Positions 1-64,000 of a stretch of DNA of 64,000 bases are shown here, piece by piece. Source of the stretch: Colwellia sp. PAMC 20917 (GTDB lineage Bacteria > Pseudomonadota > Gammaproteobacteria > Enterobacterales > Alteromonadaceae). Location of the stretch: NCBI RefSeq assembly GCF_001767295.1, contig NZ_CP014944.1, positions 4,464,001 through 4,528,000 of the forward strand. Reading direction: 5' to 3'. A model generated the notes under the pieces. It did no database searches. It worked only from the letters and a program-made list of their open reading frames with translations, and was not told where the DNA came from. Every line of letters begins with the position of its first letter. Position 1 is the stretch's first letter. A program made the position numbers and the translations under genes.

Positions 1-329
1 CTGCTAACCAATTAATTCAAAAGAAACTTGCCGATATGCAAACTGAGATAAGTCTTGGTCTACAAGGTTGCTTACAAATGGGACGGTTAATGGATGCGGA
101 TCAATGTCCGGTTGAATTAATTTCACTATTGAAACGTAATAATTGTGGTAAATCGCTTGATATTGCTCGTGTTGCACGTGATATGCACGGTGGCAATGGC
201 ATCAGTGATGAGTATGGGGTTATTCGCCATATGATGAATCTTGAAGCGGTTAATACCTATGAAGGTACCCATGATGTTCATGCCCTGATTTTAGGTCGTG
301 CCATTACCGGTTTACAAGCTTTTTGCTAA
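1..329 (+). CDS. gcdH: Glutaryl-CoA dehydrogenase, C-terminal part (cut by window edge)
   Basis: Only the last 108 codons are present; the frame is already open at base 3 and runs to the TAA at 327-329. The product would be the FAD-dependent acyl-CoA dehydrogenase that oxidatively decarboxylates glutaryl-CoA to crotonyl-CoA in lysine/tryptophan breakdown. The visible part is the C-terminal helical domain, with the [19 protein letters not shown] stretch and the [20 protein letters not shown] end typical of this subfamily; the [15 protein letters not shown] tail distinguishes it from fatty-acyl dehydrogenases. The catalytic Glu sits in the EGTHD motif. The stop codon shares a base with the ATG of the following CoA-transferase, so the two are probably translated together. 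Confidence 0.9.
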
Positions 330-1570
330 TGACAGATACTCCTAAAAACGTAAACCCTCCATCGGCATTAGCAGGTATCAAGGTAGTCGATTTAAGCCGG
401 ATACTTGCGGGGCCTTGGGCCTCGCAAATGCTCGCTGATCTGGGGGCTGAGGTGATAAAAGTTGAACGGCCAAAAGTAGGTGATGACACCCGCTTTTGGG
501 GACCTCCTTTTGTAAAATCCCAAACAACCAGTCAACCGCCACAAGCGGCGTACTTTCATTGTGCTAATCGCAACAAGAAATCTATTGCCATTGATATTCA
601 ATGTCAGCAAGGTCAACAGATCATTAAAGATTTAGTGGCGCAGTCAGACGTTTTTATTGAAAACTTTAAAGTCGGTGATTTAGCTAAATATGGATTAGAT
701 TATGCAGAGTTGAAAAAAATTAATCCTAATTTGGTGTATTGTTCAATTACTGGCTATGGGCAAACGGGTCCTTATGCTCACAAACCCGGTTACGATGCCA
801 TGATACAAGGCGAGGGTGGCCTGATGAGTATTACCGGTGAACAGCAAGGCAGTCCAATGAAGGTTGGGGTTGCAGTCGTAGATATTATGACTGGGCTATA
901 TAGCTGTAACGCTATATTAGCCGCTCTTATGGCTAGGCATCAAACCAAGTGTGGTCAATATATTGATATGGCTTTACTTGATGTTCAAACAGCAATGCTG
1001 GCTAATCAAGCGATGAATTACTTAACCACTAATGAAAACCCACCTCGATTAGGTAATGCACACCCAAACATTGTGCCCTATCAAACGTTCACCACCCAAG
1101 ACGGTGACTTAATTTTAGCCATTGGCAATGACAGCCAATTTTCAAGGTTTTGTCATTTGTGTCAGCTAAACGAGTTTGCAGCAGACGACCGCTATAGCAC
1201 GAATGCTCAACGGGTTCTTCATCGAGACGATGTGGTGTCGACATTGGCTAAAAAAATTAAGACACAAACAACGCAGTGGTGGATAGCGCAACTTGAATTG
1301 ATATCAGTACCTTGTGGACCGGTAAATACTCTAGAACAAGTATTTGACCATCCTCAAATAAAACACCGAGCTATGGTTAAGCAACTGCCAAATGATGATG
1401 GCGACTTAATCGATGTTGTGGCATCACCCATTAATCTGTCGGCGACACCTTTGCAATACCATAGTGCAGCACCCGAATTAGGACAGCATACCTACTTTGT
1501 TTTAAAGGATATGCTTAACTATGATGATGCCATTATCTCAAGTGCTTTTGAGCAAGGTGTTGTTGCTTAG
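329..1570 (+). CDS. CaiB/BaiF (class III) CoA-transferase, probably succinyl-CoA:glutarate CoA-transferase
   Basis: A 413-residue family III CoA-transferase. The N-terminus has the Rossmann-type stretch GIKVVDLSRILAGPWASQ and LGAEVIKVERP, followed by RNKKSIAID, the catalytic Asp region around DVFIENFKVGDL, and the family signature GYGQTGPYAHKPGYD. Length is normal for the family. I chose the ATG at 329, which overlaps the gcdH stop as TAATG; a TTG two codons upstream (323) is also in frame but unnecessary. Coupling to glutaryl-CoA dehydrogenase suggests it activates glutarate to glutaryl-CoA, as mammalian SUGCT does. Substrate is inferred from context, not from residues. Confidence 0.85.
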   Translation: MTDTPKNVNPPSALAGIKVVDLSRILAGPWASQMLADLGAEVIKVERPKVGDDTRFWGPPFVKSQTTSQPPQAAYFHCANRNKKSIAIDIQCQQGQQIIKDLVAQSDVFIENFKVGDLAKYGLDYAELKKINPNLVYCSITGYGQTGPYAHKPGYDAMIQGEGGLMSITGEQQGSPMKVGVAVVDIMTGLYSCNAILAALMARHQTKCGQYIDMALLDVQTAMLANQAMNYLTTNENPPRLGNAHPNIVPYQTFTTQDGDLILAIGNDSQFSRFCHLCQLNEFAADDRYSTNAQRVLHRDDVVSTLAKKIKTQTTQWWIAQLELISVPCGPVNTLEQVFDHPQIKHRAMVKQLPNDDGDLIDVVASPINLSATPLQYHSAAPELGQHTYFVLKDMLNYDDAIISSAFEQGVVA

Positions 1571-1605
1571 TGGTAAAAACCAGCAAAGCTTAGCGGTTAT
1601 CTTAC

Positions 1606-2427
1606 TTATTTCTCTTTAACGGAGCTGGTCGGATAACCAAAGAGTACCTTCAGTTTTGCTTTCATGCCTTTACTGGTCAACATACTGTTTATTAAATAAT
1701 GCCATTGATGAAAGGTAATTGTCAGTGGGTTATTACTATGCAGTTGTCCAACAATACCGTATTTACAAGGTTTTTCTGATTCTTCTTCGGCAAAGGTGCC
1801 AAATAATTTATCCCAAATAATCAGTACTCCAGCAAAATTTTTATCCAGGTAACCCGCATTTATTGCATGGTGAACCCTGTGATGCGATGGGGTATTAAAG
1901 ACTTTTTCGAACCACCCTAACTTATTCACAACTTGAGTGTGGACAAAAAATTGATAAGCTAAATTAAGTGCGACTACAGTAAATACGGTAATGGGGTCAA
2001 AACCTAGTAATATCATCGGCAACCAAAATAGCCACATACCGGCAAGCGGATACATTAAGCTCTGTCTAAAGGCGGTAGTAAAGTTCATTTTGGTCGAACT
2101 ATGATGAACCACATGCGCGGCCCATAACCAATGAATATGGTGCGATGCCTTATGAAACCAATAATACAAGAAGTCTTGCAAGATAAAGGCGCCAAAAATA
2201 CTGATAGGGGTTAGCGCTATATCAAATAATCGATAATCATAAAGCCAATAAAAAAAGGGCATTAAAATCAGTAAGGCGATAGCATCTGCACCTTGATGCA
2301 TCAGAGCTAGTGCCGTGTTGGCGAAGCTGTCTTTGATATCGTAATAGCGGCGATATTTAATAAATTCTAACGTAACAAAAATAATAAAGACTGGGCTTAG
2401 CGCCAGTAAAATAATTTCTATAGACAT
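1606..2427 (-). CDS. Sterol desaturase / fatty acid hydroxylase family membrane oxygenase
   Basis: A 273-residue integral-membrane di-iron oxygenase. Hydrophobic helices lie near residues 5-22, 50-65, 75-95 and 125-160. The clustered histidine motifs that bind the two irons are visible: DFLYYWFHKASHH, HVVHHSS and NTPSHHRVHHAIN. Members hydroxylate or desaturate lipid or sterol-like substrates at the cytoplasmic membrane; the substrate here cannot be told. The ATG at 2427 follows an AAGGTG ribosome-binding site and overlaps the end of the upstream SRPBCC gene by 10 bases, so the pair forms a minus-strand operon. The AraC regulator at 2980 is transcribed divergently. Confidence 0.88.
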   Translation of the reverse strand: MSIEIILLALSPVFIIFVTLEFIKYRRYYDIKDSFANTALALMHQGADAIALLILMPFFYWLYDYRLFDIALTPISIFGAFILQDFLYYWFHKASHHIHWLWAAHVVHHSSTKMNFTTAFRQSLMYPLAGMWLFWLPMILLGFDPITVFTVVALNLAYQFFVHTQVVNKLGWFEKVFNTPSHHRVHHAINAGYLDKNFAGVLIIWDKLFGTFAEEESEKPCKYGIVGQLHSNNPLTITFHQWHYLINSMLTSKGMKAKLKVLFGYPTSSVKEK

Positions 2428-2882
2428 ACTCTGTCACCTTTAAAGTGTAACGCTAATTTTTTAAGTGCTTGCACTAAATCTTTTCTAATAAAAAAAGCCA
2501 GTATAAAGCTCGGTAACCACCAGGGGGCTTTGCAGCTAATATGGTAGGTAACTTCAGTGGTTGCGGGAATGCGACTATCTTTAGCCAAGTCTTTTTCATT
2601 AAAATAAATGTCGCCTCGATGCTCTGCAACGGGTTTATTACCTATTATTTGATAACTTATATGGTGATGGTCAGCGCTAATAATACGCTCGGCAAATTGA
2701 ATGCCACTGATTTTTATTTGCCTAATAGCACCTTTGCCACCTTTTAGTTCATCTTTATTTTGTGGTTTAATCAGGCTAAAAGTTGCATCAAAAAAACGAC
2801 TTAATTGTTGGTGCTCTAGCAAGGTCTCGCAAATTTGTTGCGGTGTTGCATTAATATTCTGTTTTAAGGTTATTGAGATCAT
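2418..2882 (-). CDS. SRPBCC (START/polyketide cyclase-like) family protein
   Basis: About 154 residues. The pattern MISITLKQNINATPQQICETLLEHQ is a typical start of a helix-grip SRPBCC fold (strand, then helix after PQQI), followed by alternating strands with GGKGAIRQIKISG and AERIISADHHHISYQI. The C-terminus carries a tryptophan-rich hydrophobic patch (APWWLPSFILAFFI), which suggests membrane contact. The fold binds hydrophobic ligands; no catalytic function can be assigned. I prefer the ATG at 2882; a GTG at 2897 is also in frame. It overlaps the sterol-desaturase-like gene, so it may present or receive the lipid substrate of that enzyme (inference). Confidence 0.7.
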   Translation of the reverse strand: MISITLKQNINATPQQICETLLEHQQLSRFFDATFSLIKPQNKDELKGGKGAIRQIKISGIQFAERIISADHHHISYQIIGNKPVAEHRGDIYFNEKDLAKDSRIPATTEVTYHISCKAPWWLPSFILAFFIRKDLVQALKKLALHFKGDRVCL

Positions 2883-2979
2883 AGTTACCACCACCACTCT
2901 TGATAATTACCACTAGTATAAAAAAAACTTCCGTGGCAGACTTGCTTATTGATGACCATTTTTTAGCTTTAGGTGACAA

Positions 2980-3987
2980 ATGACCACGTTGGCCGATCAT
3001 TATTATACAAGTTGCCTTGATTACCTTGAAACGCTTGGCTTAGAGAGTCAAAGCGTTTTGTCGGCGATACACTTTGATGAATACGCTAATAAGCAAGCAC
3101 AACAGTTAGCGCCTCGCATTAGTTTAGGCAGTTATAATGCACTGCTTGATTATGCGCAACAGACTTTAAATGAGCCAATTTTTGGATTTAAACTAGGTCA
3201 GCAAATCAGAGCCGCCGATTTTGGTGTGCTGGGTTATCTCATCGAATCGAGTAATAATTTAGCAAGCGCAATTTCATCGCTGTTAATTTATGACCGTTTG
3301 GTCGCCGATATCGGCAAGGCTGAATTTGAACAACAAGAAGATATCGCTATTATTCGTTGGTTGCCAGACGCAAGTTGCAGCCCGCAGGCTATTTTACGTA
3401 ATATGACGGCTTGGGTTAGTGTTATTCGCCAATTGCTTAACTCCCAGCTTTCACCTAGTTATATTTTTTTTACTGAGTCTTGGCCTGATATTGAAATAAA
3501 GAGACTCGCTGATTGGTTCAACTGCCCGATTAAAACTAATGCACAATATAATCAAATTATCTTTCCTAGTAGCTATTTAGCACTGCCTTTTAAAACTGAT
3601 AACGCCGCTATTAATTTAGCACTTAAACAAGTATCGGCGCAGCAATTGTCAGGTTTTAAAAGCCAGCAGCGCTTAGCCGAGAAAATAAGCCATCTCTTGA
3701 TGGCTAAAAATGATTTGGACGACTGCAATTTAATACGCACAGCAAGTGCTTTAAACATGACAGTTCGAACGGTGCAACGTCAGTTAAAACAACAACAGAC
3801 CTCGTTTGCTTATTTACTTGAAAGCGAACGCAAAAGGCGGTTACAAGACTATATGGGCAAATACCCCTTAGGTACTATCGCCTTAAAACTTGGTTTTAAC
3901 GATCAAAGTTCTTTTAATCGCGCATTTAAACGTTGGTATGGTTGCAGCCCTTTGTATTACTTAAAATATAAATTAATTAAAACATAA
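2980..3987 (+). CDS. AraC family transcriptional regulator
   Basis: A 335-residue regulator with the OruR/ArgR-type layout. An N-terminal ligand-binding domain (about residues 20-205, including PIFGFKLGQQIRAADFGVLGYL) precedes two helix-turn-helix motifs at roughly residues 235-330. The second HTH shows the classic LGFNDQSSFNRAFKRWYGCSPL signature, in which F-N-R-A-F-K-R-W and G-S-P are diagnostic. The ATG has AGGTG eight bases upstream. It is divergent from the SRPBCC/desaturase pair, which makes those two genes the likeliest target (inference). Effector unknown. Confidence 0.88.
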   Translation: MTTLADHYYTSCLDYLETLGLESQSVLSAIHFDEYANKQAQQLAPRISLGSYNALLDYAQQTLNEPIFGFKLGQQIRAADFGVLGYLIESSNNLASAISSLLIYDRLVADIGKAEFEQQEDIAIIRWLPDASCSPQAILRNMTAWVSVIRQLLNSQLSPSYIFFTESWPDIEIKRLADWFNCPIKTNAQYNQIIFPSSYLALPFKTDNAAINLALKQVSAQQLSGFKSQQRLAEKISHLLMAKNDLDDCNLIRTASALNMTVRTVQRQLKQQQTSFAYLLESERKRRLQDYMGKYPLGTIALKLGFNDQSSFNRAFKRWYGCSPLYYLKYKLIKT

Positions 3988-4086
3988 GCTTATTCTTCTG
4001 GGGGTCGCTAGATAAGCCCCAGCAGGTAATGATATTTGTGATCATTATTATCAGTTAGAAATTAAAAGTTAGCAGTAAAAATAAAA

Positions 4087-4120
4087 AACGGCTTTGAATT
4101 AAATCAAAGCCGTTCTATTT
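4087..4120. terminator. Bidirectional intrinsic terminator
   Basis: An 11-bp stem (AACGGCTTTGA at 4087-4097 pairing with TCAAAGCCGTT at 4104-4114) and a 6-base loop. It is preceded by an A-run and followed by a near-continuous T-run, so it can stop both the AraC transcript from the left and the TonB-receptor transcript from the right. Confidence 0.9.
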
Positions 4121-4160
4121 TTTTATACAAAACTGTTATTAACAGTTTTACCGATTGGTA

Positions 4161-7100
4161 TTAGAACTTGTAGTTAATACCTACCTTCATTTGCCAACCA
4201 GATGAGCCTAATACTGTTCGATCGTAACTGCGAGTATCTGAGCCATTATAAACTTTATCTATTATATATTTGCCATCACCATCTAAACCACCAAAATCAT
4301 AAATAGCTTGCTGTGGAAAGCTCATTCGCTTTTCAACACCCCAGTCATCATTTAACATGTTAGCAAAGTTGTTGACCATCAAGAATACTTCACCTTTATG
4401 ACCTTCTGCAAAACCTGGGATCTGTTGCTTAATGCTGAGATCCATTGTTGTTACCCAAGGTTGTGTGCCAGTATTACGGTCAAGAATTTCACCTCGTTCG
4501 CTAATACCTGCTCGGTCTAAGAGCGCTTCTAACTCGTTCCACTTTATTCCTGAATCGGTCCAATTTACATTTGGATCCTCAGCACCTGTTGGAATGTACG
4601 CTAAGTAAGCCGAGTTAGAATAAAAGTCGCGAGTATCACCTAAGTCTTCATCTCGATAGTTGCCTGTTACCCAGCTAAATGGGCGGCCTGAACGACGTTC
4701 AAAGAATAAGTTGATATTGGTTTTATAACCGGCAAAAAACTCAGTTTCATAGCCTAAGTTAATTTTTAGGTTATGCTCAACTTCATAATTACCACGAGCA
4801 ACAAAATCAAGATTACGGCTTTTAACAACATTATGTTTGTAGTTACTTTGTGCGCGTGATGATGAGCCAGCGTGATTTTCTTCGATATCTTGATGAGCGT
4901 AAGACATGGTCATACTTAAGCCATTGTCCCAACGCTTTGCTAACGCTGTTGAAAAGATAATAGAGCGACCATTGCCTTGAGCGTTAGTCATTTGAATATC
5001 AAAGTTATCCTCTACATCACCGGTGTAACGGCTTTCATAGATTAGACGTTCACCATCAGCAGCGGTAATAGGATAAAGTAATGCGGTATTCTTCCAAACA
5101 GCTTCATTTTCTTTAACATGGTACATCAATTCTGTTGACCAGTTAAAGTTTTCGCCTAAGCCATCAATGTCAAAAGTGTAATCTGCGGCAATGCGGCTAC
5201 GCCAACTTGAAGGAAGTTTGAAATTCGGGTCAGTATAGTTTGTACTACCAGCGCCTTTTTCAAGCGAACTGATTATTTCGCTAGGAACATTGAAGTCAAT
5301 CTCAACAAGTCTATCTTGATAATAATCGTCAACCACTTTACTTGATGCAGCAACCAGCGTAATACCGTCATTTTGAAATGGGTTGTTATACCAAACATTT
5401 GGGATACCACCTTGGAAACGACCAATACCCGCAGAAAGTGTTAGTTTTTCAGAGAATATCCATTCAATATTAACCCGTGGTAAAATAATATCTAAACCGT
5501 CAAGATTTTCCTGGTTAGTGTAACCGTAAGTTTCTTGAAATTTGCTATTAAGTGTTGGTTTGTCGCTTGATGATAATCGTTCATAACGAACACCTGCAGT
5601 AACATTGATATCGTCTGTTAGATCGAAGTTGTCTTCAATATAAAAGGATAGTTGGCTACGTGAAACGTCGTAAGCAAGGTCTTGAGTATCGCCGGTATAT
5701 GAATTTTGATAAGTAAATTCACCGTATCTAGCTAAATCACGTGCGGCAAAATCTTTAAAGCTTGCAAATTCCCAAGAGCCTAATGAATTAGCCCCAAATA
5801 AGTTGTATAAGTTTAAATCTTCATATTGGAGACCAAAATTAATTTCATGGTCATCCATCAAGTAAGTCGCATCTAACGACAATGTCAGGTTTTGAGTGGC
5901 TGATTCATTGGCGTGACGGAACTGGTCTTGTCCAAAAACAAACTGTGGACCACGATATTCTGTAATAGCGGTGATTTCACCGATGTCGCTATTAGTATTA
6001 CTATCTGTTGCAACATCTTTGTAGCTTATGCCCATTTCAGTACTGAAGTCATTAGTCCAGTCTGAATAAATTTTAGTGGCGAAGTTATTAAATGTAGTTG
6101 CATAAGTATAGCGGTTTGATGCCATGCTAACGGTTGTACCACCGGTACCGGCATTACGCTCATCTTGATCATCTTGCCATTGGTAGGTGAAATCAAGTCG
6201 GTGATCATCATTGATGTTCCAGCTTAATTTAGCTAATAACGTTTCATTGGTGTCTTCTTGATCGCCACCTAAAGAATCAGTGCGGCCATAAACATCACCT
6301 AAAATTGTATTGAAGTCATCAAATTGCTCTTGAGAAATATCGTATTCATGGGTAGCGCCGCTACCTTGGAAACCATAATCCATGGCCAATTCACTAGACC
6401 AGTTACTATAGTTAACAAAGAAAAATAGTTTGTCTTCTATAATAGGGCCGCCAACGTTAAAACCAAAACGTGATTGTGTTTTAATAGGGGCAACCGTTTT
6501 AGTAACAAATGTTTGATGGTCATCATCATCTAATATATTACGTACTCTGGGGTTCTTTTTATCGACGTCTGAATCACTATAATAAACTTCAGTTGCTATA
6601 TCGATTGTTTGAACATCACCAGCCATGTCCGGTGTTGAAGTTTCTGCAAAACCTGAAAATTTAAATTCATTAGATCCTGATTTAGTAACCGCATTAATGG
6701 TACCACCACCAAAGTTGCCTTTTTGTGCTGAAAATGGTGACACATCGACTGATATTTGCGCAATAGCATCTAACGATATTGGCGGTTGCTCTGTTGGGTA
6801 GCCACCATAGTTAAGTCCAAAGTCATCATTTTGGCCAATACCATCAACGGTTAAGCTGTTTGAACGTGGGTTACCACCAGCAATAATTAACTCGCCGTTA
6901 CCGTTGATACTTGCTAATGGGTTTAAACGGGCAATGTCTTTAATATCGCGGTTAAAGCTTGGCGTATTCTGGATAAGCTCTGCTCCAAAAATACTGCTTG
7001 AACCACCTGATTTCTGAAGAAAACTTGAGCCTGTTACTTGAATACGTTCAATATTATCTGCTTGTAGTTGTTGGCTAATACGATGGGTATCACCAAGATT

Positions 7101-7400
7101 AAGAAAAATATTATCTAAAGTTGTATCACTGTAAGTGTCTGAATCAATAATAACAGTATAAGGACCACCAACACGTAAACCTTTAGCGGTAAAGGTACCT
7201 GTGGCATTTGTCATAAACTCACGGCTGGTTTTTGAAGGCTCATGAATAACGGTGATTTTAACATTACTAGCGGCTTCGCCCGTAGGGCTTAGAATTTTAC
7301 CTCGCATTGAAGATGAGGTATCTGCAGCCATTGCAGAAGTCGATAAACCAACAGCGATTACAATCGCACTGGCTATTTTTGAAAGTCTTAGTTTGTTCAT
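4161..7400 (-). CDS. Oar-type TonB-dependent receptor with N-terminal carboxypeptidase-regulatory-like domain
   Basis: A roughly 1079-residue outer-membrane receptor. A signal peptide (MNKLRLSKIASAIVIAVG, cleaved near SAMA-AD) is followed by a carboxypeptidase-regulatory-like beta domain (residues about 30-105, GKILSPTGEAASNVKITV), a plug domain (about 115-240, with NPRSNSLTVDGIGQNDDF and GGGTINAVTKSGSN), and a long beta-barrel ending in the terminal aromatic KVGINYKF. I chose the ATG at 7400 because it starts the signal peptide and has AGGGA upstream; an earlier in-frame start at 7436 would spoil the signal. Two 18-bp RutR-like palindromes lie upstream (7609-7649) and one overlaps a predicted -35. 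That promoter context suggests uptake of nucleosides, nucleotides or oligonucleotides; the substrate is inference. Confidence 0.92.
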   Translation of the reverse strand: MNKLRLSKIASAIVIAVGLSTSAMAADTSSSMRGKILSPTGEAASNVKITVIHEPSKTSREFMTNATGTFTAKGLRVGGPYTVIIDSDTYSDTTLDNIFLNLGDTHRISQQLQADNIERIQVTGSSFLQKSGGSSSIFGAELIQNTPSFNRDIKDIARLNPLASINGNGELIIAGGNPRSNSLTVDGIGQNDDFGLNYGGYPTEQPPISLDAIAQISVDVSPFSAQKGNFGGGTINAVTKSGSNEFKFSGFAETSTPDMAGDVQTIDIATEVYYSDSDVDKKNPRVRNILDDDDHQTFVTKTVAPIKTQSRFGFNVGGPIIEDKLFFFVNYSNWSSELAMDYGFQGSGATHEYDISQEQFDDFNTILGDVYGRTDSLGGDQEDTNETLLAKLSWNINDDHRLDFTYQWQDDQDERNAGTGGTTVSMASNRYTYATTFNNFATKIYSDWTNDFSTEMGISYKDVATDSNTNSDIGEITAITEYRGPQFVFGQDQFRHANESATQNLTLSLDATYLMDDHEINFGLQYEDLNLYNLFGANSLGSWEFASFKDFAARDLARYGEFTYQNSYTGDTQDLAYDVSRSQLSFYIEDNFDLTDDINVTAGVRYERLSSSDKPTLNSKFQETYGYTNQENLDGLDIILPRVNIEWIFSEKLTLSAGIGRFQGGIPNVWYNNPFQNDGITLVAASSKVVDDYYQDRLVEIDFNVPSEIISSLEKGAGSTNYTDPNFKLPSSWRSRIAADYTFDIDGLGENFNWSTELMYHVKENEAVWKNTALLYPITAADGERLIYESRYTGDVEDNFDIQMTNAQGNGRSIIFSTALAKRWDNGLSMTMSYAHQDIEENHAGSSSRAQSNYKHNVVKSRNLDFVARGNYEVEHNLKINLGYETEFFAGYKTNINLFFERRSGRPFSWVTGNYRDEDLGDTRDFYSNSAYLAYIPTGAEDPNVNWTDSGIKWNELEALLDRAGISERGEILDRNTGTQPWVTTMDLSIKQQIPGFAEGHKGEVFLMVNNFANMLNDDWGVEKRMSFPQQAIYDFGGLDGDGKYIIDKVYNGSDTRSYDRTVLGSSGWQMKVGINYKF

Positions 7401-7608
7401 TTTATATTTGTTCCCTAAGTTTTTAAAAAGAACCAACGTTATTCTGTAACATTTTCATTGAAATATCAGTGATCCGTTAGTTCAGATAATCTCTATAAAA
7501 TAATCAACGTTTCAAATAATTATTTTTACTCTTAGCTTTATTTAGCAATATATTTTCAATATCGAGCAGCATTTTTCTTCTATAGAGTCATCATTAAAAT
7601 AATACTAT

Positions 7609-7626
7609 CTTGTCACATGTGTCAAG
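7609..7626. promoter_or_regulatory. RutR-like operator A1 (variant CAC/GTG core)
   Basis: CTTGTCACATGTGTCAAG is palindromic at 16 of 18 positions. On the minus strand it contains TTGACA (7625-7620), followed after 18 bases by TATTTT (7601-7596): a plausible -35/-10 pair for the TonB-receptor gene. It has the same TGAC/GTCA arm geometry as sites B, C1 and D1. Binding by the local RutR-like TetR protein is inferred. Confidence 0.72.
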
Positions 7627-7631
7627 TTTAT

Positions 7632-7649
7632 CTTGACCAATTGGACAAG
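7632..7649. promoter_or_regulatory. RutR-like operator A2 (canonical CCA/TGG core)
   Basis: CTTGACCAATTGGACAAG matches the E. coli RutR consensus TTGACCAnnTGGTCAA at all but one base (a single T-to-A change in the right arm). Its start lies 23 bp from the start of A1, about two helical turns, so dimers could bind on the same face. It lies upstream of the predicted receptor -35. Confidence 0.72.
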
Positions 7650-7741
7650 AAAATACTATTTTAAATAATAGTAACATAAACAATGAAACCAAAAGTAGGA
7701 TTAATCATGTTGCCACGTAAAAAATTAACTAATGCTATGTT

Positions 7742-8344
7742 TCCTTTGGGCAAGGAGAAGATGGTCCAACGCATCAACCGATAGAACAGCTAACCAATTT
7801 ACGCACTACACCTAACCTAACAACTTGGCGTCCTTGTGATGCCACTGAATCAGCTGTTGCTTGGAAAATGGCGGTTAAAAATCAAAAAGCACCGAGTGCA
7901 TTAATTTTTTCACGTCAAAATTTATCAGCCATACCCCGCAATGAATCACAGTTAGCAAATATTGAAAAAGGTGCTTACGTACTAGCCACTTGTCAAGGGA
8001 CACCTGAGGTTATCTTAATTGCGACGGGCTCTGAAGTAGAACTTGCTTTAGATGCTGGCAAAGTACTGACCGCGCAAGGACAAAGAGTACAAGTTGTTTC
8101 TATGCCATCAACCAATATATTTGATGCGCAAAGTAGCGATTATAAAGAAGAAGTACTGCCAGCCGCTGTGACTAAACGTGTTGCTATTGAAGCCGCCCAT
8201 AGCGATTTTTGGAGAAAGTATGTCGGTTTAAGTGGCGGCGTTGTCGGTCTTAGTCGTTTTGGAGAGTCAGCACCGGGCAAAGTGTTAATGGAGTACTTTA
8301 ATTTCACTGTTGATGAGGTTGTTAAAACGGTTAAAGCCTTGTAA
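7742..8344 (+). pseudogene. tkt: Transketolase C-terminal fragment
   Basis: About 200 codons that match the last third of transketolase: [71 protein letters not shown]. The fragment covers part of the pyrimidine-binding domain and the C-terminal domain. The thiamine-diphosphate/metal-binding N-terminal domain and roughly 450 residues are missing. The homologous frame opens after a TAA at 7730-7732; no proper start or ribosome-binding site precedes it, and the first internal ATG is at 7868. It cannot be an active transketolase. It lies just downstream of operators A1/A2 and divergent from the TonB receptor, so the intact gene may once have been a regulon member (inference). Confidence 0.88.
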
Positions 8345-8359
8345 TGATAGTTTAAAAGT

Positions 8360-8400
8360 AATGCCACAGCCGTTAGATAAGAAGTTCACGCTGTGGTATT
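8360..8400 (+). terminator. Hairpin after the transketolase remnant
   Basis: An 11-bp stem with one G-T pair (AATGCCACAGC at 8360-8370 against GCTGTGGTATT at 8390-8400) enclosing a 19-base loop. There is no strong T-run, so it is at best a weak terminator left from the intact gene. Confidence 0.45.
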
Positions 8401-8587
8401 AATATACAATCTGCATTATTACTTTTTGTTATTTGTTGACTACTTGGTTAAGATTATTTATCTTGGTGTCGTGTCAAATTTGCACTGCATTTGTGTACGT
8501 TTTATTCGGGTATTATTACGGAGCTATAAGCATTATGGAAAATATAGGGAGTGTTACCATTATTTAATAAAAACATAAGGTATATAA

Positions 8588-10225
8588 ATGAACTATAAAA
8601 ATAATATTGCTGCTTTATTACTCTGTGCTACCAGCCATTATGCTGTTGCAGACGTTAATAATGGAAGTTTTGAAACATGGTTAGCAGGCTCCCCTTCGGG
8701 TTGGACGACGATTGATTCTGGTATTAGCGTGAATAAAAATACCACTATTTTTCAAGAAGGTTTGAGTTCAGCTGAAATTACCGTTAATACCGGTACGCAA
8801 GGTTCTACCGACATTCAACAACTGGTCAGTGTTGTCGCAGGACAAACTTACGAATTTTCTGTTTGGGTTTACCATACAGAAGGAAGTATCAAAGCGCGTT
8901 TATATATCGATGGCTATCAGGGCTACTCGAATGAAAGTCTAGTTAATCAATGGCAACAAGTTACCCATAGTTATACCGCCAGCTCAACATCAGATATTGC
9001 TGTTGGCTTACGTTTTTACGACATTGCCGGTTTTGATGGTTCTGAAATTGTCTATGTTGACTATTTTCAACCTACTCAAGCATCGGGCGGTGGGACCGGC
9101 AGTTGCAGTACCAACAATGTGACTTTTAGTTTAACCACAGATAATTACGGTTACGAAACCAGTTGGACATTAACCAACACGAGTAATCAAGAAGTTGCTA
9201 GTGGTAATAATTACGAAAGTTCGACCAGCTATAATGAAAGTTATTGTTTAGCGGATGATGATTATACTTTTACCATTAATGATACTTATGGTGATGGTAT
9301 TTGCTGTACTTACGGCAATGGCTCTTATGAATTTTCTCTTGCCGGAACTGCATTAATTAACGGTGGTGACTTCAACAGCAGTGAAACAAAAACCTTTACT
9401 TTAGGTAACACAGGCGGAATTCCGGGTGGAGGAGGCAGTGGCTCAGGCACTTATTCTGGTACCTATTATGACGGCATTAGCTCGACATCAGGTTACCCGT
9501 TAAAAACAGAGCTTTATAATTTAATCAAAGATCATGCAAATCAGGGCTATTCAGCGCTATGGACCTTCTATGAAAACCATTCTTTGGATGTTTATTTTGA
9601 AAATGATGGCTCTATTTTAGATATATATTCTGAAAATCCGCTGACGAGTGACAATTATAATTTTATTAAAGTCACCAATCAGTGTGGTAATTATAGCGGT
9701 GAAGGCGATTGTTATAATCGAGAACATACTTTCCCAAAAAGCTGGTTTGGCGGCAAAGTAGAGCCAATGAACTCTGATGTTCATCACATTTATGCAACCG
9801 ACGGTTTTGTTAACTCGAAACGCGGTGGTTTCCCTTACGGTGAAGTTGCCACAGCATCTTTTACTTCAACTAATAACAGTAAATTAGGCTCAGCAACTAC
9901 GACTTTAGGTTATAGCGGCACTGTGTTTGAACCTATTGATGAATTTAAAGGTGATTTAGCCCGTGCACAATTTTACATGGCCACGCGTTATGAAAACTTG
10001 ATTGGTGGCTGGCAGAATAATTCAGTGTATGGTGATGCTATTTTAGATGGTAGTAGTAATCAAGTTTTTGAATTATGGCAATTAGAAATGTTATTGCGTT
10101 GGCATACTAATGACCCAGTCAGTCAAAAAGAAATAGATCGAAATGAAGCGGCACTTGGTCATCAAGGTAACCGTAATCCTTTTGTTGACCATCCTGAATA
10201 TGTTGACAGTATCTGGGGTAACTAA
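8588..10225 (+). CDS. Secreted endonuclease I family nuclease with N-terminal accessory domains
   Basis: A 545-residue exported nuclease. A signal peptide (cleaved near HYAVA-DV, residue 21) is followed by a jelly-roll, carbohydrate-binding-like module (about 22-165), then a Cys-containing module with DTYGDGICCTYGNGSYEF (about 170-280). A Gly/Ser-rich linker follows (PGGGGSGSG, about 283-290), and then the endonuclease I domain (about 300-540). Catalytic-domain signatures are NREHTFPKSWFGG and SDVHHIYATDGFVNSKRGG, with the metal/His centre in DVHH. Family members cut DNA and/or RNA without sequence specificity. No RutR-like palindrome was found upstream. Likely role: extracellular nucleic-acid digestion for nutrient recovery. 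Confidence 0.9.
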   Translation: MNYKNNIAALLLCATSHYAVADVNNGSFETWLAGSPSGWTTIDSGISVNKNTTIFQEGLSSAEITVNTGTQGSTDIQQLVSVVAGQTYEFSVWVYHTEGSIKARLYIDGYQGYSNESLVNQWQQVTHSYTASSTSDIAVGLRFYDIAGFDGSEIVYVDYFQPTQASGGGTGSCSTNNVTFSLTTDNYGYETSWTLTNTSNQEVASGNNYESSTSYNESYCLADDDYTFTINDTYGDGICCTYGNGSYEFSLAGTALINGGDFNSSETKTFTLGNTGGIPGGGGSGSGTYSGTYYDGISSTSGYPLKTELYNLIKDHANQGYSALWTFYENHSLDVYFENDGSILDIYSENPLTSDNYNFIKVTNQCGNYSGEGDCYNREHTFPKSWFGGKVEPMNSDVHHIYATDGFVNSKRGGFPYGEVATASFTSTNNSKLGSATTTLGYSGTVFEPIDEFKGDLARAQFYMATRYENLIGGWQNNSVYGDAILDGSSNQVFELWQLEMLLRWHTNDPVSQKEIDRNEAALGHQGNRNPFVDHPEYVDSIWGN

Positions 10226-10290
10226 TTAAGGGGAATTCTCTTATTCATTGCTTTTAAAGCATTAGGTAACTTAGTTAACAAAGTAACGTT

Positions 10291-10326
10291 AAGGCATTTC
10301 ATTTTCAAAGGTGAAGTGCCTTTTTT
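10291..10326 (+). terminator. Intrinsic terminator of the endonuclease I gene
   Basis: An inverted repeat AAGGCATTTCA...GTGAAGTGCCTT with one mismatch/wobble and a loop of about 10 bases, followed directly by a run of T (10321-10326). Confidence 0.8.
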
Positions 10327-10471
10327 ATGTTCAGGATGGCCTCTCTCAGACATCCTGTCTTTCAAGGCATTAGTGCATCCCTGTACGTCAACGGTATGTC
10401 ACGGTCACATGGATGTGAAGGAGAGGCGATGTTCAGGATGGCCTCTTTCAGACATCCTGTTTTTCAAGGCA
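10327..10471. repeat. Two copies of a 43-bp hairpin-forming repeat unit
   Basis: The units at 10327-10369 and 10429-10471 are identical apart from two C/T changes and lie 102 bp apart. Each holds a perfect 7-bp inverted repeat, CAGGATG...CATCCTG, around a 12-base loop. Between them sits another small hairpin (TCACAT-GG-ATGTGA, near 10405-10418). This looks like a dispersed palindromic element of the REP/BIME kind. An apparent reading frame through it (10327-10509) is just the repeat read twice and is not a gene. Confidence 0.75.
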
Positions 10472-10529
10472 GTAACGTATTAGTGCGTAATATTGCACGT
10501 CTACGTTAATATCTATCAGTGTAAATTTT

Positions 10530-11171
10530 TTACTTACTGATACCACAACCTTTAAGAATTATCTGCGTAAGGGTTTTAGCCACTTGTTCAAAGTCTTCAT
10601 TACTTAACTTATCTTTACCCATAGCTGCGGTAACTTGTGGGGCAAAATCAGCATAATGTTGCGTGGCTCCCCAAATAGTAAAGAGCAAATAAAGTGGGTC
10701 AATTGGGTCCATTTTACCTTGCTTAATCCAGCCTTCAATAGTCGCTTTAACCTCATCTATCCAAGTTTTAAAACTGGTTTTTAAGTATTCCTGCAAGCGA
10801 GGAGCACCGTGTATAAATTCACCGGCAAATATCCGTGATGCTTCAGGATTAGTTTTTGAATACATCACCTTAGCAAGAATATAATCACCTAAGACTTTAG
10901 CCGGTTCTTCAGTCGAGGTAATAATGGATGAATCCCATAAGCTAAGAATTTCTAATAATATATCAGAGTAAATAGCTTCTTTATTTTTATAATAATAATG
11001 AACATTTGCCCGTGGGATACCGGCGCGTTCAGCAATGCCTTTTATTGATGCTCCTTTAAAACCATGCTCTAAGAAATCTTGCTCGGCAGCTTTTAAAATG
11101 ATCAATTGATTCTTTTTTCTGACCCGTCCAGTTGATGACGTGTTTGGTTGTTGATTCTTTATTATTGGCAT
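10530..11171 (-). CDS. TetR family regulator, RutR-like
   Basis: About 213 residues. The N-terminal TetR helix-turn-helix (about residues 20-65) reads AAEQDFLEHGFKGASIKGIA and IPRANVHYYYKNKEAIYSDIL. The C-terminal ligand domain closely resembles E. coli RutR, including GAPRLQEYLK, GWIKQGKMDPIDPLYLLF and IWGATQHYADFAPQV; E. coli RutR has the corresponding TQHYADFAPQV segment. E. coli RutR senses uracil/thymine and controls pyrimidine and related genes. I chose the ATG at 11171; a TTG at 11180 is in frame. The gene is divergent from deoD with a single palindromic operator (11283-11300) between them, so autoregulation and control of the purine operon are likely (inference). The effector may be a purine or pyrimidine base. 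Confidence 0.88.
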   Translation of the reverse strand: MPIIKNQQPNTSSTGRVRKKNQLIILKAAEQDFLEHGFKGASIKGIAERAGIPRANVHYYYKNKEAIYSDILLEILSLWDSSIITSTEEPAKVLGDYILAKVMYSKTNPEASRIFAGEFIHGAPRLQEYLKTSFKTWIDEVKATIEGWIKQGKMDPIDPLYLLFTIWGATQHYADFAPQVTAAMGKDKLSNEDFEQVAKTLTQIILKGCGISK

Positions 11172-11282
11172 ATTAATCAATCATCTTTACAGGATTTATT
11201 AGCAGGGTGGCAAATATAAGCTATTTCAACAATAAAGTTAATAGTCAATTTAGGGTTTAATTTTAGCAGAATTATGATTTTA

Positions 11283-11300
11283 CTTGACACTGGTGTCAGG
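11283..11300. promoter_or_regulatory. RutR-like operator B over the deoD -35 box
   Basis: CTTGACACTGGTGTCAGG is a near-perfect palindrome of the CAC/GTG type. Its TTGACA (11284-11289) is followed after 18 bases by TATTAT (11308-11313), a good promoter for deoD. A bound dimer would block that -35. No CCA/TGG-type partner site was found in this intergenic region. Confidence 0.75.
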
Positions 11301-11372
11301 TTATTTCTATTATGTGATAATAAGTAAGTATAAAATAATTAAAACATCTCTGAACTATTAGGAAAATTTATT

Positions 11373-12077
11373 ATGCCAACACCACATATCTCAGCTAATG
11401 TCGGAGATTTTGCCGAAACGGTTATCATGCCGGGTGATCCCTTACGTGCAAAATTCATCGCAGACAACTACCTAACTAATGTTAAACAGGTCACCGAAGT
11501 TAGAAATATGTTTGGCTATACGGGTGAATACAAAGGTAAACGTATTTCGGTGATGGGCTCAGGTATGGGGATCCCATCTATGTCTATTTATGCGACTGAG
11601 CTTTACCGAGATTATGGCGTCGAAAATATCATTCGTGTTGGTAGCTGTGGTTCAATTCGTGACGATATACAACTAGAAGATATCGTTATAGCTATGGGTG
11701 CCAGCACCGACTCTAATGTTAATCGCCAACGATTGAATAATTATGATTTTGCGGCTATAGCTAACTATGAGCTACTAGAAAAAGTGGTTAGCACCGCGAA
11801 GCGGTTAGGCAAAACGCCGAAAGTCGGCAATGTTTTTTCAGCTGATTTGTTTTATGTACCAGAATTTGAAGTATTCGCGAAGTTAGAAAAATATGGCATT
11901 CTTGCGGTAGAAATGGAAGCGGCTGGTCTTTATGGCGTTGCTGCTGAATTAGGTAAAAAAGCGCTATGCCTGCTAACAGTAAGTGATCATATTAAAACAG
12001 GCGAAAAAATGTCAGCAGAAGATCGTCAGTTAAAATTTGGCGAAATGATTGAAGTTACTCTAGAAAGTATTCTTTAG
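11373..12077 (+). CDS. deoD: Purine nucleoside phosphorylase, DeoD type
   Basis: A 234-residue hexameric-type phosphorylase that splits purine (deoxy)nucleosides with phosphate into free base and (deoxy)ribose-1-phosphate. Recognisable motifs are [17 protein letters not shown] (phosphate loop), [42 protein letters not shown] (ribose/base pocket) and the catalytic Asp in [10 protein letters not shown]. Length matches E. coli DeoD. It is first in a plus-strand run; xdhA starts 35 bases after its stop. Its promoter overlaps operator B. It would feed hypoxanthine and guanine to the XdhAB and GuaD enzymes encoded downstream. Confidence 0.95.
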
Positions 12078-12112
12078 TTTTAGCACGCATATTTGTATAG
12101 GTAATTAACCAT

Positions 12113-13666
12113 ATGTCAGACAATAAAATTCAATTTTTGTTAAATAACGAACGTAAAGTTATCGAAAATTGTGATCCTAATATGACGGTACTCAACTATT
12201 TAAGAGAAGAGTTGAGTCGAAAAGGGACGAAAGAAGGTTGTGCTTCAGGAGACTGTGGTGCCTGTACAGCAGTGCTTGCTGAAGTGGTTCAATCAGCAAA
12301 AAGTCAAACAACAACAGAACATCTTAGTTATCAATCGATTAATACCTGCATTACTTTTTTATCAGCACTGCATGGCAAACAGCTTGTGACAGTAGAAGAT
12401 TTACAGCAAGGAAATAAATTACATAGTGTTCAACAAGCTATGGTCGATTGCCATGGCTCACAATGTGGCTTTTGTACTCCTGGTTTTGTCATGTCACTTT
12501 TTTCATTAAAGAAAAATTTAGCGCAAGCCAAGTTCACTGATGCGACAGATAATTCTCCTGCTGTTGATTTAGACAAAGACATTGAGCATGGTTTGGCGGG
12601 TAACTTGTGCCGCTGTACTGGCTATCGCTCGATTACTGAAGCGGCAAAACAAGCTTGTGATAACAATGACGTTGATCAGTTTGAGCACGAGCAAGCGGCG
12701 ACTATTGAGCAATTAAAACTTATAGCTCAGCAAGAAGAAACTGTTGAGTTGCACAATAATGGCAAGAGTCTTTATCTTCCTTATACCTTAGATAAACTAG
12801 CACAATTGGTTGAACAATACCCGAAAGCTAAATTGTTAGCCGGTGGTACCGATTTAGCGTTAAGCGTTACCCAAGGTATGGCGCAAATACAAACCATGAT
12901 TTCGATGAGTAATGTGCGCGAGCTTGCACAAATTAATGAATCAGCAGAAACTTTGTCTATTGGCGCTATGGTGAGCTATGAGCAAAGCCATCAGTTATTA
13001 AGCCAGCATTATCCAGAATTTGGTCAAATGCTTTATCGCCTTGGTTCAACTCAGGTGAGGAATTCGGGCACGTTAGGGGGAAATGTCGGTAATGCTTCTC
13101 CGATTGGAGACACACCACCCGTGTTAATCGCCTTAGGTGCTAAGCTAGTGCTTCGCAAAGGCGAGCGTACTCGTCAAATATCTGTTGAAGATTACTTTGT
13201 TGATTACAAAGTGACACAACTCGAAAGTGGTGAGTTCATTGAACGTATTGAAATTCCAAAAGCTAACAGTAATAAACATCTCAAAGTCTTTAAAATATCA
13301 AAACGATTAGATGATGACATCTCGACGGTGCTTGCCTGTTTCTATATTAAATTTGCCAATAAAAAAGTGGCTAACATTACCATTGCTTTCGGCGGTATGG
13401 CAGGCATACCAAAACGCGCTTTTTCCTGTGAACAAGCTTTAATGGGCAAAGAGCCTAGCGAACAAAATATTGCTTTAGCGATGACAGCATTAGCAAAAGA
13501 CTTCTCTCCGATGTCAGATGTGCGCGCGAGCAGTGAATATCGCTTACAAGTGGCAAAAAACTTAGTGAGAAAATGCTTTTATGAACTAGAGCAAACGCAT
13601 GCAGCAACCCGAATCGAAACCTTTGAAGTCGATACCTTCGAAGTGAAAGGAGTGACTCATGCGTAA
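12113..13666 (+). CDS. xdhA: Xanthine dehydrogenase small subunit (2Fe-2S and FAD domains)
   Basis: 517 residues. The N-terminal ferredoxin-like domain (about 1-90) carries CASGDCGACTAVL. The second 2Fe-2S domain follows, with HGSQCGFCTPGFVMS and NLCRCTGYRSI. The FAD-binding domain (about 210-390) starts with LAGGTDLALSVTQG and contains the GGNVGNASPIGDTPP loop, and the CO_dh C-terminal domain completes the chain. Together with XdhB it oxidises hypoxanthine and xanthine to urate. It overlaps xdhB by 8 bases and follows deoD closely, so it belongs to the same operon. Confidence 0.95.
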   Translation: MSDNKIQFLLNNERKVIENCDPNMTVLNYLREELSRKGTKEGCASGDCGACTAVLAEVVQSAKSQTTTEHLSYQSINTCITFLSALHGKQLVTVEDLQQGNKLHSVQQAMVDCHGSQCGFCTPGFVMSLFSLKKNLAQAKFTDATDNSPAVDLDKDIEHGLAGNLCRCTGYRSITEAAKQACDNNDVDQFEHEQAATIEQLKLIAQQEETVELHNNGKSLYLPYTLDKLAQLVEQYPKAKLLAGGTDLALSVTQGMAQIQTMISMSNVRELAQINESAETLSIGAMVSYEQSHQLLSQHYPEFGQMLYRLGSTQVRNSGTLGGNVGNASPIGDTPPVLIALGAKLVLRKGERTRQISVEDYFVDYKVTQLESGEFIERIEIPKANSNKHLKVFKISKRLDDDISTVLACFYIKFANKKVANITIAFGGMAGIPKRAFSCEQALMGKEPSEQNIALAMTALAKDFSPMSDVRASSEYRLQVAKNLVRKCFYELEQTHAATRIETFEVDTFEVKGVTHA

Positions 13667-16031
13667 ATTAAGTGAAATTGATAAAGGTCTCGAAAGTAAA
13701 AAAAGTTCTGGTGCGGTTGGGCAATCGACCAAGCATGAGAGTGCTGAAATGCATGTTACCGGCAAAGCCGTTTATACTGATGACAAATTAGAGTCGTTAG
13801 GGCAATTGCATGCTGCTGTGGGTATGGCAACAATTGCCAGTGGTAATATTACCGCGATAGATTTATCGGCAGTACGCGCCGCCAAGGGTGTAGTTGCTGT
13901 TATTACCTTAGATGACATTGTTGGCCATACTGATATTGGTCCTGTTTTTCCGGGCGATCCAATACTCACCAAAGATGTCGTTGAATTTTATGGTCAAGCT
14001 ATCTTTGCGGTCGCTGCGACGAGCCATGAGTTAGCAAAACAAGCGGTAGCGTTGGCAAAAATTGACTATAAAGAAAAAACACCAGTACTGACTATTAAAC
14101 AAGCGTTAGAAGCTAAGAGCTTTGTTCGTCCACCGCATAGTATGAAACGTGGTGATAGTGCCACTGCTATTGAGCAAGCTAAGCATCAGCTGAGTGGTGA
14201 GATTACCATTGGTGGCCAAGAACATTTTTATTTGGAAGGTCAAATAGCCAGTGTTATTCCCACCGAAGATGGCGGAATGACCGTTTATTCATCTAGCCAA
14301 CATCCTGCTGAAGTTCAAAAACTTGTGGCAGAAGTGTTAGGTATTCCTTTTAACCGCGTCGTTGTCGATATGAAACGTATGGGTGGTGGTTTTGGCGGCA
14401 AAGAAACACAAGCGGCTGGTTGGTCTTGTTTAGCGGCGGTACTTGCCGATAAAACCCAAAAAGCGGTAAAACTGCGTTTAAATCGTAGCGACGATATGAT
14501 GATGACTGGTAAACGTCATCCTTTTGAAAATCATTATCAAGTGGGGTTTAATGATCAAGGTGTTATTGAAGGCATAGATATAACGGTCAATGGTAATTGT
14601 GGTTACTCACCTGATTTATCAGATGCCATCGTCGACAGAGCCATGTTTCATGCTGATAATGGTTATTACTTGGACCATGTCAGTATTATCGGTAATCGTT
14701 GTAAGACAAATACCGCCTCCAATACCGCTTTTCGAGGTTTTGGTGGTCCGCAAGGTATGATGATTATTGAGTGTGTCATGGATGATATTGCTTACTCTCT
14801 AGGATTAGACCCACTTGCTGTGCGTAAAACTAACCTTTACGGTACAGATGCGCGCAATATTACCCCGTACCATCAGCAAGTAGAGCACAATAATTTAGCT
14901 GAGATGATAACCAAACTTGAGCATAGCTCTCGTTATGCCGGGCGTTGCCAAGAAATTGATGAATTTAATGCCGGCAGTAAATTTCTTAAAAAAGGTATTT
15001 CACTAACACCGGTTAAATTTGGTATTTCGTTTACTGCTCAGCATCTTAATCAAGCCGGGGCGCTGATTAATATTTATACCGACGGAAGTGTTGATGTTAC
15101 ACATGGCGGCACTGAAATGGGGCAAGGCTTGCATACTAAAATTGCCCAAATCGTTGCACAAGTTTTTGGTATCGCCGTTGATAAGGTAAAAGTATCAGCA
15201 ACGCGCACCGATAAAGTCCCTAATGCTTCACCAACAGCGGCTTCTTCAGGTACCGATCTCAATGGTAAAGCCGCTCAAAACGCTGCACAAACAATTAAAC
15301 AAAGGTTAATTGATTTTGCTGTCGAGCACTTTGCTGTTGAGAGTAACGAGATAACTTTTAATGACGATTTAATCGATGCCGGTGAGCATAAACTCAGTTT
15401 TGTCGAGTTAGTCCAAAAAGCGTATTTTGCTCGGGTGTCTTTATCGTCGACCGGTTTTTATCGAACGCCAAAAATTTATTACGATAGAGAAAGCGCCCAA
15501 GGTCGACCGTTTTTCTATTTTGCGATGGGTGCTTCAGTATCTGAAGTGTTAATCGATACGCTGACCGGTGAATACAAATTATTACAAACCGATATCCTTC
15601 ATGATGTTGGTGACTCTTTAAACCCTGCGATAGATATAGGCCAAATTGAAGGTGGTTATATTCAAGGCGTCGGTTGGTTAACCACTGAAGAATTACATTG
15701 GAATGATAAGGGACGTTTGTTAACGACTGGGCCGGCCACCTATAAAATTCCTGCTATTAGCGATGCACCAAAAGTCTTTAACGTTGAGTTGTTGAAAGAT
15801 TCACCTAATCGTGAAGCGACCATTTACCATTCTAAAGCGGTAGGCGAGCCACCGTTTATGTTGGCTATTTCTGTCTGGTCAGCGCTGCGCGCCGCTATTG
15901 CTAACTCTGTTGCTGCAAAAGATAGAGCCAAAGGTGTTATTCCGTCGCTTGATACTCCTGCCACACCAGAGCGAGTTTTAAAGGCTGTGCAATTAATAAC
16001 CGCCCAGCAAGGGATGGCCACTGATGAATAA
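13659..16031 (+). CDS. xdhB: Xanthine dehydrogenase large (molybdopterin) subunit
   Basis: 790 residues of the molybdenum hydroxylase large subunit. Cofactor and active-site motifs are present in order: GGGFGGKETQAAGW (about 240-260), NTAFRGFGGPQGMM, GGTEMGQGLHTKIAQ, SPTAASSGTDLNGKAAQNA, and KAVGEPPFMLAISVWSALR with the catalytic Glu in GEPP near residue 730. The start overlaps xdhA by 8 bases and the end overlaps xdhC by 8 bases (ATGAATAA), so the three are translationally coupled. The product works in the cytoplasm as a heteromeric complex with XdhA. Confidence 0.95.
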   Translation: MRKLSEIDKGLESKKSSGAVGQSTKHESAEMHVTGKAVYTDDKLESLGQLHAAVGMATIASGNITAIDLSAVRAAKGVVAVITLDDIVGHTDIGPVFPGDPILTKDVVEFYGQAIFAVAATSHELAKQAVALAKIDYKEKTPVLTIKQALEAKSFVRPPHSMKRGDSATAIEQAKHQLSGEITIGGQEHFYLEGQIASVIPTEDGGMTVYSSSQHPAEVQKLVAEVLGIPFNRVVVDMKRMGGGFGGKETQAAGWSCLAAVLADKTQKAVKLRLNRSDDMMMTGKRHPFENHYQVGFNDQGVIEGIDITVNGNCGYSPDLSDAIVDRAMFHADNGYYLDHVSIIGNRCKTNTASNTAFRGFGGPQGMMIIECVMDDIAYSLGLDPLAVRKTNLYGTDARNITPYHQQVEHNNLAEMITKLEHSSRYAGRCQEIDEFNAGSKFLKKGISLTPVKFGISFTAQHLNQAGALINIYTDGSVDVTHGGTEMGQGLHTKIAQIVAQVFGIAVDKVKVSATRTDKVPNASPTAASSGTDLNGKAAQNAAQTIKQRLIDFAVEHFAVESNEITFNDDLIDAGEHKLSFVELVQKAYFARVSLSSTGFYRTPKIYYDRESAQGRPFFYFAMGASVSEVLIDTLTGEYKLLQTDILHDVGDSLNPAIDIGQIEGGYIQGVGWLTTEELHWNDKGRLLTTGPATYKIPAISDAPKVFNVELLKDSPNREATIYHSKAVGEPPFMLAISVWSALRAAIANSVAAKDRAKGVIPSLDTPATPERVLKAVQLITAQQGMATDE

Positions 16032-16962
16032 CCGTCAAAGTTGGTCTGAAGCGGTTAGTTCATTAAAGATCAAAGGAGAGGCCTTTGTCTTGCTAACAAT
16101 TATTGGTGTGCATGGCTCAGCGCCTAGAAATTCTGGTACTAAGATGGTGGTGAGTGCCAATAGCACTTATGACACTATTGGTGGTGGTCACTTAGAGTTT
16201 AAGTCTATCGCGATAGCGCAACAATTATTAGCAGACGAAGATAAGAATCAACATATCGAGCACTTTTCTTTAGGTGCTTCCTTAGGGCAATGTTGCGGCG
16301 GAGATTGTAGCGTATTATTTGAAAGCTTTGCAGCTTGTAAAACTCAAATAATGCTTTTCGGCGCAGGCCATGTTGGTAAAGCGTTAACGACCATCCTTGC
16401 TGACTTACCTTGCCAGCTAAAATGGGTTGATAATCGCCCAGAACAGTTTCCTGTTGAGATGTTGGCAAATGCGCCGGCTAATATTGAGTGTCTTGTCAGT
16501 GACAACCCGGTAGATGAAATAGCTAGCATGCCTGCAGGCAGTTTTTTTATCATTATGACCCATAATCATCAATTAGATTTTGAACTATGCCAGGCGCTGT
16601 TAAAGCGTGGAGATTTTGCGTATGCCGGTTTAATTGGTTCTGAGACAAAATGGAAACGCTTTCAGCATCGCTTAAAACATCGAGAATTTAGTAAGCAAGC
16701 CATTGAACAGCTCATTTGTCCTATTGGTTTAAGCGCCGTGCCGGGTAAACGTCCTATGGAAGTTGCGGTATCAATTGCGGCTGAAATTATCGGTTTATAT
16801 CAAAAAGACGACCATGCGGGTCATCAGTCAACTACCGCGCAAGGTATTAGTTTTAAAGCGTTAACGCCTTTACTTAATAGCGCGACTAATCTCCATATTA
16901 CCGGTCGAAGCAAAAATAAAGTAACTGATAGCAAACCGATTACAGATAAGATTAATGAATAA
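16024..16962 (+). CDS. xdhC: XdhC, molybdenum cofactor insertion chaperone for xanthine dehydrogenase
   Basis: 312 residues. The N-terminal XdhC/CoxI domain shows VHGSAPRNSGTKMVV, the GGGHLEF glycine-rich motif and GQCCGGDCSVLFE. A Rossmann domain follows, with LFGAGHVGKAL, VDNRPEQFP, THNHQLDFELC and AGLIGSETKWKRF. XdhC binds the pyranopterin cofactor, promotes sulfuration and delivers it to XdhB; it is not part of the final enzyme. The C-terminal 45 residues or so look divergent and low in complexity. Its end overlaps the start of the allantoinase remnant by 8 bases, using the same ATGAATAA junction as the xdhB/xdhC pair. Confidence 0.93.
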   Translation: MNNRQSWSEAVSSLKIKGEAFVLLTIIGVHGSAPRNSGTKMVVSANSTYDTIGGGHLEFKSIAIAQQLLADEDKNQHIEHFSLGASLGQCCGGDCSVLFESFAACKTQIMLFGAGHVGKALTTILADLPCQLKWVDNRPEQFPVEMLANAPANIECLVSDNPVDEIASMPAGSFFIIMTHNHQLDFELCQALLKRGDFAYAGLIGSETKWKRFQHRLKHREFSKQAIEQLICPIGLSAVPGKRPMEVAVSIAAEIIGLYQKDDHAGHQSTTAQGISFKALTPLLNSATNLHITGRSKNKVTDSKPITDKINE

Positions 16963-17053
16963 CTTTACCTTAGGTTCAACAGGCGTTATTAGCCCAGAAG
17001 GTATAAAAGCTGCAACACTTATTATTAACAGCGACAGGTTAAAAACCGCATAA
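16955..17053 (+). pseudogene. Allantoinase N-terminal remnant (32 codons)
   Basis: A 32-codon frame begins with an ATG overlapping the xdhC stop by 8 bases and reads MNNFTLGSTGVISPEGIKAA, then TLIINSDRLKTA and a stop. The VISPEGIKAATLIINSDR segment resembles the opening strands of cyclic amidohydrolases of the allantoinase type (pattern RVVTPEGVRPAxVxVxxGRI). The other roughly 430 codons, including all metal-binding residues, are gone, and uraD follows after 82 bases. The overlap, position in a purine-catabolic operon and sequence pattern together support a deleted allB. The identification rests on a short match. Confidence 0.5.
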
Positions 17054-17135
17054 TAATGAGATCAAATTATATATTTATCCTAATAATGTCCTTAAGACAA
17101 GGTGCATTATTGGTTACCTTGAATAAGGAAACGTT

Positions 17136-17675
17136 ATGTCGATTATCGTGTTAAATGCTTTGCAACCTCAGGCTGCCCACTTGGCCTTTATGCAGTGCTG
17201 TACCGCTAATACTTGGGTGAACCGCATGGTGGCTGCTGTGCCATATAACAATTTAGCGGCGTTATCTGCACACGCTGATGTCAGCTGGAAAAACCTAACA
17301 GAAGCCGATTATTTGCAGGCTTTTGAAGGGCATCCTAAAATTGGCGATGTGTCCAGCCTGAGAGAAAAATACCGCTCGACAGAGAAGATTGCCGCGGGAG
17401 AGCAATCGGGTGTTAATACAGCGACAGAACAAGCATTAAGTGAGTTAAAGCGATTAAATGATGACTATCAAGAAAAATTTGGCTTCATTTTTATTGTTTG
17501 TGCCACAGGTAAAACAGCCACGCAGATGTTAGATATATTGGTAAAACGTTACGCGAATAATCGCGCTGAAGAAATCATTAATGCAGCAGAAGAGCAACGA
17601 AAAATATTACAGTTACGAATCGAAAAAATGATTGCTGAAACTGCCACTACTGCTTCAAACGTAAAAGAGACCTAA
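17136..17675 (+). CDS. uraD: OHCU decarboxylase (2-oxo-4-hydroxy-4-carboxy-5-ureidoimidazoline decarboxylase)
   Basis: 179 residues, all helical. Family signatures are FEGHPKIGD (catalytic His region, about residues 66-74), EQSGVNTATEQALSELKRLN, NDDYQEKFGFIFIVCATGK, and the basic RYANNRAEEIINAAEEQ segment. The enzyme converts OHCU to S-allantoin, the third step of urate breakdown. It has AAGGAAA upstream and is separated from uraH by four bases. It probably stays in the deoD-xdh transcript despite the deletion scar just upstream. Confidence 0.92.
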   Translation: MSIIVLNALQPQAAHLAFMQCCTANTWVNRMVAAVPYNNLAALSAHADVSWKNLTEADYLQAFEGHPKIGDVSSLREKYRSTEKIAAGEQSGVNTATEQALSELKRLNDDYQEKFGFIFIVCATGKTATQMLDILVKRYANNRAEEIINAAEEQRKILQLRIEKMIAETATTASNVKET

Positions 17676-17679
17676 GTTT

Positions 17680-18048
17680 ATGAGTCAAATAACTTCACAT
17701 ATATTAGACACCAGTCGCGGTAAACCTGCCGCTGGTATCACTATTTCTCTCTTTGAACTTAAGGGTTCAAATGATGGCGACAGTAATATCCAAGCACAGT
17801 GGTCACTTTTGGCACAAGGCCAAACAAACAGTGATGGGCGAGTGCCGGCCTTACTTGATAAAGAGCGAATATTACCTGCGGGGAGTTATCGCGTTCATTT
17901 TGCGGTCAGTGATTATTTTAACGCGCTGAATGAGCAAGCCTTTTATCCCTACGTTGATATTGTTTTTGATATCAGTGGTGATGGTGAACACTATCATATT
18001 CCATTATTATTGACCGCTTTTGGTTACTCAACTTATCGTGGCAGCTAA
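17680..18048 (+). CDS. uraH: 5-hydroxyisourate hydrolase (transthyretin-like)
   Basis: 122 residues with the transthyretin fold: SQITSHILDTSRGKPAAGI at the start, with the catalytic His, then DGRVPALL and FYPYVDIVF. The tail YRGS is the hallmark that separates the enzyme from true transthyretin. It hydrolyses 5-hydroxyisourate to OHCU, the UraD substrate. An insertion of several residues (GSNDGDSNIQ) follows the second strand. It sits four bases after uraD and one base before the allA start. Confidence 0.94.
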   Translation: MSQITSHILDTSRGKPAAGITISLFELKGSNDGDSNIQAQWSLLAQGQTNSDGRVPALLDKERILPAGSYRVHFAVSDYFNALNEQAFYPYVDIVFDISGDGEHYHIPLLLTAFGYSTYRGS

Positions 18049-18049
18049 G

Positions 18050-18583
18050 ATGATTTTACATGCAAAACCACTTAGCCAAAAAGCGTTTCAAGCTTTTGGT
18101 GATGTGATTGAAGTTAATGATCAAGTAGAAAAAATATCAATAAATTATGGGCTTACACAAAGGTATCATGCATTAGCGACGCTAGATGTTAGTGAGGAAG
18201 CAGGGCAAGGTATTATCAGTGTTTTTCGCTCGTCACCCAAAGAATGCTGTCAGATCAACGCCGGTATAGGTCAAATAACCATTGACTGTATGGAACGTCA
18301 TCCTTTATCAAGCCAGGCTTTTTATCCTTTGTCTGCTAACGCTTATTTGGTAGTTGTTGGACCTGCGGGTGAATTTGATGCGACTAAATTAGCCGTCTTT
18401 CTTGCAACAGGCAACCAAGGTGTTAATTACCACAAAGGTACTTGGCATCATTATAGTTTAGCTTTAAGTGACACCGCTGATTTCTTAGTTGTTGACCGAA
18501 AAGGTGTTGGCAAAAACTGCGATGAAATCGCTTTAGAAAATAAAATTACTATACATTTCAATTTAGATAACCGGAGCGATTAA
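18050..18583 (+). CDS. allA: Ureidoglycolate lyase
   Basis: About 177 residues of the AllA cupin-like fold: PLSQKAFQAFGDVIE at the start, FRSSPKECCQINAG, MERHPLSSQAFYPLS, YLVVVGPAGEFD, and the cupin-like GVNYHKGTWHHYSLAL with metal-site histidines. It cleaves ureidoglycolate to glyoxylate and urea. The ATG at 18050 lies one base after the uraH stop; a TTG at 18020 would overlap uraH and is less likely. The enzymes that would supply ureidoglycolate (allantoinase, allantoicase or allantoate amidohydrolase) are not intact in this window. Confidence 0.9.
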   Translation: MILHAKPLSQKAFQAFGDVIEVNDQVEKISINYGLTQRYHALATLDVSEEAGQGIISVFRSSPKECCQINAGIGQITIDCMERHPLSSQAFYPLSANAYLVVVGPAGEFDATKLAVFLATGNQGVNYHKGTWHHYSLALSDTADFLVVDRKGVGKNCDEIALENKITIHFNLDNRSD

Positions 18584-18587
18584 GTCG

Positions 18588-19913
18588 ATGTCAGTAAAAG
18601 CATTTCGCGGTGAGATTTTACATTTTGTCGAAGACCCAGCCTCGACGACTTGCCAAGATAAAGAGCAAGCAGAACAGAGCAGCTACCAGTATTTTGAAGA
18701 TGGTATTTTGCTGATAGAAAATGGCAAGGTTAAACAATTGGGTACAGCTAAAGCTATGTTAGCTGATTTAGAACATTCCCTAGAGATCCAACATATTGAA
18801 AATGGCCTGATTGTCCCTGGCTTTATTGATACTCATATCCATTATCCTCAAACTGAGATGATAGGGAGTTATGGTGAACAATTATTACAATGGTTAGAAG
18901 ATTATACCTTTCCAACCGAAAAAAAGTTTGCTGATAAAGCCTACGCCAGTAAAATCAGTGAATTTTTCCTCAATCAATTGCTTGCTAACGGCACAACAAC
19001 CGCATTAGTTTTTGGCACTGTCCATGCTGAGTCAGTTAATGCCTTTTTTGAAGTGGCTTTAGCTAAAAATCTTCGCATGATTGCTGGCAAAGTGATGATG
19101 GATAGGAATGCTCCTGACTATTTACTCGACACCGCGCAAAGTAGTTATCAGCAGTCTAAGCAACTTATCAATGATTGGCATGGCAAAGGGCGTTTGCAAT
19201 ATGCTATCACCCCAAGGTTTGCGCCAACCAGCAGTGATGAACAGTTAAGCTTGGCGGGGAAACTATTAAAAGAGCACCCAGGTGTTTATATGCAAACCCA
19301 TTTGTCTGAAAATTTAAAGGAAATTGAATGGGTTAAATCGCTTAATCCCGATTGTGAAAACTATTTAGATGTTTATAAAAAGCATCAATTACTTGGCAGT
19401 CGTAGTGTTTTTGCTCATGGTATACATTTATGTGATGCTGAATATAGCGACTTATCTCAATCTAATTCAGCCTTGTCATTTTGTCCAAGTTCAAATCTGT
19501 TTTTAGGGAGTGGTCTGTTTAAACTTGATGTTGCCCAGCAACACAATATTAAAGTGGGTCTAGGTACAGATATAGGCGCAGGAACCAGTTTTTCACTATT
19601 AGAAACCTTAAAAGATGCCTATAAAACGCAGCAGTTAAGAGGCAAAAAATTAGATTCATTACAATCTTTCTATTTGGCAACTTTAGGTGGCGCAAGGGCG
19701 CTAGACTTAGAAGGTACAGTAGGTAATTTTCAAGTGGGTTGTGAGGCTGACTTTATAGTCTTAGATTATCATGCAACACCATTAATGAAATTACGGCTAG
19801 AGCAGTGCAAATCATTGGCAGAGAAACTTTTTTCTTTCACTATATTAGGGGATGACCGTGCGGTTAAAGCCACTTATATACAAGGTGAATTAGCTGAGGT
19901 TAATTGCGAGTAG
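18588..19913 (+). CDS. guaD: Guanine deaminase
   Basis: 441 residues of the amidohydrolase superfamily. The zinc site begins with PGFIDTHIHYPQTEMIGSYG (about residues 75-95). Further ligands and substrate residues are in QTHLSEN, FAHGIHLCD, SFCPSSNLFLGSG and LGTDIGAGTSFS. LQWLEDYTFPTEKKF is specific to guanine deaminases. It hydrolyses guanine to xanthine and ammonia, feeding XdhAB. It is last in the operon, four bases after allA. No clear terminator precedes the IS remnant downstream. Confidence 0.94.
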   Translation: MSVKAFRGEILHFVEDPASTTCQDKEQAEQSSYQYFEDGILLIENGKVKQLGTAKAMLADLEHSLEIQHIENGLIVPGFIDTHIHYPQTEMIGSYGEQLLQWLEDYTFPTEKKFADKAYASKISEFFLNQLLANGTTTALVFGTVHAESVNAFFEVALAKNLRMIAGKVMMDRNAPDYLLDTAQSSYQQSKQLINDWHGKGRLQYAITPRFAPTSSDEQLSLAGKLLKEHPGVYMQTHLSENLKEIEWVKSLNPDCENYLDVYKKHQLLGSRSVFAHGIHLCDAEYSDLSQSNSALSFCPSSNLFLGSGLFKLDVAQQHNIKVGLGTDIGAGTSFSLLETLKDAYKTQQLRGKKLDSLQSFYLATLGGARALDLEGTVGNFQVGCEADFIVLDYHATPLMKLRLEQCKSLAEKLFSFTILGDDRAVKATYIQGELAEVNCE

Positions 19914-20163
19914 TGCTTTTAATAAGATAAGTAATAGCTAGAAAAAATATAGAACCTTATATTGCCGAATAGCTAAGGTTAATTTTACGTTTTTACCTTT
20001 AGTGATCGGTGTTACTCAGGTTGGCGCGTGATTCGTGTCAACCATGCTAATTAACGGTGCGACAAGACCTTTTGTTAAACAATATTTAAATAGAGAATCA
20101 ATGTCACTGCTCAACAAACAGCCTATCTGTTGTTCAGGTGATCATATTTAAGGTCATTAATGT
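19914..20163. other. Intergenic region between guaD and the IS element
   Basis: No gene-like frame, riboswitch or clear terminator was seen. The sequence is A+T-rich spacer up to the IS200/IS605 end near 20164. Confidence 0.5.
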
Positions 20164-20167
20164 GAAC

Positions 20168-20206
20168 TACCCCGCGACTTCGCTTCGCTCTGATCACGGG
20201 GCTTCT
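20168..20206 (-). ncRNA. IS605 end hairpin / putative omega-RNA 3' scaffold
   Basis: Minus-strand reading gives AGAAGCCCCG, a long loop, then CGGGGTAGTTCA, just downstream of the tnpB stop. In this family the right-end hairpin is both the transposase recognition structure and part of the guide RNA used by TnpB. RNA status is inferred from family knowledge only. Confidence 0.45.
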
Positions 20207-20225
20207 GCAATCTAGCTTTTGATAA

Positions 20226-21452
20226 CTAGGCTGCTTCTTTTTTCTCAGATCCCACACCAAACTTTGATTGCTCAAAGACTTTCATTTTAGAAGGTGATTT
20301 CTGCTGAAATTTGGGCAACGCCCTAGCTAATATCCCATTAGCTATTAACTCTTTTTCGCCTGTGTCTGCAACAGATTTAGCTGCAGCTAAATCTCTGCAC
20401 TGTACTAATCCACAGCTCTCACAGGAAAATTCTCGCACACTCAAATCGAATTTATGCTCATACTTACATCCATAGCAAATGCCGGAAGATTTCACAAACC
20501 GACCAATTTCATGGTAAACAACGCCATTTAATTCAACCTTATACCTGGTTAATTCAGTGATTATTCCCATCACATTATCATTCACCATCTGGCCATTAAA
20601 TTGCTGCATTCCTTTCACGTTTAAATCCTCAAACACGATAATATCGCTACTCTTGGCTATCGAGCATGATACTTCGTGAGCGAACGCTAGGCGTTGGCTA
20701 GAGATTTTCCCGTGAATTTTGTTTAAACGTGATTTTGTTTTGTGCCAGCGATTCGAACCTTTCTTACGACGGCTCAACTGGACTTGAATTTGTTTTAATT
20801 TCGTTGATGACTTCTTCAAAACTTTCGGGTTTTCAACGTACAGACCATTTGAGCCGACAACCGTATAGTGGCTGTTGATGTAATAGCCCACAAGTGTTGA
20901 TAGCACTTGCTTTTTACTCTTGCACTCGACTTTTTGAGTCAGTGAAACGTACCACTTCCCGTGCCTCATCTTGAAGGTTGCTGACTTGATTTTACTTTTA
21001 AGTTTACGATGAAGTGCAATTTTAACCGTACCAATTTTTGGAATAGTGATGCCGTTATTTTCCAGTCTTATATTTTCATTCGTATTGACCGAGCGGTAGC
21101 TATCATCGTGAAGTTTCTTCTGCTTAAAGCTGACCTTGAAAGTAGGAAACTTTTGAAGCCTGCCTTTATTGAATGAATTCTTTAGTGCTGTTTCAAGGTC
21201 ACGAGCCACTTGTTGTGAAGCCGCAGAGTCAAAATCTTTGAGCCATGAGAATTCATCGAACATTTTTAAATCTTTTATCAGCGATACCATTTCATTGTAA
21301 AAAAGAAATGTTTTATCGTACCGATATCGACGCATATTTTCAGATAGCAACAAGTTCCATACGCCACGGGCGTATGCTCCAAACTCAACGAGTTTGACTT
21401 CTTGTTCTGCCGTCGGCTTGAGCCGATAATTGTATCTGAGCGTCTTTTTTAT
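20226..21452 (-). CDS. tnpB: TnpB-like RuvC nuclease/accessory transposase, likely inactive
   Basis: The homologous frame runs from the IKKTLRYNYRLKPTAEQE segment near 21452 to the stop at 20226, about 408 codons, the normal TnpB length. The expected initiating ATG at 21452 reads ATA; the first usable start codon (TTG, 21353) would remove about 33 N-terminal residues. The RuvC glutamate (IIVFEDLNVKGM), the last Asp region (CRDLAAAKSVADTG) and the four-Cys zinc finger (CYGC...CESCG) are present. The first RuvC Asp, normally in a GIDxG motif, is replaced: VGYYINSHYTVV has Tyr at that position. Loss of start and catalytic Asp suggests a dying gene. Confidence 0.8.
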   Translation of the reverse strand: MKKTLRYNYRLKPTAEQEVKLVEFGAYARGVWNLLLSENMRRYRYDKTFLFYNEMVSLIKDLKMFDEFSWLKDFDSAASQQVARDLETALKNSFNKGRLQKFPTFKVSFKQKKLHDDSYRSVNTNENIRLENNGITIPKIGTVKIALHRKLKSKIKSATFKMRHGKWYVSLTQKVECKSKKQVLSTLVGYYINSHYTVVGSNGLYVENPKVLKKSSTKLKQIQVQLSRRKKGSNRWHKTKSRLNKIHGKISSQRLAFAHEVSCSIAKSSDIIVFEDLNVKGMQQFNGQMVNDNVMGIITELTRYKVELNGVVYHEIGRFVKSSGICYGCKYEHKFDLSVREFSCESCGLVQCRDLAAAKSVADTGEKELIANGILARALPKFQQKSPSKMKVFEQSKFGVGSEKKEAA

Positions 21453-21489
21453 ATACTGTATAGGCTACTGTACAAATCGAGATTGTCAA

Positions 21490-21702
21490 GTGGAATATCA
21501 AACGAATTCACATTGTAAGTACTTAATTGCTCTGCATTTAATTCTCGTGGTTAAATATCGAAAGCAACTACTTTTTGGCGATATGGGAGAGTTTGTAAAG
21601 CAGGCTGTTTTAGACATATCAGATAGTTCTGACTTTTCAGTTGAGGAGATTGAAGTAGACAAGGATCACATCCATATACTTCTTTTAATAATGAGAGGTT
21701 AA
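21490..21702 (+). pseudogene. tnpA: IS200/IS605 TnpA (Y1 HUH transposase), C-terminally truncated
   Basis: About 70 codons starting from a GTG (VEYQTNSHCKYLIALHLILV) match the N-terminal half of TnpA, including VVKYRKQLL and the HUH motif in VDKDHIHILL. The frame then ends in an unrelated tail (LIMRG, stop). The helix with the catalytic tyrosine, and the C-terminal half, are missing, so it cannot transpose. Upstream in-frame codons back to a TTG at 21430 do not look like TnpA. Confidence 0.85.
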
Positions 21703-21732
21703 CAAACTGAACCATCGGTTTTCATCCCTGTT

Positions 21733-22137
21733 TTACCTTTGATCTGCTGAAAGTATTTCGCCCACCGCTAAGCATTTACCTTGTTGCCAACTCTCTTGTA
21801 AGCGTTGTTTAAATAATACTATTTCGTCTCGTTGTGCTAATAATTTCTTAATCAAACTCTCTGCCTCAAGCAAGCGTATATCAAGTTGCTCGACTATTTT
21901 GTTGTGATCAAGTCCTTCGGTTACGCCACTGTCTGCTAAAAAATTCAAGATATCTGCCAATCTAAAACCTAGCCGCTTTGCACATTCAATCGTTGCTAAA
22001 CGCTGCACACTATCTTGAGAATAATGTCGGTAACCATTTATATTTCTTTGTATTTTAGGGAGTAATCCTTTGGCTTCATAAAACCGTATAGTAGAGGGTG
22101 GTACACCACTTATTTTTGCTAACTCACTAATTTTCAT
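21733..22137 (-). CDS. MerR family transcriptional regulator
   Basis: 134 residues. The winged-helix DNA-binding region fills the first 75 residues: MKISELAKISGVPPSTIRFYEAKGL is the classic MerR start, followed by NGYRHYSQDSVQRLATIECAKRLGFRLADI. A dimerisation coiled coil (about 80-118, LDIRLLEAESLIKKLLAQRDEI) follows. There is no cluster of cysteines at the C-terminus like the metal sensors, although one Cys occurs near the end. It is divergent from the flavin oxidoreductase gene across a MerR-type promoter (22168-22198), so it probably controls that gene and itself. Effector unknown. Confidence 0.9.
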   Translation of the reverse strand: MKISELAKISGVPPSTIRFYEAKGLLPKIQRNINGYRHYSQDSVQRLATIECAKRLGFRLADILNFLADSGVTEGLDHNKIVEQLDIRLLEAESLIKKLLAQRDEIVLFKQRLQESWQQGKCLAVGEILSADQR

Positions 22138-22167
22138 CGGGTAGTCACTTTATATGTATGTAAACTG

Positions 22168-22198
22168 TTGACATTAAAGTTAACTTTAAGCTTATACT
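22168..22198 (+). promoter_or_regulatory. MerR-type promoter with 19-bp spacer
   Basis: A TTGACA -35 (22168-22173) and TATACT -10 (22193-22198) are separated by 19 bases, the over-long spacing that MerR proteins untwist. The spacer holds a perfect 16-bp palindrome TTAAAGTTAACTTTAA (22174-22189), the likely operator of the adjacent MerR protein. It drives the flavin oxidoreductase gene. Confidence 0.85.
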
Positions 22199-22241
22199 TG
22201 TCCAAAATCCAGCTCGTTAAACTTATTAACAGGAGTTCTAC

Positions 22242-23474
22242 TTGAGACACTCTGTATTTACACCGATAACTCTTCCTAATGGCGCAATTCTGCCAAATCG
22301 TTTAGCAAAAGCCGCCATGGAAGAAAATATGGCTGTCACAGGCCATTTACCCGGCGATGATATTTTTCAACTATATAAAACATGGGCTGCGGGAGGCACG
22401 GGTCTGCTTATTACGGGTAATGTTATGGTAGACCACCGTGCAATGACCGGCCCAGGAGGTATTGCTTTAGAGGAAGATACCCCCTTAGAGCCCTTTAAAA
22501 AGTGGGCTGAAATAGCAAGCAAAAATGGCACAAAAATATGGATGCAAATAAATCATCCTGGCCGACAAGTCTATGCTGCTATGGGAGGGCAGGTGTTTTC
22601 TCCCTCAGATATTGCATTGGATATGGGGAAGCATAGTCAGTTATTTAGTAAACCAAGTCCGATGACCGAGCTTGAAATTCAAGCGTTAATTCAGCGATTT
22701 GTTATCACAGCATCACGTGCTGTTGAAGCTGGGTTTCATGGTATTGAGATCCACGCAGCCCATGGCTACCTGTTATCACAATTTTTATCGCCGCTGACCA
22801 ATAAAAGAAATGATAGCTGGGGCGGCAGCCTTGAAAATCGTGCTCGCCTCCTTTATGAAATTGTTAAGGCGGTCAAGCAAGTTATACCTAAAAATATAGC
22901 GGTAGCGGTTAAGTTAAACTCCGCAGATTTCCAACGTGGTGGTTTCGATGCACAAGATGCCTTAGTCGTGGTAAGAGAACTTGGCCATTTAAAAGTAGAT
23001 TTAGTTGAATTGTCAGGTGGTAGCTATGAAAGTCCAGCAATGCAAGGTAATACAGCTGATGGACAGCCCCTAAATAGAGAAGCTTATTTTCTTGAGTTTG
23101 CGAAAGAAATTGCCAAACACGCTCCTATGCCAATTATGACAACAGGAGGGATTGTCCGTTTAGCGATTGCACAAAAAGTAGTAGATGAAGGCGTAGATAT
23201 GGTCGGCATTGGCAGAGCGCTGGCCTTTAGTCCAAATCTTCCTCAGCGCTGGAAAACGTCACCAGACGCGGTAGCCATTTTACCTCAAGTAAAATGGCAA
23301 GATAAAACATTAGCCGCACTTGCAACGATGGCTATTACCAAACGTCAGTTACAACGTATTGGTAAAGGTAAAGCCCCTAAATTAAACTCATCACCATTAT
23401 TTTCACTGGTTTTTGACCAACTACGACTTAAAAAACTGACTAAAATCTATCGAAAAACGTATGAAAATGAATAG
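22242..23474 (+). CDS. NADH:flavin oxidoreductase, Old Yellow Enzyme family
   Basis: 410 residues. A TIM-barrel FMN enzyme with LPNGAILPNRLAKAAMEENM at the start, QINHPGRQVY, GIEIHAAHGYLLSQFLSPLTN (substrate-binding His and Tyr region), NKRNDSWGGSLENRARL, and the phosphate-binding MTTGGIVRL and VGIGRALAF stretches. It starts with TTG at 22242, supported by a strong AGGAG six bases upstream and by the homologous start; no in-frame ATG fits. Family members reduce electrophilic alkenes or nitro compounds, consistent with a MerR-controlled stress response (inference). The C-terminal extension after residue 350 is basic. Confidence 0.9.
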   Translation: MRHSVFTPITLPNGAILPNRLAKAAMEENMAVTGHLPGDDIFQLYKTWAAGGTGLLITGNVMVDHRAMTGPGGIALEEDTPLEPFKKWAEIASKNGTKIWMQINHPGRQVYAAMGGQVFSPSDIALDMGKHSQLFSKPSPMTELEIQALIQRFVITASRAVEAGFHGIEIHAAHGYLLSQFLSPLTNKRNDSWGGSLENRARLLYEIVKAVKQVIPKNIAVAVKLNSADFQRGGFDAQDALVVVRELGHLKVDLVELSGGSYESPAMQGNTADGQPLNREAYFLEFAKEIAKHAPMPIMTTGGIVRLAIAQKVVDEGVDMVGIGRALAFSPNLPQRWKTSPDAVAILPQVKWQDKTLAALATMAITKRQLQRIGKGKAPKLNSSPLFSLVFDQLRLKKLTKIYRKTYENE

Positions 23475-23663
23475 GGCATATTGATATTATTTCAATCTTG
23501 TATAAGGCGTTGTCAACAGATACTGTCGAGTAACCCCGTTGATTAGCGGTTGACTAGGACCTAAGGTCGTTAACAATAAAGCATAGTTTTACGGTTAATG
23601 GCGGTATATTCATGATCTTGCTTTTATAAATTGACGAAAATTACTCTTGTTAACGATAATCGG

Positions 23664-24275
23664 TTATGTGTTGACAATCGTTCTAAACGTAAGGTTTATT
23701 CTTGCATCTTTAATGAGTTTAGTTGGCGGTAAACGATGTAGCCAATGCTGTTGTGTTGGCCCTTTCATGACTAACAAACTGCCCGCTTTAAGGGGTAAGG
23801 TAATGACTTCTTTTGATATATTATGCTTAAAAGCAAACTTTCTTTCAGCACCAAAACTTAACGATGCAATCGCACCTTGGTCCTTTAAATCTTTTTCACC
23901 GTCGCTGTGCCAAGCCATGCCTTCTTCTCCACTATGGTAAAGGTTAAGTAGGCATGAATTATACGTTTCACCACTATGGCGCTCGACAAGTACTTTTAAT
24001 GAAAGTAAATCATCGGTAAAAGGCAACGCTGTTTTAGTAATATTTGAGTAGGTATAGCTAAAACATTCAGTAGCATGCCAAGCCACTTTTCTTTTTGTTT
24101 CAATAGTTTTACCAAAAATAACTGCTTGGTCACAACGCCAATCAATACGGTTAAGTAAGCGATTAAAGTAATAGTCGCTATCGTCTAAAGAGATAATTTC
24201 ACCAAAATAATCGACATCACCATCATACGGCAAAAGATTAATCGGCTGTTCGAATAAAGATGAGAATAGATCCAT
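23664..24275 (-). CDS. AlkB-like 2OG-Fe(II) dioxygenase (alkylated DNA/RNA repair)
   Basis: About 203 residues. The double-stranded beta-helix core shows LLNLYHSGEEGMAWHSDGEKDL with the HxD iron ligands (H and D of AWHSD), IASLSFGAERKFAFKH, and the distal His in QQHWLHRLPP. RINLTFRTI carries the 2-oxoglutarate-binding arginines. The resemblance is to the ALKBH2/3-like bacterial branch that demethylates 1-methyladenine and 3-methylcytosine. I chose the ATG at 24275 (MDLFSSLFEQPINLLPYDG); a GTG at 24317 would add a hydrophobic 14-residue leader not seen in the family. Its neighbours give no clue to regulation. Confidence 0.88.
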   Translation of the reverse strand: MDLFSSLFEQPINLLPYDGDVDYFGEIISLDDSDYYFNRLLNRIDWRCDQAVIFGKTIETKRKVAWHATECFSYTYSNITKTALPFTDDLLSLKVLVERHSGETYNSCLLNLYHSGEEGMAWHSDGEKDLKDQGAIASLSFGAERKFAFKHNISKEVITLPLKAGSLLVMKGPTQQHWLHRLPPTKLIKDARINLTFRTIVNT

Positions 24276-24708
24276 GGCAATAACACTTAAAATGAGAAGG
24301 TAAAATAGCGGTAGCACAGACAGTGGTTGATGAAAATAGGCTAAGCGTGCTTAAGTTAACACCGCCGAGCAATTATCTGAACTTCTCAAAATCATAGCAC
24401 AATAGATAATAAAACTCATCGATACTTGCGTCGCCACTTTAAAATTCAGCAATATTTACCACAATAAAACAACATTTTGTAGGGGGTTTCCCTGATTGAA
24501 GATGAAATTGGATTTAGATACTGTCTGAGCATAATAATATTCTGCAATTAAAAATGTCCTTAACGGTGAAGATAAAGACTTCGTGTGTTAAGACTAAAAT
24601 TGTTAAAAAACATCTGATTTAATGTCTTAAGTAGAACCTTTACTGCAGTAAGTAATTTTATCTAATACTCATTGTCAATTATGTAAGATAAATCTATTTT
24701 GGAAGCCC
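24276..24708. other. Intergenic region, no gene seen
   Basis: A+T-rich spacer between the divergent AlkB and AraC genes. No RNA gene, repeat or strong promoter stands out. Confidence 0.5.
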
Positions 24709-25746
24709 ATGGTCGTGGTTAAAAAACTACATTCTACAATTATCCACCCAGAGCAAAATAGCTACGATATAAAGCAGTTCGTTGACGGTAGCTGGATACG
24801 TCTTATTTATATGGCGTTGCAACAACAAAATTTACCCGCAAACAATTTATTATCGTCAGTAGGTATTAACGTCGCTTCTTTACGTGAGTTAGATTCTATT
24901 CAACGGGACGTTGTGCTTAAGCTATACGATAATATTGAACTATATTCAGGTTTAGAAGCTTTACCTGCTGCGGTGGCTGCTATTTTTCAACTGCATTTCT
25001 TACGTCATACGGGTGTCATCGTAGCAGATGCTAAATCGCTAGGTGATTTATTAGAAAAAATTATTTTTGCTAGTGAGCAAATGAATAAATTGATTGAGGT
25101 CACTTTAGTCGTTAAGGGCGATTGCAACTTATTAGTTGTTTCATCGCGGGCAGAGCTGGTTAATGTCCATAGAACGACACTAGAAATTGGATTTTGTCTG
25201 GTTTATAAAATAATTAATCAAATATTTCCTGCCCACTTAGATATTATTTCAAAGATAACGCTTGATTTAAAAAGTCAAAGAAACAGCTTTGAAAAAACAT
25301 TTGACTATCCTGTTACGTACACCGACAATGGGAAATATGTCATTGTTTTTAAAGAGAATGTTCTTGCGACCAAGAATTTATTTTCAACACACTCGATTGG
25401 TTTAGAGCCCTTCGTAGATAATAAGTTGTCTAAAACTTATATTCAATTACTCTCTGATATTGAGAATTTAATGACAGAAAATATTGCTTCAAATAATCTA
25501 AATATCGTTTTTGTAGCTGAGCAGATGAACATTAGTGTCAAGACCTTGCAACGCCGTTTGAAACGCTTTAATACTGACTTTAGTACTTTATTGAAAACAA
25601 AAAAAATCAATCATGCGCAAATACTATTAAAGCAAAATAAACTGAGTTTAATTCAAATTTCTTATCGGCTGGGTTTTAATTCGCCATCAAGTTTTTCTAG
25701 GGCATTTAAGAAATGGACAGGTGTTTCGCCATCAGATTATCAGTAA
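24709..25746 (+). CDS. AraC family transcriptional regulator
   Basis: 345 residues. The N-terminal effector/dimerisation domain (about 30-220) has the OruR-like features seen in the regulator at 2980. The two C-terminal helix-turn-helix motifs are at about 255-340: LNIVFVAEQMNISVKTLQRR and LGFNSPSSFSRAFKKWTGVSP. The ATG has GGAAG at a slightly short distance; the protein starts with a variable basic tail. No adjacent co-oriented target gene is obvious, since the next 650 bases are empty. Confidence 0.86.
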   Translation: MVVVKKLHSTIIHPEQNSYDIKQFVDGSWIRLIYMALQQQNLPANNLLSSVGINVASLRELDSIQRDVVLKLYDNIELYSGLEALPAAVAAIFQLHFLRHTGVIVADAKSLGDLLEKIIFASEQMNKLIEVTLVVKGDCNLLVVSSRAELVNVHRTTLEIGFCLVYKIINQIFPAHLDIISKITLDLKSQRNSFEKTFDYPVTYTDNGKYVIVFKENVLATKNLFSTHSIGLEPFVDNKLSKTYIQLLSDIENLMTENIASNNLNIVFVAEQMNISVKTLQRRLKRFNTDFSTLLKTKKINHAQILLKQNKLSLIQISYRLGFNSPSSFSRAFKKWTGVSPSDYQ

Positions 25747-26392
25747 ATAATTTACATCTTGGTAACTCAATAGTTGGCTATGTAACTCCCTGTCAGTTGG
25801 TATTAATTTAACGTAACTGTTCTTACTACTAGACACTTTAATCACTGTTCACTTAATAGCGGGCTTATTAAAGCTTTATAGGTCTTGATCAGCCAATAAA
25901 ATTGCATTTTTCTCATAAAATGTAGCCACCGTATTCAACTTTTATTTACATCAATAATTTTAACTTGTTTTACTGGGTTAACTCGCGACATTAAGGCGTT
26001 ATTATTACTTGGTAATCTTTATTAATGATCTAAAAAACTATATTGAAAACAGCTGACCCCATACTTATGTAGCTTAGTTGTTATAAAGATAATAATTATA
26101 AGTTAGCCACTTAGTGAGGTGTCTTTAGTTGTCTAGATAATGTCGTTACTGGTTAAGGATTATTCTAAATAAACGCTTATAGTTAGCTAAATAAACCGAG
26201 TTTAGTGAATCGTTTAATTGAAGACAAATTTATTGATCACCGTCGTTATGGTCGTTAAGGCAAATATATTTAATTCAGGTATTAAAACTACTTAAGCACA
26301 TCCAGTCGTATCCTATGATTTTATTATAGTTTTGGATATCAAATTTTTGCGACAAGGATAAGTAATATAAAGGAATATAAGGGAATATAACC
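25747..26392. other. Non-coding A+T-rich region, about 650 bases
   Basis: No supported gene, RNA or repeat was found. Close to its end, a GGAATATAA-type sequence is repeated just before the ATG of the receptor remnant at 26393. The region may be decayed sequence belonging to the same deleted locus. Confidence 0.5.
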
Positions 26393-26662
26393 ATGAGAAT
26401 ATTACTTACTGCACAAGTGCTTACACTATTATCTAGTGCTAGTGCACTGGCTAATGCAAAAAATACTAGCATCGATATTACGGGTATTAGTCTTACCAAA
26501 CTATTTAATCTTAAAATAACCTCACTATCAAAAAAAAAGCAGACTTTACATAAAGTCGCTGCCGCTGTGTATGTGCTTACTCTGAATGAAATAGATAGCC
26601 TTGGCGCGACTACCATCGCGGATGCACTAGGTTATGTTTCAGGTGTTGAGGTAGCATATTGA
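26393..26662 (+). pseudogene. TonB-dependent receptor N-terminal remnant
   Basis: 89 codons. A signal peptide (MRILLTAQVLTLLSSASALA) is followed by the opening of a receptor plug: ISLTKLFNLKITSLSKKKQT and VAAAVYVLTLNEIDSLGATT, then ADALGYVSGVEVAY and a stop. This matches the DLS..LLNLEVTSVSKK..AAAAVYVIT pattern of receptors often linked to two-component systems. The rest of the plug and the whole barrel (about 600 residues) are deleted. The following remnant starts at the stop codon (TGATG). Confidence 0.8.
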
Positions 26663-27153
26663 TGCGAGTCGATGGGCATAACATTACTTGGGTGGTTAAT
26701 GGGCTAAAAGCAGTGGAAACATTCCCAAGTAAAACCTTTGATATTGCTTTGATGGATATTCAAATGCTCATTATGAATGATGACTTTAAGTCTAAAAATA
26801 TCGAAGCCGCACAACATCACCTGACTATTTTAACACATACCTTTACCCACAGTTTGGCGTTAATCAACGGATTAGTTCAACCAACTAATAGCCGTCAACT
26901 TTACCCGGTTATTAGCAAGCTCGAAGCTATTGAACAAATTAAAATTCTAGGTGAATTATTCAAGAACTTTCAGCTAGATGACCTCATTCTAAAAAAACTA
27001 ATTCAGCAATTGCCTCATTTAAACATTCCTGATGAGCTGACTAACAAGTTACGTTGTGCTGTTGCCGACTTTTATTTTGAACGAGGAGTCATAGCGTTAA
27101 TCGATATTGAATTACTACTGAGCAAGGAGTCAGCAAATGCAGTCAACTTATAA
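26662..27153 (+). pseudogene. Hybrid sensor kinase remnant (receiver fragment plus C-terminal piece)
   Basis: About 163 codons. GHNITWVVNGLKAVETFPSK and FDIALMDIQM match the middle of a receiver domain, ending at the phospho-acceptor Asp loop. The first receiver strand with the acidic pair is missing. After the NDD junction the sequence becomes a helical stretch (NIEAAQHHLTILTHTFTHSL, EAIEQIKILGELFKNF) resembling a kinase C-terminal or HPt-like region. At least two internal deletions are implied. The end overlaps the HD-GYP gene by 17 bases, keeping the original coupling. Confidence 0.7.
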
Positions 27154-28144
27154 TGCTAAAGCGAAAATTTTGGTGGTTGATGATGAACCTAATAACCTAC
27201 AGGTCATTAATCAAGTGCTAGTGGGAAATTATCAATTGGTGTTTGCTAAAAATGGACAGCGTGCCATTGAAATTGCAATAGAGCAGCAACCTGATTTAAT
27301 TTTACTCGACATCATGATGCCAGAAATGGACGGTTATGAAGTCTGTCGAGCATTAAAAAAGATTAAAAGTACCGCTCATATTCCTATTATATTTGTTTCG
27401 GCAATGTCTAATATGGCAAATGAATGTCAGGGATTTGAAGCAGGGGGCGTCGATTATATTACTAAACCGATCTGCCCAGAAATAGTACGCGTCAGAGTGA
27501 AAACCCACTTGTCTTTGGTTGGAGTCAATGAGCTAAAAGAAAGCAGAATGCAAATTATCCAGCGGTTAGGACGAGCCGCCGAATATAAAGATAATGAAAC
27601 TGGATTACATGTTATTCGCATGAGCCACTACTCAAAACTAATTGCTATGGCTGCTGGTTTAGATGAGTTTACTCAAGAAACACTTCTTAATGCTGCCCCA
27701 ATGCATGATATCGGCAAAATTGGTATACCCGATCATATTTTATTAAAGCCGGGGAAATTAGATGCCAAGGAGTGGGCTATTATGAAAACCCATGCCAATA
27801 TTGGTGCCGACATCATCGGCGAAAATGACTCTCCACTACTAAGTATGGCGCTTAGTATTGCTTTAACTCACCATGAAAAATGGGATGGCTCTGGTTATCC
27901 TAATCATCTTAAAGGGCAAGAAATTCCGTTGGTTGGGCGAATCGTTGCTATTGCCGATGTTTTTGATGCCCTAACATCTGAGCGGCCATATAAAGAAGCA
28001 TGGCCAGTTGAGAAGGCTATTGCTCATATGAATTCAGTGTCGGGAAGTCATTTTGATCCCGATCTTATTAAACTTTTCAATGTGGTGTTACCGGATATTT
28101 TACTTATAAAAAATAAGTGGCCAGAGTTAAAGGCAAGTTCATAG
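27137..28144 (+). CDS. Response regulator with HD-GYP output (cyclic-di-GMP phosphodiesterase)
   Basis: 335 residues. The receiver domain (about 9-125) has KILVVDDEPNN, the phospho-acceptor LLDIMMPEMDG, the SAMS switch region and the lysine in YITKPI. The HD-GYP domain (about 150-325) has ETGLHVIRMSHYS, the metal-binding MHDIGKIGIPD, HANIGADII, HHEKWDGSGYPNHLKG and RIVAIADVFDALTSERPYK. All metal-binding and GYP residues are present, so it is probably active and hydrolyses c-di-GMP. The partner kinase upstream is reduced to a remnant, so its input signal now has to come from elsewhere (inference). Confidence 0.93.
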   Translation: MQSTYNAKAKILVVDDEPNNLQVINQVLVGNYQLVFAKNGQRAIEIAIEQQPDLILLDIMMPEMDGYEVCRALKKIKSTAHIPIIFVSAMSNMANECQGFEAGGVDYITKPICPEIVRVRVKTHLSLVGVNELKESRMQIIQRLGRAAEYKDNETGLHVIRMSHYSKLIAMAAGLDEFTQETLLNAAPMHDIGKIGIPDHILLKPGKLDAKEWAIMKTHANIGADIIGENDSPLLSMALSIALTHHEKWDGSGYPNHLKGQEIPLVGRIVAIADVFDALTSERPYKEAWPVEKAIAHMNSVSGSHFDPDLIKLFNVVLPDILLIKNKWPELKASS

Positions 28145-28409
28145 CTCATTAGCAAAGTATCTTAGTGATTTTAAAATTTCGTTATTTAAGAGCACCATAC
28201 TCTCAGACAAAAGCATTATTAATAGAAAAACTTCCAGCAAACTTAATAACTAAAAATTAGTGGTTAAGTCGCCATTAGAGTTACGAGCGAGATAACAAAA
28301 TGGACAGGCTTTATTCTTGCAGATTTTCAATTAATAATCTTTAGGTCGATACCTTTATAAAAGGATTAATATTTATGATTTTACTGATATTGACAAGGTT
28401 GGTGAACAC

Positions 28410-29284
28410 TTGTTTAATTTAAGTCATCGAGTGAATAAACCGATTTCGTTGTCTAGAAGCTTTCTTGATGTTATGCCGATACCCGTAGCAATATTTGATG
28501 TTGATGGTAAGTTGCTCCATGTGAACATTCAATTTTCACTATGGTTTACTCCTAACGCTGCAGAACTTAAAACCCTTGAGCAGGTATCAATGTTAATCAA
28601 TGAGTTAATGTCTAATGAGCTGCAATTAATATTGTCAGATGTGATGACAAATAATCAAAGTCGATACATCAGAGAAATAGCGATTAGAACTAATATTAAA
28701 GGCCACAAAACCTGTAAAACATCTTTTACCAATATTAGGTGTAATGATAAAAGTAATGGTGTGATTATGTTCTTTGAAGATAAAGACCGCGAAACTGAAA
28801 ATATGGCACTTTATAAGGAGCAAGCTCAATTAGACCAACTTACAGATACCCTAAATAGGTTTGGCTTCTATGAGGCATTCAATAGGGTAACTCATCAATG
28901 TCTTAATCATAAATTTCTCTATGCGGTTATGATTGCTGACATCGATAAATTAAAATCATTGAATGATGTTAAAGGTCATCAATATGGCGATATGGTGATA
29001 AAAAATACGGCGAAAGGGCTGTTAAAAGAACTGAGGACAGAAGACATTTTGGCGCGATGGGGGGTGACGAATTTATCATTGTCTTGACTAATATATTTTC
29101 TGAAAATCATGTGACTAAACTTTCTGAACGACTAGCGAAAGGGGTTGATGAGTATAGTTTGGCGAAAAAAACACCTACTTCAATTTCTTATGGTCTCGCT
29201 GTCTGGAAAACACATGGCGAATCACTAGATGATTTAATTGGTCACGCTGATCGCATGATGTATCAGCAAAAACAGCTTAAATAA
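28410..29284 (+). pseudogene. PAS-GGDEF diguanylate cyclase, frameshifted inside the GGDEF motif
   Basis: The first part (225 codons) has a PAS-like domain (SFLDVMPIPVAIFDVDGKLL) and the GGDEF start (LDQLTDTLNRFGFYEAFNRV, ADIDKLKSLNDVKGHQYGD). At 29059-29064 there is a run of six G where seven are needed to read ARWGGDEF. The frame shifts and stops at 29087, while the other frame continues GGDEFIIVLTNIF through to 29284 with GLAVWKTHGESLDDLIGHADRMMYQQK. Restoring one G gives an intact cyclase of about 290 residues. No good start codon is visible; the frame opens upstream of the TTG at 28410. Confidence 0.85.
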
Positions 29285-29358
29285 TGAGGATAAATTATTG
29301 TTGTTATGAACGCTTTAAACTCTACTCTATATTTTTACTAAAATTGGACATAAATCTC

Positions 29359-29410
29359 TTACCTATAAACCAGCATAATAATAGTAAATATTATGCTGGT
29401 TTATAGGTAA
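29359..29410. repeat. Perfect 22-bp inverted repeat (strong hairpin)
   Basis: Bases 29359-29380 are exactly complementary to 29389-29410 with an 8-base loop (ATAGTAAA). It has no T-run on either side, so it does not look like a standard terminator. It lies between the GGDEF remnant and dps. Confidence 0.85.
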
Positions 29411-29590
29411 GGCTGATTTGTGCTATGATACGAATTGCTTTAGAAATCAAAGCAGAGTACGAATCTAAATTGCTCAAATAAAAAACGTAAACAATTGACT
29501 GGCGTTTGAAGTTTTCAATTTTAGTCAACAATTTATCGCTCGTTCGATAGGCGTTATACATTTATCAAATTCTAAAAATTAGGAAATTAC

Positions 29591-30064
29591 ATGACTGATA
29601 TAGATATTGGCATAAATAAAGAAAATAGAACGGAAATATCAGACGGTTTAAAACGACTTTTAGCCGACTCTTATACGCTATATTTGCAAACACATAATTT
29701 TCATTGGAATGTAACCGGTTTACAATTTCGTGAGTTACATTTGATGTTTGAAGAGCATTATACCGAATTAGCAATTGCTGTTGATGACATCGCTGAACGC
29801 ATTAGAACCTTAGATGTACCTGCACCAGGAACCTATAAAGAGTTTTCAAAATTAAGCTCTATTAAAGAGGTTGACGGTGTACCAAGTTCTGCGCAGATGG
29901 TTGAGTTACTTACAAAAGGGCACGAACAAGTTATTAAAACATCGCGTGAAGTTTTAAAAATTGCACAAGCTGCCGATGATGAGTCAACCGCTTCGTTAGT
30001 GTCTGATCGTATGCGTATTCACGAGAAAACAGCGTGGATGTTAAGAGCGACTAAAGAATCATAA
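29591..30064 (+). CDS. dps: Dps family ferritin-like protein
   Basis: 157 residues. The Dps inter-subunit ferroxidase site is seen in [12 protein letters not shown] (first His pair) and [20 protein letters not shown] (Asp and Glu ligands near residues 60-70), followed by [14 protein letters not shown]. Members form dodecamers that oxidise Fe(II) with hydrogen peroxide and often coat DNA. The short N-terminal tail is acidic rather than lysine-rich, so DNA binding is uncertain. The ATG follows an AGGAAA ribosome-binding site. It has its own terminator (30079-30125). Confidence 0.92.
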
Positions 30065-30078
30065 TAAGTTAATTAAAC

Positions 30079-30125
30079 GGAAAATAATGGGTGGTTATCG
30101 CAACCCCCTTATTTTCAATTTTTAG
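30079..30125 (+). terminator. Intrinsic terminator of dps
   Basis: An imperfect stem (GGAAAATAATGGGTGGTT with AACCCCCTTATTTTC) around a short ATCGC loop, followed by TTTTT. Confidence 0.72.
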
Positions 30126-30259
30126 TGTCTACCTTACAAAATACTCCGACTAGTCCTTAAAAACACTCTATAAATAACGCTTCTAATCGGCCCCGTAGCT
30201 TATTTGATGACTGGCACCCATAAGCTTTTAAGATTAATCTAGTACCTTAACTTACATTA

Positions 30260-30973
30260 TTGGAGAGATTTGTTATTAGTGAACTCAGCTCCTTAGACTT
30301 GATACAGTCTAAACAATGGTTGTCAGCTTGGCAAAGAAACGCACTTAGCGATATTATCAAGGTTAGTTTTACTGATATAGATGCAGAAGATTATCTGCTA
30401 AAATATTTTGATAGCTCTGAGCCCAATCAGAGGAAGTTGCGACTTTACGTCAATAATGAGCAAATCATAGGCTACTGCTTACTCACCTTCACAGACAGTG
30501 CAAATTATACGGTAATTAAGGCTTCTGCTGCATTTCTTCCACAATATAGAAAGGGGAGTAATACTTTTTTATTTTCAATTAAAGAGAGCTTTAAAAGCTG
30601 GTTACAAAGACCCTGGCGCAAACACTATTATGCCGATACTATGCTTAGCCCTGCTATGTATCGAGCAATTGCCAAGAATACCGCCATTGTTTGGCCACAT
30701 TTTGGGCAATCTGCACCCAAGGAATTGTTTACGCGTTTTAATCCAAACGGAAAAAACTGTAATGAAAATCAGTTGCGTTGTTTAGTTTCGGTCAATCGAA
30801 GCAGTAATTATAGCCAGCAGGAGTTGGAAATGTTGCGCTGTAGCGACAAAGCAGAAATTCAATATTATTGTCAGCTCAACCCTGACTTTGATCAAGGGAT
30901 AGCGCTCTTTGTTATTATTCCAATAAATTTACAGCAGTTTGCGCAGACGGCAATAAAATATCTAATGAAGTAA
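30260..30973 (+). CDS. Hypothetical protein, weakly acetyltransferase-like
   Basis: I do not recognise a family. The 237-residue product is soluble, with no signal peptide or membrane segment. Its N-terminal half has an alternating pattern (RKLRLYVNNEQIIGYCLLTF, then NYTVIKASAAFLPQYRKGSN) that resembles the beta-hairpin and following loop of GNAT acetyltransferases, but no clear acetyl-CoA signature is present. The TTG at 30260 is followed, not preceded, by GGAGAG, so the true start is uncertain; an in-frame TTG lies at 30299. It stands alone between dps and the S1/P1 nuclease. Confidence 0.6.
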   Translation: MERFVISELSSLDLIQSKQWLSAWQRNALSDIIKVSFTDIDAEDYLLKYFDSSEPNQRKLRLYVNNEQIIGYCLLTFTDSANYTVIKASAAFLPQYRKGSNTFLFSIKESFKSWLQRPWRKHYYADTMLSPAMYRAIAKNTAIVWPHFGQSAPKELFTRFNPNGKNCNENQLRCLVSVNRSSNYSQQELEMLRCSDKAEIQYYCQLNPDFDQGIALFVIIPINLQQFAQTAIKYLMK

Positions 30974-31105
30974 AATTGTTTGCGTTAGCAAAATAGTAGC
31001 GATTGAATCCATTAGAAATTTTGAGGTAAAACCATTAATAAATAATGGCTTAATTAGCCTAGGTAATGATTTTACTTATTTAGTTGCGGCGTTTTACTGA
31101 ACTGA

Positions 31106-31132
31106 AAGAGCCCAGATATTTACTAGGCTCTT
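31106..31132 (-). terminator. Possible terminator of the S1/P1 nuclease gene
   Basis: On the minus strand, TAAGAGCC pairs with GGCTCTT around a 12-base loop, followed by TCAGTTC with few T residues. It lies just beyond the nuclease stop and is a weak candidate. Confidence 0.4.
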
Positions 31133-31149
31133 ATGTGGATAACGATTAT

Positions 31150-31932
31150 TTATTCTTTAAAAATATCGTTTAGCATTCCAGCAAGACGAAAGCCTGCTTT
31201 GGCTATTTGTTCATTTAATATCGGGGTGTTTTTATACGCATACTGGTAACTTAATTCTTTATCTTCAGGGAAGTCATAGACTGTTTCTCTGTTCGATTTA
31301 GATTCTTTAGCCCAATCAAGATAAACGGTATCTTGCCATAAGTTAATGGTGTCTGGCGTTTGATTATTTAAAAAGTTAGCATATTCGGTATAAGAAAGCT
31401 TTTGATGTTCAATAATTGACGAATCCCACACAGCATGAAGTTTTGTTGGTTTTCCAAACCATTTAACGGTTATTTTATTACCGCCAAGGTCATCTCTGCG
31501 TCCAACATGAAGCGGTTGGTGAATATCGCCAACAAAGTGAATATAGAAAGCTAGTGCTTGCCATTTCTCTTCTTTGGTGATTTTTTTATCGCGAAGTTTT
31601 TTTTCAAAATCAGCTAAAGCTTTTAATATGTCGCCATCTTCATTTCTTTTTAGCCCATCAAATACTTCGTCATCATCAATAGAAATATAGTGCCAAGGCT
31701 TAGCATAATCCCATTTTTTATCTGAACGTATGTTATCAGACCAATTAGCCATTTGAGCTAATGGCGCACCATCGGTTAGCTGCATTAGCGCCTTTTTGGC
31801 CGAAGGTTCTAAGTTATCCTCGGCTATTTTGGCAACCATACGATGCCCATTAGGGCCAAGTGCGAATGCTGATTTAATCGGCAGGTGTGCGAGTGTAATG
31901 ACCATAACAGCCATCAAACTTTTATTTATCAT
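31150..31932 (-). CDS. Secreted S1/P1-type nuclease
   Basis: 260 residues with a signal peptide (MINKSLMAVMVITLAHLPIK, cleaved after SAFA). The trinuclear zinc site is seen in GPNGHRMVAKIA, ANWSDNIRSD, PWHYISI, HFVGDIHQPLHVGRRDDLGGN and LHAVWDSSII. These enzymes cut single-stranded RNA and DNA to 5'-nucleotides and have 3'-nucleotidase activity. Canonical members have Trp as mature residue 1, which binds zinc through its backbone; here cleavage after AFA would leave Leu at that position (LGPNGH). It is divergent from nothing and has its own promoter region. Together with the neighbouring nucleases it fits extracellular or periplasmic nucleic-acid digestion. Confidence 0.92.
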   Translation of the reverse strand: MINKSLMAVMVITLAHLPIKSAFALGPNGHRMVAKIAEDNLEPSAKKALMQLTDGAPLAQMANWSDNIRSDKKWDYAKPWHYISIDDDEVFDGLKRNEDGDILKALADFEKKLRDKKITKEEKWQALAFYIHFVGDIHQPLHVGRRDDLGGNKITVKWFGKPTKLHAVWDSSIIEHQKLSYTEYANFLNNQTPDTINLWQDTVYLDWAKESKSNRETVYDFPEDKELSYQYAYKNTPILNEQIAKAGFRLAGMLNDIFKE

Positions 31933-32121
31933 CTACATAATCCTTGTTTTAGTGTTTTCTTATCTGCAGTAAACTATTTTATATCTAAGTATGAGTAAGC
32001 TTGATAGAGCAGTAAAGAACTTTATTACTTGGAGAGGTTTTGCTGGTAGTTGCAGAGATGCGAGTTACATTAATTTATCATTAATGCAACTCGCTCTGCT
32101 AACAAGAAGGTGAGTTGTAAC

Positions 32122-34512
32122 CTACTTATTAAATCTTCTTAACGATAGTAGGGCAAGTCCTGCAAGTAAAAAGTAAACAGTACCACCACTGGTATCTTCC
32201 TTTTCTATTACTTCAGCGGCAACATTAATAGTAACAGCGGCTGAACTTGTTTTACCTTGATCATCAGTAACAGTCACGTTAAATATTAGGCTTTCATCTT
32301 TACCAACTTTCGGTGCAACAAAAGTAATGGTAGCTGTGTCATAAACAGCAAGAACAGCACCTTTACCGCTAGTTTGTGTCCAAACATAGCTAGCAATACT
32401 GCCATCACTATCTTCAGCCGTTGCGGTTAGTGTTACGTTAGCAGCTGAAGCAACTGATTGTTCATCACCTGCTGAAACGGTTGGTGCTGCATTAGCATCA
32501 CCACCATCACTAGCAGCACCACAAGCTGAAGCATAAAGACTATCGACCCATTCTGGGTGATCGATAAAAGGATTACGGTTGCCTTGAAACTCATAGATAG
32601 TGTGGTTACGGTTTATTTCAAAGGTATCTATGGGGTCTTGTGAATGCCAGTCAAACAAGGTACACAATTTACCTAGTTTGCCAGTACCATCACTCAATTT
32701 GCTCGTTGCTGTACCAACAGTATCAACTAAGATTAAATCAGGCATGGTACTTTCTGTACCTGCATCGTAACGTACATCCATATAAAACATCATACGGGCA
32801 ACATCACCTTTAACGTCATCTCTTGGTTCCCAAGTATCTGCTGTGCTTCTGTTTTCAGGCGCTTCAGTATTAGCGGTGCCACCAATATCAAAATCACGAT
32901 TACCACGGTCACTATTCATCGATATATCAGTAGGGCGCAAATGATGAATATCGGTATAACCTAATTGGTTAGTCTCTGGAAAACCATGTGATTTAGCCCA
33001 TGTATGCTCTCGATTCCAAAAATTTTGATTACTTGAAGCGGAACCACTACCGTTATCTGCTTTGGCAATTGAACGTCCTGAATAGAGTAAAATTATGTTG
33101 TCAGCATTTGTAGCATCTTCATCGGTACTGGTTAGCGCTGTCCATACTTCTGAGTAGGTTAGCTGTTTATGATTAACACTGATGTCCGCTGTAATGGCTG
33201 CACGTAAACCAGCGGTTTCTGCAGCGTTTGCTTGACTATAATAAGTGGCTTCGACATAAGTCGTTCGGTCAGCTATTTTTGCTAAGTCAGGGCAGTTTGT
33301 ACAAATTCCTGTAGCAGGTGTTGATCCATCACCAGTAGGCGTACCAGCAGTAGGTAAAGCTTGTGAACCATCACAAGTTACTTCGCCACTACAGCCTAAA
33401 CCATCAGCGGTATCTTTAGCAAAAGTAGCCCATTGTGTTGCTGGGTCAAAAGCATCATCAGCAGTGGTATCACCTTCGGTGACCGAGTTAAGGCGACGTA
33501 AGGTATGATCTTTTGTTGAAAAATCACCCGTACCCCAATTGCTACCTGGGTCAACACCAAATTGGCCAAAGCTATCAACAATACCGGCATTGTTAACAAG
33601 TAAAATAGCATCATCACCATTAAAGTAAGTTACGCTTGTGTCTTCAATACCTTGAGGAGCATCAAATTTAAATAGTTCAGTTGCCCCCTGATTATAAACA
33701 ACAATACTAGAGCCGGGTACAAGTAAACCTTGCAATAATAGCTCATTTGGTGAATCTGTCTTGCCATTTGCATAAAGCTCTAGTTTATAACCATCTACCG
33801 CTAAATCTACATCTGCAGTACCTAAGTTAGATATTTCAATGGCTTTATTACTGCCACCGCCTTCAACATACTCAGTGATAATAACAATGCCTTGGCCAGT
33901 TGATGCGCCGCCTTCAGTCGGTAGGGGTTGATTGCCATCACAGGCCGCTATACCAGAACATCCTAAACCGTCTGAGGTGTCTTTTGGAAAGGTTGCCCAT
34001 TGTGTCGCGGGGTCAAAAGCATCGTCAGAGGTGGTATCACCTTCAGTGACTGATGTTAAGCGGCGTAAAGTATGATCTTTAGTAGAAAAATCACCTTCAC
34101 CCCAGTTGCTGCCTGGGTCTGTTCCTAATTGTCCAAAACTGTCAACAACGCCATTAGCGTTTGAAAGTAATAGGGCATCATCACCATTAAAATAAGTGGC
34201 ACTTGAATCTTCAAGGCCTTGAGGAGCATCAAATTTAAATTCGGCAGTGGCATCCTTGTTATAAACAACAATGCTCGAGCCTGGCACTAATACGCCTTGC
34301 AATGATATACCGTTAGTTGTTTCTGTTTTACCATTAGAATAAAGGTCGAGTTTATAACCTTCCGCGGCTAAGTCGACATTTTCGCTGCCAAGATTAGAAA
34401 TTTCAATGGCTTTATTACTACCTCCACCTTCGACATATTCAGTGATCACAACATTAGCATGACTAGAAAGCACGCTAAGGCCGAGTACCGCTGTTAACAT
34501 TTGTATTTTCAT
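32122..34512 (-). CDS. Secreted endonuclease I with two lamin-tail domains and GlyGly-CTERM anchor
   Basis: 796 residues. A short signal peptide (MKIQMLTAVLGLSVLSSHA) is followed by two closely similar LTD domains (about residues 19-195 and 208-382), both beginning VVITEYVEGGGSNKAIEI or IVITEYVEGGGSNKAIEI. The endonuclease I domain (about 400-665) has NREHTWAKSHGFPETN and DIHHLRPTDISMNSDRGN. A PKD/REJ-like beta domain follows (about 675-766). The tail SGGTVYFLLAGLALLSLRRF fits the GlyGly-CTERM signal cut by rhombosortase, which implies type II secretion and surface retention or release. It is transcribed alone; no RutR-like box was found upstream. Likely job: degrading extracellular DNA. Confidence 0.92.
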   Translation of the reverse strand: MKIQMLTAVLGLSVLSSHANVVITEYVEGGGSNKAIEISNLGSENVDLAAEGYKLDLYSNGKTETTNGISLQGVLVPGSSIVVYNKDATAEFKFDAPQGLEDSSATYFNGDDALLLSNANGVVDSFGQLGTDPGSNWGEGDFSTKDHTLRRLTSVTEGDTTSDDAFDPATQWATFPKDTSDGLGCSGIAACDGNQPLPTEGGASTGQGIVIITEYVEGGGSNKAIEISNLGTADVDLAVDGYKLELYANGKTDSPNELLLQGLLVPGSSIVVYNQGATELFKFDAPQGIEDTSVTYFNGDDAILLVNNAGIVDSFGQFGVDPGSNWGTGDFSTKDHTLRRLNSVTEGDTTADDAFDPATQWATFAKDTADGLGCSGEVTCDGSQALPTAGTPTGDGSTPATGICTNCPDLAKIADRTTYVEATYYSQANAAETAGLRAAITADISVNHKQLTYSEVWTALTSTDEDATNADNIILLYSGRSIAKADNGSGSASSNQNFWNREHTWAKSHGFPETNQLGYTDIHHLRPTDISMNSDRGNRDFDIGGTANTEAPENRSTADTWEPRDDVKGDVARMMFYMDVRYDAGTESTMPDLILVDTVGTATSKLSDGTGKLGKLCTLFDWHSQDPIDTFEINRNHTIYEFQGNRNPFIDHPEWVDSLYASACGAASDGGDANAAPTVSAGDEQSVASAANVTLTATAEDSDGSIASYVWTQTSGKGAVLAVYDTATITFVAPKVGKDESLIFNVTVTDDQGKTSSAAVTINVAAEVIEKEDTSGGTVYFLLAGLALLSLRRFNK

Positions 34513-34597
34513 AATTTTCCTTTAGGTTGTTTGCTCAATGGTATTGAGTCTCTTCGTTAGTATTATTCAGTCATTAATGACCATTAGTGAATCTTAG

Positions 34598-37093
34598 TTA
34601 ATTGCCTTCAAGCACCAAAAATAGCTGCTTAGCAATGTCGGTATTAGTTTGATGACGGTTAAAGGCTTTAGCACCATTACCGGTGGCAAAGACTTGTACG
34701 TCAATACCGGTATGGCCACCAGAAGTCCAACCGGTATTAGTTCTTGCATCAATTAATAATTTAATTTGCTCATAGATAGATTTTTCATCGCTGCGCTCAA
34801 TAAACAAATTAGCTTCTTGGTCGGTAATAATAAAGCCGAGAGCGTCTGTTAATTGCTGGGCAGAAATAGCTGTGTTTTGATGCGCTAATTTTGTTGCAAT
34901 ACTTTTAGGTGATACGGATAGGTTTTTTAAAAATTCAGGCTGCCAACGATAATCGCCATTAGCACCCAGGGTTAAGCCACCTGTACTATGATCTGCCGTG
35001 GCAACTAATAAGGTGTCATCACGATTTTCCACATAGTTCTTCAACCAAGTAAGTGTTTCGGCTAAATCTTGCATTTCAGCCATAGCCGCTGCGATATCAT
35101 TACTATGACCCGCCCAGTCTATTTGGCTTGCTTCAACAAGTAGTATGTAACCTTGATTATTTTCTAAATGTCGTACGCCAGTTTTAGCCATTGCCAGTAA
35201 ATGGTTTTCATTTTTATTGTCAAGTGTCCACGGCAGTCCGACTTCAGCAAATAAACCCAATACCGGTTGTTGTTTATTAAGCGAAGTAAGTTTTGATAAA
35301 TCATCAATATATTGAAAGTCTGCCTGCTTGAATTCGCTGACTAAGTTTCTGTCTGGGCGAATAAAATATTTGCTACCGCCGCCGAGCATTAAATCAGCCT
35401 TAAAGTGACCGTTAATTTTTTCGTCAAAGTAACTGTCGGCGATTTCATTATAATTTTTACGACTTTCATTGTGAGAAAAATAGGCGGCAGGAGTTGCATG
35501 GTTGATTTGGGAGGTAACCACTAAGCCCGTTTTCTTGCCTAATTGTTTTGCTCGCTCCATTAGCGTTAATAATGGTTTTTTATTTACATCAACGCCAATC
35601 GCACCATTATAGGTTTTATAACCGGTAGATAATGCAGTAGCGGCTGCGGCAGAGTCGGTAACGTAACCTTGGCTATTAACCGGATAAGTACTGGCCATGC
35701 CTGTTAGCAGTTCATCAAAAATAGTTGTTTCTACCCGTGGCGTATTTATATTATCCATATAATAACGATAACCCGTGGTATAAGCGGGTCCCATTCCATC
35801 GCCAATAACCATGATAATATTTTTAGCCTGCTTATCTTTGGCTGTTAAAGTTAAATCAGCCCAAACCAAACGATGATCAGATGAAGCGGAGCGGGTTTCA
35901 ATTAAGCGATAAAGTGGGCTGTCTTTCTTTGGCCAAAAAACACCATTATTTTGTAGGTTAATGCCAAGGCGAGAAGGTAAAACATAGTCTGCTTGCATAC
36001 CCCAACCAGCGGTATGATTCGCAGCAAAAGGGCTGTTACTATTTTTTATCCCAGCGACACTAGCAGGCGTCATATCATTGTTAATAAAAGGACTAGTCAA
36101 GAGGTTACTAATACCTTCTTTGCGGGCAGCACCTTCATCTTTAGAGGCGTTTTGATCACCCAAAATAACAAAGCGGCTATCTAATGTTAACCCACCTTTA
36201 CCACCTTGGTCATCGTAAATATAATTGCCTTTATTGGGGGTAATATAGTCTTGCCAAAAGCGTATTTCGTCATGGTTTCTAGCACCATTACGGTCTTCTT
36301 CACCGTCGAACACCGGTGGTGTAGGGTGGCTTGCTAGTATATGAACAAGTTTACCTTGGACATTAATCGGAATATCCCAGTGCGATTTAGACGATAAACG
36401 CAGCATTTGCCATTCTTGTTCATTATACCAATGCTCTTTCGTACTTGGATTGATTGGCACTATGGCATTGGGCATATCTTTCCAAAGGAAATGTTGGAAA
36501 GTTCTAATATTATCCTCATCAATTGGATATTTAGATAGCACCAACATACCAAAATGACCAGGGAAGTGGCCATAACCTTGAGCGTCGCCAAGATTATTAG
36601 TTTTTTTACCGTTATTGTCCAAATCAAAAGGTGTGCTTACACCAGTATTTACCGGAGCAAAATAATAATAGGGGTAATCAATGGCAGCTATTCCCTGTTG
36701 TGATTTACCTAAATATTGCTTTAAAAATATTTCAACGCCTTGTTTTGGATCGGCAATATAGTCAAATTCATTAAGGAGAATAATATCTGGGCGGTTACGT
36801 TGAATAATTTCAGCAATATTCTTAATTTGTTGACGATCGTCTTTAAGAGCAGCGATAAGTTCAACACCTGACCCTATTTTATTGTTAGGTAGATAATTAG
36901 TTGCATCCATGCTGACATTAAATGTTGCTATTCTAATGTGAGGTTGTTGGGCTATTGCAGGTTGAATAACGGATGCTTGAGTGACAAAAACAGCTAATAA
37001 AAGCGGTAAAGCTAGCTGAATAAAATTAATTTTCAGCGATTTATAGTTCTTTTTATGTTTAATTTTAGTCAGTAATTGTATTTTAAATTTCAT
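34598..37093 (-). CDS. Fusion of a secreted endonuclease/exonuclease/phosphatase domain and an alkaline phosphatase
   Basis: 831 residues in one uninterrupted frame. A long basic leader and signal peptide end near IQPAIA (residue 48). Domain 1 (about 52-418) is of the endonuclease/exonuclease/phosphatase type, with ATFNVSM, ILLNEFDYI, VILGDQNAS and SSDHRLVWADL as the catalytic Asn, Glu, Asp-x-Asn and Ser-Asp-His motifs. Domain 2 (about 425-831) is a PhoA-type alkaline phosphatase: VIGDGMGPAYTTG, the nucleophile Ser in GYVTDSAAAATALSTGYK, QIDWAGHSND, TADHSTGGLTLG and GGHTGIDVQVF. Such a protein could cut phosphodiesters and remove the terminal phosphate, yielding nucleosides. It shares a divergent, operator-covered promoter region with add, which supports this role (inference). 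Confidence 0.93.
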   Translation of the reverse strand: MKFKIQLLTKIKHKKNYKSLKINFIQLALPLLLAVFVTQASVIQPAIAQQPHIRIATFNVSMDATNYLPNNKIGSGVELIAALKDDRQQIKNIAEIIQRNRPDIILLNEFDYIADPKQGVEIFLKQYLGKSQQGIAAIDYPYYYFAPVNTGVSTPFDLDNNGKKTNNLGDAQGYGHFPGHFGMLVLSKYPIDEDNIRTFQHFLWKDMPNAIVPINPSTKEHWYNEQEWQMLRLSSKSHWDIPINVQGKLVHILASHPTPPVFDGEEDRNGARNHDEIRFWQDYITPNKGNYIYDDQGGKGGLTLDSRFVILGDQNASKDEGAARKEGISNLLTSPFINNDMTPASVAGIKNSNSPFAANHTAGWGMQADYVLPSRLGINLQNNGVFWPKKDSPLYRLIETRSASSDHRLVWADLTLTAKDKQAKNIIMVIGDGMGPAYTTGYRYYMDNINTPRVETTIFDELLTGMASTYPVNSQGYVTDSAAAATALSTGYKTYNGAIGVDVNKKPLLTLMERAKQLGKKTGLVVTSQINHATPAAYFSHNESRKNYNEIADSYFDEKINGHFKADLMLGGGSKYFIRPDRNLVSEFKQADFQYIDDLSKLTSLNKQQPVLGLFAEVGLPWTLDNKNENHLLAMAKTGVRHLENNQGYILLVEASQIDWAGHSNDIAAAMAEMQDLAETLTWLKNYVENRDDTLLVATADHSTGGLTLGANGDYRWQPEFLKNLSVSPKSIATKLAHQNTAISAQQLTDALGFIITDQEANLFIERSDEKSIYEQIKLLIDARTNTGWTSGGHTGIDVQVFATGNGAKAFNRHQTNTDIAKQLFLVLEGN

Positions 37094-37147
37094 ATATTTA
37101 TCACAATTTCATGTACTTATATTAGTAGGTGAATAAGTCATCAATCA

Positions 37148-37179
37148 AACATAACTTGTCACTTGTGTCAGGTTATGTT
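37148..37179. promoter_or_regulatory. RutR-like operator C1 within an extended 32-bp palindrome
   Basis: The core CTTGTCACTTGTGTCAGG (37155-37172) is of the CAC/GTG type and is flanked by AACATAA and TTATGTT, which extend the dyad to 32 bp. TTGTCA (37156-37161) with TAGAAT (37180-37185) at 18-base spacing forms a likely add promoter, so binding would repress add. Confidence 0.75.
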
Positions 37180-37194
37180 TAGAATGTAAAATAA

Positions 37195-37212
37195 ATTAAC
37201 CATATGGTCAAG
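37195..37212. promoter_or_regulatory. RutR-like operator C2 (CCA/TGG core)
   Basis: ATTAACCATATGGTCAAG carries a perfect right half (TGGTCAAG) of the RutR consensus. On the minus strand TTGACC (37211-37206) is followed after 17 bases by TACATT (37188-37183), a likely promoter for the nuclease-phosphatase fusion gene. C1 and C2 thus cover the two divergent promoters. Confidence 0.7.
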
Positions 37213-37261
37213 TTTTCTTTGTCCATGAGTATAAACAGATAAAATGTTAAGGAATAGTATA

Positions 37262-38263
37262 ATGTTTAGAGATATTCCCTTTATTGATTTACACCGCCAT
37301 TTAGACGGCAATATAAGAGCAAAAACAATTCTGGCATTAGGACAACAGCATGGTATCGAATTACCCGCTGATAATTTGACTGATTTACTACAGCATGTAC
37401 AAATTCAAGGTAAAGAAAGTAACTTAGTCTCTTTTTTACAAAAACTTGATTATGGCGTTAGCGTGTTAGCTAATTTAGAGGCATGTAAACGTATCGCTTA
37501 TGAAAACGTTGAAGATGCTTTTTTGCAAGGGCTTGATTATGCTGAATTAAGATTCTCTCCTTATTATATGGCTATGGAACATAAGCTCAATGTCACCGAC
37601 GTGGTTGCTGCGGTGGTCGACGGCGTAAAGTTAGCGCAAAAAGATTTTCCTGTCCAAATTAACCTTATTGGTATTTTAAGTCGTACCTTTGGTGTTAATG
37701 CCTGTTTTGAGGAGTTACATGCCTTACTTGCACACAAAAATGAACTTGTCGCGGTCGATTTAGCTGGAGATGAATTAGGCAAGCCAGGCCAACTCTTTGT
37801 TGAACACTTTGCTTTGGTTAATAAAGCCGGCTTACAGGTGACTATTCATGCCGGTGAAGCGGATGGAGCATCGAGTATCTATCAGGCTATCAATGAATTA
37901 CATGCAACCCGCATTGGCCATGGTACTCACGCTGTGGGTGATGAAAAATTAATGGATTATATGTATCAGCATAATATCGCCATTGAATCATGTTTAACGT
38001 CAAATTATCAAACAGGGACAGTAAAAAATATCAGTCAGCATCCCGTTAAAACATTTCTTGATAGAGGTCTACTTGTTTGCCTCAACAGTGACGATCCTGC
38101 TGTGCAGGGGTGTGACATAAAATATGAATATCAGCAGGCGGCACTTGAAGCGGGGCTTAGTCAAGCCCAGTGTCGTACATTGCAAGATAACGCGTTAAAA
38201 ATGGCTTTCTTATCTGACCATGAAAAGCGAGTCTTGAGACAGACAGCAATGAAGAGGGGTTGA
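37262..38263 (+). CDS. add: Adenosine deaminase
   Basis: 333 residues, the same length as E. coli Add when started at the ATG at 37262. That start has AAGGAA eight bases upstream, so I prefer it to the ATG at 37244. Zinc-site and catalytic motifs are present: [42 protein letters not shown] (His and Glu), [18 protein letters not shown] and [10 protein letters not shown]. The enzyme deaminates adenosine and deoxyadenosine to (deoxy)inosine, which DeoD then splits. Promoter and operator C1 lie immediately upstream. A 400-base gap separates it from nupC. Confidence 0.95.
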
Positions 38264-38670
38264 GAAGTGTCATAACATAAACGCTAATATTACTGTGTTT
38301 ATTTGTTGGAGTTGGCTGTGCTAAAGCCTTTAGCAATCTAACTTTGACCAACTAGGTATGACTTAGCGAAGATAGTGCAGCAGTCTTACTAACAATCATA
38401 AGTAGTTGATATAGTGATTCAATTTATCAACTAAATTGCTAGTGGGATCATCATTAATATTATCGATAAATATTGCTGTTGTAGTATCCGAGTAATTGGT
38501 GGTTATTCGATAATATCCTATTGACCTAAGTAGAATCTTAGTTTAGATTAAAAACCTGACTATATAGTCAGGTTTTTAATATCAATACTCAAAATAAATA
38601 AAATGCTGTATTTGGTCTTAGTCTCCATTGTCATCAAAATAATAATAAAATCAAAATAACAGGGAATAAC
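38264..38670. other. Intergenic region between add and nupC
   Basis: No gene is seen. It contains the 18-bp palindrome at 38555-38572 and otherwise A+T-rich sequence that should include the nupC promoter. Confidence 0.5.
38550..38577. terminator. Perfect palindrome upstream of nupC: terminator or operator
   Basis: CCTGACTATATAGTCAGG (38555-38572) is a perfect 18-bp palindrome flanked by AAAAA and TTTTT. As RNA it folds into a hairpin of about 11 bp with a T-run, a good bidirectional terminator after add. Its outer arms (TGAC, six bases, GTCA) also have the geometry of the RutR-like operators, although the inner bases differ. It lies about 100 bp before nupC. Confidence 0.6.
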
Positions 38671-39891
38671 ATGGATACGAATATACTACGCAGCATTTTG
38701 GGGATTTTTGTCCTTTTAGCTATTGCCTATTTCGCCTCGTCAGATAGAAAGAACATTAATTGGCGAACGATTATTGGTGCACTAGTGTTACAAATATCTC
38801 TGGGTGCTTTTGTGTTATATATCCCCGCAGGTAAAGATATCTTGTTGAGTGTTGCTAGCGGTGTATCTAATGTTATTGGCTATGCCAATGACGGTATTAG
38901 CTTTATATTTGGCGAACAAATAGGTGAAAAAAGTTTAGGCTTTATGTTCGCTTTCCATGTCTTACCCGTCATCGTCTTTTTCTCGGCGTTGATTGCCGTG
39001 CTTTATTATATTGGTGTAATGGAGTTGGTAATTAAGTTTATTGGTGGTGGTTTGCAAAAACTTCTTAAAACCAGTCAAGCTGAATCTATGTCAGCGACCG
39101 CAAATATTTTTGTTGGTCAAACCGAAGCGCCTTTAGTGATAAAACCTTTTTTGCCTAAGATGACCCGCTCTGAACTTTTTGCGGTAATGGTGGGTGGCTT
39201 AGCATCGGTAGCAGGCTCGGTAGTCGCCGGTTACGCTGGTATTGGTATTGATTTAAAATATCTCATCGCCGCTAGCTTTATGGCTGCCCCTGGCGGCTTG
39301 CTGATGGCAAAAATGTTAGTGCCTGAAACTGAACAGCCGAACGACAATTTAGACGATATGAAAAGCGATGTTAAAGAGGCCGTTAATGTTATTGATGCAG
39401 CGGCCACCGGAGCATCTAATGGCATGATGCTCGCGCTAAATGTTGGTGCTATGTTATTAGCATTTGTTGCCCTACTGGCGATGGTAAACGGTTTGCTAGG
39501 TGGCTTTGGAGAATGGTTCGGCCTACAAAACCTGAGCTTACAACTGATTTTAGGTTATATTTTTCAACCGGTCGCTTATCTTATTGGGATCCCTTGGCAT
39601 GAAGCAAACATGGCTGGGAGTTTCCTTGGTCAAAAAATTATCATCAATGAATTCGTCGCCTATCTAGATTTTATTACTGTTGCTGATCAATTAAGTGCCA
39701 GAACCCAAGCCATTATTACCTTTGCACTTTGTGGTTTTGCTAACTTATCTTCCGTGGCTATTTTATTAGGCGGCATGGGTAACATGGCTCCTTCTCGTCG
39801 GCCCGATATTGCTAAGCTTGGCATGAAAGCGGTTCTCGCTGGGGCTATGGCTAACCTGATGAGCGCAACTATTGCGGGAATTTTTATCTAA
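38671..39891 (+). CDS. nupC: Concentrative nucleoside transporter, NupC family
   Basis: 406 residues with about ten hydrophobic segments. Family features include the gate region VGQTEAPLVIKPFLPKMT, GGLASVAGSVVAGYAG, AAPGGLLMAKMLVPE, GVPWHEAN-like IGIPWHEANMAGSF and GGMGNMAPSRRPDIAKLGMK. It is an inner-membrane cation/nucleoside symporter. The ATG has CAGGGAATAAC upstream. talB follows after 64 bases and pgi after that, so uptake is linked in one transcript with enzymes for the pentose part of nucleosides. Confidence 0.93.
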   Translation: MDTNILRSILGIFVLLAIAYFASSDRKNINWRTIIGALVLQISLGAFVLYIPAGKDILLSVASGVSNVIGYANDGISFIFGEQIGEKSLGFMFAFHVLPVIVFFSALIAVLYYIGVMELVIKFIGGGLQKLLKTSQAESMSATANIFVGQTEAPLVIKPFLPKMTRSELFAVMVGGLASVAGSVVAGYAGIGIDLKYLIAASFMAAPGGLLMAKMLVPETEQPNDNLDDMKSDVKEAVNVIDAAATGASNGMMLALNVGAMLLAFVALLAMVNGLLGGFGEWFGLQNLSLQLILGYIFQPVAYLIGIPWHEANMAGSFLGQKIIINEFVAYLDFITVADQLSARTQAIITFALCGFANLSSVAILLGGMGNMAPSRRPDIAKLGMKAVLAGAMANLMSATIAGIFI

Positions 39892-39955
39892 TTTACCTCA
39901 TTAATTTAAACGAATAAACAAACGAATAAACAGAAACTTTTTAACAGGAATTATT

Positions 39956-40918
39956 ATGCAAGCACAACTATCTCAACTAGAACAATTAAAAACCATGACA
40001 ACAGTCGTTGCTGATACGGGGGATATTGAAGCTATAGCAAAATTTTCACCAATGGATGCGACGACAAATCCTTCATTATTATTAAAAGCTGCTGCTATAC
40101 CTGCTTATCAAAACTTACTGACAGAAGCTGTTAATTGGGCAAAAAGTCAGACTAAAGACAAGGCCATTGAAGTCAGTCTTGCGGCTGATAAATTATCAGT
40201 ATTAATTGGCTTAGAAATTTTAGCGATTGTACCCGGTCGTATTTCTACTGAAGTTGATGCACGTTTATCTTTTGATAAAGAAGCAAGTATTGTTAAGGCT
40301 CGTCAACTTATCGCTATGTATCAAGAAGCCGGTGTTGGTAAAGAACGTATTTTGATAAAAATGGCGTCAACTTGGGAAGGTATTCAAGCGGCTAAACAAC
40401 TTGAGCAAGAGGGGATTCAATGTAATTTAACCTTGTTATTTAGTTTTGCTCAAGCAAAAGCTTGTGCTGAAGCACAAGTGTATTTAATTTCACCCTTTGT
40501 TGGTCGAATTCTTGATTGGCACAAAAAAGATACTGGTCGTGATAGCTATTTAGCCAATGAAGATCCTGGGGTGATTTCTGTTACAGAAATTTTTAATTAT
40601 TACAAACAGCATGACTACAATACTGTGGTGATGGGCGCAAGTTTTCGTAATATCGATGAAGTTATCGCCCTTGCTGGCTGTGACAGATTAACGATCAGTC
40701 CACCATTAATGAGTGAATTATCAGATAATTATCAAGGTATAACGCAGCAATTAATGCCTGCAACTCGTGTTCAAGATAAACCCGTAGCATTAACTGAAGC
40801 TGAGTTTCGCTGGGAAATGAATCAAGATGCGATGGCAACAGAAAAACTAGCAGAAGGTATTCGTAACTTTGCCATTGACCAGTGCAAGCTCGAAGTACAA
40901 CTAAGCCAATTATTTTAA
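39956..40918 (+). CDS. talB: Transaldolase
   Basis: 320 residues, close to E. coli TalB (317). The Schiff-base lysine is in [18 protein letters not shown] (about residue 134). Other signatures are [51 protein letters not shown] and [11 protein letters not shown]. It moves a dihydroxyacetone unit between sugar phosphates in the non-oxidative pentose phosphate pathway, which recycles ribose-5-phosphate released from nucleosides. AGGAA stands upstream of the ATG. It sits between nupC and pgi. Confidence 0.95.
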
Positions 40919-40939
40919 GATAACTTTAGGAAACCCTTC

Positions 40940-41005
40940 ATGCTAATGGATACTTTTAACGACACTTTAGGACAACACTCATGTTAATGGATACTTTTAA
41001 CGATA
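40940..41005 (+). repeat. 41-bp-spaced duplication of the pgi translation start
   Basis: Bases 40940-40962 (ATGCTAATGGATACTTTTAA and CGA) recur at 40981-41003 with one change (C to T). The first copy opens a 15-codon frame, 40940-40987, which ends in a TAA overlapping the real pgi start. The duplication therefore created a leader mini-ORF in front of pgi. Confidence 0.8.
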
Positions 41006-42633
41006 AGTGGCGAGAACTTCAACAACACTTGCTTGAGATAAAAAGTAGCCATTTGCGTGACTTGTTTGCCAGTGATCCACTACGAGCAGAAAATTTATCG
41101 GTTAGTGCTTGTCGCTTAAATTTAGATTATTCAAAAAATCGTATTACTGAGAAAACGCGCGCTTTGTTAATCGAGTTAGCCGAATTAGCGCAATTAGCTG
41201 AAAAAAGAGAGGCGATGTTCGCTGGTGCGCCGATTAATAATACTGAGAACAGATCGGTATTACACACAGCTTTGCGACAACAAGACAGTACACCTGTACT
41301 TGTTGACGGTGTTGATATTATACCTCAAATCAAAGCGGTGCGTCTTAAGGTAGAAGCAGTCGTTAACCAAGTGCGTGACAAGAAATGGTTAGGTTATAGT
41401 GGTAAATCTATTACAGATGTCTTAAATCTAGGTATTGGTGGCTCTTTCTTGGGACCTAAAATAGTGACTACTGCATTAAAGCCTTATGTTGAAGGTGGGC
41501 CTAAACAGCATTTTGTGGCCAATATAGATGGAAATCATCTACATGATGTTTTAACTCATTTAAACCCTGAAACAACCTTGGTGTTGATCGCATCAAAGTC
41601 TTTTAATACTCAGGAAACTCTGACGAATGCCGAGTCTACTCGCCAATGGTTTTATGACTATGGTGTTACGTTTGAGCAGCTAAACCGACACTTTATTGCC
41701 ATATCATCAAATGTAACTAAAGCGGTCGAATTTGGTATTAATGGTGACAATGTTTTTCCGATGTGGGATTGGGTTGGGGGACGATATTCATTATGGTCAG
41801 CTATTGGCATGCCTATTGCGATGGCAATAGGTAATCAAGGATTTACTGAATTACTAAAAGGTGCTGCCGATCTTGATAAGCATTTTAAAGAGGCACCGCT
41901 TGAGCAAAACTTACCGGTACTCATGGGGATGTTAGGGGTGTGGAACCATAACTTTTTTGGTTGTCAAACTCATGCTTTATTACCATACAGTCATTATTTA
42001 CGTGGTTTTCCTGCGTATGTACAACAGATGGACATGGAGTCTAACGGTAAAAGCTGCCAGCTTAATAATGAAATTGTCAGCAGTACTACCGGTCCGGTTA
42101 TTTGGGGCGCAGAAGGCACGAATGGTCAACATGCTTTTCATCAGTTATTACATCAAGGTACGTCAGTAGTACCGGTTGATTTTATTCAGCCATTAGTTGC
42201 TGAACATAATATGAACGGTCACCAAGATATGCTCGTTGCCAATTGTTTTGCACAAAGTAAAACGCTAATGCAAGGTAAAACACATCAACAAGCCTATGAT
42301 GAACTTGTCGCTTCAGGTATGGAAGAAGCATTAGCCAAAGTGATTGCCAAACATAAAGAAATGCCAGGGAATCGACCATCGAATACCTTGACCTTTGACC
42401 GATTAACACCTTACCAACTTGGGACGCTAATTGCTTTATATGAGCATAAAGTATTTGTTCAAGGGGTTATTTGGAACTTAAATTCCTTCGACCAATGGGG
42501 TGTAGAGCTTGGGAAAATATTAGGTGATGATATATTATCTCGCATTGGACAGCCTAATAATACTGAACTTTCAGACAGTTCGACAGAATTACTCCTTGCG
42601 CAATACCGAGATGCTAATAAATCATTGATGTAA
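40981..42633 (+). CDS. pgi: Glucose-6-phosphate isomerase
   Basis: 550 residues, near E. coli Pgi (549). Sugar-phosphate and catalytic motifs are LNLGIGGSFLGPKIV, SKSFNTQETLTNAEST, WVGGRYSLWSAIGMPIAM, QMDMESNGKSC (catalytic Glu), GTNGQHAFHQLLHQG (catalytic His) and FDQWGVELGK (catalytic Lys). It interconverts glucose-6-P and fructose-6-P, linking pentose recycling by TalB with glycolysis and glycogen. The start at 40981 is a duplicated copy (see the 40940 repeat); a second in-frame ATG follows two codons later. Confidence 0.95.
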   Translation: MLMDTFNDKWRELQQHLLEIKSSHLRDLFASDPLRAENLSVSACRLNLDYSKNRITEKTRALLIELAELAQLAEKREAMFAGAPINNTENRSVLHTALRQQDSTPVLVDGVDIIPQIKAVRLKVEAVVNQVRDKKWLGYSGKSITDVLNLGIGGSFLGPKIVTTALKPYVEGGPKQHFVANIDGNHLHDVLTHLNPETTLVLIASKSFNTQETLTNAESTRQWFYDYGVTFEQLNRHFIAISSNVTKAVEFGINGDNVFPMWDWVGGRYSLWSAIGMPIAMAIGNQGFTELLKGAADLDKHFKEAPLEQNLPVLMGMLGVWNHNFFGCQTHALLPYSHYLRGFPAYVQQMDMESNGKSCQLNNEIVSSTTGPVIWGAEGTNGQHAFHQLLHQGTSVVPVDFIQPLVAEHNMNGHQDMLVANCFAQSKTLMQGKTHQQAYDELVASGMEEALAKVIAKHKEMPGNRPSNTLTFDRLTPYQLGTLIALYEHKVFVQGVIWNLNSFDQWGVELGKILGDDILSRIGQPNNTELSDSSTELLLAQYRDANKSLM

Positions 42634-42676
42634 CATTAGGCCTTCTTTAAATACTCAATAAAAATCAATGATTAAT

Positions 42677-42721
42677 AACCGAGTAAGACTATGTATCAAT
42701 AATAGTTTACTCGGTTTTTTT
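42677..42721 (+). terminator. Intrinsic terminator of the nupC-talB-pgi run
   Basis: A 10-bp stem, AACCGAGTAA (42677-42686) with TTACTCGGTT (42707-42716), is followed by seven T. Confidence 0.85.
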
Positions 42722-42843
42722 ATTTAATCTGTCGATATCAGGCAGTGTTGTTAAATCTGTTGGCAAATTGAAAAGCCAATTTATTGTTAGTAAATACGTT
42801 TATCAAGGGACCAACTAGGGTCCTTGAGTTAAGGCTTCAATGA

Positions 42844-44055
42844 TTAAAACTTTAGTTCGTCTAAAAAAGACTGACCATAATCCATTGCGTCTAAGGTAAA
42901 TAAACTGGCTAAAGTTTGTCCCAAATCGGCAAAACTATTGCGCTGGCCTAAGTTTATCGAATCGATATGATTGTGATAAGCGATAACTGGCACGAATTCA
43001 CGCGTATGATCATTGCCTGGCCAAGTAGGATCACAACCGTGATCAGCGGTTAATAGCAGTAAGTCATCATCAGCCATTTGATCTAAAAACTCCGCTAAAC
43101 GCTCATCGAAATATTCTAACGCTTCGCCAAACCCGACAGGGTCACGTCGATGACCAAAGTCTTGATCAAAATTAACTAGATTGGTAAAAATAATACTCTT
43201 ATCTGCTGCGGTTTTCATATGTGCGAGCGTTGCATCTAATAACGCAGGTAGTCCGGTTGCTTTGGTTTTGATACTAATACCCTGATGCGCAAAAATATCA
43301 GCAATTTTACCGACACTTATCACCGTACCATCGGCTTGCGTTAATTTTTCTAATACGGTGGTCGCTGGAGGTAATACTGAATAATCTCTGCGATTACCTG
43401 TTCGCTCAAAATCGGCAGGAATCTCACCAATAAAAGGGCGAGCGATCACACGTCCTATATTTAACGGATCGAGTATTACTCGCACTTGTTGACAATATTT
43501 ATAAAGATTATCTAAGCCAAAGTGTTGTTCATGGGCGGCAACTTGGAAAACACTGTCGCCTGAGGTGTAACAAATAGGTAAACCTGTTTTTATATGTTGT
43601 TCGCCTAAATTAGCGATAATATCGGTACCAGAGGCATGGCAATTTCCTAACATATCAGCATAACCTGTGGCTTGGTTTATTTGTGCCATCAGTTCTGCTG
43701 AGAAGCTATTTTTCTTATCAGTAAAGTAAGTCCAATCAAATAACACCGGCACTCCTGCCATTTCCCAGTGGCCACTGGGGGTATCCTTACCGGTACTTAT
43801 TTCAGCAGCGTAACCATAAGCGCCTTTAGTTGGCTTAACGGGCTCAACACAAAGTGTGCGACCTGACGCTTGTTGGCAAGCCTTAACTAAGCCCAGTTTA
43901 CTTAAATGAGGAAGCTTTAAAGGGCGTCCTTTAATTTCTTGAAATTTTTCGGCTAAATTTGCAAAGGTGTTGGCATTAACATCACCAAAAGCTTCTGCAT
44001 CAGGGGCATGACCTAAGCCAAAACCGTCAATGACCAAAATAATTGCTCTCGACAT
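42844..44055 (-). CDS. deoB: Phosphopentomutase
   Basis: About 403 residues, of the alkaline-phosphatase superfamily. The metal-site motifs are [31 protein letters not shown] (phospho-threonine region), [30 protein letters not shown] and [20 protein letters not shown]. It converts (deoxy)ribose-1-P to (deoxy)ribose-5-P after DeoD or DeoA cleavage. I chose the ATG at 44055 because GAGAA lies just upstream; an in-frame ATG at 44067 is possible. It follows deoA on the minus strand, with a terminator-like hairpin between them. Confidence 0.93.
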
Positions 44056-44094
44056 AATTGTTCTCATTTTATAAATTTATTTAAAAGAAGGGGA

Positions 44095-44127
44095 TAAAAA
44101 GTTAAGGCGACTTTACAGTCGCCTTAA
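44095..44127 (-). terminator. Intrinsic terminator between deoA and deoB
   Basis: On the minus strand an 11-bp perfect stem (TTAAGGCGACT with AGTCGCCTTAA, 4-base loop) is followed by CTTTTT. It should lower deoB expression relative to deoA. Confidence 0.75.
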
Positions 44128-44158
44128 TAATGAATTCATCTCAGTTGAGCATCAATAA

Positions 44159-45475
44159 TTAGGTAATGAGTTGATGTATTACAGGTTCAACAATAACTGG
44201 CGCTACTGAAATCTCAACCGCATTTAAGTATTGTTTAATCGCTTGAGTTGCTTGAGCGTCATCTTTGGCATGAACAATAGCAATGATGTCGCCTTCAGCG
44301 ACTTTCGTGCCTTTTGGTTTAATAGCACTAAAGCCGACACTGTAATCTAAGCTTTGATTATGGTCGACACGACCACCACCCATTTCTACTAATGCCATAC
44401 CTATAGCACGAGTATCCATAATGCCAATGTAACCAGCTTTTGAGGCGACGATGTTTTTAGTCATATTAGCTTTAGGCAGTAAACTTTCACTGTGGGTTAA
44501 TAAATCAGCTGGACCACCCATCGCGGTGATCATTTTGCCAAATATTTCAGCGGCTTTACCTGATGTTAATGCCTCTTCGGCTAACGTTGTCGCTTGTTCA
44601 ATATCACTGGCTATTTTACTGGTTAATAACATTCGAGCAGCTAGGGCTATGGTGACTTCATGCAACCTTGGCTCACGATATTTTCCGGTCAAATAGTCAA
44701 TAGTTTCTTGTATTTCAAGTGCATTACCCACTGTGGTACCTAGCGGCTGATTCATATCAGTGATTAATGCTTGTGTCGGTGTTCCTGCGCCATTGGCGAC
44801 TGAGACAATTGAATGTGCTAATGCTTGAGCTGATTCAATATCGGCCATCATCGCACCATTGCCTACTTTTACATCCATGACTAATGACTCGAGGCCAGCC
44901 GCTAATTTTTTTGATAAAATGGAAGCGGTGATCAATGGGATGGATTCTACTGTGCTCGTTACGTCACGAATTGAATAAAGGCGTTTGTCGGCTGGTGCTA
45001 AATCTTTGGTTTGTGAAATAATTGCTGTGCCTTGCTCCTTAACTGTTGCTTGGAACTCTGCAAGGCTAGGGCGAACATTAAAACCAGGAATGGCCTCTAA
45101 TTTATCAACCGTACCACCAGTATGACCTAAACCTTGTCCTGCAATCATTGGCACATTAGCCCCACATGCCGCAACTATTGGTGCTAGCATTAAGCTTACT
45201 TTATCACCAACACCACCCGTTGAATGTTTATCTACAATGGGTTTGTTTAATTTATTATGCCAATCAACAACCGTACCCGAATCACGCATAGCCATGGTTA
45301 GATTAACAACTTCATCAGTTGTCATGCCATTAAGCCAAATTGCCATAGCCATTGAGCCAACTTGTGCATCGGTGAAATCACCTGTTTTAAGACCATCAAC
45401 AAAGCATTGAATTTCATCTACAGTTAAAGCTTGTTTATTACGTTTTTGACGAATGATATTTTGAGGTAAGTGCAT
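44159..45475 (-). CDS. deoA: Thymidine phosphorylase
   Basis: 438 residues (E. coli DeoA has 440). Motifs include IRQKRNKQALTVDEIQCFVD, the phosphate-binding VDKHSTGGVGDKVSLMLAP, GQGLGHTGGTVDKLEAIPG, LYSIRDVTSTVESIPLIT and GNGAMM. It splits thymidine and deoxyuridine with phosphate into base and deoxyribose-1-P. The promoter region carries operators D1 and D2. It is divergent from the YgjV-like gene at 45747, and deoB follows. Confidence 0.95.
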   Translation of the reverse strand: MHLPQNIIRQKRNKQALTVDEIQCFVDGLKTGDFTDAQVGSMAMAIWLNGMTTDEVVNLTMAMRDSGTVVDWHNKLNKPIVDKHSTGGVGDKVSLMLAPIVAACGANVPMIAGQGLGHTGGTVDKLEAIPGFNVRPSLAEFQATVKEQGTAIISQTKDLAPADKRLYSIRDVTSTVESIPLITASILSKKLAAGLESLVMDVKVGNGAMMADIESAQALAHSIVSVANGAGTPTQALITDMNQPLGTTVGNALEIQETIDYLTGKYREPRLHEVTIALAARMLLTSKIASDIEQATTLAEEALTSGKAAEIFGKMITAMGGPADLLTHSESLLPKANMTKNIVASKAGYIGIMDTRAIGMALVEMGGGRVDHNQSLDYSVGFSAIKPKGTKVAEGDIIAIVHAKDDAQATQAIKQYLNAVEISVAPVIVEPVIHQLIT

Positions 45476-45654
45476 AGTGATCCCTTTAGATAATAATTGA
45501 GTTGAAAAGCATTAGGTAACAATTATGTAAACGTCCATACTTTTAAATTTGTTAATTGGTTGCTAATAGCATAGCTATGTATTGCTTTTATTTAGTATTA
45601 TAGTTGAGTCATAACTAGCTGTTAAATACATTTATTAGCCATATATTGTGTTTT

Positions 45655-45672
45655 CCTGACTCATGTGTCAAG
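45655..45672. promoter_or_regulatory. RutR-like operator D1 (CAC/GTG-like core)
   Basis: CCTGACTCATGTGTCAAG has the same layout as A1, B and C1, with one arm imperfect. On the minus strand it contains TTGACA (45671-45666), a likely -35 for deoA with an A+T-rich -10 region about 18 bases on. Confidence 0.68.
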
Positions 45673-45687
45673 ATCTAATCGTGTTTT

Positions 45688-45705
45688 TCTGACCATTTGG
45701 TCAGA
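45688..45705. promoter_or_regulatory. RutR-like operator D2 (canonical CCA/TGG core)
   Basis: TCTGACCATTTGGTCAGA holds TGACCAnnTGGTCA, the full core of the RutR consensus. It overlaps a plausible plus-strand -35 (CTGACC) with TACTAT 17 bases downstream, which would serve the gene at 45747. D1 and D2 are 33 bp apart, about three helical turns. Confidence 0.75.
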
Positions 45706-45746
45706 TTATTATACTATCCCTGTTGTTTTACTAAAAGAGTATTGTC

Positions 45747-46367
45747 ATGTCCCTGTTAGAAGCCTTTGGTTATGTCGCAAGTGTGCTAATCGCCTTATCG
45801 TTAATGATGTCTAATATCAAACGATTGCGTTGGATCAATTTATTTGGTGCTGCTGCCTTTAGTGTTTATGGGTACTTTATTGATGCCTACCCTGTTTTTA
45901 TTTTAAACGGCTGGATTGCTTTGGTTGATGTCTACTATTTAATCCGTATTTATCAAGAGAAAGATCAATTTGATTTAATTAAACTAAAATCGGTGGAATC
46001 ATCTTTTTTCAACTTGTTAAAGGAACGTTACGGTAAAGATATCATTGGCTTATGTAAAAACTTTCAGTGGCAGCAACTTGATGATGCCGTGGTATTGTTA
46101 TTGTTTAGGAACATGAAACCCGTAGGATTATTTGCTTATCGGGAGTTAGATGAGGACGGTAAGGTTGAAGTGCTACTCGACTATATCATCCCCGAAGACC
46201 GAGATTTTAAAGCAGCAAAATTCATGTTCTCAGCTGAACAAAATCAACTAAGACAAGAAGGTATTAAACATTTAATCGTTGAACCATCAGATGATGCACA
46301 TGAACTTTACTTGAGAAGGGTTGGCTTTACCAAAAAAGCTGATCATTACGAATTATTAATCAATTGA
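45747..46367 (+). CDS. YgjV-like membrane domain joined to a GNAT-like domain
   Basis: 206 residues. The N-terminal 75 residues form about three hydrophobic helices (GYVASVLIALSLMMSNIKRL, WINLFGAAAFSVYGYFIDAY, PVFILNGWIALVDVYYLI), resembling YgjV/PQ-loop-type small membrane proteins. The rest is soluble and resembles an acetyltransferase fold: FRNMKPVGLFAYRELDEDG, LDYIIPEDRDFKAAKFMF and EPSDDAHELYLRRVGFTKKA, the last being a GNAT-like C-terminal pattern. The gene is divergent from deoA across operators D1/D2, so it is probably a member of the nucleoside regulon. Its activity is unknown. Confidence 0.75.
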   Translation: MSLLEAFGYVASVLIALSLMMSNIKRLRWINLFGAAAFSVYGYFIDAYPVFILNGWIALVDVYYLIRIYQEKDQFDLIKLKSVESSFFNLLKERYGKDIIGLCKNFQWQQLDDAVVLLLFRNMKPVGLFAYRELDEDGKVEVLLDYIIPEDRDFKAAKFMFSAEQNQLRQEGIKHLIVEPSDDAHELYLRRVGFTKKADHYELLIN

Positions 46368-46424
46368 GTGTACTGAAGACTGCAAGCAGATAAACACCGG
46401 GTTTAAAAGGGGAAGCAATAAAAT

Positions 46425-46453
46425 CCCGCCATCACCTTAAATGAAGTGGCGGG
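46425..46453. terminator. Hairpin between convergent genes
   Basis: CCCGCCA (46425-46431) pairs with TGGCGGG (46447-46453), with partial pairing inside. There is no long T-run on either side. Placed between convergent genes, it is probably a shared terminator. Confidence 0.5.
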
Positions 46454-46471
46454 GTGTTCGCTATTAGCGCG

Positions 46472-46651
46472 TTAGTTCTTTTGTGAATTTTCTAAATCTT
46501 TAATCTGCACGGCTATTTTTTCAGCTTCAGCAGTGATCATCGAATATGATTTTATATCTCCATTTCTTTGCGAAAACATCGCTTGTTCAAGCTTAGCTTC
46601 ATAGAGTTTATTTAATTTTTTTATCGGGTCTTTTTTAAATATTCCAAACAT
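46472..46651 (-). CDS. Small DUF6435 / Lacal_2735-like protein
   Basis: About 59 residues: MFGIFKKDPIKKLNKLYEAK, then a helical EQAMFSQRNGDIKSYSMITA segment and a helix to the end. This is the pattern of the small cytoplasmic Lacal_2735 family (DUF6435), function unknown. I chose the ATG at 46651 because the family starts at MFGIFKK; an upstream in-frame start at 46663 is possible. Its neighbours are small uncharacterised genes. Confidence 0.75.
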   Translation of the reverse strand: MFGIFKKDPIKKLNKLYEAKLEQAMFSQRNGDIKSYSMITAEAEKIAVQIKDLENSQKN

Positions 46652-46791
46652 TATATTTACCATTAAGTTGGTTACTGTTAGTTATACGTATACAAATCGA
46701 TTTTAGTTTATATTATTTACATTTTTAATTAAAAACTTATTGTATCGTGCTACGTGTTGCAAAAATTTATTCTAATTATAAGAGGAAAAAA

Positions 46792-47199
46792 ATGGAAAAA
46801 AATAAATTCAGCTCAGAATGGTCCTTACTCCAGAATCAGTTTGACAGCTATGAGAAACATTCGCTTTATATAAAACTTATTGCCGTTATCGTTTTACTCT
46901 TAGCCATTATATCGAATGTAATCATGATTCCTATCTTTTTAATCTTAGTCGTTTTATGGCTTCAAGATGCTGTTTGGAAGACATTTCAATCACGTATTGA
47001 GACACGGCTTTTACAGTTAGAAAAATATATTTCAGCCGACAGTAGTGAAAATGTATGTCAATTTAACTCTGAATATCATAAAGTTAGCTTATCAGGTCTT
47101 GCCTTAATTAAAGAATATGCCTGTCAATCAATAAGACCTACTGTTGCATTTCCTCATGTAGTATTAATGTTCATCTTATTGGTTCAGCATGTGTTGTAG
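46792..47199 (+). CDS. Hypothetical membrane protein
   Basis: I do not recognise the family. The 135-residue product has a hydrophilic N-terminal region (SSEWSLLQNQFDSYEKH), two close hydrophobic stretches (IKLIAVIVLLLAII, IPIFLILVVLWLQ; about 27-60), a helical cytoplasmic or periplasmic part, and a hydrophobic C-terminus (HVVLMFILLVQHVL). The ATG at 46792 has AGAGGA upstream at good distance; earlier in-frame codons look non-coding. Confidence 0.65.
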   Translation: MEKNKFSSEWSLLQNQFDSYEKHSLYIKLIAVIVLLLAIISNVIMIPIFLILVVLWLQDAVWKTFQSRIETRLLQLEKYISADSSENVCQFNSEYHKVSLSGLALIKEYACQSIRPTVAFPHVVLMFILLVQHVL

Positions 47200-47288
47200 G
47201 GTTTAGCTTATATTGATAAATCATTTATGATTTTAGATAACTATTGTTTTATTCGCGCTAATATCGCGTTATTTTTTGGATAATTATT

Positions 47289-47573
47289 ATGAACTTAGAC
47301 AAATCGACTAAACGTATTGATAAAAGAGTTAAGAAAGGATTTCAAGGCTACCCACAAATTTCATTAGCTTATTTTGGTCAGTCAGCTGATTGTGCTACTG
47401 AAGTTGTGGTTGGTTTTATTGCCGCTGAAGGTGATGCTCCACAAGAGCAAAAATTTACCAGTAAAGGTGATGCGAGAAAAGATGAAACTATTCAAACAAC
47501 ACTATTAAAAGTTATTGAACGTGCTGATGCAAAAACAGTGGTAGAAGTTGCAGGTGTTACTCTTATTAAATAA
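47289..47573 (+). CDS. Conserved small hypothetical protein
   Basis: A 94-residue soluble protein: MNLDKSTKRIDKRVKKGFQG, YPQISLAYFGQSADCATEVV, then FTSKGDARKDETIQTTLLK and a helix (VIERADAKTVVEVAGVTLI). It looks like a compact alpha-beta fold. I recall similar unnamed proteins in marine gammaproteobacteria but no function. The start has TTTTTTGGA upstream at about ten bases. Confidence 0.7.
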   Translation: MNLDKSTKRIDKRVKKGFQGYPQISLAYFGQSADCATEVVVGFIAAEGDAPQEQKFTSKGDARKDETIQTTLLKVIERADAKTVVEVAGVTLIK

Positions 47574-47633
47574 TATTGCTGGCTAATGACTGTCTGTTAA
47601 TAGTTCAGTTAATATTGAGTTTAAAAATTAAAG

Positions 47634-48041
47634 ATGACCATAATTTACAGCTTTTCTGATGACCATATAAAGCAAGTTCACCAACTTTATAAAAGTGTAT
47701 GGTGGGGTAAAGAACGCTCACTCGAAGATACTCAAAATTGTATTCGTGGTTCTCAAATTTGTATTGGTATTCTCGATGAAGACAACGAGCTCATTGGTTT
47801 TACGCGAATTCTCAGCGACTTTATCTATAAAGCAATCATCTTTGATGTGATTGTAAGCACCTCTCATCGGGGTAATGGTATCGGTCAGCAATTGATGAGC
47901 CTAGTTAAAAACCATGATGAATTAGTCAAGGTAAAACATTTTGAATTATATTGCTTACCTGAACTGGAAAGCTTTTATAAAAATCTTGGCTTTTCAACGG
48001 ATGTCGGTGGTATAAAATTAATGCGCTGCAGCAACCGTTAA
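47634..48041 (+). CDS. GNAT family N-acetyltransferase
   Basis: 135 residues. The acetyl-CoA binding motif A is VSTSHRGNGIGQQLMSLV (R-G-N-G-I-G), preceded by the LDEDNELIGFTRIL strand pair and followed by FELYCLPELESFYKNLGFST, the usual motif B. This is a standard small acetyltransferase of the PanZ/ElaA-like size; the acceptor is unknown. It precedes the lysine riboswitch region and is probably transcribed alone. Confidence 0.88.
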   Translation: MTIIYSFSDDHIKQVHQLYKSVWWGKERSLEDTQNCIRGSQICIGILDEDNELIGFTRILSDFIYKAIIFDVIVSTSHRGNGIGQQLMSLVKNHDELVKVKHFELYCLPELESFYKNLGFSTDVGGIKLMRCSNR

Positions 48042-48209
48042 TTTTTGTATAAAAGCCTAGCCAAGCTTCAGCTGAACTTCGGGCAATGCTATTAAGCTAT
48101 TATTTCTAAAAAGATCGACTTAGCCTGTTGATTTATTATTACAGATAGGATTTAATCCACATGTCGGTTATTAGAATAAATACTCAAATTGTATGTTTTT
48201 AATAATCAA

Positions 48210-48400
48210 CCAGAAGAGGAGCAGTAGCTAGGTAGATAACACGAAGAACCACCATTCTTTTGACTGTTATTGAGGGAGACTATTGCCGAGAGTAATTAGC
48301 GAGTGGCGTTATTTATTCGGTTACTAGGGCTGAATCCCTAGGATTGTCACCTCTAGTTAGTATATTAAGTGCTAATTAGATTATGGTGGAGAGCTTCTGG
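48210..48400 (+). ncRNA. Lysine riboswitch (L box) in the lysC leader
   Basis: The P1 helix is closed by CCAGAAG (48210-48216) with CTTCTGG (48394-48400). Internal conserved blocks closely follow the E. coli lysC leader: GAGGGAGACTATTGCCGAG, AGGGCTGAATCCCTAGG, ATTGTCACC and GGTGGAGAGCTTCTGG, followed by CTGAAAAGTTTAG. The rest of the leader (48401-48500) is the expression platform and ends close to the lysC ribosome-binding site (AGGGAGA). High lysine should lower lysC expression. Confidence 0.93.
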
Positions 48401-48515
48401 CTGAAAAGTTTAGTTTATCTTACCAAGAACACTTCTTAATTCAGCCATGCTCTTCCTTGAAGTTTATAAAGTTACCCTATAATTATTACTGGGGGCTTAA
48501 TTAGGGAGACCTTAA

Positions 48516-49868
48516 ATGTCATTATTACCTTTTACTGTTGCAAAATTTGGCGGCACAAGTCTAGCTGACCATCAAGCAATGTTGCGATGCGCTCAGATCA
48601 TTAAAAACGATGCAAGTAATAAAGTTGTTGTCGTATCTGCAAGTTCAGGCGTTACTAATTTACTGGTTCGTTTAAGTCAAAAAGATGTATCTCAGCATGA
48701 ACAATTAGCAATCGTTAGCAGTATTCGCGCTATCCAATTTAATATTACCCAACATTTAGCTGAAGAAACACAGCTAAACTTTCAAATTGATCAACTGCTA
48801 AATGAGTTAAGCGAGTTTGCTAACGCGCAATCACTTAACTATTGCCCACGTATAGCCGATGCAATTTTGTCATTTGGTGAACAAATGAGTTCATGTATCT
48901 TCGCACAAGTCCTTAAATCTGTTGGTGTTAATGGCGAAGTGTTTGATGTTCGCCAAGTCATGAAAACCAACGCATTATACGGTAAAGCCGTTGTTAACCT
49001 TGAGTTGCTCGCTAATAATGCACAGCAACTTCTTACGCCTTTGCTGGTTGATAAAGTTATCGTTACCCAAGGCTTCATTGGTCAAGACGAAGACGGTCAT
49101 ACGACAACCCTAGGCCGTGGCGGTTCTGATTACAGTGCGGCACTTTTAGCCGAAGCGTTACATGCCGATAATCTTTCTATTTGGACTGATGTCGTCGGTA
49201 TTTTTACCACAGACCCACGTATTACTGAGCATGCTCGTGCTATTAAAGAAATCAGTTTTGGTGAAGCGGCTGAAATGGCGACCTTTGGCGCAAAAATTCT
49301 TCATCCCGCAACACTTATTCCTGCGATGAGAAAGAATATTCCGGTTTTTGTTGGTTCAAGTAAGGAACCAGAGAAGGGCGGCACACGCATTCAACAGTTT
49401 GTTGAATCAAGCCCAATATATCGCTCAATAGCCTTACGTAGAGAGCAAACACTGGTAACGGTAAAGAGTCCAGCCATGCTACATGCTAGTGGTTTTCTTG
49501 CGCAAGTCTTTGGTATTTTAGCCAAACATGAACTAAGTGTTGATTTAATTACCACCAGTGAAATCAGTGTTGCGCTAACCTTTGATAATCCAACGGGTTC
49601 AACACAAGCGCTTTTAAACTCAACCGTTGTCGAAGAATTAGAGCAACTTTGTGAAGTGACCGTAGAGCACGGTTTATCGTTAATAGCGGTTATAGGAAAT
49701 AAAATGCATCGCAGTAATGGCGTCGGTACCAGTATTTTTGAAACTATCTCAGGGATAAACGTACGGATGATTTGTCATGGCGCCAGTGAACATAACTTAT
49801 GTTTCTTAGTCGATGAGAAACAAGCAAATGAGACCGTTGAAAAGCTACACAATGCCTTATTTTCATAA
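48516..49868 (+). CDS. lysC: Lysine-sensitive aspartokinase III
   Basis: 450 residues (E. coli LysC 449). The kinase domain begins with VAKFGGTSLADHQAMLRCA and includes SFGEQMSS, QGFIGQDEDGHTTTLGRGGSDYSAALLAEA, WTDVVGIFTTDPR and MATFGAKILHPATLIPA. Two ACT domains follow (about 300-450), with SVDLITTSEISVALTFD and VRMICHGASEHNLCFLV. It phosphorylates aspartate in the lysine/diaminopimelate route. It is controlled by the lysine riboswitch upstream and, in this family, by lysine feedback. Confidence 0.95.
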   Translation: MSLLPFTVAKFGGTSLADHQAMLRCAQIIKNDASNKVVVVSASSGVTNLLVRLSQKDVSQHEQLAIVSSIRAIQFNITQHLAEETQLNFQIDQLLNELSEFANAQSLNYCPRIADAILSFGEQMSSCIFAQVLKSVGVNGEVFDVRQVMKTNALYGKAVVNLELLANNAQQLLTPLLVDKVIVTQGFIGQDEDGHTTTLGRGGSDYSAALLAEALHADNLSIWTDVVGIFTTDPRITEHARAIKEISFGEAAEMATFGAKILHPATLIPAMRKNIPVFVGSSKEPEKGGTRIQQFVESSPIYRSIALRREQTLVTVKSPAMLHASGFLAQVFGILAKHELSVDLITTSEISVALTFDNPTGSTQALLNSTVVEELEQLCEVTVEHGLSLIAVIGNKMHRSNGVGTSIFETISGINVRMICHGASEHNLCFLVDEKQANETVEKLHNALFS

Positions 49869-49901
49869 GCTTTAAGCATATTCTTTCTTTGGTCAGTAAC
49901 G

Positions 49902-49938
49902 AAAAAAGATAAAACACCTTGTCGTGTTTTATCTTTTA
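49902..49938. terminator. Bidirectional terminator between lysC and queC
   Basis: AAAAGATAAAACAC pairs with GTGTTTTATCTTTT around a CTTGTC loop, with A- and T-runs outside. It serves both convergent genes. Confidence 0.88.
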
Positions 49939-49942
49939 TTTA

Positions 49943-50602
49943 TCACGACTCGTAACTTAACGGATCGGTAACATTATTATCACTGAAAGCTTCTAAACGC
50001 TCTTGGCAGGCACCACATTTTCCGCAGGCTTTTTCACGGCCGTTATAACACGTCCAAGTATTATCATAGCTTAAGCCCATTTTTAATCCATCGGTTAAAA
50101 TATCACTTTTAGTAACCGTTAAATAAGGGCTAAATATTTCTACTGACTCGTAGTTAGCTATTTTACACACCTCATTCATTTTCATTACAAATTCGGGACG
50201 GCAATCAGGATATATTGCATGATCCCCTGAATGTGCGCCGTAATAAACTTGGCTAGCCCCCACTGAAACGGCATAACCGACCGCAAGTGATAACAAAATC
50301 ATGTTACGGTTAGGAACAACCGTTGATTTCATACTTTCAGCTTCGTAATGACCTTCAGGAATATCAATATTATCAGTTAATGATGAACCAGCAAGTAATT
50401 GATTAATAGATGATATATCGATAATTTTATGGTTTACATCAAGTGATTGACAAACCGTACTGGCAAATTCAATTTCTTTGACATGACGCTGTCCGTAATC
50501 AAAAGTTAATGCGAACACTTCTTTGCCATCATGCAAGGCGCGATTAAGAACAGTGAATGAGTCCATGCCACCAGAATAAATAACAACAACTTTGTTTGTC
50601 AT
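49943..50602 (-). CDS. queC: 7-cyano-7-deazaguanine synthase
   Basis: 219 residues. The N-type ATP pyrophosphatase loop is [18 protein letters not shown]. The zinc site is four cysteines in [20 protein letters not shown]. Other family stretches are [33 protein letters not shown] and [17 protein letters not shown]. It converts 7-carboxy-7-deazaguanine to preQ0 in queuosine synthesis, the step after QueE. It is divergent from queE over a 79-base spacer. QueD is not in the window. Confidence 0.95.
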
Positions 50603-50681
50603 TTCTAAAGTCTCTTAGGGTATAATTAATATCGCGCATTTTACTTCAATTTACACCAGCAATAAACAGGCAAAAACCCCG

Positions 50682-51356
50682 ATGACCGTAAAATACAAAA
50701 TTAATGAATTATTTGAAACTATTCAAGGAGAGGGCGCTTTTACCGGTCAACCTTCAATTTTTATCCGTTTGCAAGGTTGCCCCGTTGCTTGCTCGTGGTG
50801 TGATACTAAGCATACTTGGGCAATAAATCTTGAAGATGAAGTAACACCGAATGCTATGTTAACAAAAGAAGCTGAATCTCAAACGTGGTCAGCGCTTACG
50901 GTTAAAGATATTTTAGCGATGATAACGGCAGAAGATTATCAAGCCAAACACATCGTTATCACTGGCGGTGAGCCAGCGATGGTTGATTTACTCCCTCTGT
51001 GCCAAGCACTTGAAACCAATGGTTTTAGTTGTCAATTAGAAACATCGGGTACTTTTGAAATACAGGTGACGGATAAGTGCTGGGTGACTGTTTCACCCAA
51101 AGTAAACATGAAGGGTGGCTACAAAATATTAAACTCAGCGATGTTACGTGCCAATGAAATTAAACATCCAGTGGCGACTGAGCAACATATAGACGACTTA
51201 AAAGCGTTATTAGCCGAACATAATATTGTTAACACTCAAGTTTATTTGCAACCGATCAGCCAAAAAGAACGGGCAACAGCGTTAGCAATAAAAAGCTGTA
51301 TTGAAAATAATTGGCGTTTATCTGTTCAAGTACATAAATATTTAGGTATAGAGTAA
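50682..51356 (+). CDS. queE: 7-carboxy-7-deazaguanine synthase
   Basis: 224 residues of the radical SAM fold. The 4Fe-4S cluster binds at RLQGCPVACSWCDTKHTW (Cx3Cx2C). It also shows FETIQGEGAFTGQPSIFIRL, HIVITGGEPAMVDL, LETSGTFEI and VSPKVNMKGG. It rearranges 6-carboxytetrahydropterin to CDG in queuosine synthesis. Its stop is four bases from the convergent Pds kinase stop, with no room for a separate terminator. Confidence 0.95.
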   Translation: MTVKYKINELFETIQGEGAFTGQPSIFIRLQGCPVACSWCDTKHTWAINLEDEVTPNAMLTKEAESQTWSALTVKDILAMITAEDYQAKHIVITGGEPAMVDLLPLCQALETNGFSCQLETSGTFEIQVTDKCWVTVSPKVNMKGGYKILNSAMLRANEIKHPVATEQHIDDLKALLAEHNIVNTQVYLQPISQKERATALAIKSCIENNWRLSVQVHKYLGIE

Positions 51357-51360
51357 ATAA

Positions 51361-53556
51361 TTACTTTACCTGCAATGGCAAGGTAATCGACACCGTGACA
51401 CCTTGCGGATTATGATGATTACTTGCCACGATATGCCCCTGATGAAATTCACAAATCAAGCGGGCAATATATAAGCCTAAGCCCAAATGAGGGGTCTTAT
51501 CTTCTTTCATTTGCGGTGTTTCACGCATTGAAACCATAGAATCAAAAAGTCGCTCTTCCATCGTGTCGGGTAATAACGTGCCATTATTGCTAACGTGAAT
51601 GGTGATGTCTTTGTTTTTCAACGCTGTCGTTATGAAAAGTTTATTATCATCACTAAACTCTACGGCATTAGTGACAACCTTATCTAATAATTGCGCTATA
51701 TGCTCAGGCGATCCCGCCAACATTACTTTTTTATCTGAGGCCAAATACTCAATAGTAAAGTTAGGGTATATCTGCTGATATCCTTGTACACAACCATTGA
51801 GCACATCAAAGAGATTAAAACTGACCTTGTCAGTTTGATTGAGCATTTGTTCAAGACGAGTCGCTTCACTCATATTGGTTAATATATTGTTTAAGCGATT
51901 AATACCACTTTGGGCACGGTCAATGTAAGCGGTACTTTTATCAGGCAAGGCTTGTAAAGACAAATTTTCTAAGGACGTTCTAACAATCGCTATTGGGGTG
52001 CGGAGTTCATGAGAGAGTCGTGACGACATATTTTCTAAATAATGATTGTACTGGCTCAAACGATTTACCGCCGTTGAAAAACTGCGAGAGAGATCGCCAA
52101 TTTCATCATTCGCTGTTGATACTTGCATACTCTCAGCTATCTCGTTATTGATTCGACCGTGTTCATCAATAGCAATTTCTGCCTGATTACGCAGTTGGCG
52201 AATGCGATTTGAGATACGTGACGCAAAAAAGAAAAAAGCGAAAGCACCCAATAACATAATCGCTAAAATTGACGTAAACAATTTCTCTAAGGCTTTATTT
52301 CGTACACTGAGAATGCCATTGGTTGTTTCTTCAACAATTACCGCACCGTTGACCTTATCGCTGATATAAATAGGGTATGCAGCTGATATGATTACCGCTT
52401 TTTTATCTGTGGTTAATCGCCATTGAGATTTTGGCATACCCGCAAGTGCGGCTTCAATATGTTCACCCGTTAGGTTTTGCGTGTCATAAAGACGGTCAAT
52501 AAAATCATCTTGAGGTTTGTTGAGCAAATGTTGAAATAACGGTTGTAAGTATTTTTGTGTCCAAGCATACCAAGAGCCATCGTTATCAGAGTTATTGATG
52601 TTTTTTTGCCATAAGCCACTGGCTTTTTTTATGTCGCCACTTTTTGCTAGCACGCGATGATGTTGATCAACCACCCAAATACGTGACTGCGTGTAACTCA
52701 TGCCCTTTACTATGCGTTCAATTTCAGGTGACGGCACCAAAATGGTGCCTAAGGTTGCTGCACTACTTGGATCTGCACTGCCTATTATTGTTGTGGCTGC
52801 ACTCAATGGCGCATCGACATCATGAATGGCAAAGGCTAAGCGGTCACTGATTTTAGTTAAAGGGATGCGCAGTTCAATATTATAACCTTGCTCGGTATCG
52901 CGCCATTGGCCCTGAATGAAGCTAACAGGCTTTGGAAATTGAAGCCGTTCATTACTTTCAAGATCATTAATACGATAGGCAGCAAGCCACCCCTGATTTT
53001 TATTACTGACGATAAAACGTTGGAAATTGCCATTAATATCGTTGAATGATAATTCCAGATGATCATTTTTGTTGATGGCTCGAGCATTTTCATCACGATA
53101 AATAACCGTATCGTCGATCACCTGAATAAAAAAGTATAAGTATTTATCATATTTTCCAACAGCGGCACTGAAATGATTAGTGAGCTTATCAACGCTTAAT
53201 TGCTGACCAAGCTGGTTATTAACCCCATAATAGTGGGCTTTTTCTTGAAAACTTGGCCAGTCGTTGGGTAAACCGTCGAGATTTATCGCTTGGGATAACT
53301 GATAACCGTAAAGGTCTTTACCTTTTTCAACATCGGGTAAAAAACTGGCTTGGTTATTAAAAAGGTTAGGGCGTTCATGCAACGAAGTCGCGAGGGCTCT
53401 TGCTGTTCCTATGATTGTTTGTTCTTGACCAAAGCGTAAATACTTTTCCATTTCCCATACGTATTGATAACCAAACCAGGGAATGGCAAAGAGAAAACTA
53501 GACAGGAGTAAAAGCTTAGTTCGTAAGCCAAAACGAAAATTGAGCTTATTTTTCAT
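51361..53556 (-). CDS. pdsS: Sensor histidine kinase of the proteobacterial dedicated sortase (Pds) system
   Basis: About 731 residues. TM1 (LRTKLLLLSSFLFAIPWFGY) is followed by a long periplasmic region (about 35-430) with a beta-rich, CBM9-like part (DKYLYFFIQVIDDTVIYRD, HLELSFNDINGNFQRF), then TM2 (about 435-455, FTSILAIMLLGAFAFFFFA), a HAMP linker, HisKA with SSRLSHELRTPIAIVRTSLE, and the ATPase domain (AQLLDKVVTNAVEFSDD, HLGLGLYIARLI). Neighbouring pdsR and pdsO point to TIGR03785-type marine sortase kinases. The ATG at 53556 overlaps the regulator gene by 11 bases; an upstream in-frame start at 53583 is less likely. Confidence 0.85.
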   Translation of the reverse strand: MKNKLNFRFGLRTKLLLLSSFLFAIPWFGYQYVWEMEKYLRFGQEQTIIGTARALATSLHERPNLFNNQASFLPDVEKGKDLYGYQLSQAINLDGLPNDWPSFQEKAHYYGVNNQLGQQLSVDKLTNHFSAAVGKYDKYLYFFIQVIDDTVIYRDENARAINKNDHLELSFNDINGNFQRFIVSNKNQGWLAAYRINDLESNERLQFPKPVSFIQGQWRDTEQGYNIELRIPLTKISDRLAFAIHDVDAPLSAATTIIGSADPSSAATLGTILVPSPEIERIVKGMSYTQSRIWVVDQHHRVLAKSGDIKKASGLWQKNINNSDNDGSWYAWTQKYLQPLFQHLLNKPQDDFIDRLYDTQNLTGEHIEAALAGMPKSQWRLTTDKKAVIISAAYPIYISDKVNGAVIVEETTNGILSVRNKALEKLFTSILAIMLLGAFAFFFFASRISNRIRQLRNQAEIAIDEHGRINNEIAESMQVSTANDEIGDLSRSFSTAVNRLSQYNHYLENMSSRLSHELRTPIAIVRTSLENLSLQALPDKSTAYIDRAQSGINRLNNILTNMSEATRLEQMLNQTDKVSFNLFDVLNGCVQGYQQIYPNFTIEYLASDKKVMLAGSPEHIAQLLDKVVTNAVEFSDDNKLFITTALKNKDITIHVSNNGTLLPDTMEERLFDSMVSMRETPQMKEDKTPHLGLGLYIARLICEFHQGHIVASNHHNPQGVTVSITLPLQVK

Positions 53557-54244
53557 CTTTGTTCCAACGATAGCCCATACCATAAACTGTTTCTATGCAG
53601 TTAAAGTCTTTATCTATTTGGTTAAATTTTTTACGAATGCGTTTTACATGGGAAGTAATGGTACTGTCATCGACATAGATGTTGGAGTCTTTCATCAGTT
53701 GTTGACGGTTCTTAACATGTCCGGGGTTTTTAGCTAAGGCAAAGACCATCCAAAATTCGGTGATCGTTAAATCAACACTTTGTTGCTGCCAAACAATGCT
53801 CATTCGTTGATTGTCGATAGTTAGCGGCCCTAATGTGAGTAAACTACTTTCAGCGGTTGGCTGTTTTAGTGCTTCTTGGCGACGAAAGAGGGCTGCAATG
53901 CGCGCTGATAAATGTGGCAGGCTAATATCTTTAGTTAAATAATCGTCAGCACCAATACGCAATCCTGACACCGTATCAACATCATTATCACGCGCAGTTA
54001 AAAAAATAATAGGCAAGGTCGTTGATATATTCCTAAGCCATTGGCATAGGGTAAAACCGCCGTCATATTCTTGTTCTAAACCAATATCTAATATCACAAG
54101 GTGGGGCAAACTTATTGCAAAGGCCTTACAGGCACTTTCTCTATTAGCAAAGGTCTGCACTTGATAACCTTGAACGCGCAGCACATCCGCATAGTTTTCT
54201 CTTATAGCGGCTTCATCTTCGACTATGGCAATTCGTTTTAACAC
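53546..54244 (-). CDS. pdsR: OmpR-family response regulator of the Pds system
   Basis: 232 residues. The receiver has RIAIVEDEAAIRENYADVLR, the phospho-acceptor in LVILDIGLEQEYDGG, LTARDND and YLTKDISLPHL. The winged-helix output (about 135-228) shows LTITEFWMVFALAKNPGHVK and the recognition region STITSHVKRIRKKFNQID, ending VYGMGYRW. The slightly unusual acceptor loop (GLEQEYDGG, longer than the usual MPxMDG) and the neighbours match the marine-sortase regulator family. It overlaps pdsS and is divergent from pdsO. Confidence 0.87.
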   Translation of the reverse strand: MLKRIAIVEDEAAIRENYADVLRVQGYQVQTFANRESACKAFAISLPHLVILDIGLEQEYDGGFTLCQWLRNISTTLPIIFLTARDNDVDTVSGLRIGADDYLTKDISLPHLSARIAALFRRQEALKQPTAESSLLTLGPLTIDNQRMSIVWQQQSVDLTITEFWMVFALAKNPGHVKNRQQLMKDSNIYVDDSTITSHVKRIRKKFNQIDKDFNCIETVYGMGYRWNKDEK

Positions 54245-54440
54245 TCTATACGACTCTATTAGTTAACTTATTTTAAGGCACTATATAAGAGTTTTTTTAT
54301 AAATGCGCGCAATTGTTGTAATTGCCACATTGTTGCCACATTTGCTCATTACTTTGCCTTTTTTGTGTCGTTTCAAAGCCTATTTTTCTTGTTTTAATTA
54401 CCTCGTCAACAAAAAACACCTTAATCATTTAGGAATTAAC

Positions 54441-55241
54441 ATGAAAAAAATTAACAGTAAATTAAACCCAGCGAAACTTTTCTTAATCACAGCGCTTATT
54501 GCTGCACCGACATTAAGTCATTCCGCATACGCCTTTGAAAAGTCAAACTTAACAGCAAGCGATTCGGTTGAACTGAGTGACAGAGATAAAGAAAGTATTG
54601 GCTTAGGTAGCGGCATGATCATTGGCGCGATATTTGGTGGTCCTATTGGCGCTATTTTAGTGGGAGCGACCGGTACACTTATTGCGAAAACACAAAACGA
54701 TAAAGAAAATTTGAGTGAACTACAGGCGTCATTGAAAAAGCAAGAGCATGATTATTTGCAGGCTGCAAACGAGTTCCGCCGCAATTTACAACGCTCTGAA
54801 CAAAATCATCAATTAGAACTATCGGTTTTAGAACAAAACTTTGATAAAAAACACCAAAATGCCAGTCAACTACAAGCTGAAAATTTACTGATGAGTTTAC
54901 AATTTTCAACCGGCTCTAGTGACTTACAGCCGCACTATAAAAGTCAAATCGTTGCTTTGGCAGAAATGTTACAACAATCGCCAAAACTCTTTATCGATTT
55001 ATCGGGTTATACCGATAAACAAGGTAATAAAAAATTAAACCAAGCGCTGTCTATTGCTCGTGTTAACACCGTTAAAAATGCCTTAATTGACCAAGGCGTT
55101 AAAGCAGAACGCATTAAACTGTTTGCTTTTGGTGAGCAAGCGCCGGTAGTGGCTAACACTCAACAAGAAGTCAGTTTTTATGACCGACGTGTGGTAATAA
55201 AGCTGCACAGTAACACCGAGCAAGTGGCTAATAATTATTAA
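54441..55241 (+). CDS. pdsO: Sortase-associated OmpA-like protein PdsO
   Basis: 266 residues. A signal peptide (about 1-35, ending HSAYAF) precedes a glycine-zipper membrane segment (GSGMIIGAIFGGPIGAILVG), a charged coiled coil (about 85-145, LSELQASLKKQEHDYLQAAN) and a C-terminal OmpA-like peptidoglycan-binding domain (LQFSTGSSDLQPHYKSQI, IDLSGYTDKQGNKKLNQALS, RVNTVKNALIDQGVKAERI, DRRVVIKL). I chose the ATG at 54441, which has AGGAA upstream; the frame is open to 54303 but without signal-peptide character. It is divergent from pdsR, the usual Pds layout. In known Pds loci a sortase and its vault/inter-alpha-trypsin-like target normally lie next to it; here the next gene is an amylase. Confidence 0.88.
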   Translation: MKKINSKLNPAKLFLITALIAAPTLSHSAYAFEKSNLTASDSVELSDRDKESIGLGSGMIIGAIFGGPIGAILVGATGTLIAKTQNDKENLSELQASLKKQEHDYLQAANEFRRNLQRSEQNHQLELSVLEQNFDKKHQNASQLQAENLLMSLQFSTGSSDLQPHYKSQIVALAEMLQQSPKLFIDLSGYTDKQGNKKLNQALSIARVNTVKNALIDQGVKAERIKLFAFGEQAPVVANTQQEVSFYDRRVVIKLHSNTEQVANNY

Positions 55242-55350
55242 GTGTTGGTATGAGTGAAGGTAAAGGTGTGTTCAATCATTTATTTAAATAAGATAAGGAG
55301 GTGAAACAGCAAATAGTGAAATAGTTTACTAATTAAAGAATAAATAAATT

Positions 55351-55386
55351 AAAAACCAAGGACACTCCCATAGCGCCTTGGTTTTT
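55351..55386. terminator. Bidirectional terminator between pdsO and the amylase gene
   Basis: AAAAACCAAGG (55351-55361) pairs with CCTTGGTTTTT (55376-55386) around a 14-base loop, with a T-rich tail on the plus side. It serves both convergent transcripts. Confidence 0.88.
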
Positions 55387-55418
55387 CTTTATCTGTACAA
55401 AAAATACTAAACCTTCAG

Positions 55419-57227
55419 CTACCTGACCTGATAAATTGCAAAGCTTAACGGGGGAACGGTTAATGTTCCATCGACAAACTCATCACTTTTAAAGGCTGGG
55501 TATATTTTTTCGCCATTTTTGAGGGTAAAGCCTAACGCGACAGACTTTTCTGTTTTTGCTGTATTAAAGACAATAATGATTTCTTCTTCGTCTTTTAATG
55601 TACGAGATACCGCAAAAACCCCCGGCTTATTATCAGCATTTATGAATTTTTGTTCGCCAAACCTAAGTGCTGGGTATTGATAATAGATATCCGCATACTC
55701 AGCAAATGTCTTATAAAACAGATGATTTTCATCAAAGTTGTCATCAGCGGTCGTTTTAATATTTGCGAGTAAATCATCATCGTTGTAGCTGTCTACCAAA
55801 GAAGGCATCATGTCTTGGCGAGAGTCTTTATCTCCGCCATCACCAACAAAACCTTGCTCGTCGCCATAATAGACAATTGGCACGCCACGCAGAAAGTAAA
55901 CCATCGCATGGGCTAGCAAGGTGCGTTGAATAATTTCTGCTTCGCTATAGTTGAAATCACTACTTTTCAACATGCCAGAAAAACGTCCCATGTCATGGTT
56001 ACCGGTAAAGTTAAGCAACTGATTGGCATTACTGTCACTGTCATTATAGTAAGCATCATTCTCGAACACCTCAACGAGTTTATGTGTTCCTTGCTGTTTA
56101 ATAAGGGTATCTTGTAAAGCAAACTGTAAGGAAAAATCAAGTACAGACTGCATTTTACCTATTGTGGTATAAGCACTTAATTCTTTAACATCGCCACTAT
56201 ATACTTCACCAAACATAAAAAATTCTGGAATACCTATCGCTTTTGCGTGGTCAACAAGCGCAGGGGCAAATTCTGCCCAAAACTCTATATTGACGTGCTT
56301 TACGGTATCAATTCTAAAACCATCAGGTTTAAATTCACTGATGACATTTTTGAATATTTCGGTCATGCCTGTAACCACTTCAGGTGAATTAGTATCAATA
56401 TCATCTAAGCCACTAAAGTCGCCATATATTGAGTCTTCTCCTTCATAGGTTGTATCTCCTTGGTTGTGATAATATTTTTTATCATTTAACCAAGCGGGTG
56501 ATTTAAGGTTTTCTTGGCCTTTTGGGATAACGGCTTGATAAGTATCACCGGCTGCCACTTGAGCAAGTGTTTTATATAAACAGCCATCATCTTCTTTCAT
56601 CAAATACTGTAAGCCATCTTCGCCGTGACATTCAACATACTTAATAACATCAGCGGTGTGGTTAGTAATAATGTCAAAAAATACTTTTATATTTTCTTTA
56701 TGTGCAGCGTTAATGAAACGTTTTAAATCTTCATTACTACCCAAATGCGGGTCAATTTCATTAAAGTCCAAGATCCAGTAACCATGATAACCCGAAGAAT
56801 CACCTTGCATGGCTTGATTACGCATAATAGGTGTTAACCAAATAGCGCTAATACCCATACCTTTCAAATAAGGCAGTTTAGCTTGCAAACCTTGAATGTC
56901 ACCACCGTGATACATGCCTTTGTCGGCTTTATCAAAACCACCAGCAGATATTATGTCGGTCTTAGACCCTTGGTCATTATCAGTGTTGCCGTTATAAAAA
57001 CGGTCTGGCATAACAAAGTAAAAAACCTCATCTTGTATATTTCTATTTAAATAAGGAGCTAAATCGTCAGCATTTTTAAGTGGTAAGGCTTTTACCTCAC
57101 TTAAGCTGGCTGATTTTTCTGTGTTAATTGGCTTAGTTTCATTACAAGCGCTAATAAATAAGCTACTTAAGATAAGTAGCGCAATCTTTGATCTTTTCAA
57201 TGTGAATGTACTATTTGTTATTATCAT
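55419..57227 (-). CDS. Lipoprotein alpha-amylase (GH13)
   Basis: About 602 residues. A lipoprotein signal (LLILSSLFISAC, lipobox Cys near residue 28) is followed by a GH13 TIM barrel with FVMPDRFYNG, IWLTPIM, FFDIITNHTADV, DGFRIDTVKHV (nucleophile Asp), FMFGEVYSG (acid/base Glu) and NFTGNHDMGRF (third Asp), then a C-terminal beta domain. It cleaves alpha-1,4-glucans in the periplasm or at the surface. Several in-frame starts lie between 57227 and 57275; I prefer the ATG at 57227 as it gives a compact signal and has GAGAAT upstream. It is the last gene of the operon, 50 bases or fewer after malQ. Confidence 0.9.
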   Translation of the reverse strand: MIITNSTFTLKRSKIALLILSSLFISACNETKPINTEKSASLSEVKALPLKNADDLAPYLNRNIQDEVFYFVMPDRFYNGNTDNDQGSKTDIISAGGFDKADKGMYHGGDIQGLQAKLPYLKGMGISAIWLTPIMRNQAMQGDSSGYHGYWILDFNEIDPHLGSNEDLKRFINAAHKENIKVFFDIITNHTADVIKYVECHGEDGLQYLMKEDDGCLYKTLAQVAAGDTYQAVIPKGQENLKSPAWLNDKKYYHNQGDTTYEGEDSIYGDFSGLDDIDTNSPEVVTGMTEIFKNVISEFKPDGFRIDTVKHVNIEFWAEFAPALVDHAKAIGIPEFFMFGEVYSGDVKELSAYTTIGKMQSVLDFSLQFALQDTLIKQQGTHKLVEVFENDAYYNDSDSNANQLLNFTGNHDMGRFSGMLKSSDFNYSEAEIIQRTLLAHAMVYFLRGVPIVYYGDEQGFVGDGGDKDSRQDMMPSLVDSYNDDDLLANIKTTADDNFDENHLFYKTFAEYADIYYQYPALRFGEQKFINADNKPGVFAVSRTLKDEEEIIIVFNTAKTEKSVALGFTLKNGEKIYPAFKSDEFVDGTLTVPPLSFAIYQVR

Positions 57228-57277
57228 TATATTCTCATTCATTATGGTGTTCATTAAAATCGACATTATGCACAATA

Positions 57278-59458
57278 TTAGCTTTTTGGCCTGGCTTTTT
57301 GCATCGCTTGTGCAAGCGATTTAACAGAATCTTTTTGCCAAAATTCAGTCATAGTTACTGGTAATTTTTGACGCCAGTTAGGGTGTTCATCGATAGTACC
57401 GGGAATGTTAACTTGTTCAACAATCTCTAAGGTATCTTCTAATGGAATAAGTTGGATATGGCTGTGTGCTTTCGCCATATACTTCTGTACGGCAATTGAT
57501 AATTCAGTATTGATTATCGCCGGACTTTGTTGCGGCGCTTTTGTCACATCGATAACGTCTAAGTCTGCTAAGGCTGCAACTAATAAGCTACGGTCTTGTA
57601 TTCGAGCCTCGCGCTCTTGTTGGCCCATTTCGTCTGATGGATATAGATTCAATATTTGTCGCCAATGTAAATCACGTCCAGTCCACCAACCGGTAAGGGT
57701 AGGTAAGTCATGTGTTGACACGGTTACCATAGATTGGGCTGGGTACAACTCCGGGCGTTTAAATAACCCCGACTCCCAACGCTCAAAAAATAGCACCTTG
57801 TATGATAGTAAACCAGCGGCTGCCATTATTTCACTAAAGCCATCGGGCACCGTCCCTAAGTCTTCGCCGATAACCACACAGTCATTACGACGAGATTCAA
57901 GGGCAATAATGCGCAATATATCTTCAAATGGAAAAGTAATATAAACACCTTGATCGGCTTTCATGCCTGGCGCTACCCAATATTGACGCATTAAACCTAA
58001 AATATGATCAATACGTAAAGCACCAGCATATTGCATATTACTGCGCAGTGCCTTTATTAACGGTAAATAGCCTTGTTGCTGCAGTGCTACGGGGTTAATC
58101 GGCGTTAACCCCCAATCTTGCCCTAAGGTATTCATCGCATCGGGCGGAGCACCAACCGCTGCGCCAGACACATAAACATCTTTATCAGACCAAACATCAA
58201 CGCCCGAGCCGTCACAACCAACCGCAAGGTCTAGATATAAACCAATCGGCATGCCAGCTTGTTCTGTTAATGCGGCAACATCAGTTAACTGGCGATGAGC
58301 TAGCCATTGCAAAAAGGCAAAGTAATCAAGACGTTTAGCATGCTGTTGTTGAAAAGCAGCGACTTGTGCTGAATGTGGTGATTGAAACTCACTCGGCCAC
58401 ATTTTCCAACCATAAGCATTAAAATCAATTTTTCTAAAATGCTCATATAAGGCGTCAAAGGTGGTTAACAGTAATAAATCATCGCCTTGCTCGGCTTTAA
58501 AGTCGCTGAACTCTTGGTAGGTCGCGCTTACATTCTGGTCATTATTCGCTTGAATGAAGTCTTCAAAGAGCAATTCAATAATTTCAAATTTAACATCAGC
58601 AACGCCAGGGTAATCGATAAGTTCAGTGTTACGGACGAAGTTAACTTTTTCTTGAAATTCATCACTGTTAAAGCGAAGTTGAGCGGCCTTGCAGCTGGAA
58701 AAGTTAGGTACCTGAGTAACATCAATATATAAACTATTGAGAAAACAACGGCTGGTCGGGGAATACGGGCTGCGATGTGCGGGATTATTTTGATACAAGG
58801 GATGCAACGGATTTAAACCTATGGCGGCAGCGCCTTGCTCGGCAGACTTTTTAACCAGTGTTTTTAAATCACCAAAATCGCCCATTCCCCAATTACTTTC
58901 ACTTTTGAGTGAATATAACTGCGCAGCATATCCCCACATTTTTTCTGGTGAGGCTTCCTGTGGGCTATAACAAGTTTTAGGTGCAAAAATCAAATGACAA
59001 CTTGCTGTTTGTTGGCCATAACTCAGCTTAAGCTTATGATAACCTTGTGATAACAAAGGGAGTGTTAAGGCAAGCTTTCGATATTCTTTATCGGCAAGCT
59101 GATTTTTTTCTTGGAAAATTAACTCGCTAACCAATACTTCACCCGTTAAGATTTCGCTTTGCTCAGTAGTTATCTGCCAAGTAACTTTTAAACTTTCATC
59201 TACCGGTAGGCTAATAATAATAGTGTGACTGTGTTCTTCAAGCTTAGCAATATGGACGCCAGGCAACATTTTACGCCAGCTATCTTCTTGTAAGGCTGTA
59301 ATACTGTTATTGATAGTATGGTTATTAGACAGGTCATAACCCATAGCACAAAGTAGGCTATGCCTAGCACTTTCGTTTGCCGGAACTTGGTGCCCATAAC
59401 TATCAGTGTAACTTCTGTGAAAGCCAACTAGGTCGGCAAGTTTTTCTATCAAATTCAT
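57278..59458 (-). CDS. malQ: 4-alpha-glucanotransferase (amylomaltase)
   Basis: 726 residues of the GH77 family, with the longer bacterial N-terminal domain (about 1-165). Catalytic-region motifs are SPYSPTSRCFLNSLYID, GLYLDLAVGCDGSGVDVWSD, YAGALRIDHILGLMRQYW (nucleophile Asp), VVIGEDLGTVPDGF (Glu) and VSTHDLPTLTGWW (Asp). It transfers alpha-1,4-glucan chains between acceptors, rebuilding maltodextrins. It is 105 bases from glgX and precedes the amylase, all minus strand. Confidence 0.94.
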   Translation of the reverse strand: MNLIEKLADLVGFHRSYTDSYGHQVPANESARHSLLCAMGYDLSNNHTINNSITALQEDSWRKMLPGVHIAKLEEHSHTIIISLPVDESLKVTWQITTEQSEILTGEVLVSELIFQEKNQLADKEYRKLALTLPLLSQGYHKLKLSYGQQTASCHLIFAPKTCYSPQEASPEKMWGYAAQLYSLKSESNWGMGDFGDLKTLVKKSAEQGAAAIGLNPLHPLYQNNPAHRSPYSPTSRCFLNSLYIDVTQVPNFSSCKAAQLRFNSDEFQEKVNFVRNTELIDYPGVADVKFEIIELLFEDFIQANNDQNVSATYQEFSDFKAEQGDDLLLLTTFDALYEHFRKIDFNAYGWKMWPSEFQSPHSAQVAAFQQQHAKRLDYFAFLQWLAHRQLTDVAALTEQAGMPIGLYLDLAVGCDGSGVDVWSDKDVYVSGAAVGAPPDAMNTLGQDWGLTPINPVALQQQGYLPLIKALRSNMQYAGALRIDHILGLMRQYWVAPGMKADQGVYITFPFEDILRIIALESRRNDCVVIGEDLGTVPDGFSEIMAAAGLLSYKVLFFERWESGLFKRPELYPAQSMVTVSTHDLPTLTGWWTGRDLHWRQILNLYPSDEMGQQEREARIQDRSLLVAALADLDVIDVTKAPQQSPAIINTELSIAVQKYMAKAHSHIQLIPLEDTLEIVEQVNIPGTIDEHPNWRQKLPVTMTEFWQKDSVKSLAQAMQKARPKS

Positions 59459-59563
59459 AAGTTTAATACTCTATTCTTTTTGAGTGGCTAAAGGAATACT
59501 TTTGCCAATGCTTGTGGTGATTTTGTTATCTACGATTCAACTACTTAACGCAGAACCGTATTG

Positions 59564-61717
59564 CTATTTGTCTTTTGGGCTATGTAAATACCGCAATACC
59601 ACACAGCTATGTTCAGCAATAGTAATAGCGGGGTGTCTAATGTTTTTTGGCGATTTTTTGTCAGCGTAACTGTATTCTTGATTATCAACAGCGGTATCAA
59701 TGAGCACTTGCCAGTAACCGTTAAGTACTGGCAATAAGAAGTTGATACTGCGCTGATGAGCATTAAAAATAATCAGTAGGGCATCGTCTTGCTGATGTTC
59801 AGGAGTAGATGAGCGTTCGGTATTGGCTAACATCATTGCAAAGCACTTGATGGATTGATCATGCCAATTGTCTTTAGTCATCGCTTTACCGTGACAATTT
59901 AACCAACTGATATCAGCTAAACCGGTATGTTCACTTACTTTTACACCGTGTTGATAATGTGTTCTGTTTAATAGCGGATGTGCTTTTCGCAGTGCAATTA
60001 ATTTTTTAACAAAATCTGATTCTTGCTGTGCTTGTGGGCTTTGCCAATCTAGCCACGATATTTCATTATCTTGGCAGTAAGCATTATTGTTACCGCGCTG
60101 GCTATTATTGAGTTCATCGCCACTGAGTAACATCGGCGTGCCTTGAGCAATAAAGAGGGTGGTCAGTAAATTGCGTTTTTGCTGGCGGCGTAAAAGACTA
60201 ATTCTACAATTGTCGGTTGGCCCTTCAGTCCCTAAATTATTACTAAAGTTACTGTTATGGCCGTCATGGTTTTGTTCGCCGTTCGCCTTGTTTTGCTTGT
60301 TATTGAAGCTCACTAAATCGGTTAAGGTAAAACCATCATGTGAAGTAATAAAATTAACACTGGCACTAGGTCGACGACTGGGCTGTTCAAAAATGTCACT
60401 TGAGCCGTGCAAACGTTTAGCAAACTCTGCAACTAAGCCTTGTTCACCTCGCCAGAAGCGTCGACAAGAGTCACGAAAACGATCGTTTAGCTCTAACCAG
60501 CTATTGGGAAAACGGCCTAGTTGATAGCCGCCATGACCGACATCCCAAGGTTCGGCAATAAGTTTAACTCTTGATAAGATAGGATCTTGTCTTATACTGG
60601 TAAAAAAGTGATTGTTGGCTTTAAAATCAGGTGCATCGCGCCCTAGTACTGGCGCTAAGTCGAAACGAAAACCGTCAACGCCCATGATTTCTACCCAGTA
60701 GCGCAAACTGTCAGTGATCAGTTGAATAACACGAGGGTGCTGCACATTAATGGTATTGCCGCACCCTGAAAAATTCTCATAATAGCGTTTGTCAGCTGGG
60801 TGTAAACGATAATAACTAGCATTGTCTATGCCTTTAAAGCTCAGCGTTTGACCAAGTTCATCACCTTCTGCCGTATGGTTATAAACCACATCAAGAATAA
60901 CTTCGATACCTGCTTCATGGTAAGTTTCAACCATAGAACGAAACTCGCCAACCTCACCTGAGTGGCAGTAAGCGGCGTGCGGAACAAAAAATGAAATGGT
61001 GTTATAGCCCCAGTAATTAGTTAACCCTTTGTCTTGGACAAAGTCCTCATTAATAAACTGTTGCACGGGTAGCAGTTCAATACTGGTTACCCCTAAAGAC
61101 TTTAAATACTGGCAAACCTTTTTATTAGCAAGACCCGCGAATGTTCCGCGTAGCTCAATGGGTACATCGGGATTTTGTTGGGTAAAGCCTTTAACATGTA
61201 ATTCATAAAGAATGGTGTCACGGCGACGAACTTGTGGATGCGTTTGACTAAACAGTAATGGTGAAACAACCACACACTTTGGCATAGTCGCCGAATTATC
61301 CCGATTATCAACGGTTAAATCTTTTTGGGTGCTTTTTAGATCATAACTAAAATTAAGGTCGCTGCGGATAAAGCTACCGTGCAATTTTTTAGCATAGGGG
61401 TCTAACAATAATTTATTAGCATTAAAACGATGGCCATTATGAGGTTCAAAAGGACCATGTACGCGGTAGCCATATAAACAACCTTCTGCGATCCCTTCAA
61501 CGAAACCATGCCAAACATCATCGGTAAACTCAGGTAATTCAATGCGCTGTAGTTCATATTTACCGTCACCTGAAAATAGACAAAGCTCTACTTTTGTTGC
61601 ATGTGCAGAAAATAGGGCAAAGTTACAGCCCAGACCACTTTTAGCCAGTGAAGCACCCATCGGATACGAACGCCCCGAAGTTACTTTGTATGCAGTGTTA
61701 ATTGCGCAAGTTGTCAT
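59564..61717 (-). CDS. glgX: Glycogen debranching enzyme GlgX
   Basis: 717 residues. An N-terminal CBM48-type domain (SGRSYPMGASLAKSGLGCNF, FVEGIAEGCLYGYRVHGP) precedes a GH13 barrel with ELHVKGFTQQNPDVP, VILDVVYNHTAEGDE, VDGFRFDLAPVLGRD (nucleophile), VKLIAEPWDVGHGG (Glu) and NFITSHDGFTLTDLVSF (Asp). LSGDELNNSQRGNNNAYCQDN is typical of GlgX. It hydrolyses alpha-1,6 branches of trimmed glycogen. Start and glgB stop share a base (TAATG), so the two are coupled. Confidence 0.94.
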   Translation of the reverse strand: MTTCAINTAYKVTSGRSYPMGASLAKSGLGCNFALFSAHATKVELCLFSGDGKYELQRIELPEFTDDVWHGFVEGIAEGCLYGYRVHGPFEPHNGHRFNANKLLLDPYAKKLHGSFIRSDLNFSYDLKSTQKDLTVDNRDNSATMPKCVVVSPLLFSQTHPQVRRRDTILYELHVKGFTQQNPDVPIELRGTFAGLANKKVCQYLKSLGVTSIELLPVQQFINEDFVQDKGLTNYWGYNTISFFVPHAAYCHSGEVGEFRSMVETYHEAGIEVILDVVYNHTAEGDELGQTLSFKGIDNASYYRLHPADKRYYENFSGCGNTINVQHPRVIQLITDSLRYWVEIMGVDGFRFDLAPVLGRDAPDFKANNHFFTSIRQDPILSRVKLIAEPWDVGHGGYQLGRFPNSWLELNDRFRDSCRRFWRGEQGLVAEFAKRLHGSSDIFEQPSRRPSASVNFITSHDGFTLTDLVSFNNKQNKANGEQNHDGHNSNFSNNLGTEGPTDNCRISLLRRQQKRNLLTTLFIAQGTPMLLSGDELNNSQRGNNNAYCQDNEISWLDWQSPQAQQESDFVKKLIALRKAHPLLNRTHYQHGVKVSEHTGLADISWLNCHGKAMTKDNWHDQSIKCFAMMLANTERSSTPEHQQDDALLIIFNAHQRSINFLLPVLNGYWQVLIDTAVDNQEYSYADKKSPKNIRHPAITIAEHSCVVLRYLHSPKDK

Positions 61718-64000
61718 TATTTACCCTCAAGTGGTAAACGTACATCTTTGAGGATAAACATCGCTGTCGCTAACGGGGGTACAGTAATGTCTATATAGTG
61801 TTGCTGACCTTGCCAGGCCAATTCTACACTCGGTAAAATACCTAGGTTCAAGGTGTTACTGCCGCCATAAATTTCAGCGTCCGAGTTAAGTAATTCGACG
61901 TACTCTCCCGATTTTGGTACCCCTAATTTAACGTTATGATGGGTTTGTGAGGTAAAGTTACATACCACGACAACCGCATTCTCTTGGGCGTCATTGCCAA
62001 AACGAATAAAGCTGTAAATTGATTGTTCGCTGTTTTGATGATCTAACCAACTAAAACCCTCGCTTTGGCAATCTTTTTCATAGAGCGCTGGCGTGTTGCA
62101 ATAAACCTTATTTAACGCTTTGATCAGTCGCTGTACGCCACTGTGCCAGTGAACGTCAAGTTGATGCCAATCAAGTTCGTGGTCATGATCCCATTCTTTA
62201 CCTTGGGCAAATTCACAGCCCATAAATAGTAGCTTTTTACCGGGATGTGCCCACATAAAACTGTAATAAGCGCGTATATTGGCAAACTGTTGCCAAGCAT
62301 CATCGCCAGGCATCTTTTGTAAAATAGAGCCTTTACCATGAACAACTTCGTCATGACTAAGTGGCAGAATAAAGTTTTCATCAAAGGCATAAACTAGGCT
62401 AAAGCTAAGTTCGTTATGGTGATGGCAACGATGCACAGATTCACGCTGCATGTATTGTAAACTGTCGTTCATCCAGCCCATATTCCATTTATAACCAAAG
62501 CCTAAACCGCCATCATGGGTCGCGCGAGAAACACCCGGCCATGACGTAGACTCTTCGGCAACAGAAAATGTACCAGGGTATTGTTGATAGAGTTCTTCGT
62601 TAAAGCGTTTTAAAAAGTCGACAGCGGCTAAGTTTTCTCTGCCTCCGTGGATGTTAGGGATCCATTCATTTTCTTTGCGGCTGTAGTCGAGATAAAGCAT
62701 CGAGGCAACTGCGTCAACGCGAATGCCATCAACATGGTATTTATCTAACCAATGCAGGGCACTTGCTCGCAAAAAATTGGCAACCTCAACACGCTCGTAA
62801 TTATAAATAAGGGTATTCCAGTCGGGGTGATATCCCTGTCTGGGGTCTTCATGCTCAAAAAGATGAGTACCATCGAAGGTCGCTAAACCGTGATCATCAC
62901 TTGGAAAATGTCCCGGTACCCAATCAATCAATAAGCCTAAATTGGCTTGATGACAGGCATCAACAAAATACTGAAAGTCAGCTTCATTACCAAACCGAGC
63001 TGTTGGTGCAAATAAGCCAACCGGTTGATATCCCCATGAACCATCGAATGGAAATTCACTGACCGGCATTAGCTGAATATGGGTAAAACCCATTGATAAA
63101 GTGTAAGGAATAAGCTGGTCAGCTATCTGACGGTAATTTAAAAATTCGTTATTTTTATCTCGGCGCCAAGAGCCTAAATGGACTTCGTAAATTGAAATTG
63201 CAGCGTTTCTACTGTTACGTTTTTCACGTTTGGCTAACCAATCTTGGTCTTGCCAAAGGTAATTGTCTTTTGCACTGATAATTGACGCTGTGTCAGGTCG
63301 ATATTGGGCTTGGTTGCCATAAGGGTCGGCTTTAAATGGTAACGTGTTACCGTTTTTGTCTTTAATCGCATACTTATATTGTTGCCCAACTGACGCTTGT
63401 GGGATAAATATATTCCAATAGCCACTAGCGACATCGCCCAAGGTGATATTTTGCATGGCATGGCTACGTTCGTCCCAGTGATTAAAGTCACCAAGCAAAG
63501 AAACATGACTGGCATTAGGTGCCCAAACAGCAAACGAAACACCTTGAATATTTTGGCCATTAAGGGTTTTATTTTGCAGGTGAGCGCCTAATTTCTCGTA
63601 TGGTTTTTGATGATTACCTTGTTGTAGCAGGTAAATATCAAGCTCCCCTAAGGTAGCTGAAAACTGATAAGGGTCGTCAATTAACCATGATGCGTTTGCA
63701 GAAGTCAGCTTGAGTTTATAAGTGAATAATTTTTTACGACGTAGCTTAAGTGAGTAAAGTCCACTGTGATGAACTTTCACCAACTTACCTAATGATTTTA
63801 TCTGTTCATTCTTATTAAGTTGCGTTGATTTTTTATTAGGGGCTAAGGCCATTATCTCAACAGCGTCAATATCGTTAAGGTGAGGAAAGTAGCAAGTGAT
63901 CCGTAAATAACGAGTGTTTTGGTCAGCATTTAACCCTAAAACCTCGTAAGGTGTCTTATGGCAAGCGCTGACTAAAGCTTTGATGTCATTTACAGATAAA
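61717..64000 (-). CDS. glgB: 1,4-alpha-glucan branching enzyme, 5' end beyond the window
   Basis: The frame is open through the right edge, so the ATG at 63852 is internal. Upstream codons to base 64000 read LSVNDIKALVSACHKTPYEV then LGLNADQNTRYLRITCYFPH, matching the N1 domain of GlgB (E. coli ...PFSVLGMH). The CBM48 domain (GVSFAVWAPNASHVSLLGDF) and GH13 barrel follow, with MGFTHIQLMPVSEFPFDGSW, DGIRVDAVASMLYLDY (nucleophile), FSVAEESTSWPGV (Glu) and PLSHDEVVHGKGS (Asp). It makes alpha-1,6 branches in glycogen. At least 760 residues are present. It leads the glgB-glgX-malQ-amylase operon within this window. Confidence 0.95.
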   Translation of the reverse strand, partial: LSVNDIKALVSACHKTPYEVLGLNADQNTRYLRITCYFPHLNDIDAVEIMALAPNKKSTQLNKNEQIKSLGKLVKVHHSGLYSLKLRRKKLFTYKLKLTSANASWLIDDPYQFSATLGELDIYLLQQGNHQKPYEKLGAHLQNKTLNGQNIQGVSFAVWAPNASHVSLLGDFNHWDERSHAMQNITLGDVASGYWNIFIPQASVGQQYKYAIKDKNGNTLPFKADPYGNQAQYRPDTASIISAKDNYLWQDQDWLAKREKRNSRNAAISIYEVHLGSWRRDKNNEFLNYRQIADQLIPYTLSMGFTHIQLMPVSEFPFDGSWGYQPVGLFAPTARFGNEADFQYFVDACHQANLGLLIDWVPGHFPSDDHGLATFDGTHLFEHEDPRQGYHPDWNTLIYNYERVEVANFLRASALHWLDKYHVDGIRVDAVASMLYLDYSRKENEWIPNIHGGRENLAAVDFLKRFNEELYQQYPGTFSVAEESTSWPGVSRATHDGGLGFGYKWNMGWMNDSLQYMQRESVHRCHHHNELSFSLVYAFDENFILPLSHDEVVHGKGSILQKMPGDDAWQQFANIRAYYSFMWAHPGKKLLFMGCEFAQGKEWDHDHELDWHQLDVHWHSGVQRLIKALNKVYCNTPALYEKDCQSEGFSWLDHQNSEQSIYSFIRFGNDAQENAVVVVCNFTSQTHHNVKLGVPKSGEYVELLNSDAEIYGGSNTLNLGILPSVELAWQGQQHYIDITVPPLATAMFILKDVRLPLEGK

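Follow-up and report, generated by a model that had tools for sequence, protein, structure and literature searches.

In polysaccharide utilisation loci, a receptor in the outer membrane, secreted depolymerases and a substrate regulator are controlled together. Escherichia coli RutR, a TetR-family regulator (PF08362, TIGR03613), targets a palindrome of approximately 16 bp (PMC10891134). RutR regulogs of Proteobacteria have a mosaic distribution, average 10.9 genes and show taxon-specific motif changes, and the portions of that survey that describe them mention no second RutR-like paralog, purine clade or paired boxes (PMC5343134, RegPrecise). Growth of Shewanella on DNA involves extracellular nucleases and nucleotidases, a likeness to the Colwellia system described below, though TonB goes unmentioned in the main text of that report and its account of DNA utilisation includes no two-regulator control (PMC8289736); the Shewanella nucleoside regulators DeoR* and PnuR belong to the Crp family (PMC3223726). 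How bacteria sense "nucleic acid" as opposed to a single base found no answer in the literature searched.

The DNA analysed here, a 64,000-nucleotide stretch (the window) of the cold-sea bacterium Colwellia sp. PAMC 20917, shares a receptor, depolymerases and a regulator with polysaccharide utilisation loci, but the Colwellia system extends over at least two loci, takes nucleic acid as its substrate and has two repressor-type regulators. The window encodes a TonB-dependent receptor (4161-7436, minus strand; PF25183, PF13620, PF00593), an endonuclease I with a carbohydrate-binding domain (8588-10225, plus; PF04231, PF02018), a RutR-like TetR regulator that we call W (10530-11180, minus), the purine-nucleoside phosphorylase gene deoD (11373-12077, plus; TIGR00107) and a run of purine degradation genes (12113-19913, plus) for xanthine dehydrogenase A and B, XdhC, OHCU decarboxylase, HIUase, ureidoglycolate lyase and an amidohydrolase whose position suggests guanine deaminase. 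Further along lie an S1/P1 nuclease (31150-31932, minus; PF02265), an endonuclease I with lamin-tail and PKD domains (32122-34512, minus; PF04231, PF00932, PF22352), a nuclease-alkaline phosphatase fusion (34598-37093, minus; PF03372 at 56-407, PF00245 at 423-828), add for adenosine deaminase (37244-38263, plus; NF006846), the nucleoside transporter gene nupC (38671-39891, plus; TIGR00804), deoB for phosphopentomutase (42844-44067, minus; NF003766), deoA for thymidine phosphorylase (44159-45475, minus; TIGR02643) and a small protein (45747-46367, plus) with a weak YgjV-like start and a weak GNAT-like end (PF10688, E 0.21; PF00583, E 0.12; both below cut-off). The fusion is not a family-wide feature, since a single open frame across its nuclease and phosphatase parts was found in only 3 of 147 family genomes (E up to 1e-150).

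W has the two-domain architecture of RutR and aligns to it across residues 18-212 (PF08362, 154.1 bits, E 3.1e-45; PF00440, TetR_N, 42.6 bits; both above cut-off). It falls short of the RutR equivalog TIGR03613 (174.4 bits against a cut-off of 368), groups with the W2 regulators, in what we term a purine clade, and differs from RutR in being tied to purine degradation, nucleases, TonB uptake and a distinct operator class (class A, below). The uracil-pocket residues named for RutR (PMC10891134) that we compared, W77, Y97, W167, Q171 and Q179, are all kept in W itself, in 4/4 W and 18/18 W2 proteins and in 12 of 13 XDH proteins (the remaining one has E at 179), and the RutR-like ligand domain that an earlier note had read from this DNA is supported. 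In P58 regulators Y97 is replaced by F or I (25/25). Since the pocket is kept in W and W2 and Y97 is lost in P58, it is gene content that points to a purine ligand for W.

The same note had described seven 18-bp palindromes with TGAC/GTCA arms. The palindromes exist where it placed them, outside every frame of 100 aa or more in the window and far above chance, and they stand at the nuclease/phosphatase and TonB receptor genes and at nucleoside genes; their arms are not uniform, however, and the seven fall into two motif classes, not one. Class A (TTGWCAC-nn-GTGWCAA) comprises four predicted operators, between the TonB receptor and a transketolase remnant (7609-7626), between tetR and the deoD/xanthine-degradation genes (11283-11300), between add and the nuclease-phosphatase gene (37155-37172) and between deoA and the YgjV-like gene (45655-45672), with 0, 1, 1 and 2 mismatches to TGWCAC..GTGWCA among them. 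Class B (TTGACCA-nn-TGGTCAA), which corresponds to what we take to be the RutR consensus, comprises three predicted operators at 7632-7649, 37195-37212 and 45688-45705, with 1, 1 and 2 mismatches to TGACCA..TGGTCA among them. At one mismatch or fewer, the window holds three class A sites against 0.05 expected and two class B sites against 0.005 expected, and the RutR box at up to three mismatches occurs 12 times (shuffle mean 3.31; 0/100 shuffles reach 12). The class B site at 7632 scores only 10.7 bits in the window matrix search and is absent from the genome-wide matrix matches. Mismatch-free class A sites lie near the place equivalent to 11283 in four other loci (L102, L103, L278, L279). 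The literal pattern TGAC-N10-GTCA has the wrong spacing and misses the palindromes because their arms stand 6 bases apart; its sole match in the window, at 18283, is unrelated.

The set of seven was also incomplete. A weaker class B-like site (8436-8451, two mismatches) lies upstream of the endonuclease I gene, and B-like sites with one or two mismatches precede the homologous gene in L278, L280, L137 and L223. Two further matches were rejected as operators: an A-like match at 1150, inside the frame 323-1570, was taken as chance, and a palindrome in the add-nupC gap (38556-38571) was read as a terminator because it sits within an inverted repeat whose 22-base arms end in A and T runs.

Matrices for the two classes, built from other genera only, were run across the 4.68-Mb genome, with 150 first-look candidates scored for each class. 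Among these, class A gave four sites, all in the window, and class B gave seven: two in the window (deoA and add), two at a second nucleic-acid locus (cdd and deoB/udk), two inside unrelated genes and one where an oxygenase gene begins. The second locus, about 290 kb from the window, carries its own PF08362 TetR gene (C1:82337-82981) adjoining cdd-deoA-upp-tdk-deoC-nupC-udk, and four intergenic sites of this locus (83051, 86880, 92991 and 97419) match pattern B with no more than two mismatches. If a regulon is the same box at functionally linked promoters and rare elsewhere, the genome scan for unrelated promoters that the note had called for shows one in full for class A (4/4 in the window) and largely for class B (4/7 at nucleic-acid promoters). 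Pattern counts over the whole genome at up to two mismatches were 35 against 16 in the control for B and 75 against 57 for A, so that only A matches with at most one mismatch are informative; the merged loose pattern TTGWCMMNNKKGWCAA at two mismatches was uninformative (815 places against 867 in the control). Three B matches, at C1:1063267, 4353749 and 1564982, fall within frames, and we treated them as chance occurrences. Most other two-mismatch B matches among those looked into lay in or near unrelated genes, and a strict search for 18-bp palindromes ahead of tetR genes yielded few sites.

Across the 147 family genomes, 23 of the 25 that encode a W-type regulator have a class A site, as do 28 of the 122 that lack such a regulator; G057 and G040 have a W-type protein and no strict A site. 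Colwellia hornerae ACAM 607 encodes both the window type of regulator and the C1:82337 type. Class B occurred in 53 of the 77 genomes having a RutR-like match other than W alone, compared with 8 of the other 70. Such figures bear on whether one regulator of relaxed specificity, either W or its P58 paralog, recognises the two boxes, with A and B as variants of one operator and the pairs as co-operative double sites. The length and TTG(A/T)C..G(A/T)CAA arms common to both classes fit this idea, as does the identity between W and P58-type regulators (about 40%; 39% in one comparison). We nevertheless regard it as unlikely: among the 46 genomes carrying P58, the type of regulator found at the second locus, A tracks W (21/23 with W, 1/23 without), the two W-only genomes have two A sites and no B site each, intergenic sites at the second locus belong to class B, and A and B mostly stand upstream of different pathways. 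Outside the window, class A sites precede xdhA and further purine genes, with xdhA in 10 of the 23 A-site loci fetched and a class-V aminotransferase gene in five further loci (two of the five with a Tsx-like porin), while B mostly precedes cdd, udk/nupC and nucleoside genes, and in other genomes also a PreT-like reductase with an amidohydrolase. Class B is not purely pyrimidine, occurring upstream of xdhA in genomes with an XDH-type regulator and, in G120, upstream of a gene for a purine nucleoside permease. By co-occurrence and synteny, the TTGACCA-nn-TGGTCAA box appears to go with P58 and XDH-type proteins, and in Colwellia with the C1:82337-82981 paralog, while W goes with the A box; the nucleic-acid regulon of the note stands in outline, and its single common regulator is not supported.

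Class A could instead be the box of another regulator altogether, for instance, as a guess, a LacI-type protein with TTGACACCGGTGTCAA, and have nothing to do with RutR-like proteins. CG-centred A-like boxes do occur, several per genome, in genomes lacking W (G017, G063, G113, G137, G045, G111). None of the four A sites in the window is CG-centred, A sites lie upstream of xdhA and W-clade tetR genes, and removing CG-centred sites among the matches listed strengthens the link to W (23/25 against 19/122), all of which makes this explanation highly improbable.

The recognition helices differ between the two regulator types. At position 52 (E. coli numbering), 25/25 W, W2 and T60 proteins have R and 38/38 P58 and XDH proteins have K, and at position 56 the former have H (25/25) and the latter mostly L (36/38); W thus departs from RutR by K52R and L56H. 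Neither residue alone explains the switch, because E. coli RutR K52R binds RutR boxes in vitro like wild type (PMC10891134), a result that also favours a single regulator for both boxes, and because proteins with K52 and H56 (L128, L153, L284, L285) have B-like sites. A third paralog, at C1:381126, has the R/H helix and no A site at one mismatch or fewer nearby, and in L282 (Porticoccaceae, R/H helix) no site was seen within the 10.7 kb examined. L282 was one of 14 further loci, of which ten were examined and L287-L290 (Bacteroidota, weak matches) left out. The correlation of residues with motif may reflect one evolutionary event, since the regulator clades coincide with phylogeny.

Class A and B sites are paired at three window promoters, with centres 23 bp apart at the TonB receptor (7609 and 7632), 40 bp at add/nuclease-phosphatase (37155 and 37195) and 33 bp at deoA (45655 and 45688), whereas 200 dinucleotide shuffles contained no A and B within 60 bp. 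In the 1.456 Mb examined there were 13 such pairs, none in three reversed-pattern controls, and beyond 60 bp pairs fell to 0-1 per 60-bp bin. Pairs recur in other genera, and spacing is conserved: the 40 bp of the add/nuclease-phosphatase pair is kept at the equivalent genes in L228 and, in L253, at the gene for the nuclease-phosphatase, and the 33 bp of the deoA pair is found again in L227 and L240.

TetR-type proteins are mostly repressors. The note had one arm supplying the predicted -35 in most cases. For five of the seven sites (7609, 7632, 11283, 37155, 37195) a promoter-like match does start within one arm, including the predicted -35 that 11283 overlaps (TTGACA-18-TATTAT); at the deoA-side sites, 45655 and 45688, no promoter-like match starts in either arm. 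Promoter-like matches in two regions numbered 19 (shuffles 15.3, sd 4.3) and 29 (28.0, sd 4.9), not clearly above chance.

Our data suggest that two paralogous RutR-like repressors with diverged operators probably converge on shared nucleic-acid genes with AND logic, and that the window holds half of such a two-regulator system of nucleic-acid feeding. We infer that W, as a purine-clade repressor, would bind class A boxes and that the C1:82337-82981 paralog, as a pyrimidine/nucleoside regulator, would bind the RutR-type class B box. Genes that serve purines only, or pyrimidines only, would have a single box at their promoters, while the promoters of the TonB receptor, nuclease-phosphatase/add and deoA, which are needed for nucleic acid as such, have both, such that both repressors would have to release; the coincidence switch would then respond to "purine plus pyrimidine", a combination that marks nucleic acid. 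The two regulators may instead act in OR fashion or compete, one of them as activator or anti-repressor, with purine or pyrimidine alone inducing. This version overlaps with the AND model, from which it differs in logic, so the likelihoods of the two are not exclusive. Spacing that varies by promoter, with no single rigid geometry, and the indirect activation of carAB ascribed to RutR (PMC10891134) lend it some weight, whereas the overlap of arms with a promoter-like -35 at five of seven sites and the usual role of TetR-type proteins fit repression, and we think it rather doubtful.

Returning to AND control by two repressors, a fuller and more tentative account would be a conserved coincidence detector, in which a RutR-like nucleobase sensor was duplicated, one of the copies acquired K52R and L56H in its recognition helix, shifted its operator from CCA to CAC and came to control purine catabolism, and both were then joined at the promoters for the nuclease-phosphatase, the TonB receptor and the breakdown of adenosine and thymidine. 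If so, the nucleic-acid programme would open only on joint purine and pyrimidine signals. In seawater and sediment, dissolved DNA and RNA supply nitrogen, phosphorus and carbon, and the genes, boxes and spacing of the Colwellia network amount to a testable answer to how nucleic acid may be sensed. The network also provides a compact case of paralogous regulators whose operators have diverged and which would meet at common promoters; genomes of this family carry one type of regulator, the other, or both.

All seven palindromes that the earlier note placed in promoter regions are present, each between reading frames, but its assignment of them to a single type of regulator is not supported: they split into two classes, one of which (A) tracks proteins of the type of the window's RutR-like TetR (gene at 10530; W type) across 147 family genomes. 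Class A (TTGWCAC-nn-GTGWCAA) comprises the sites at 7609 (CTTGTCACATGTGTCAAG), 11283 (CTTGACACTGGTGTCAGG), 37155 (CTTGTCACTTGTGTCAGG) and 45655 (CCTGACTCATGTGTCAAG); class B, the RutR-like TTGACCA-nn-TGGTCAA, comprises those at 7632 (CTTGACCAATTGGACAAG; among the model searches, recovered by the window-wide one only, 10.7 bits), 37195 (ATTAACCATATGGTCAAG) and 45688 (TCTGACCATTTGGTCAGA). Three A and two B sites have at most one mismatch, versus means of 0.05 and 0.005 when the window was dinucleotide-shuffled 200 times, and the three A+B pairs within 60 bp compare with none in any shuffle. One arm was also said to supply the -35 in most cases; five of the seven sites do overlap a promoter-like -35, which suits repression, though such matches are common in AT-rich DNA.

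Class A occurs without B between tetR and deoD, the latter followed by a purine-degradation run (xanthine dehydrogenase, XdhC, OHCU decarboxylase, HIUase, ureidoglycolate lyase and an amidohydrolase). A+B pairs lie ahead of the TonB receptor gene, between deoA and a YgjV-like gene, and between add and a nuclease-phosphatase fusion gene, itself followed by endonuclease I with lamin-tail domains and then an S1/P1 nuclease. The window spans C1:4464001-4528000 of a genome whose one contig, C1, is 4,683,314 bases long. Among named relatives, Colwellia comes closest; the TetR has a 98% counterpart in C. hornerae ACAM 607.

The transketolase beside the TonB receptor (7868-8344) is a C-terminal remnant of 158 residues; at the equivalent place the proteins of C. 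hornerae (L280, 664 aa) and of a Colwellia bin (L278, 663 aa) have the complete set of transketolase domains, and an A+B pair precedes the gene. Nuclease and alkaline phosphatase share one frame, as at 34598-37093, in 3 of 147 genomes (E up to 1e-150) and are adjoining genes in a second locus (C1:79668-82281, on the genome's single contig), which argues that they act together. The YgjV-like small protein (45747-46367) adjoins deoA in own-genus loci L227 and L240 and lies near nucleic-acid genes in other genera (tal and add in L223, deoA in L245). An inverted repeat between add and nupC (38542-38585; 22-base arms, 91% complementary) is probably a terminator, and a similar TGACTA..TAGTCA palindrome lies ahead of nupC in L228 and L253. 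Between the nuclease gene and tetR (10330-10470) a GGATGGCCTCTYTCAGACATCCTG element occurs twice in almost identical form, and an OrfB_IS605-type transposase gene (20226-21353) lies a few hundred bases past the purine-degradation genes.

Sequence-only models (31 A and 31 B sites, all from relatives outside the genus) were run over the whole genome. With 150 of 1,899 first-look candidates scored, the A model returned four places at E up to 10, exactly the window's four A sites; with 150 of 3,547 scored, the B model returned seven: two in the window (deoA, add), two in the second locus (cdd, deoB/udk), two within unrelated frames and one at C1:51239. Set against the refuting condition of the earlier note (unrelated promoters hit at the same rate), all four A and four of seven B places lie at nucleic-acid promoters. 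The other three B places are the two in unrelated frames and C1:51239, at a 2OG-Fe(II) oxygenase gene (L318:6344-7264, C1:50344-51264); there the site occupies the opening codons of the gene's longest frame but precedes a likelier start. A nucleobase hydroxylase would fit as the putative identity of this oxygenase.

The genome encodes three RutR-type domain proteins: the window's W, P58 (C1:82337-82981) and T60 (C1:381126-381788). P58 sits in the second nucleic-acid locus (C1 79.7-98 kb; about 290 kb from the window regulator if the contig is circular), with alkaline phosphatase, two nucleases, a TonB receptor, cdd, deoA, upp, deoC, nupC, udk, deoB, deoD, add, thymidine kinase and a gene read by eye as hpt (no match at 1e-40). 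Intergenic B sites lie there at C1:83051 and C1:97419 (two mismatches each) and at C1:86880 and C1:92991 (one each); the single A-like match, with two mismatches, is within a nuclease gene. T60 neighbours urate oxidase, a polysaccharide-deacetylase-type protein, a cupin protein and malate synthase, and 16 kb around it contain neither box at one mismatch or fewer.

Family genomes gave more than 100 RutR-like matches, and we took the neighbourhoods of 60. W, T60 and the W2 proteins, relatives of W, group as one clade (99/93) in a 64-protein tree, separate from the P58 clade and from the XDH set. XDH is a label of convenience rather than one supported clade; for the most part its proteins are linked to xdhA and to an allantoinase-like gene. 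Exact intergenic matches number 12 A and 2 B around W and W2, and 25 B and 2 A around P58 and XDH; three further A matches fall within genes. Class A occurs in 23/25 genomes with a W-type protein versus 28/122 without (Fisher 8e-11) and, among 46 P58-carrying genomes, in 21/23 with W versus 1/23 without (1.5e-9). G003 and G052, with the W type only, each contain two A and zero B sites; B occurs in 53/77 genomes whose RutR-like matches are not limited to the W type versus 8/70 others. Many A matches in W-less genomes are TTGACACCGGTGTCAA boxes with a CG centre, which probably serve a different regulator as operator, and subtracting those among the matches listed leaves 19/122. Such boxes number three to five per genome in W-less G017, G063, G045, G111, G113 and G137.

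Residue 52 (E. coli RutR numbering) is R in 25/25 W, W2 and T60 proteins and K in 38/38 P58 and XDH proteins; residue 56 is H in 25/25 and L in 36/38, respectively. According to PMC10891134, homology modelling of the E. coli protein sets K52 against a base of the DNA, and K52R binds RutR boxes like wild type, so both changes together, or further residues, must matter. Outside the family, a SAR92 locus (L283) with R52 and H56 has two A-like sites (two mismatches each) ahead of xdhA, a Porticoccaceae locus (L282) with the same helix has zero sites in the 10.7 kb examined, and two Oceanospirillaceae (K52, H56) have a B-like site (two mismatches). The same paper gives the uracil contacts as W77, Y97 (via a water), W167, Q171 and Q179. 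All five are retained in W and W2; Y97 is F or I in 25/25 P58 proteins, and Q179 is E in 3/3 T60 proteins. T60 combines R52 and H56 with an altered pocket (D175N, Q179E).

Across 1.456 Mb (the window plus 108 fetched loci), 13 A+B pairs have a centre-to-centre distance of 9-60 bp and no more than three mismatches in total, versus 0 in each of three reversed-pattern controls; seven 60-bp bins at wider spacing contain 0-1 apiece. These loci are a non-random sample, most chosen for a regulator or single box, with L227, L228 and L240 chosen as counterparts of window promoters and the L223 pair evident beforehand from the pattern searches. The pairs come from this genome and seven others (five numbered genera and a Colwellia bin). 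Spacing goes with gene: 23 bp at TonB receptor/transketolase (window, L102, L137, L278), 30 bp at a TonB receptor (L150), 33 bp at deoA (window, L227, L240) and 39-40 bp at add and/or the nuclease-phosphatase gene (window, L104, L223, L228, L253).

Among 23 loci fetched for an A site, xdhA is next in ten (including L232, where an over-long version of the xdhA frame takes in the site), and a class-V aminotransferase gene lies at the site in five (L221, L223, L230, L236, L243), two of which face a Tsx-like porin gene; L228 and L223 contain add pairs, and elsewhere the nearest genes are LysR, IclR or TonB-plug genes or pgi, or nothing clear. Genes fronted by B sites are cdd, tetR/TonB receptor, udk-nupC, pgi, those for a PfkB kinase and a purine nucleoside permease (G120) and, opposite an amidohydrolase gene in G101, that for a reductase carrying the dihydropyrimidine-dehydrogenase iron-sulphur domain. 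Judged from the genes that each fronts, A is a putative purine box and B, where P58 is present, mainly a putative pyrimidine/nucleoside box. Where an XDH-type regulator is present, B fronts xdhA; B seems to be the ancestral box, and A one that arose within the W clade.

The likeliest reading is that two TetR-type repressors would each be freed by a base or nucleoside from the pathway it serves, and the shared genes would answer to both; direct binding, the ligands and AND logic are what we infer. PMC5343134 already describes large RutR regulons in Proteobacteria, with motifs that change in a taxon-specific way. Our search of the openly available literature found no report of a second, purine-linked RutR-like regulator or of paired boxes.
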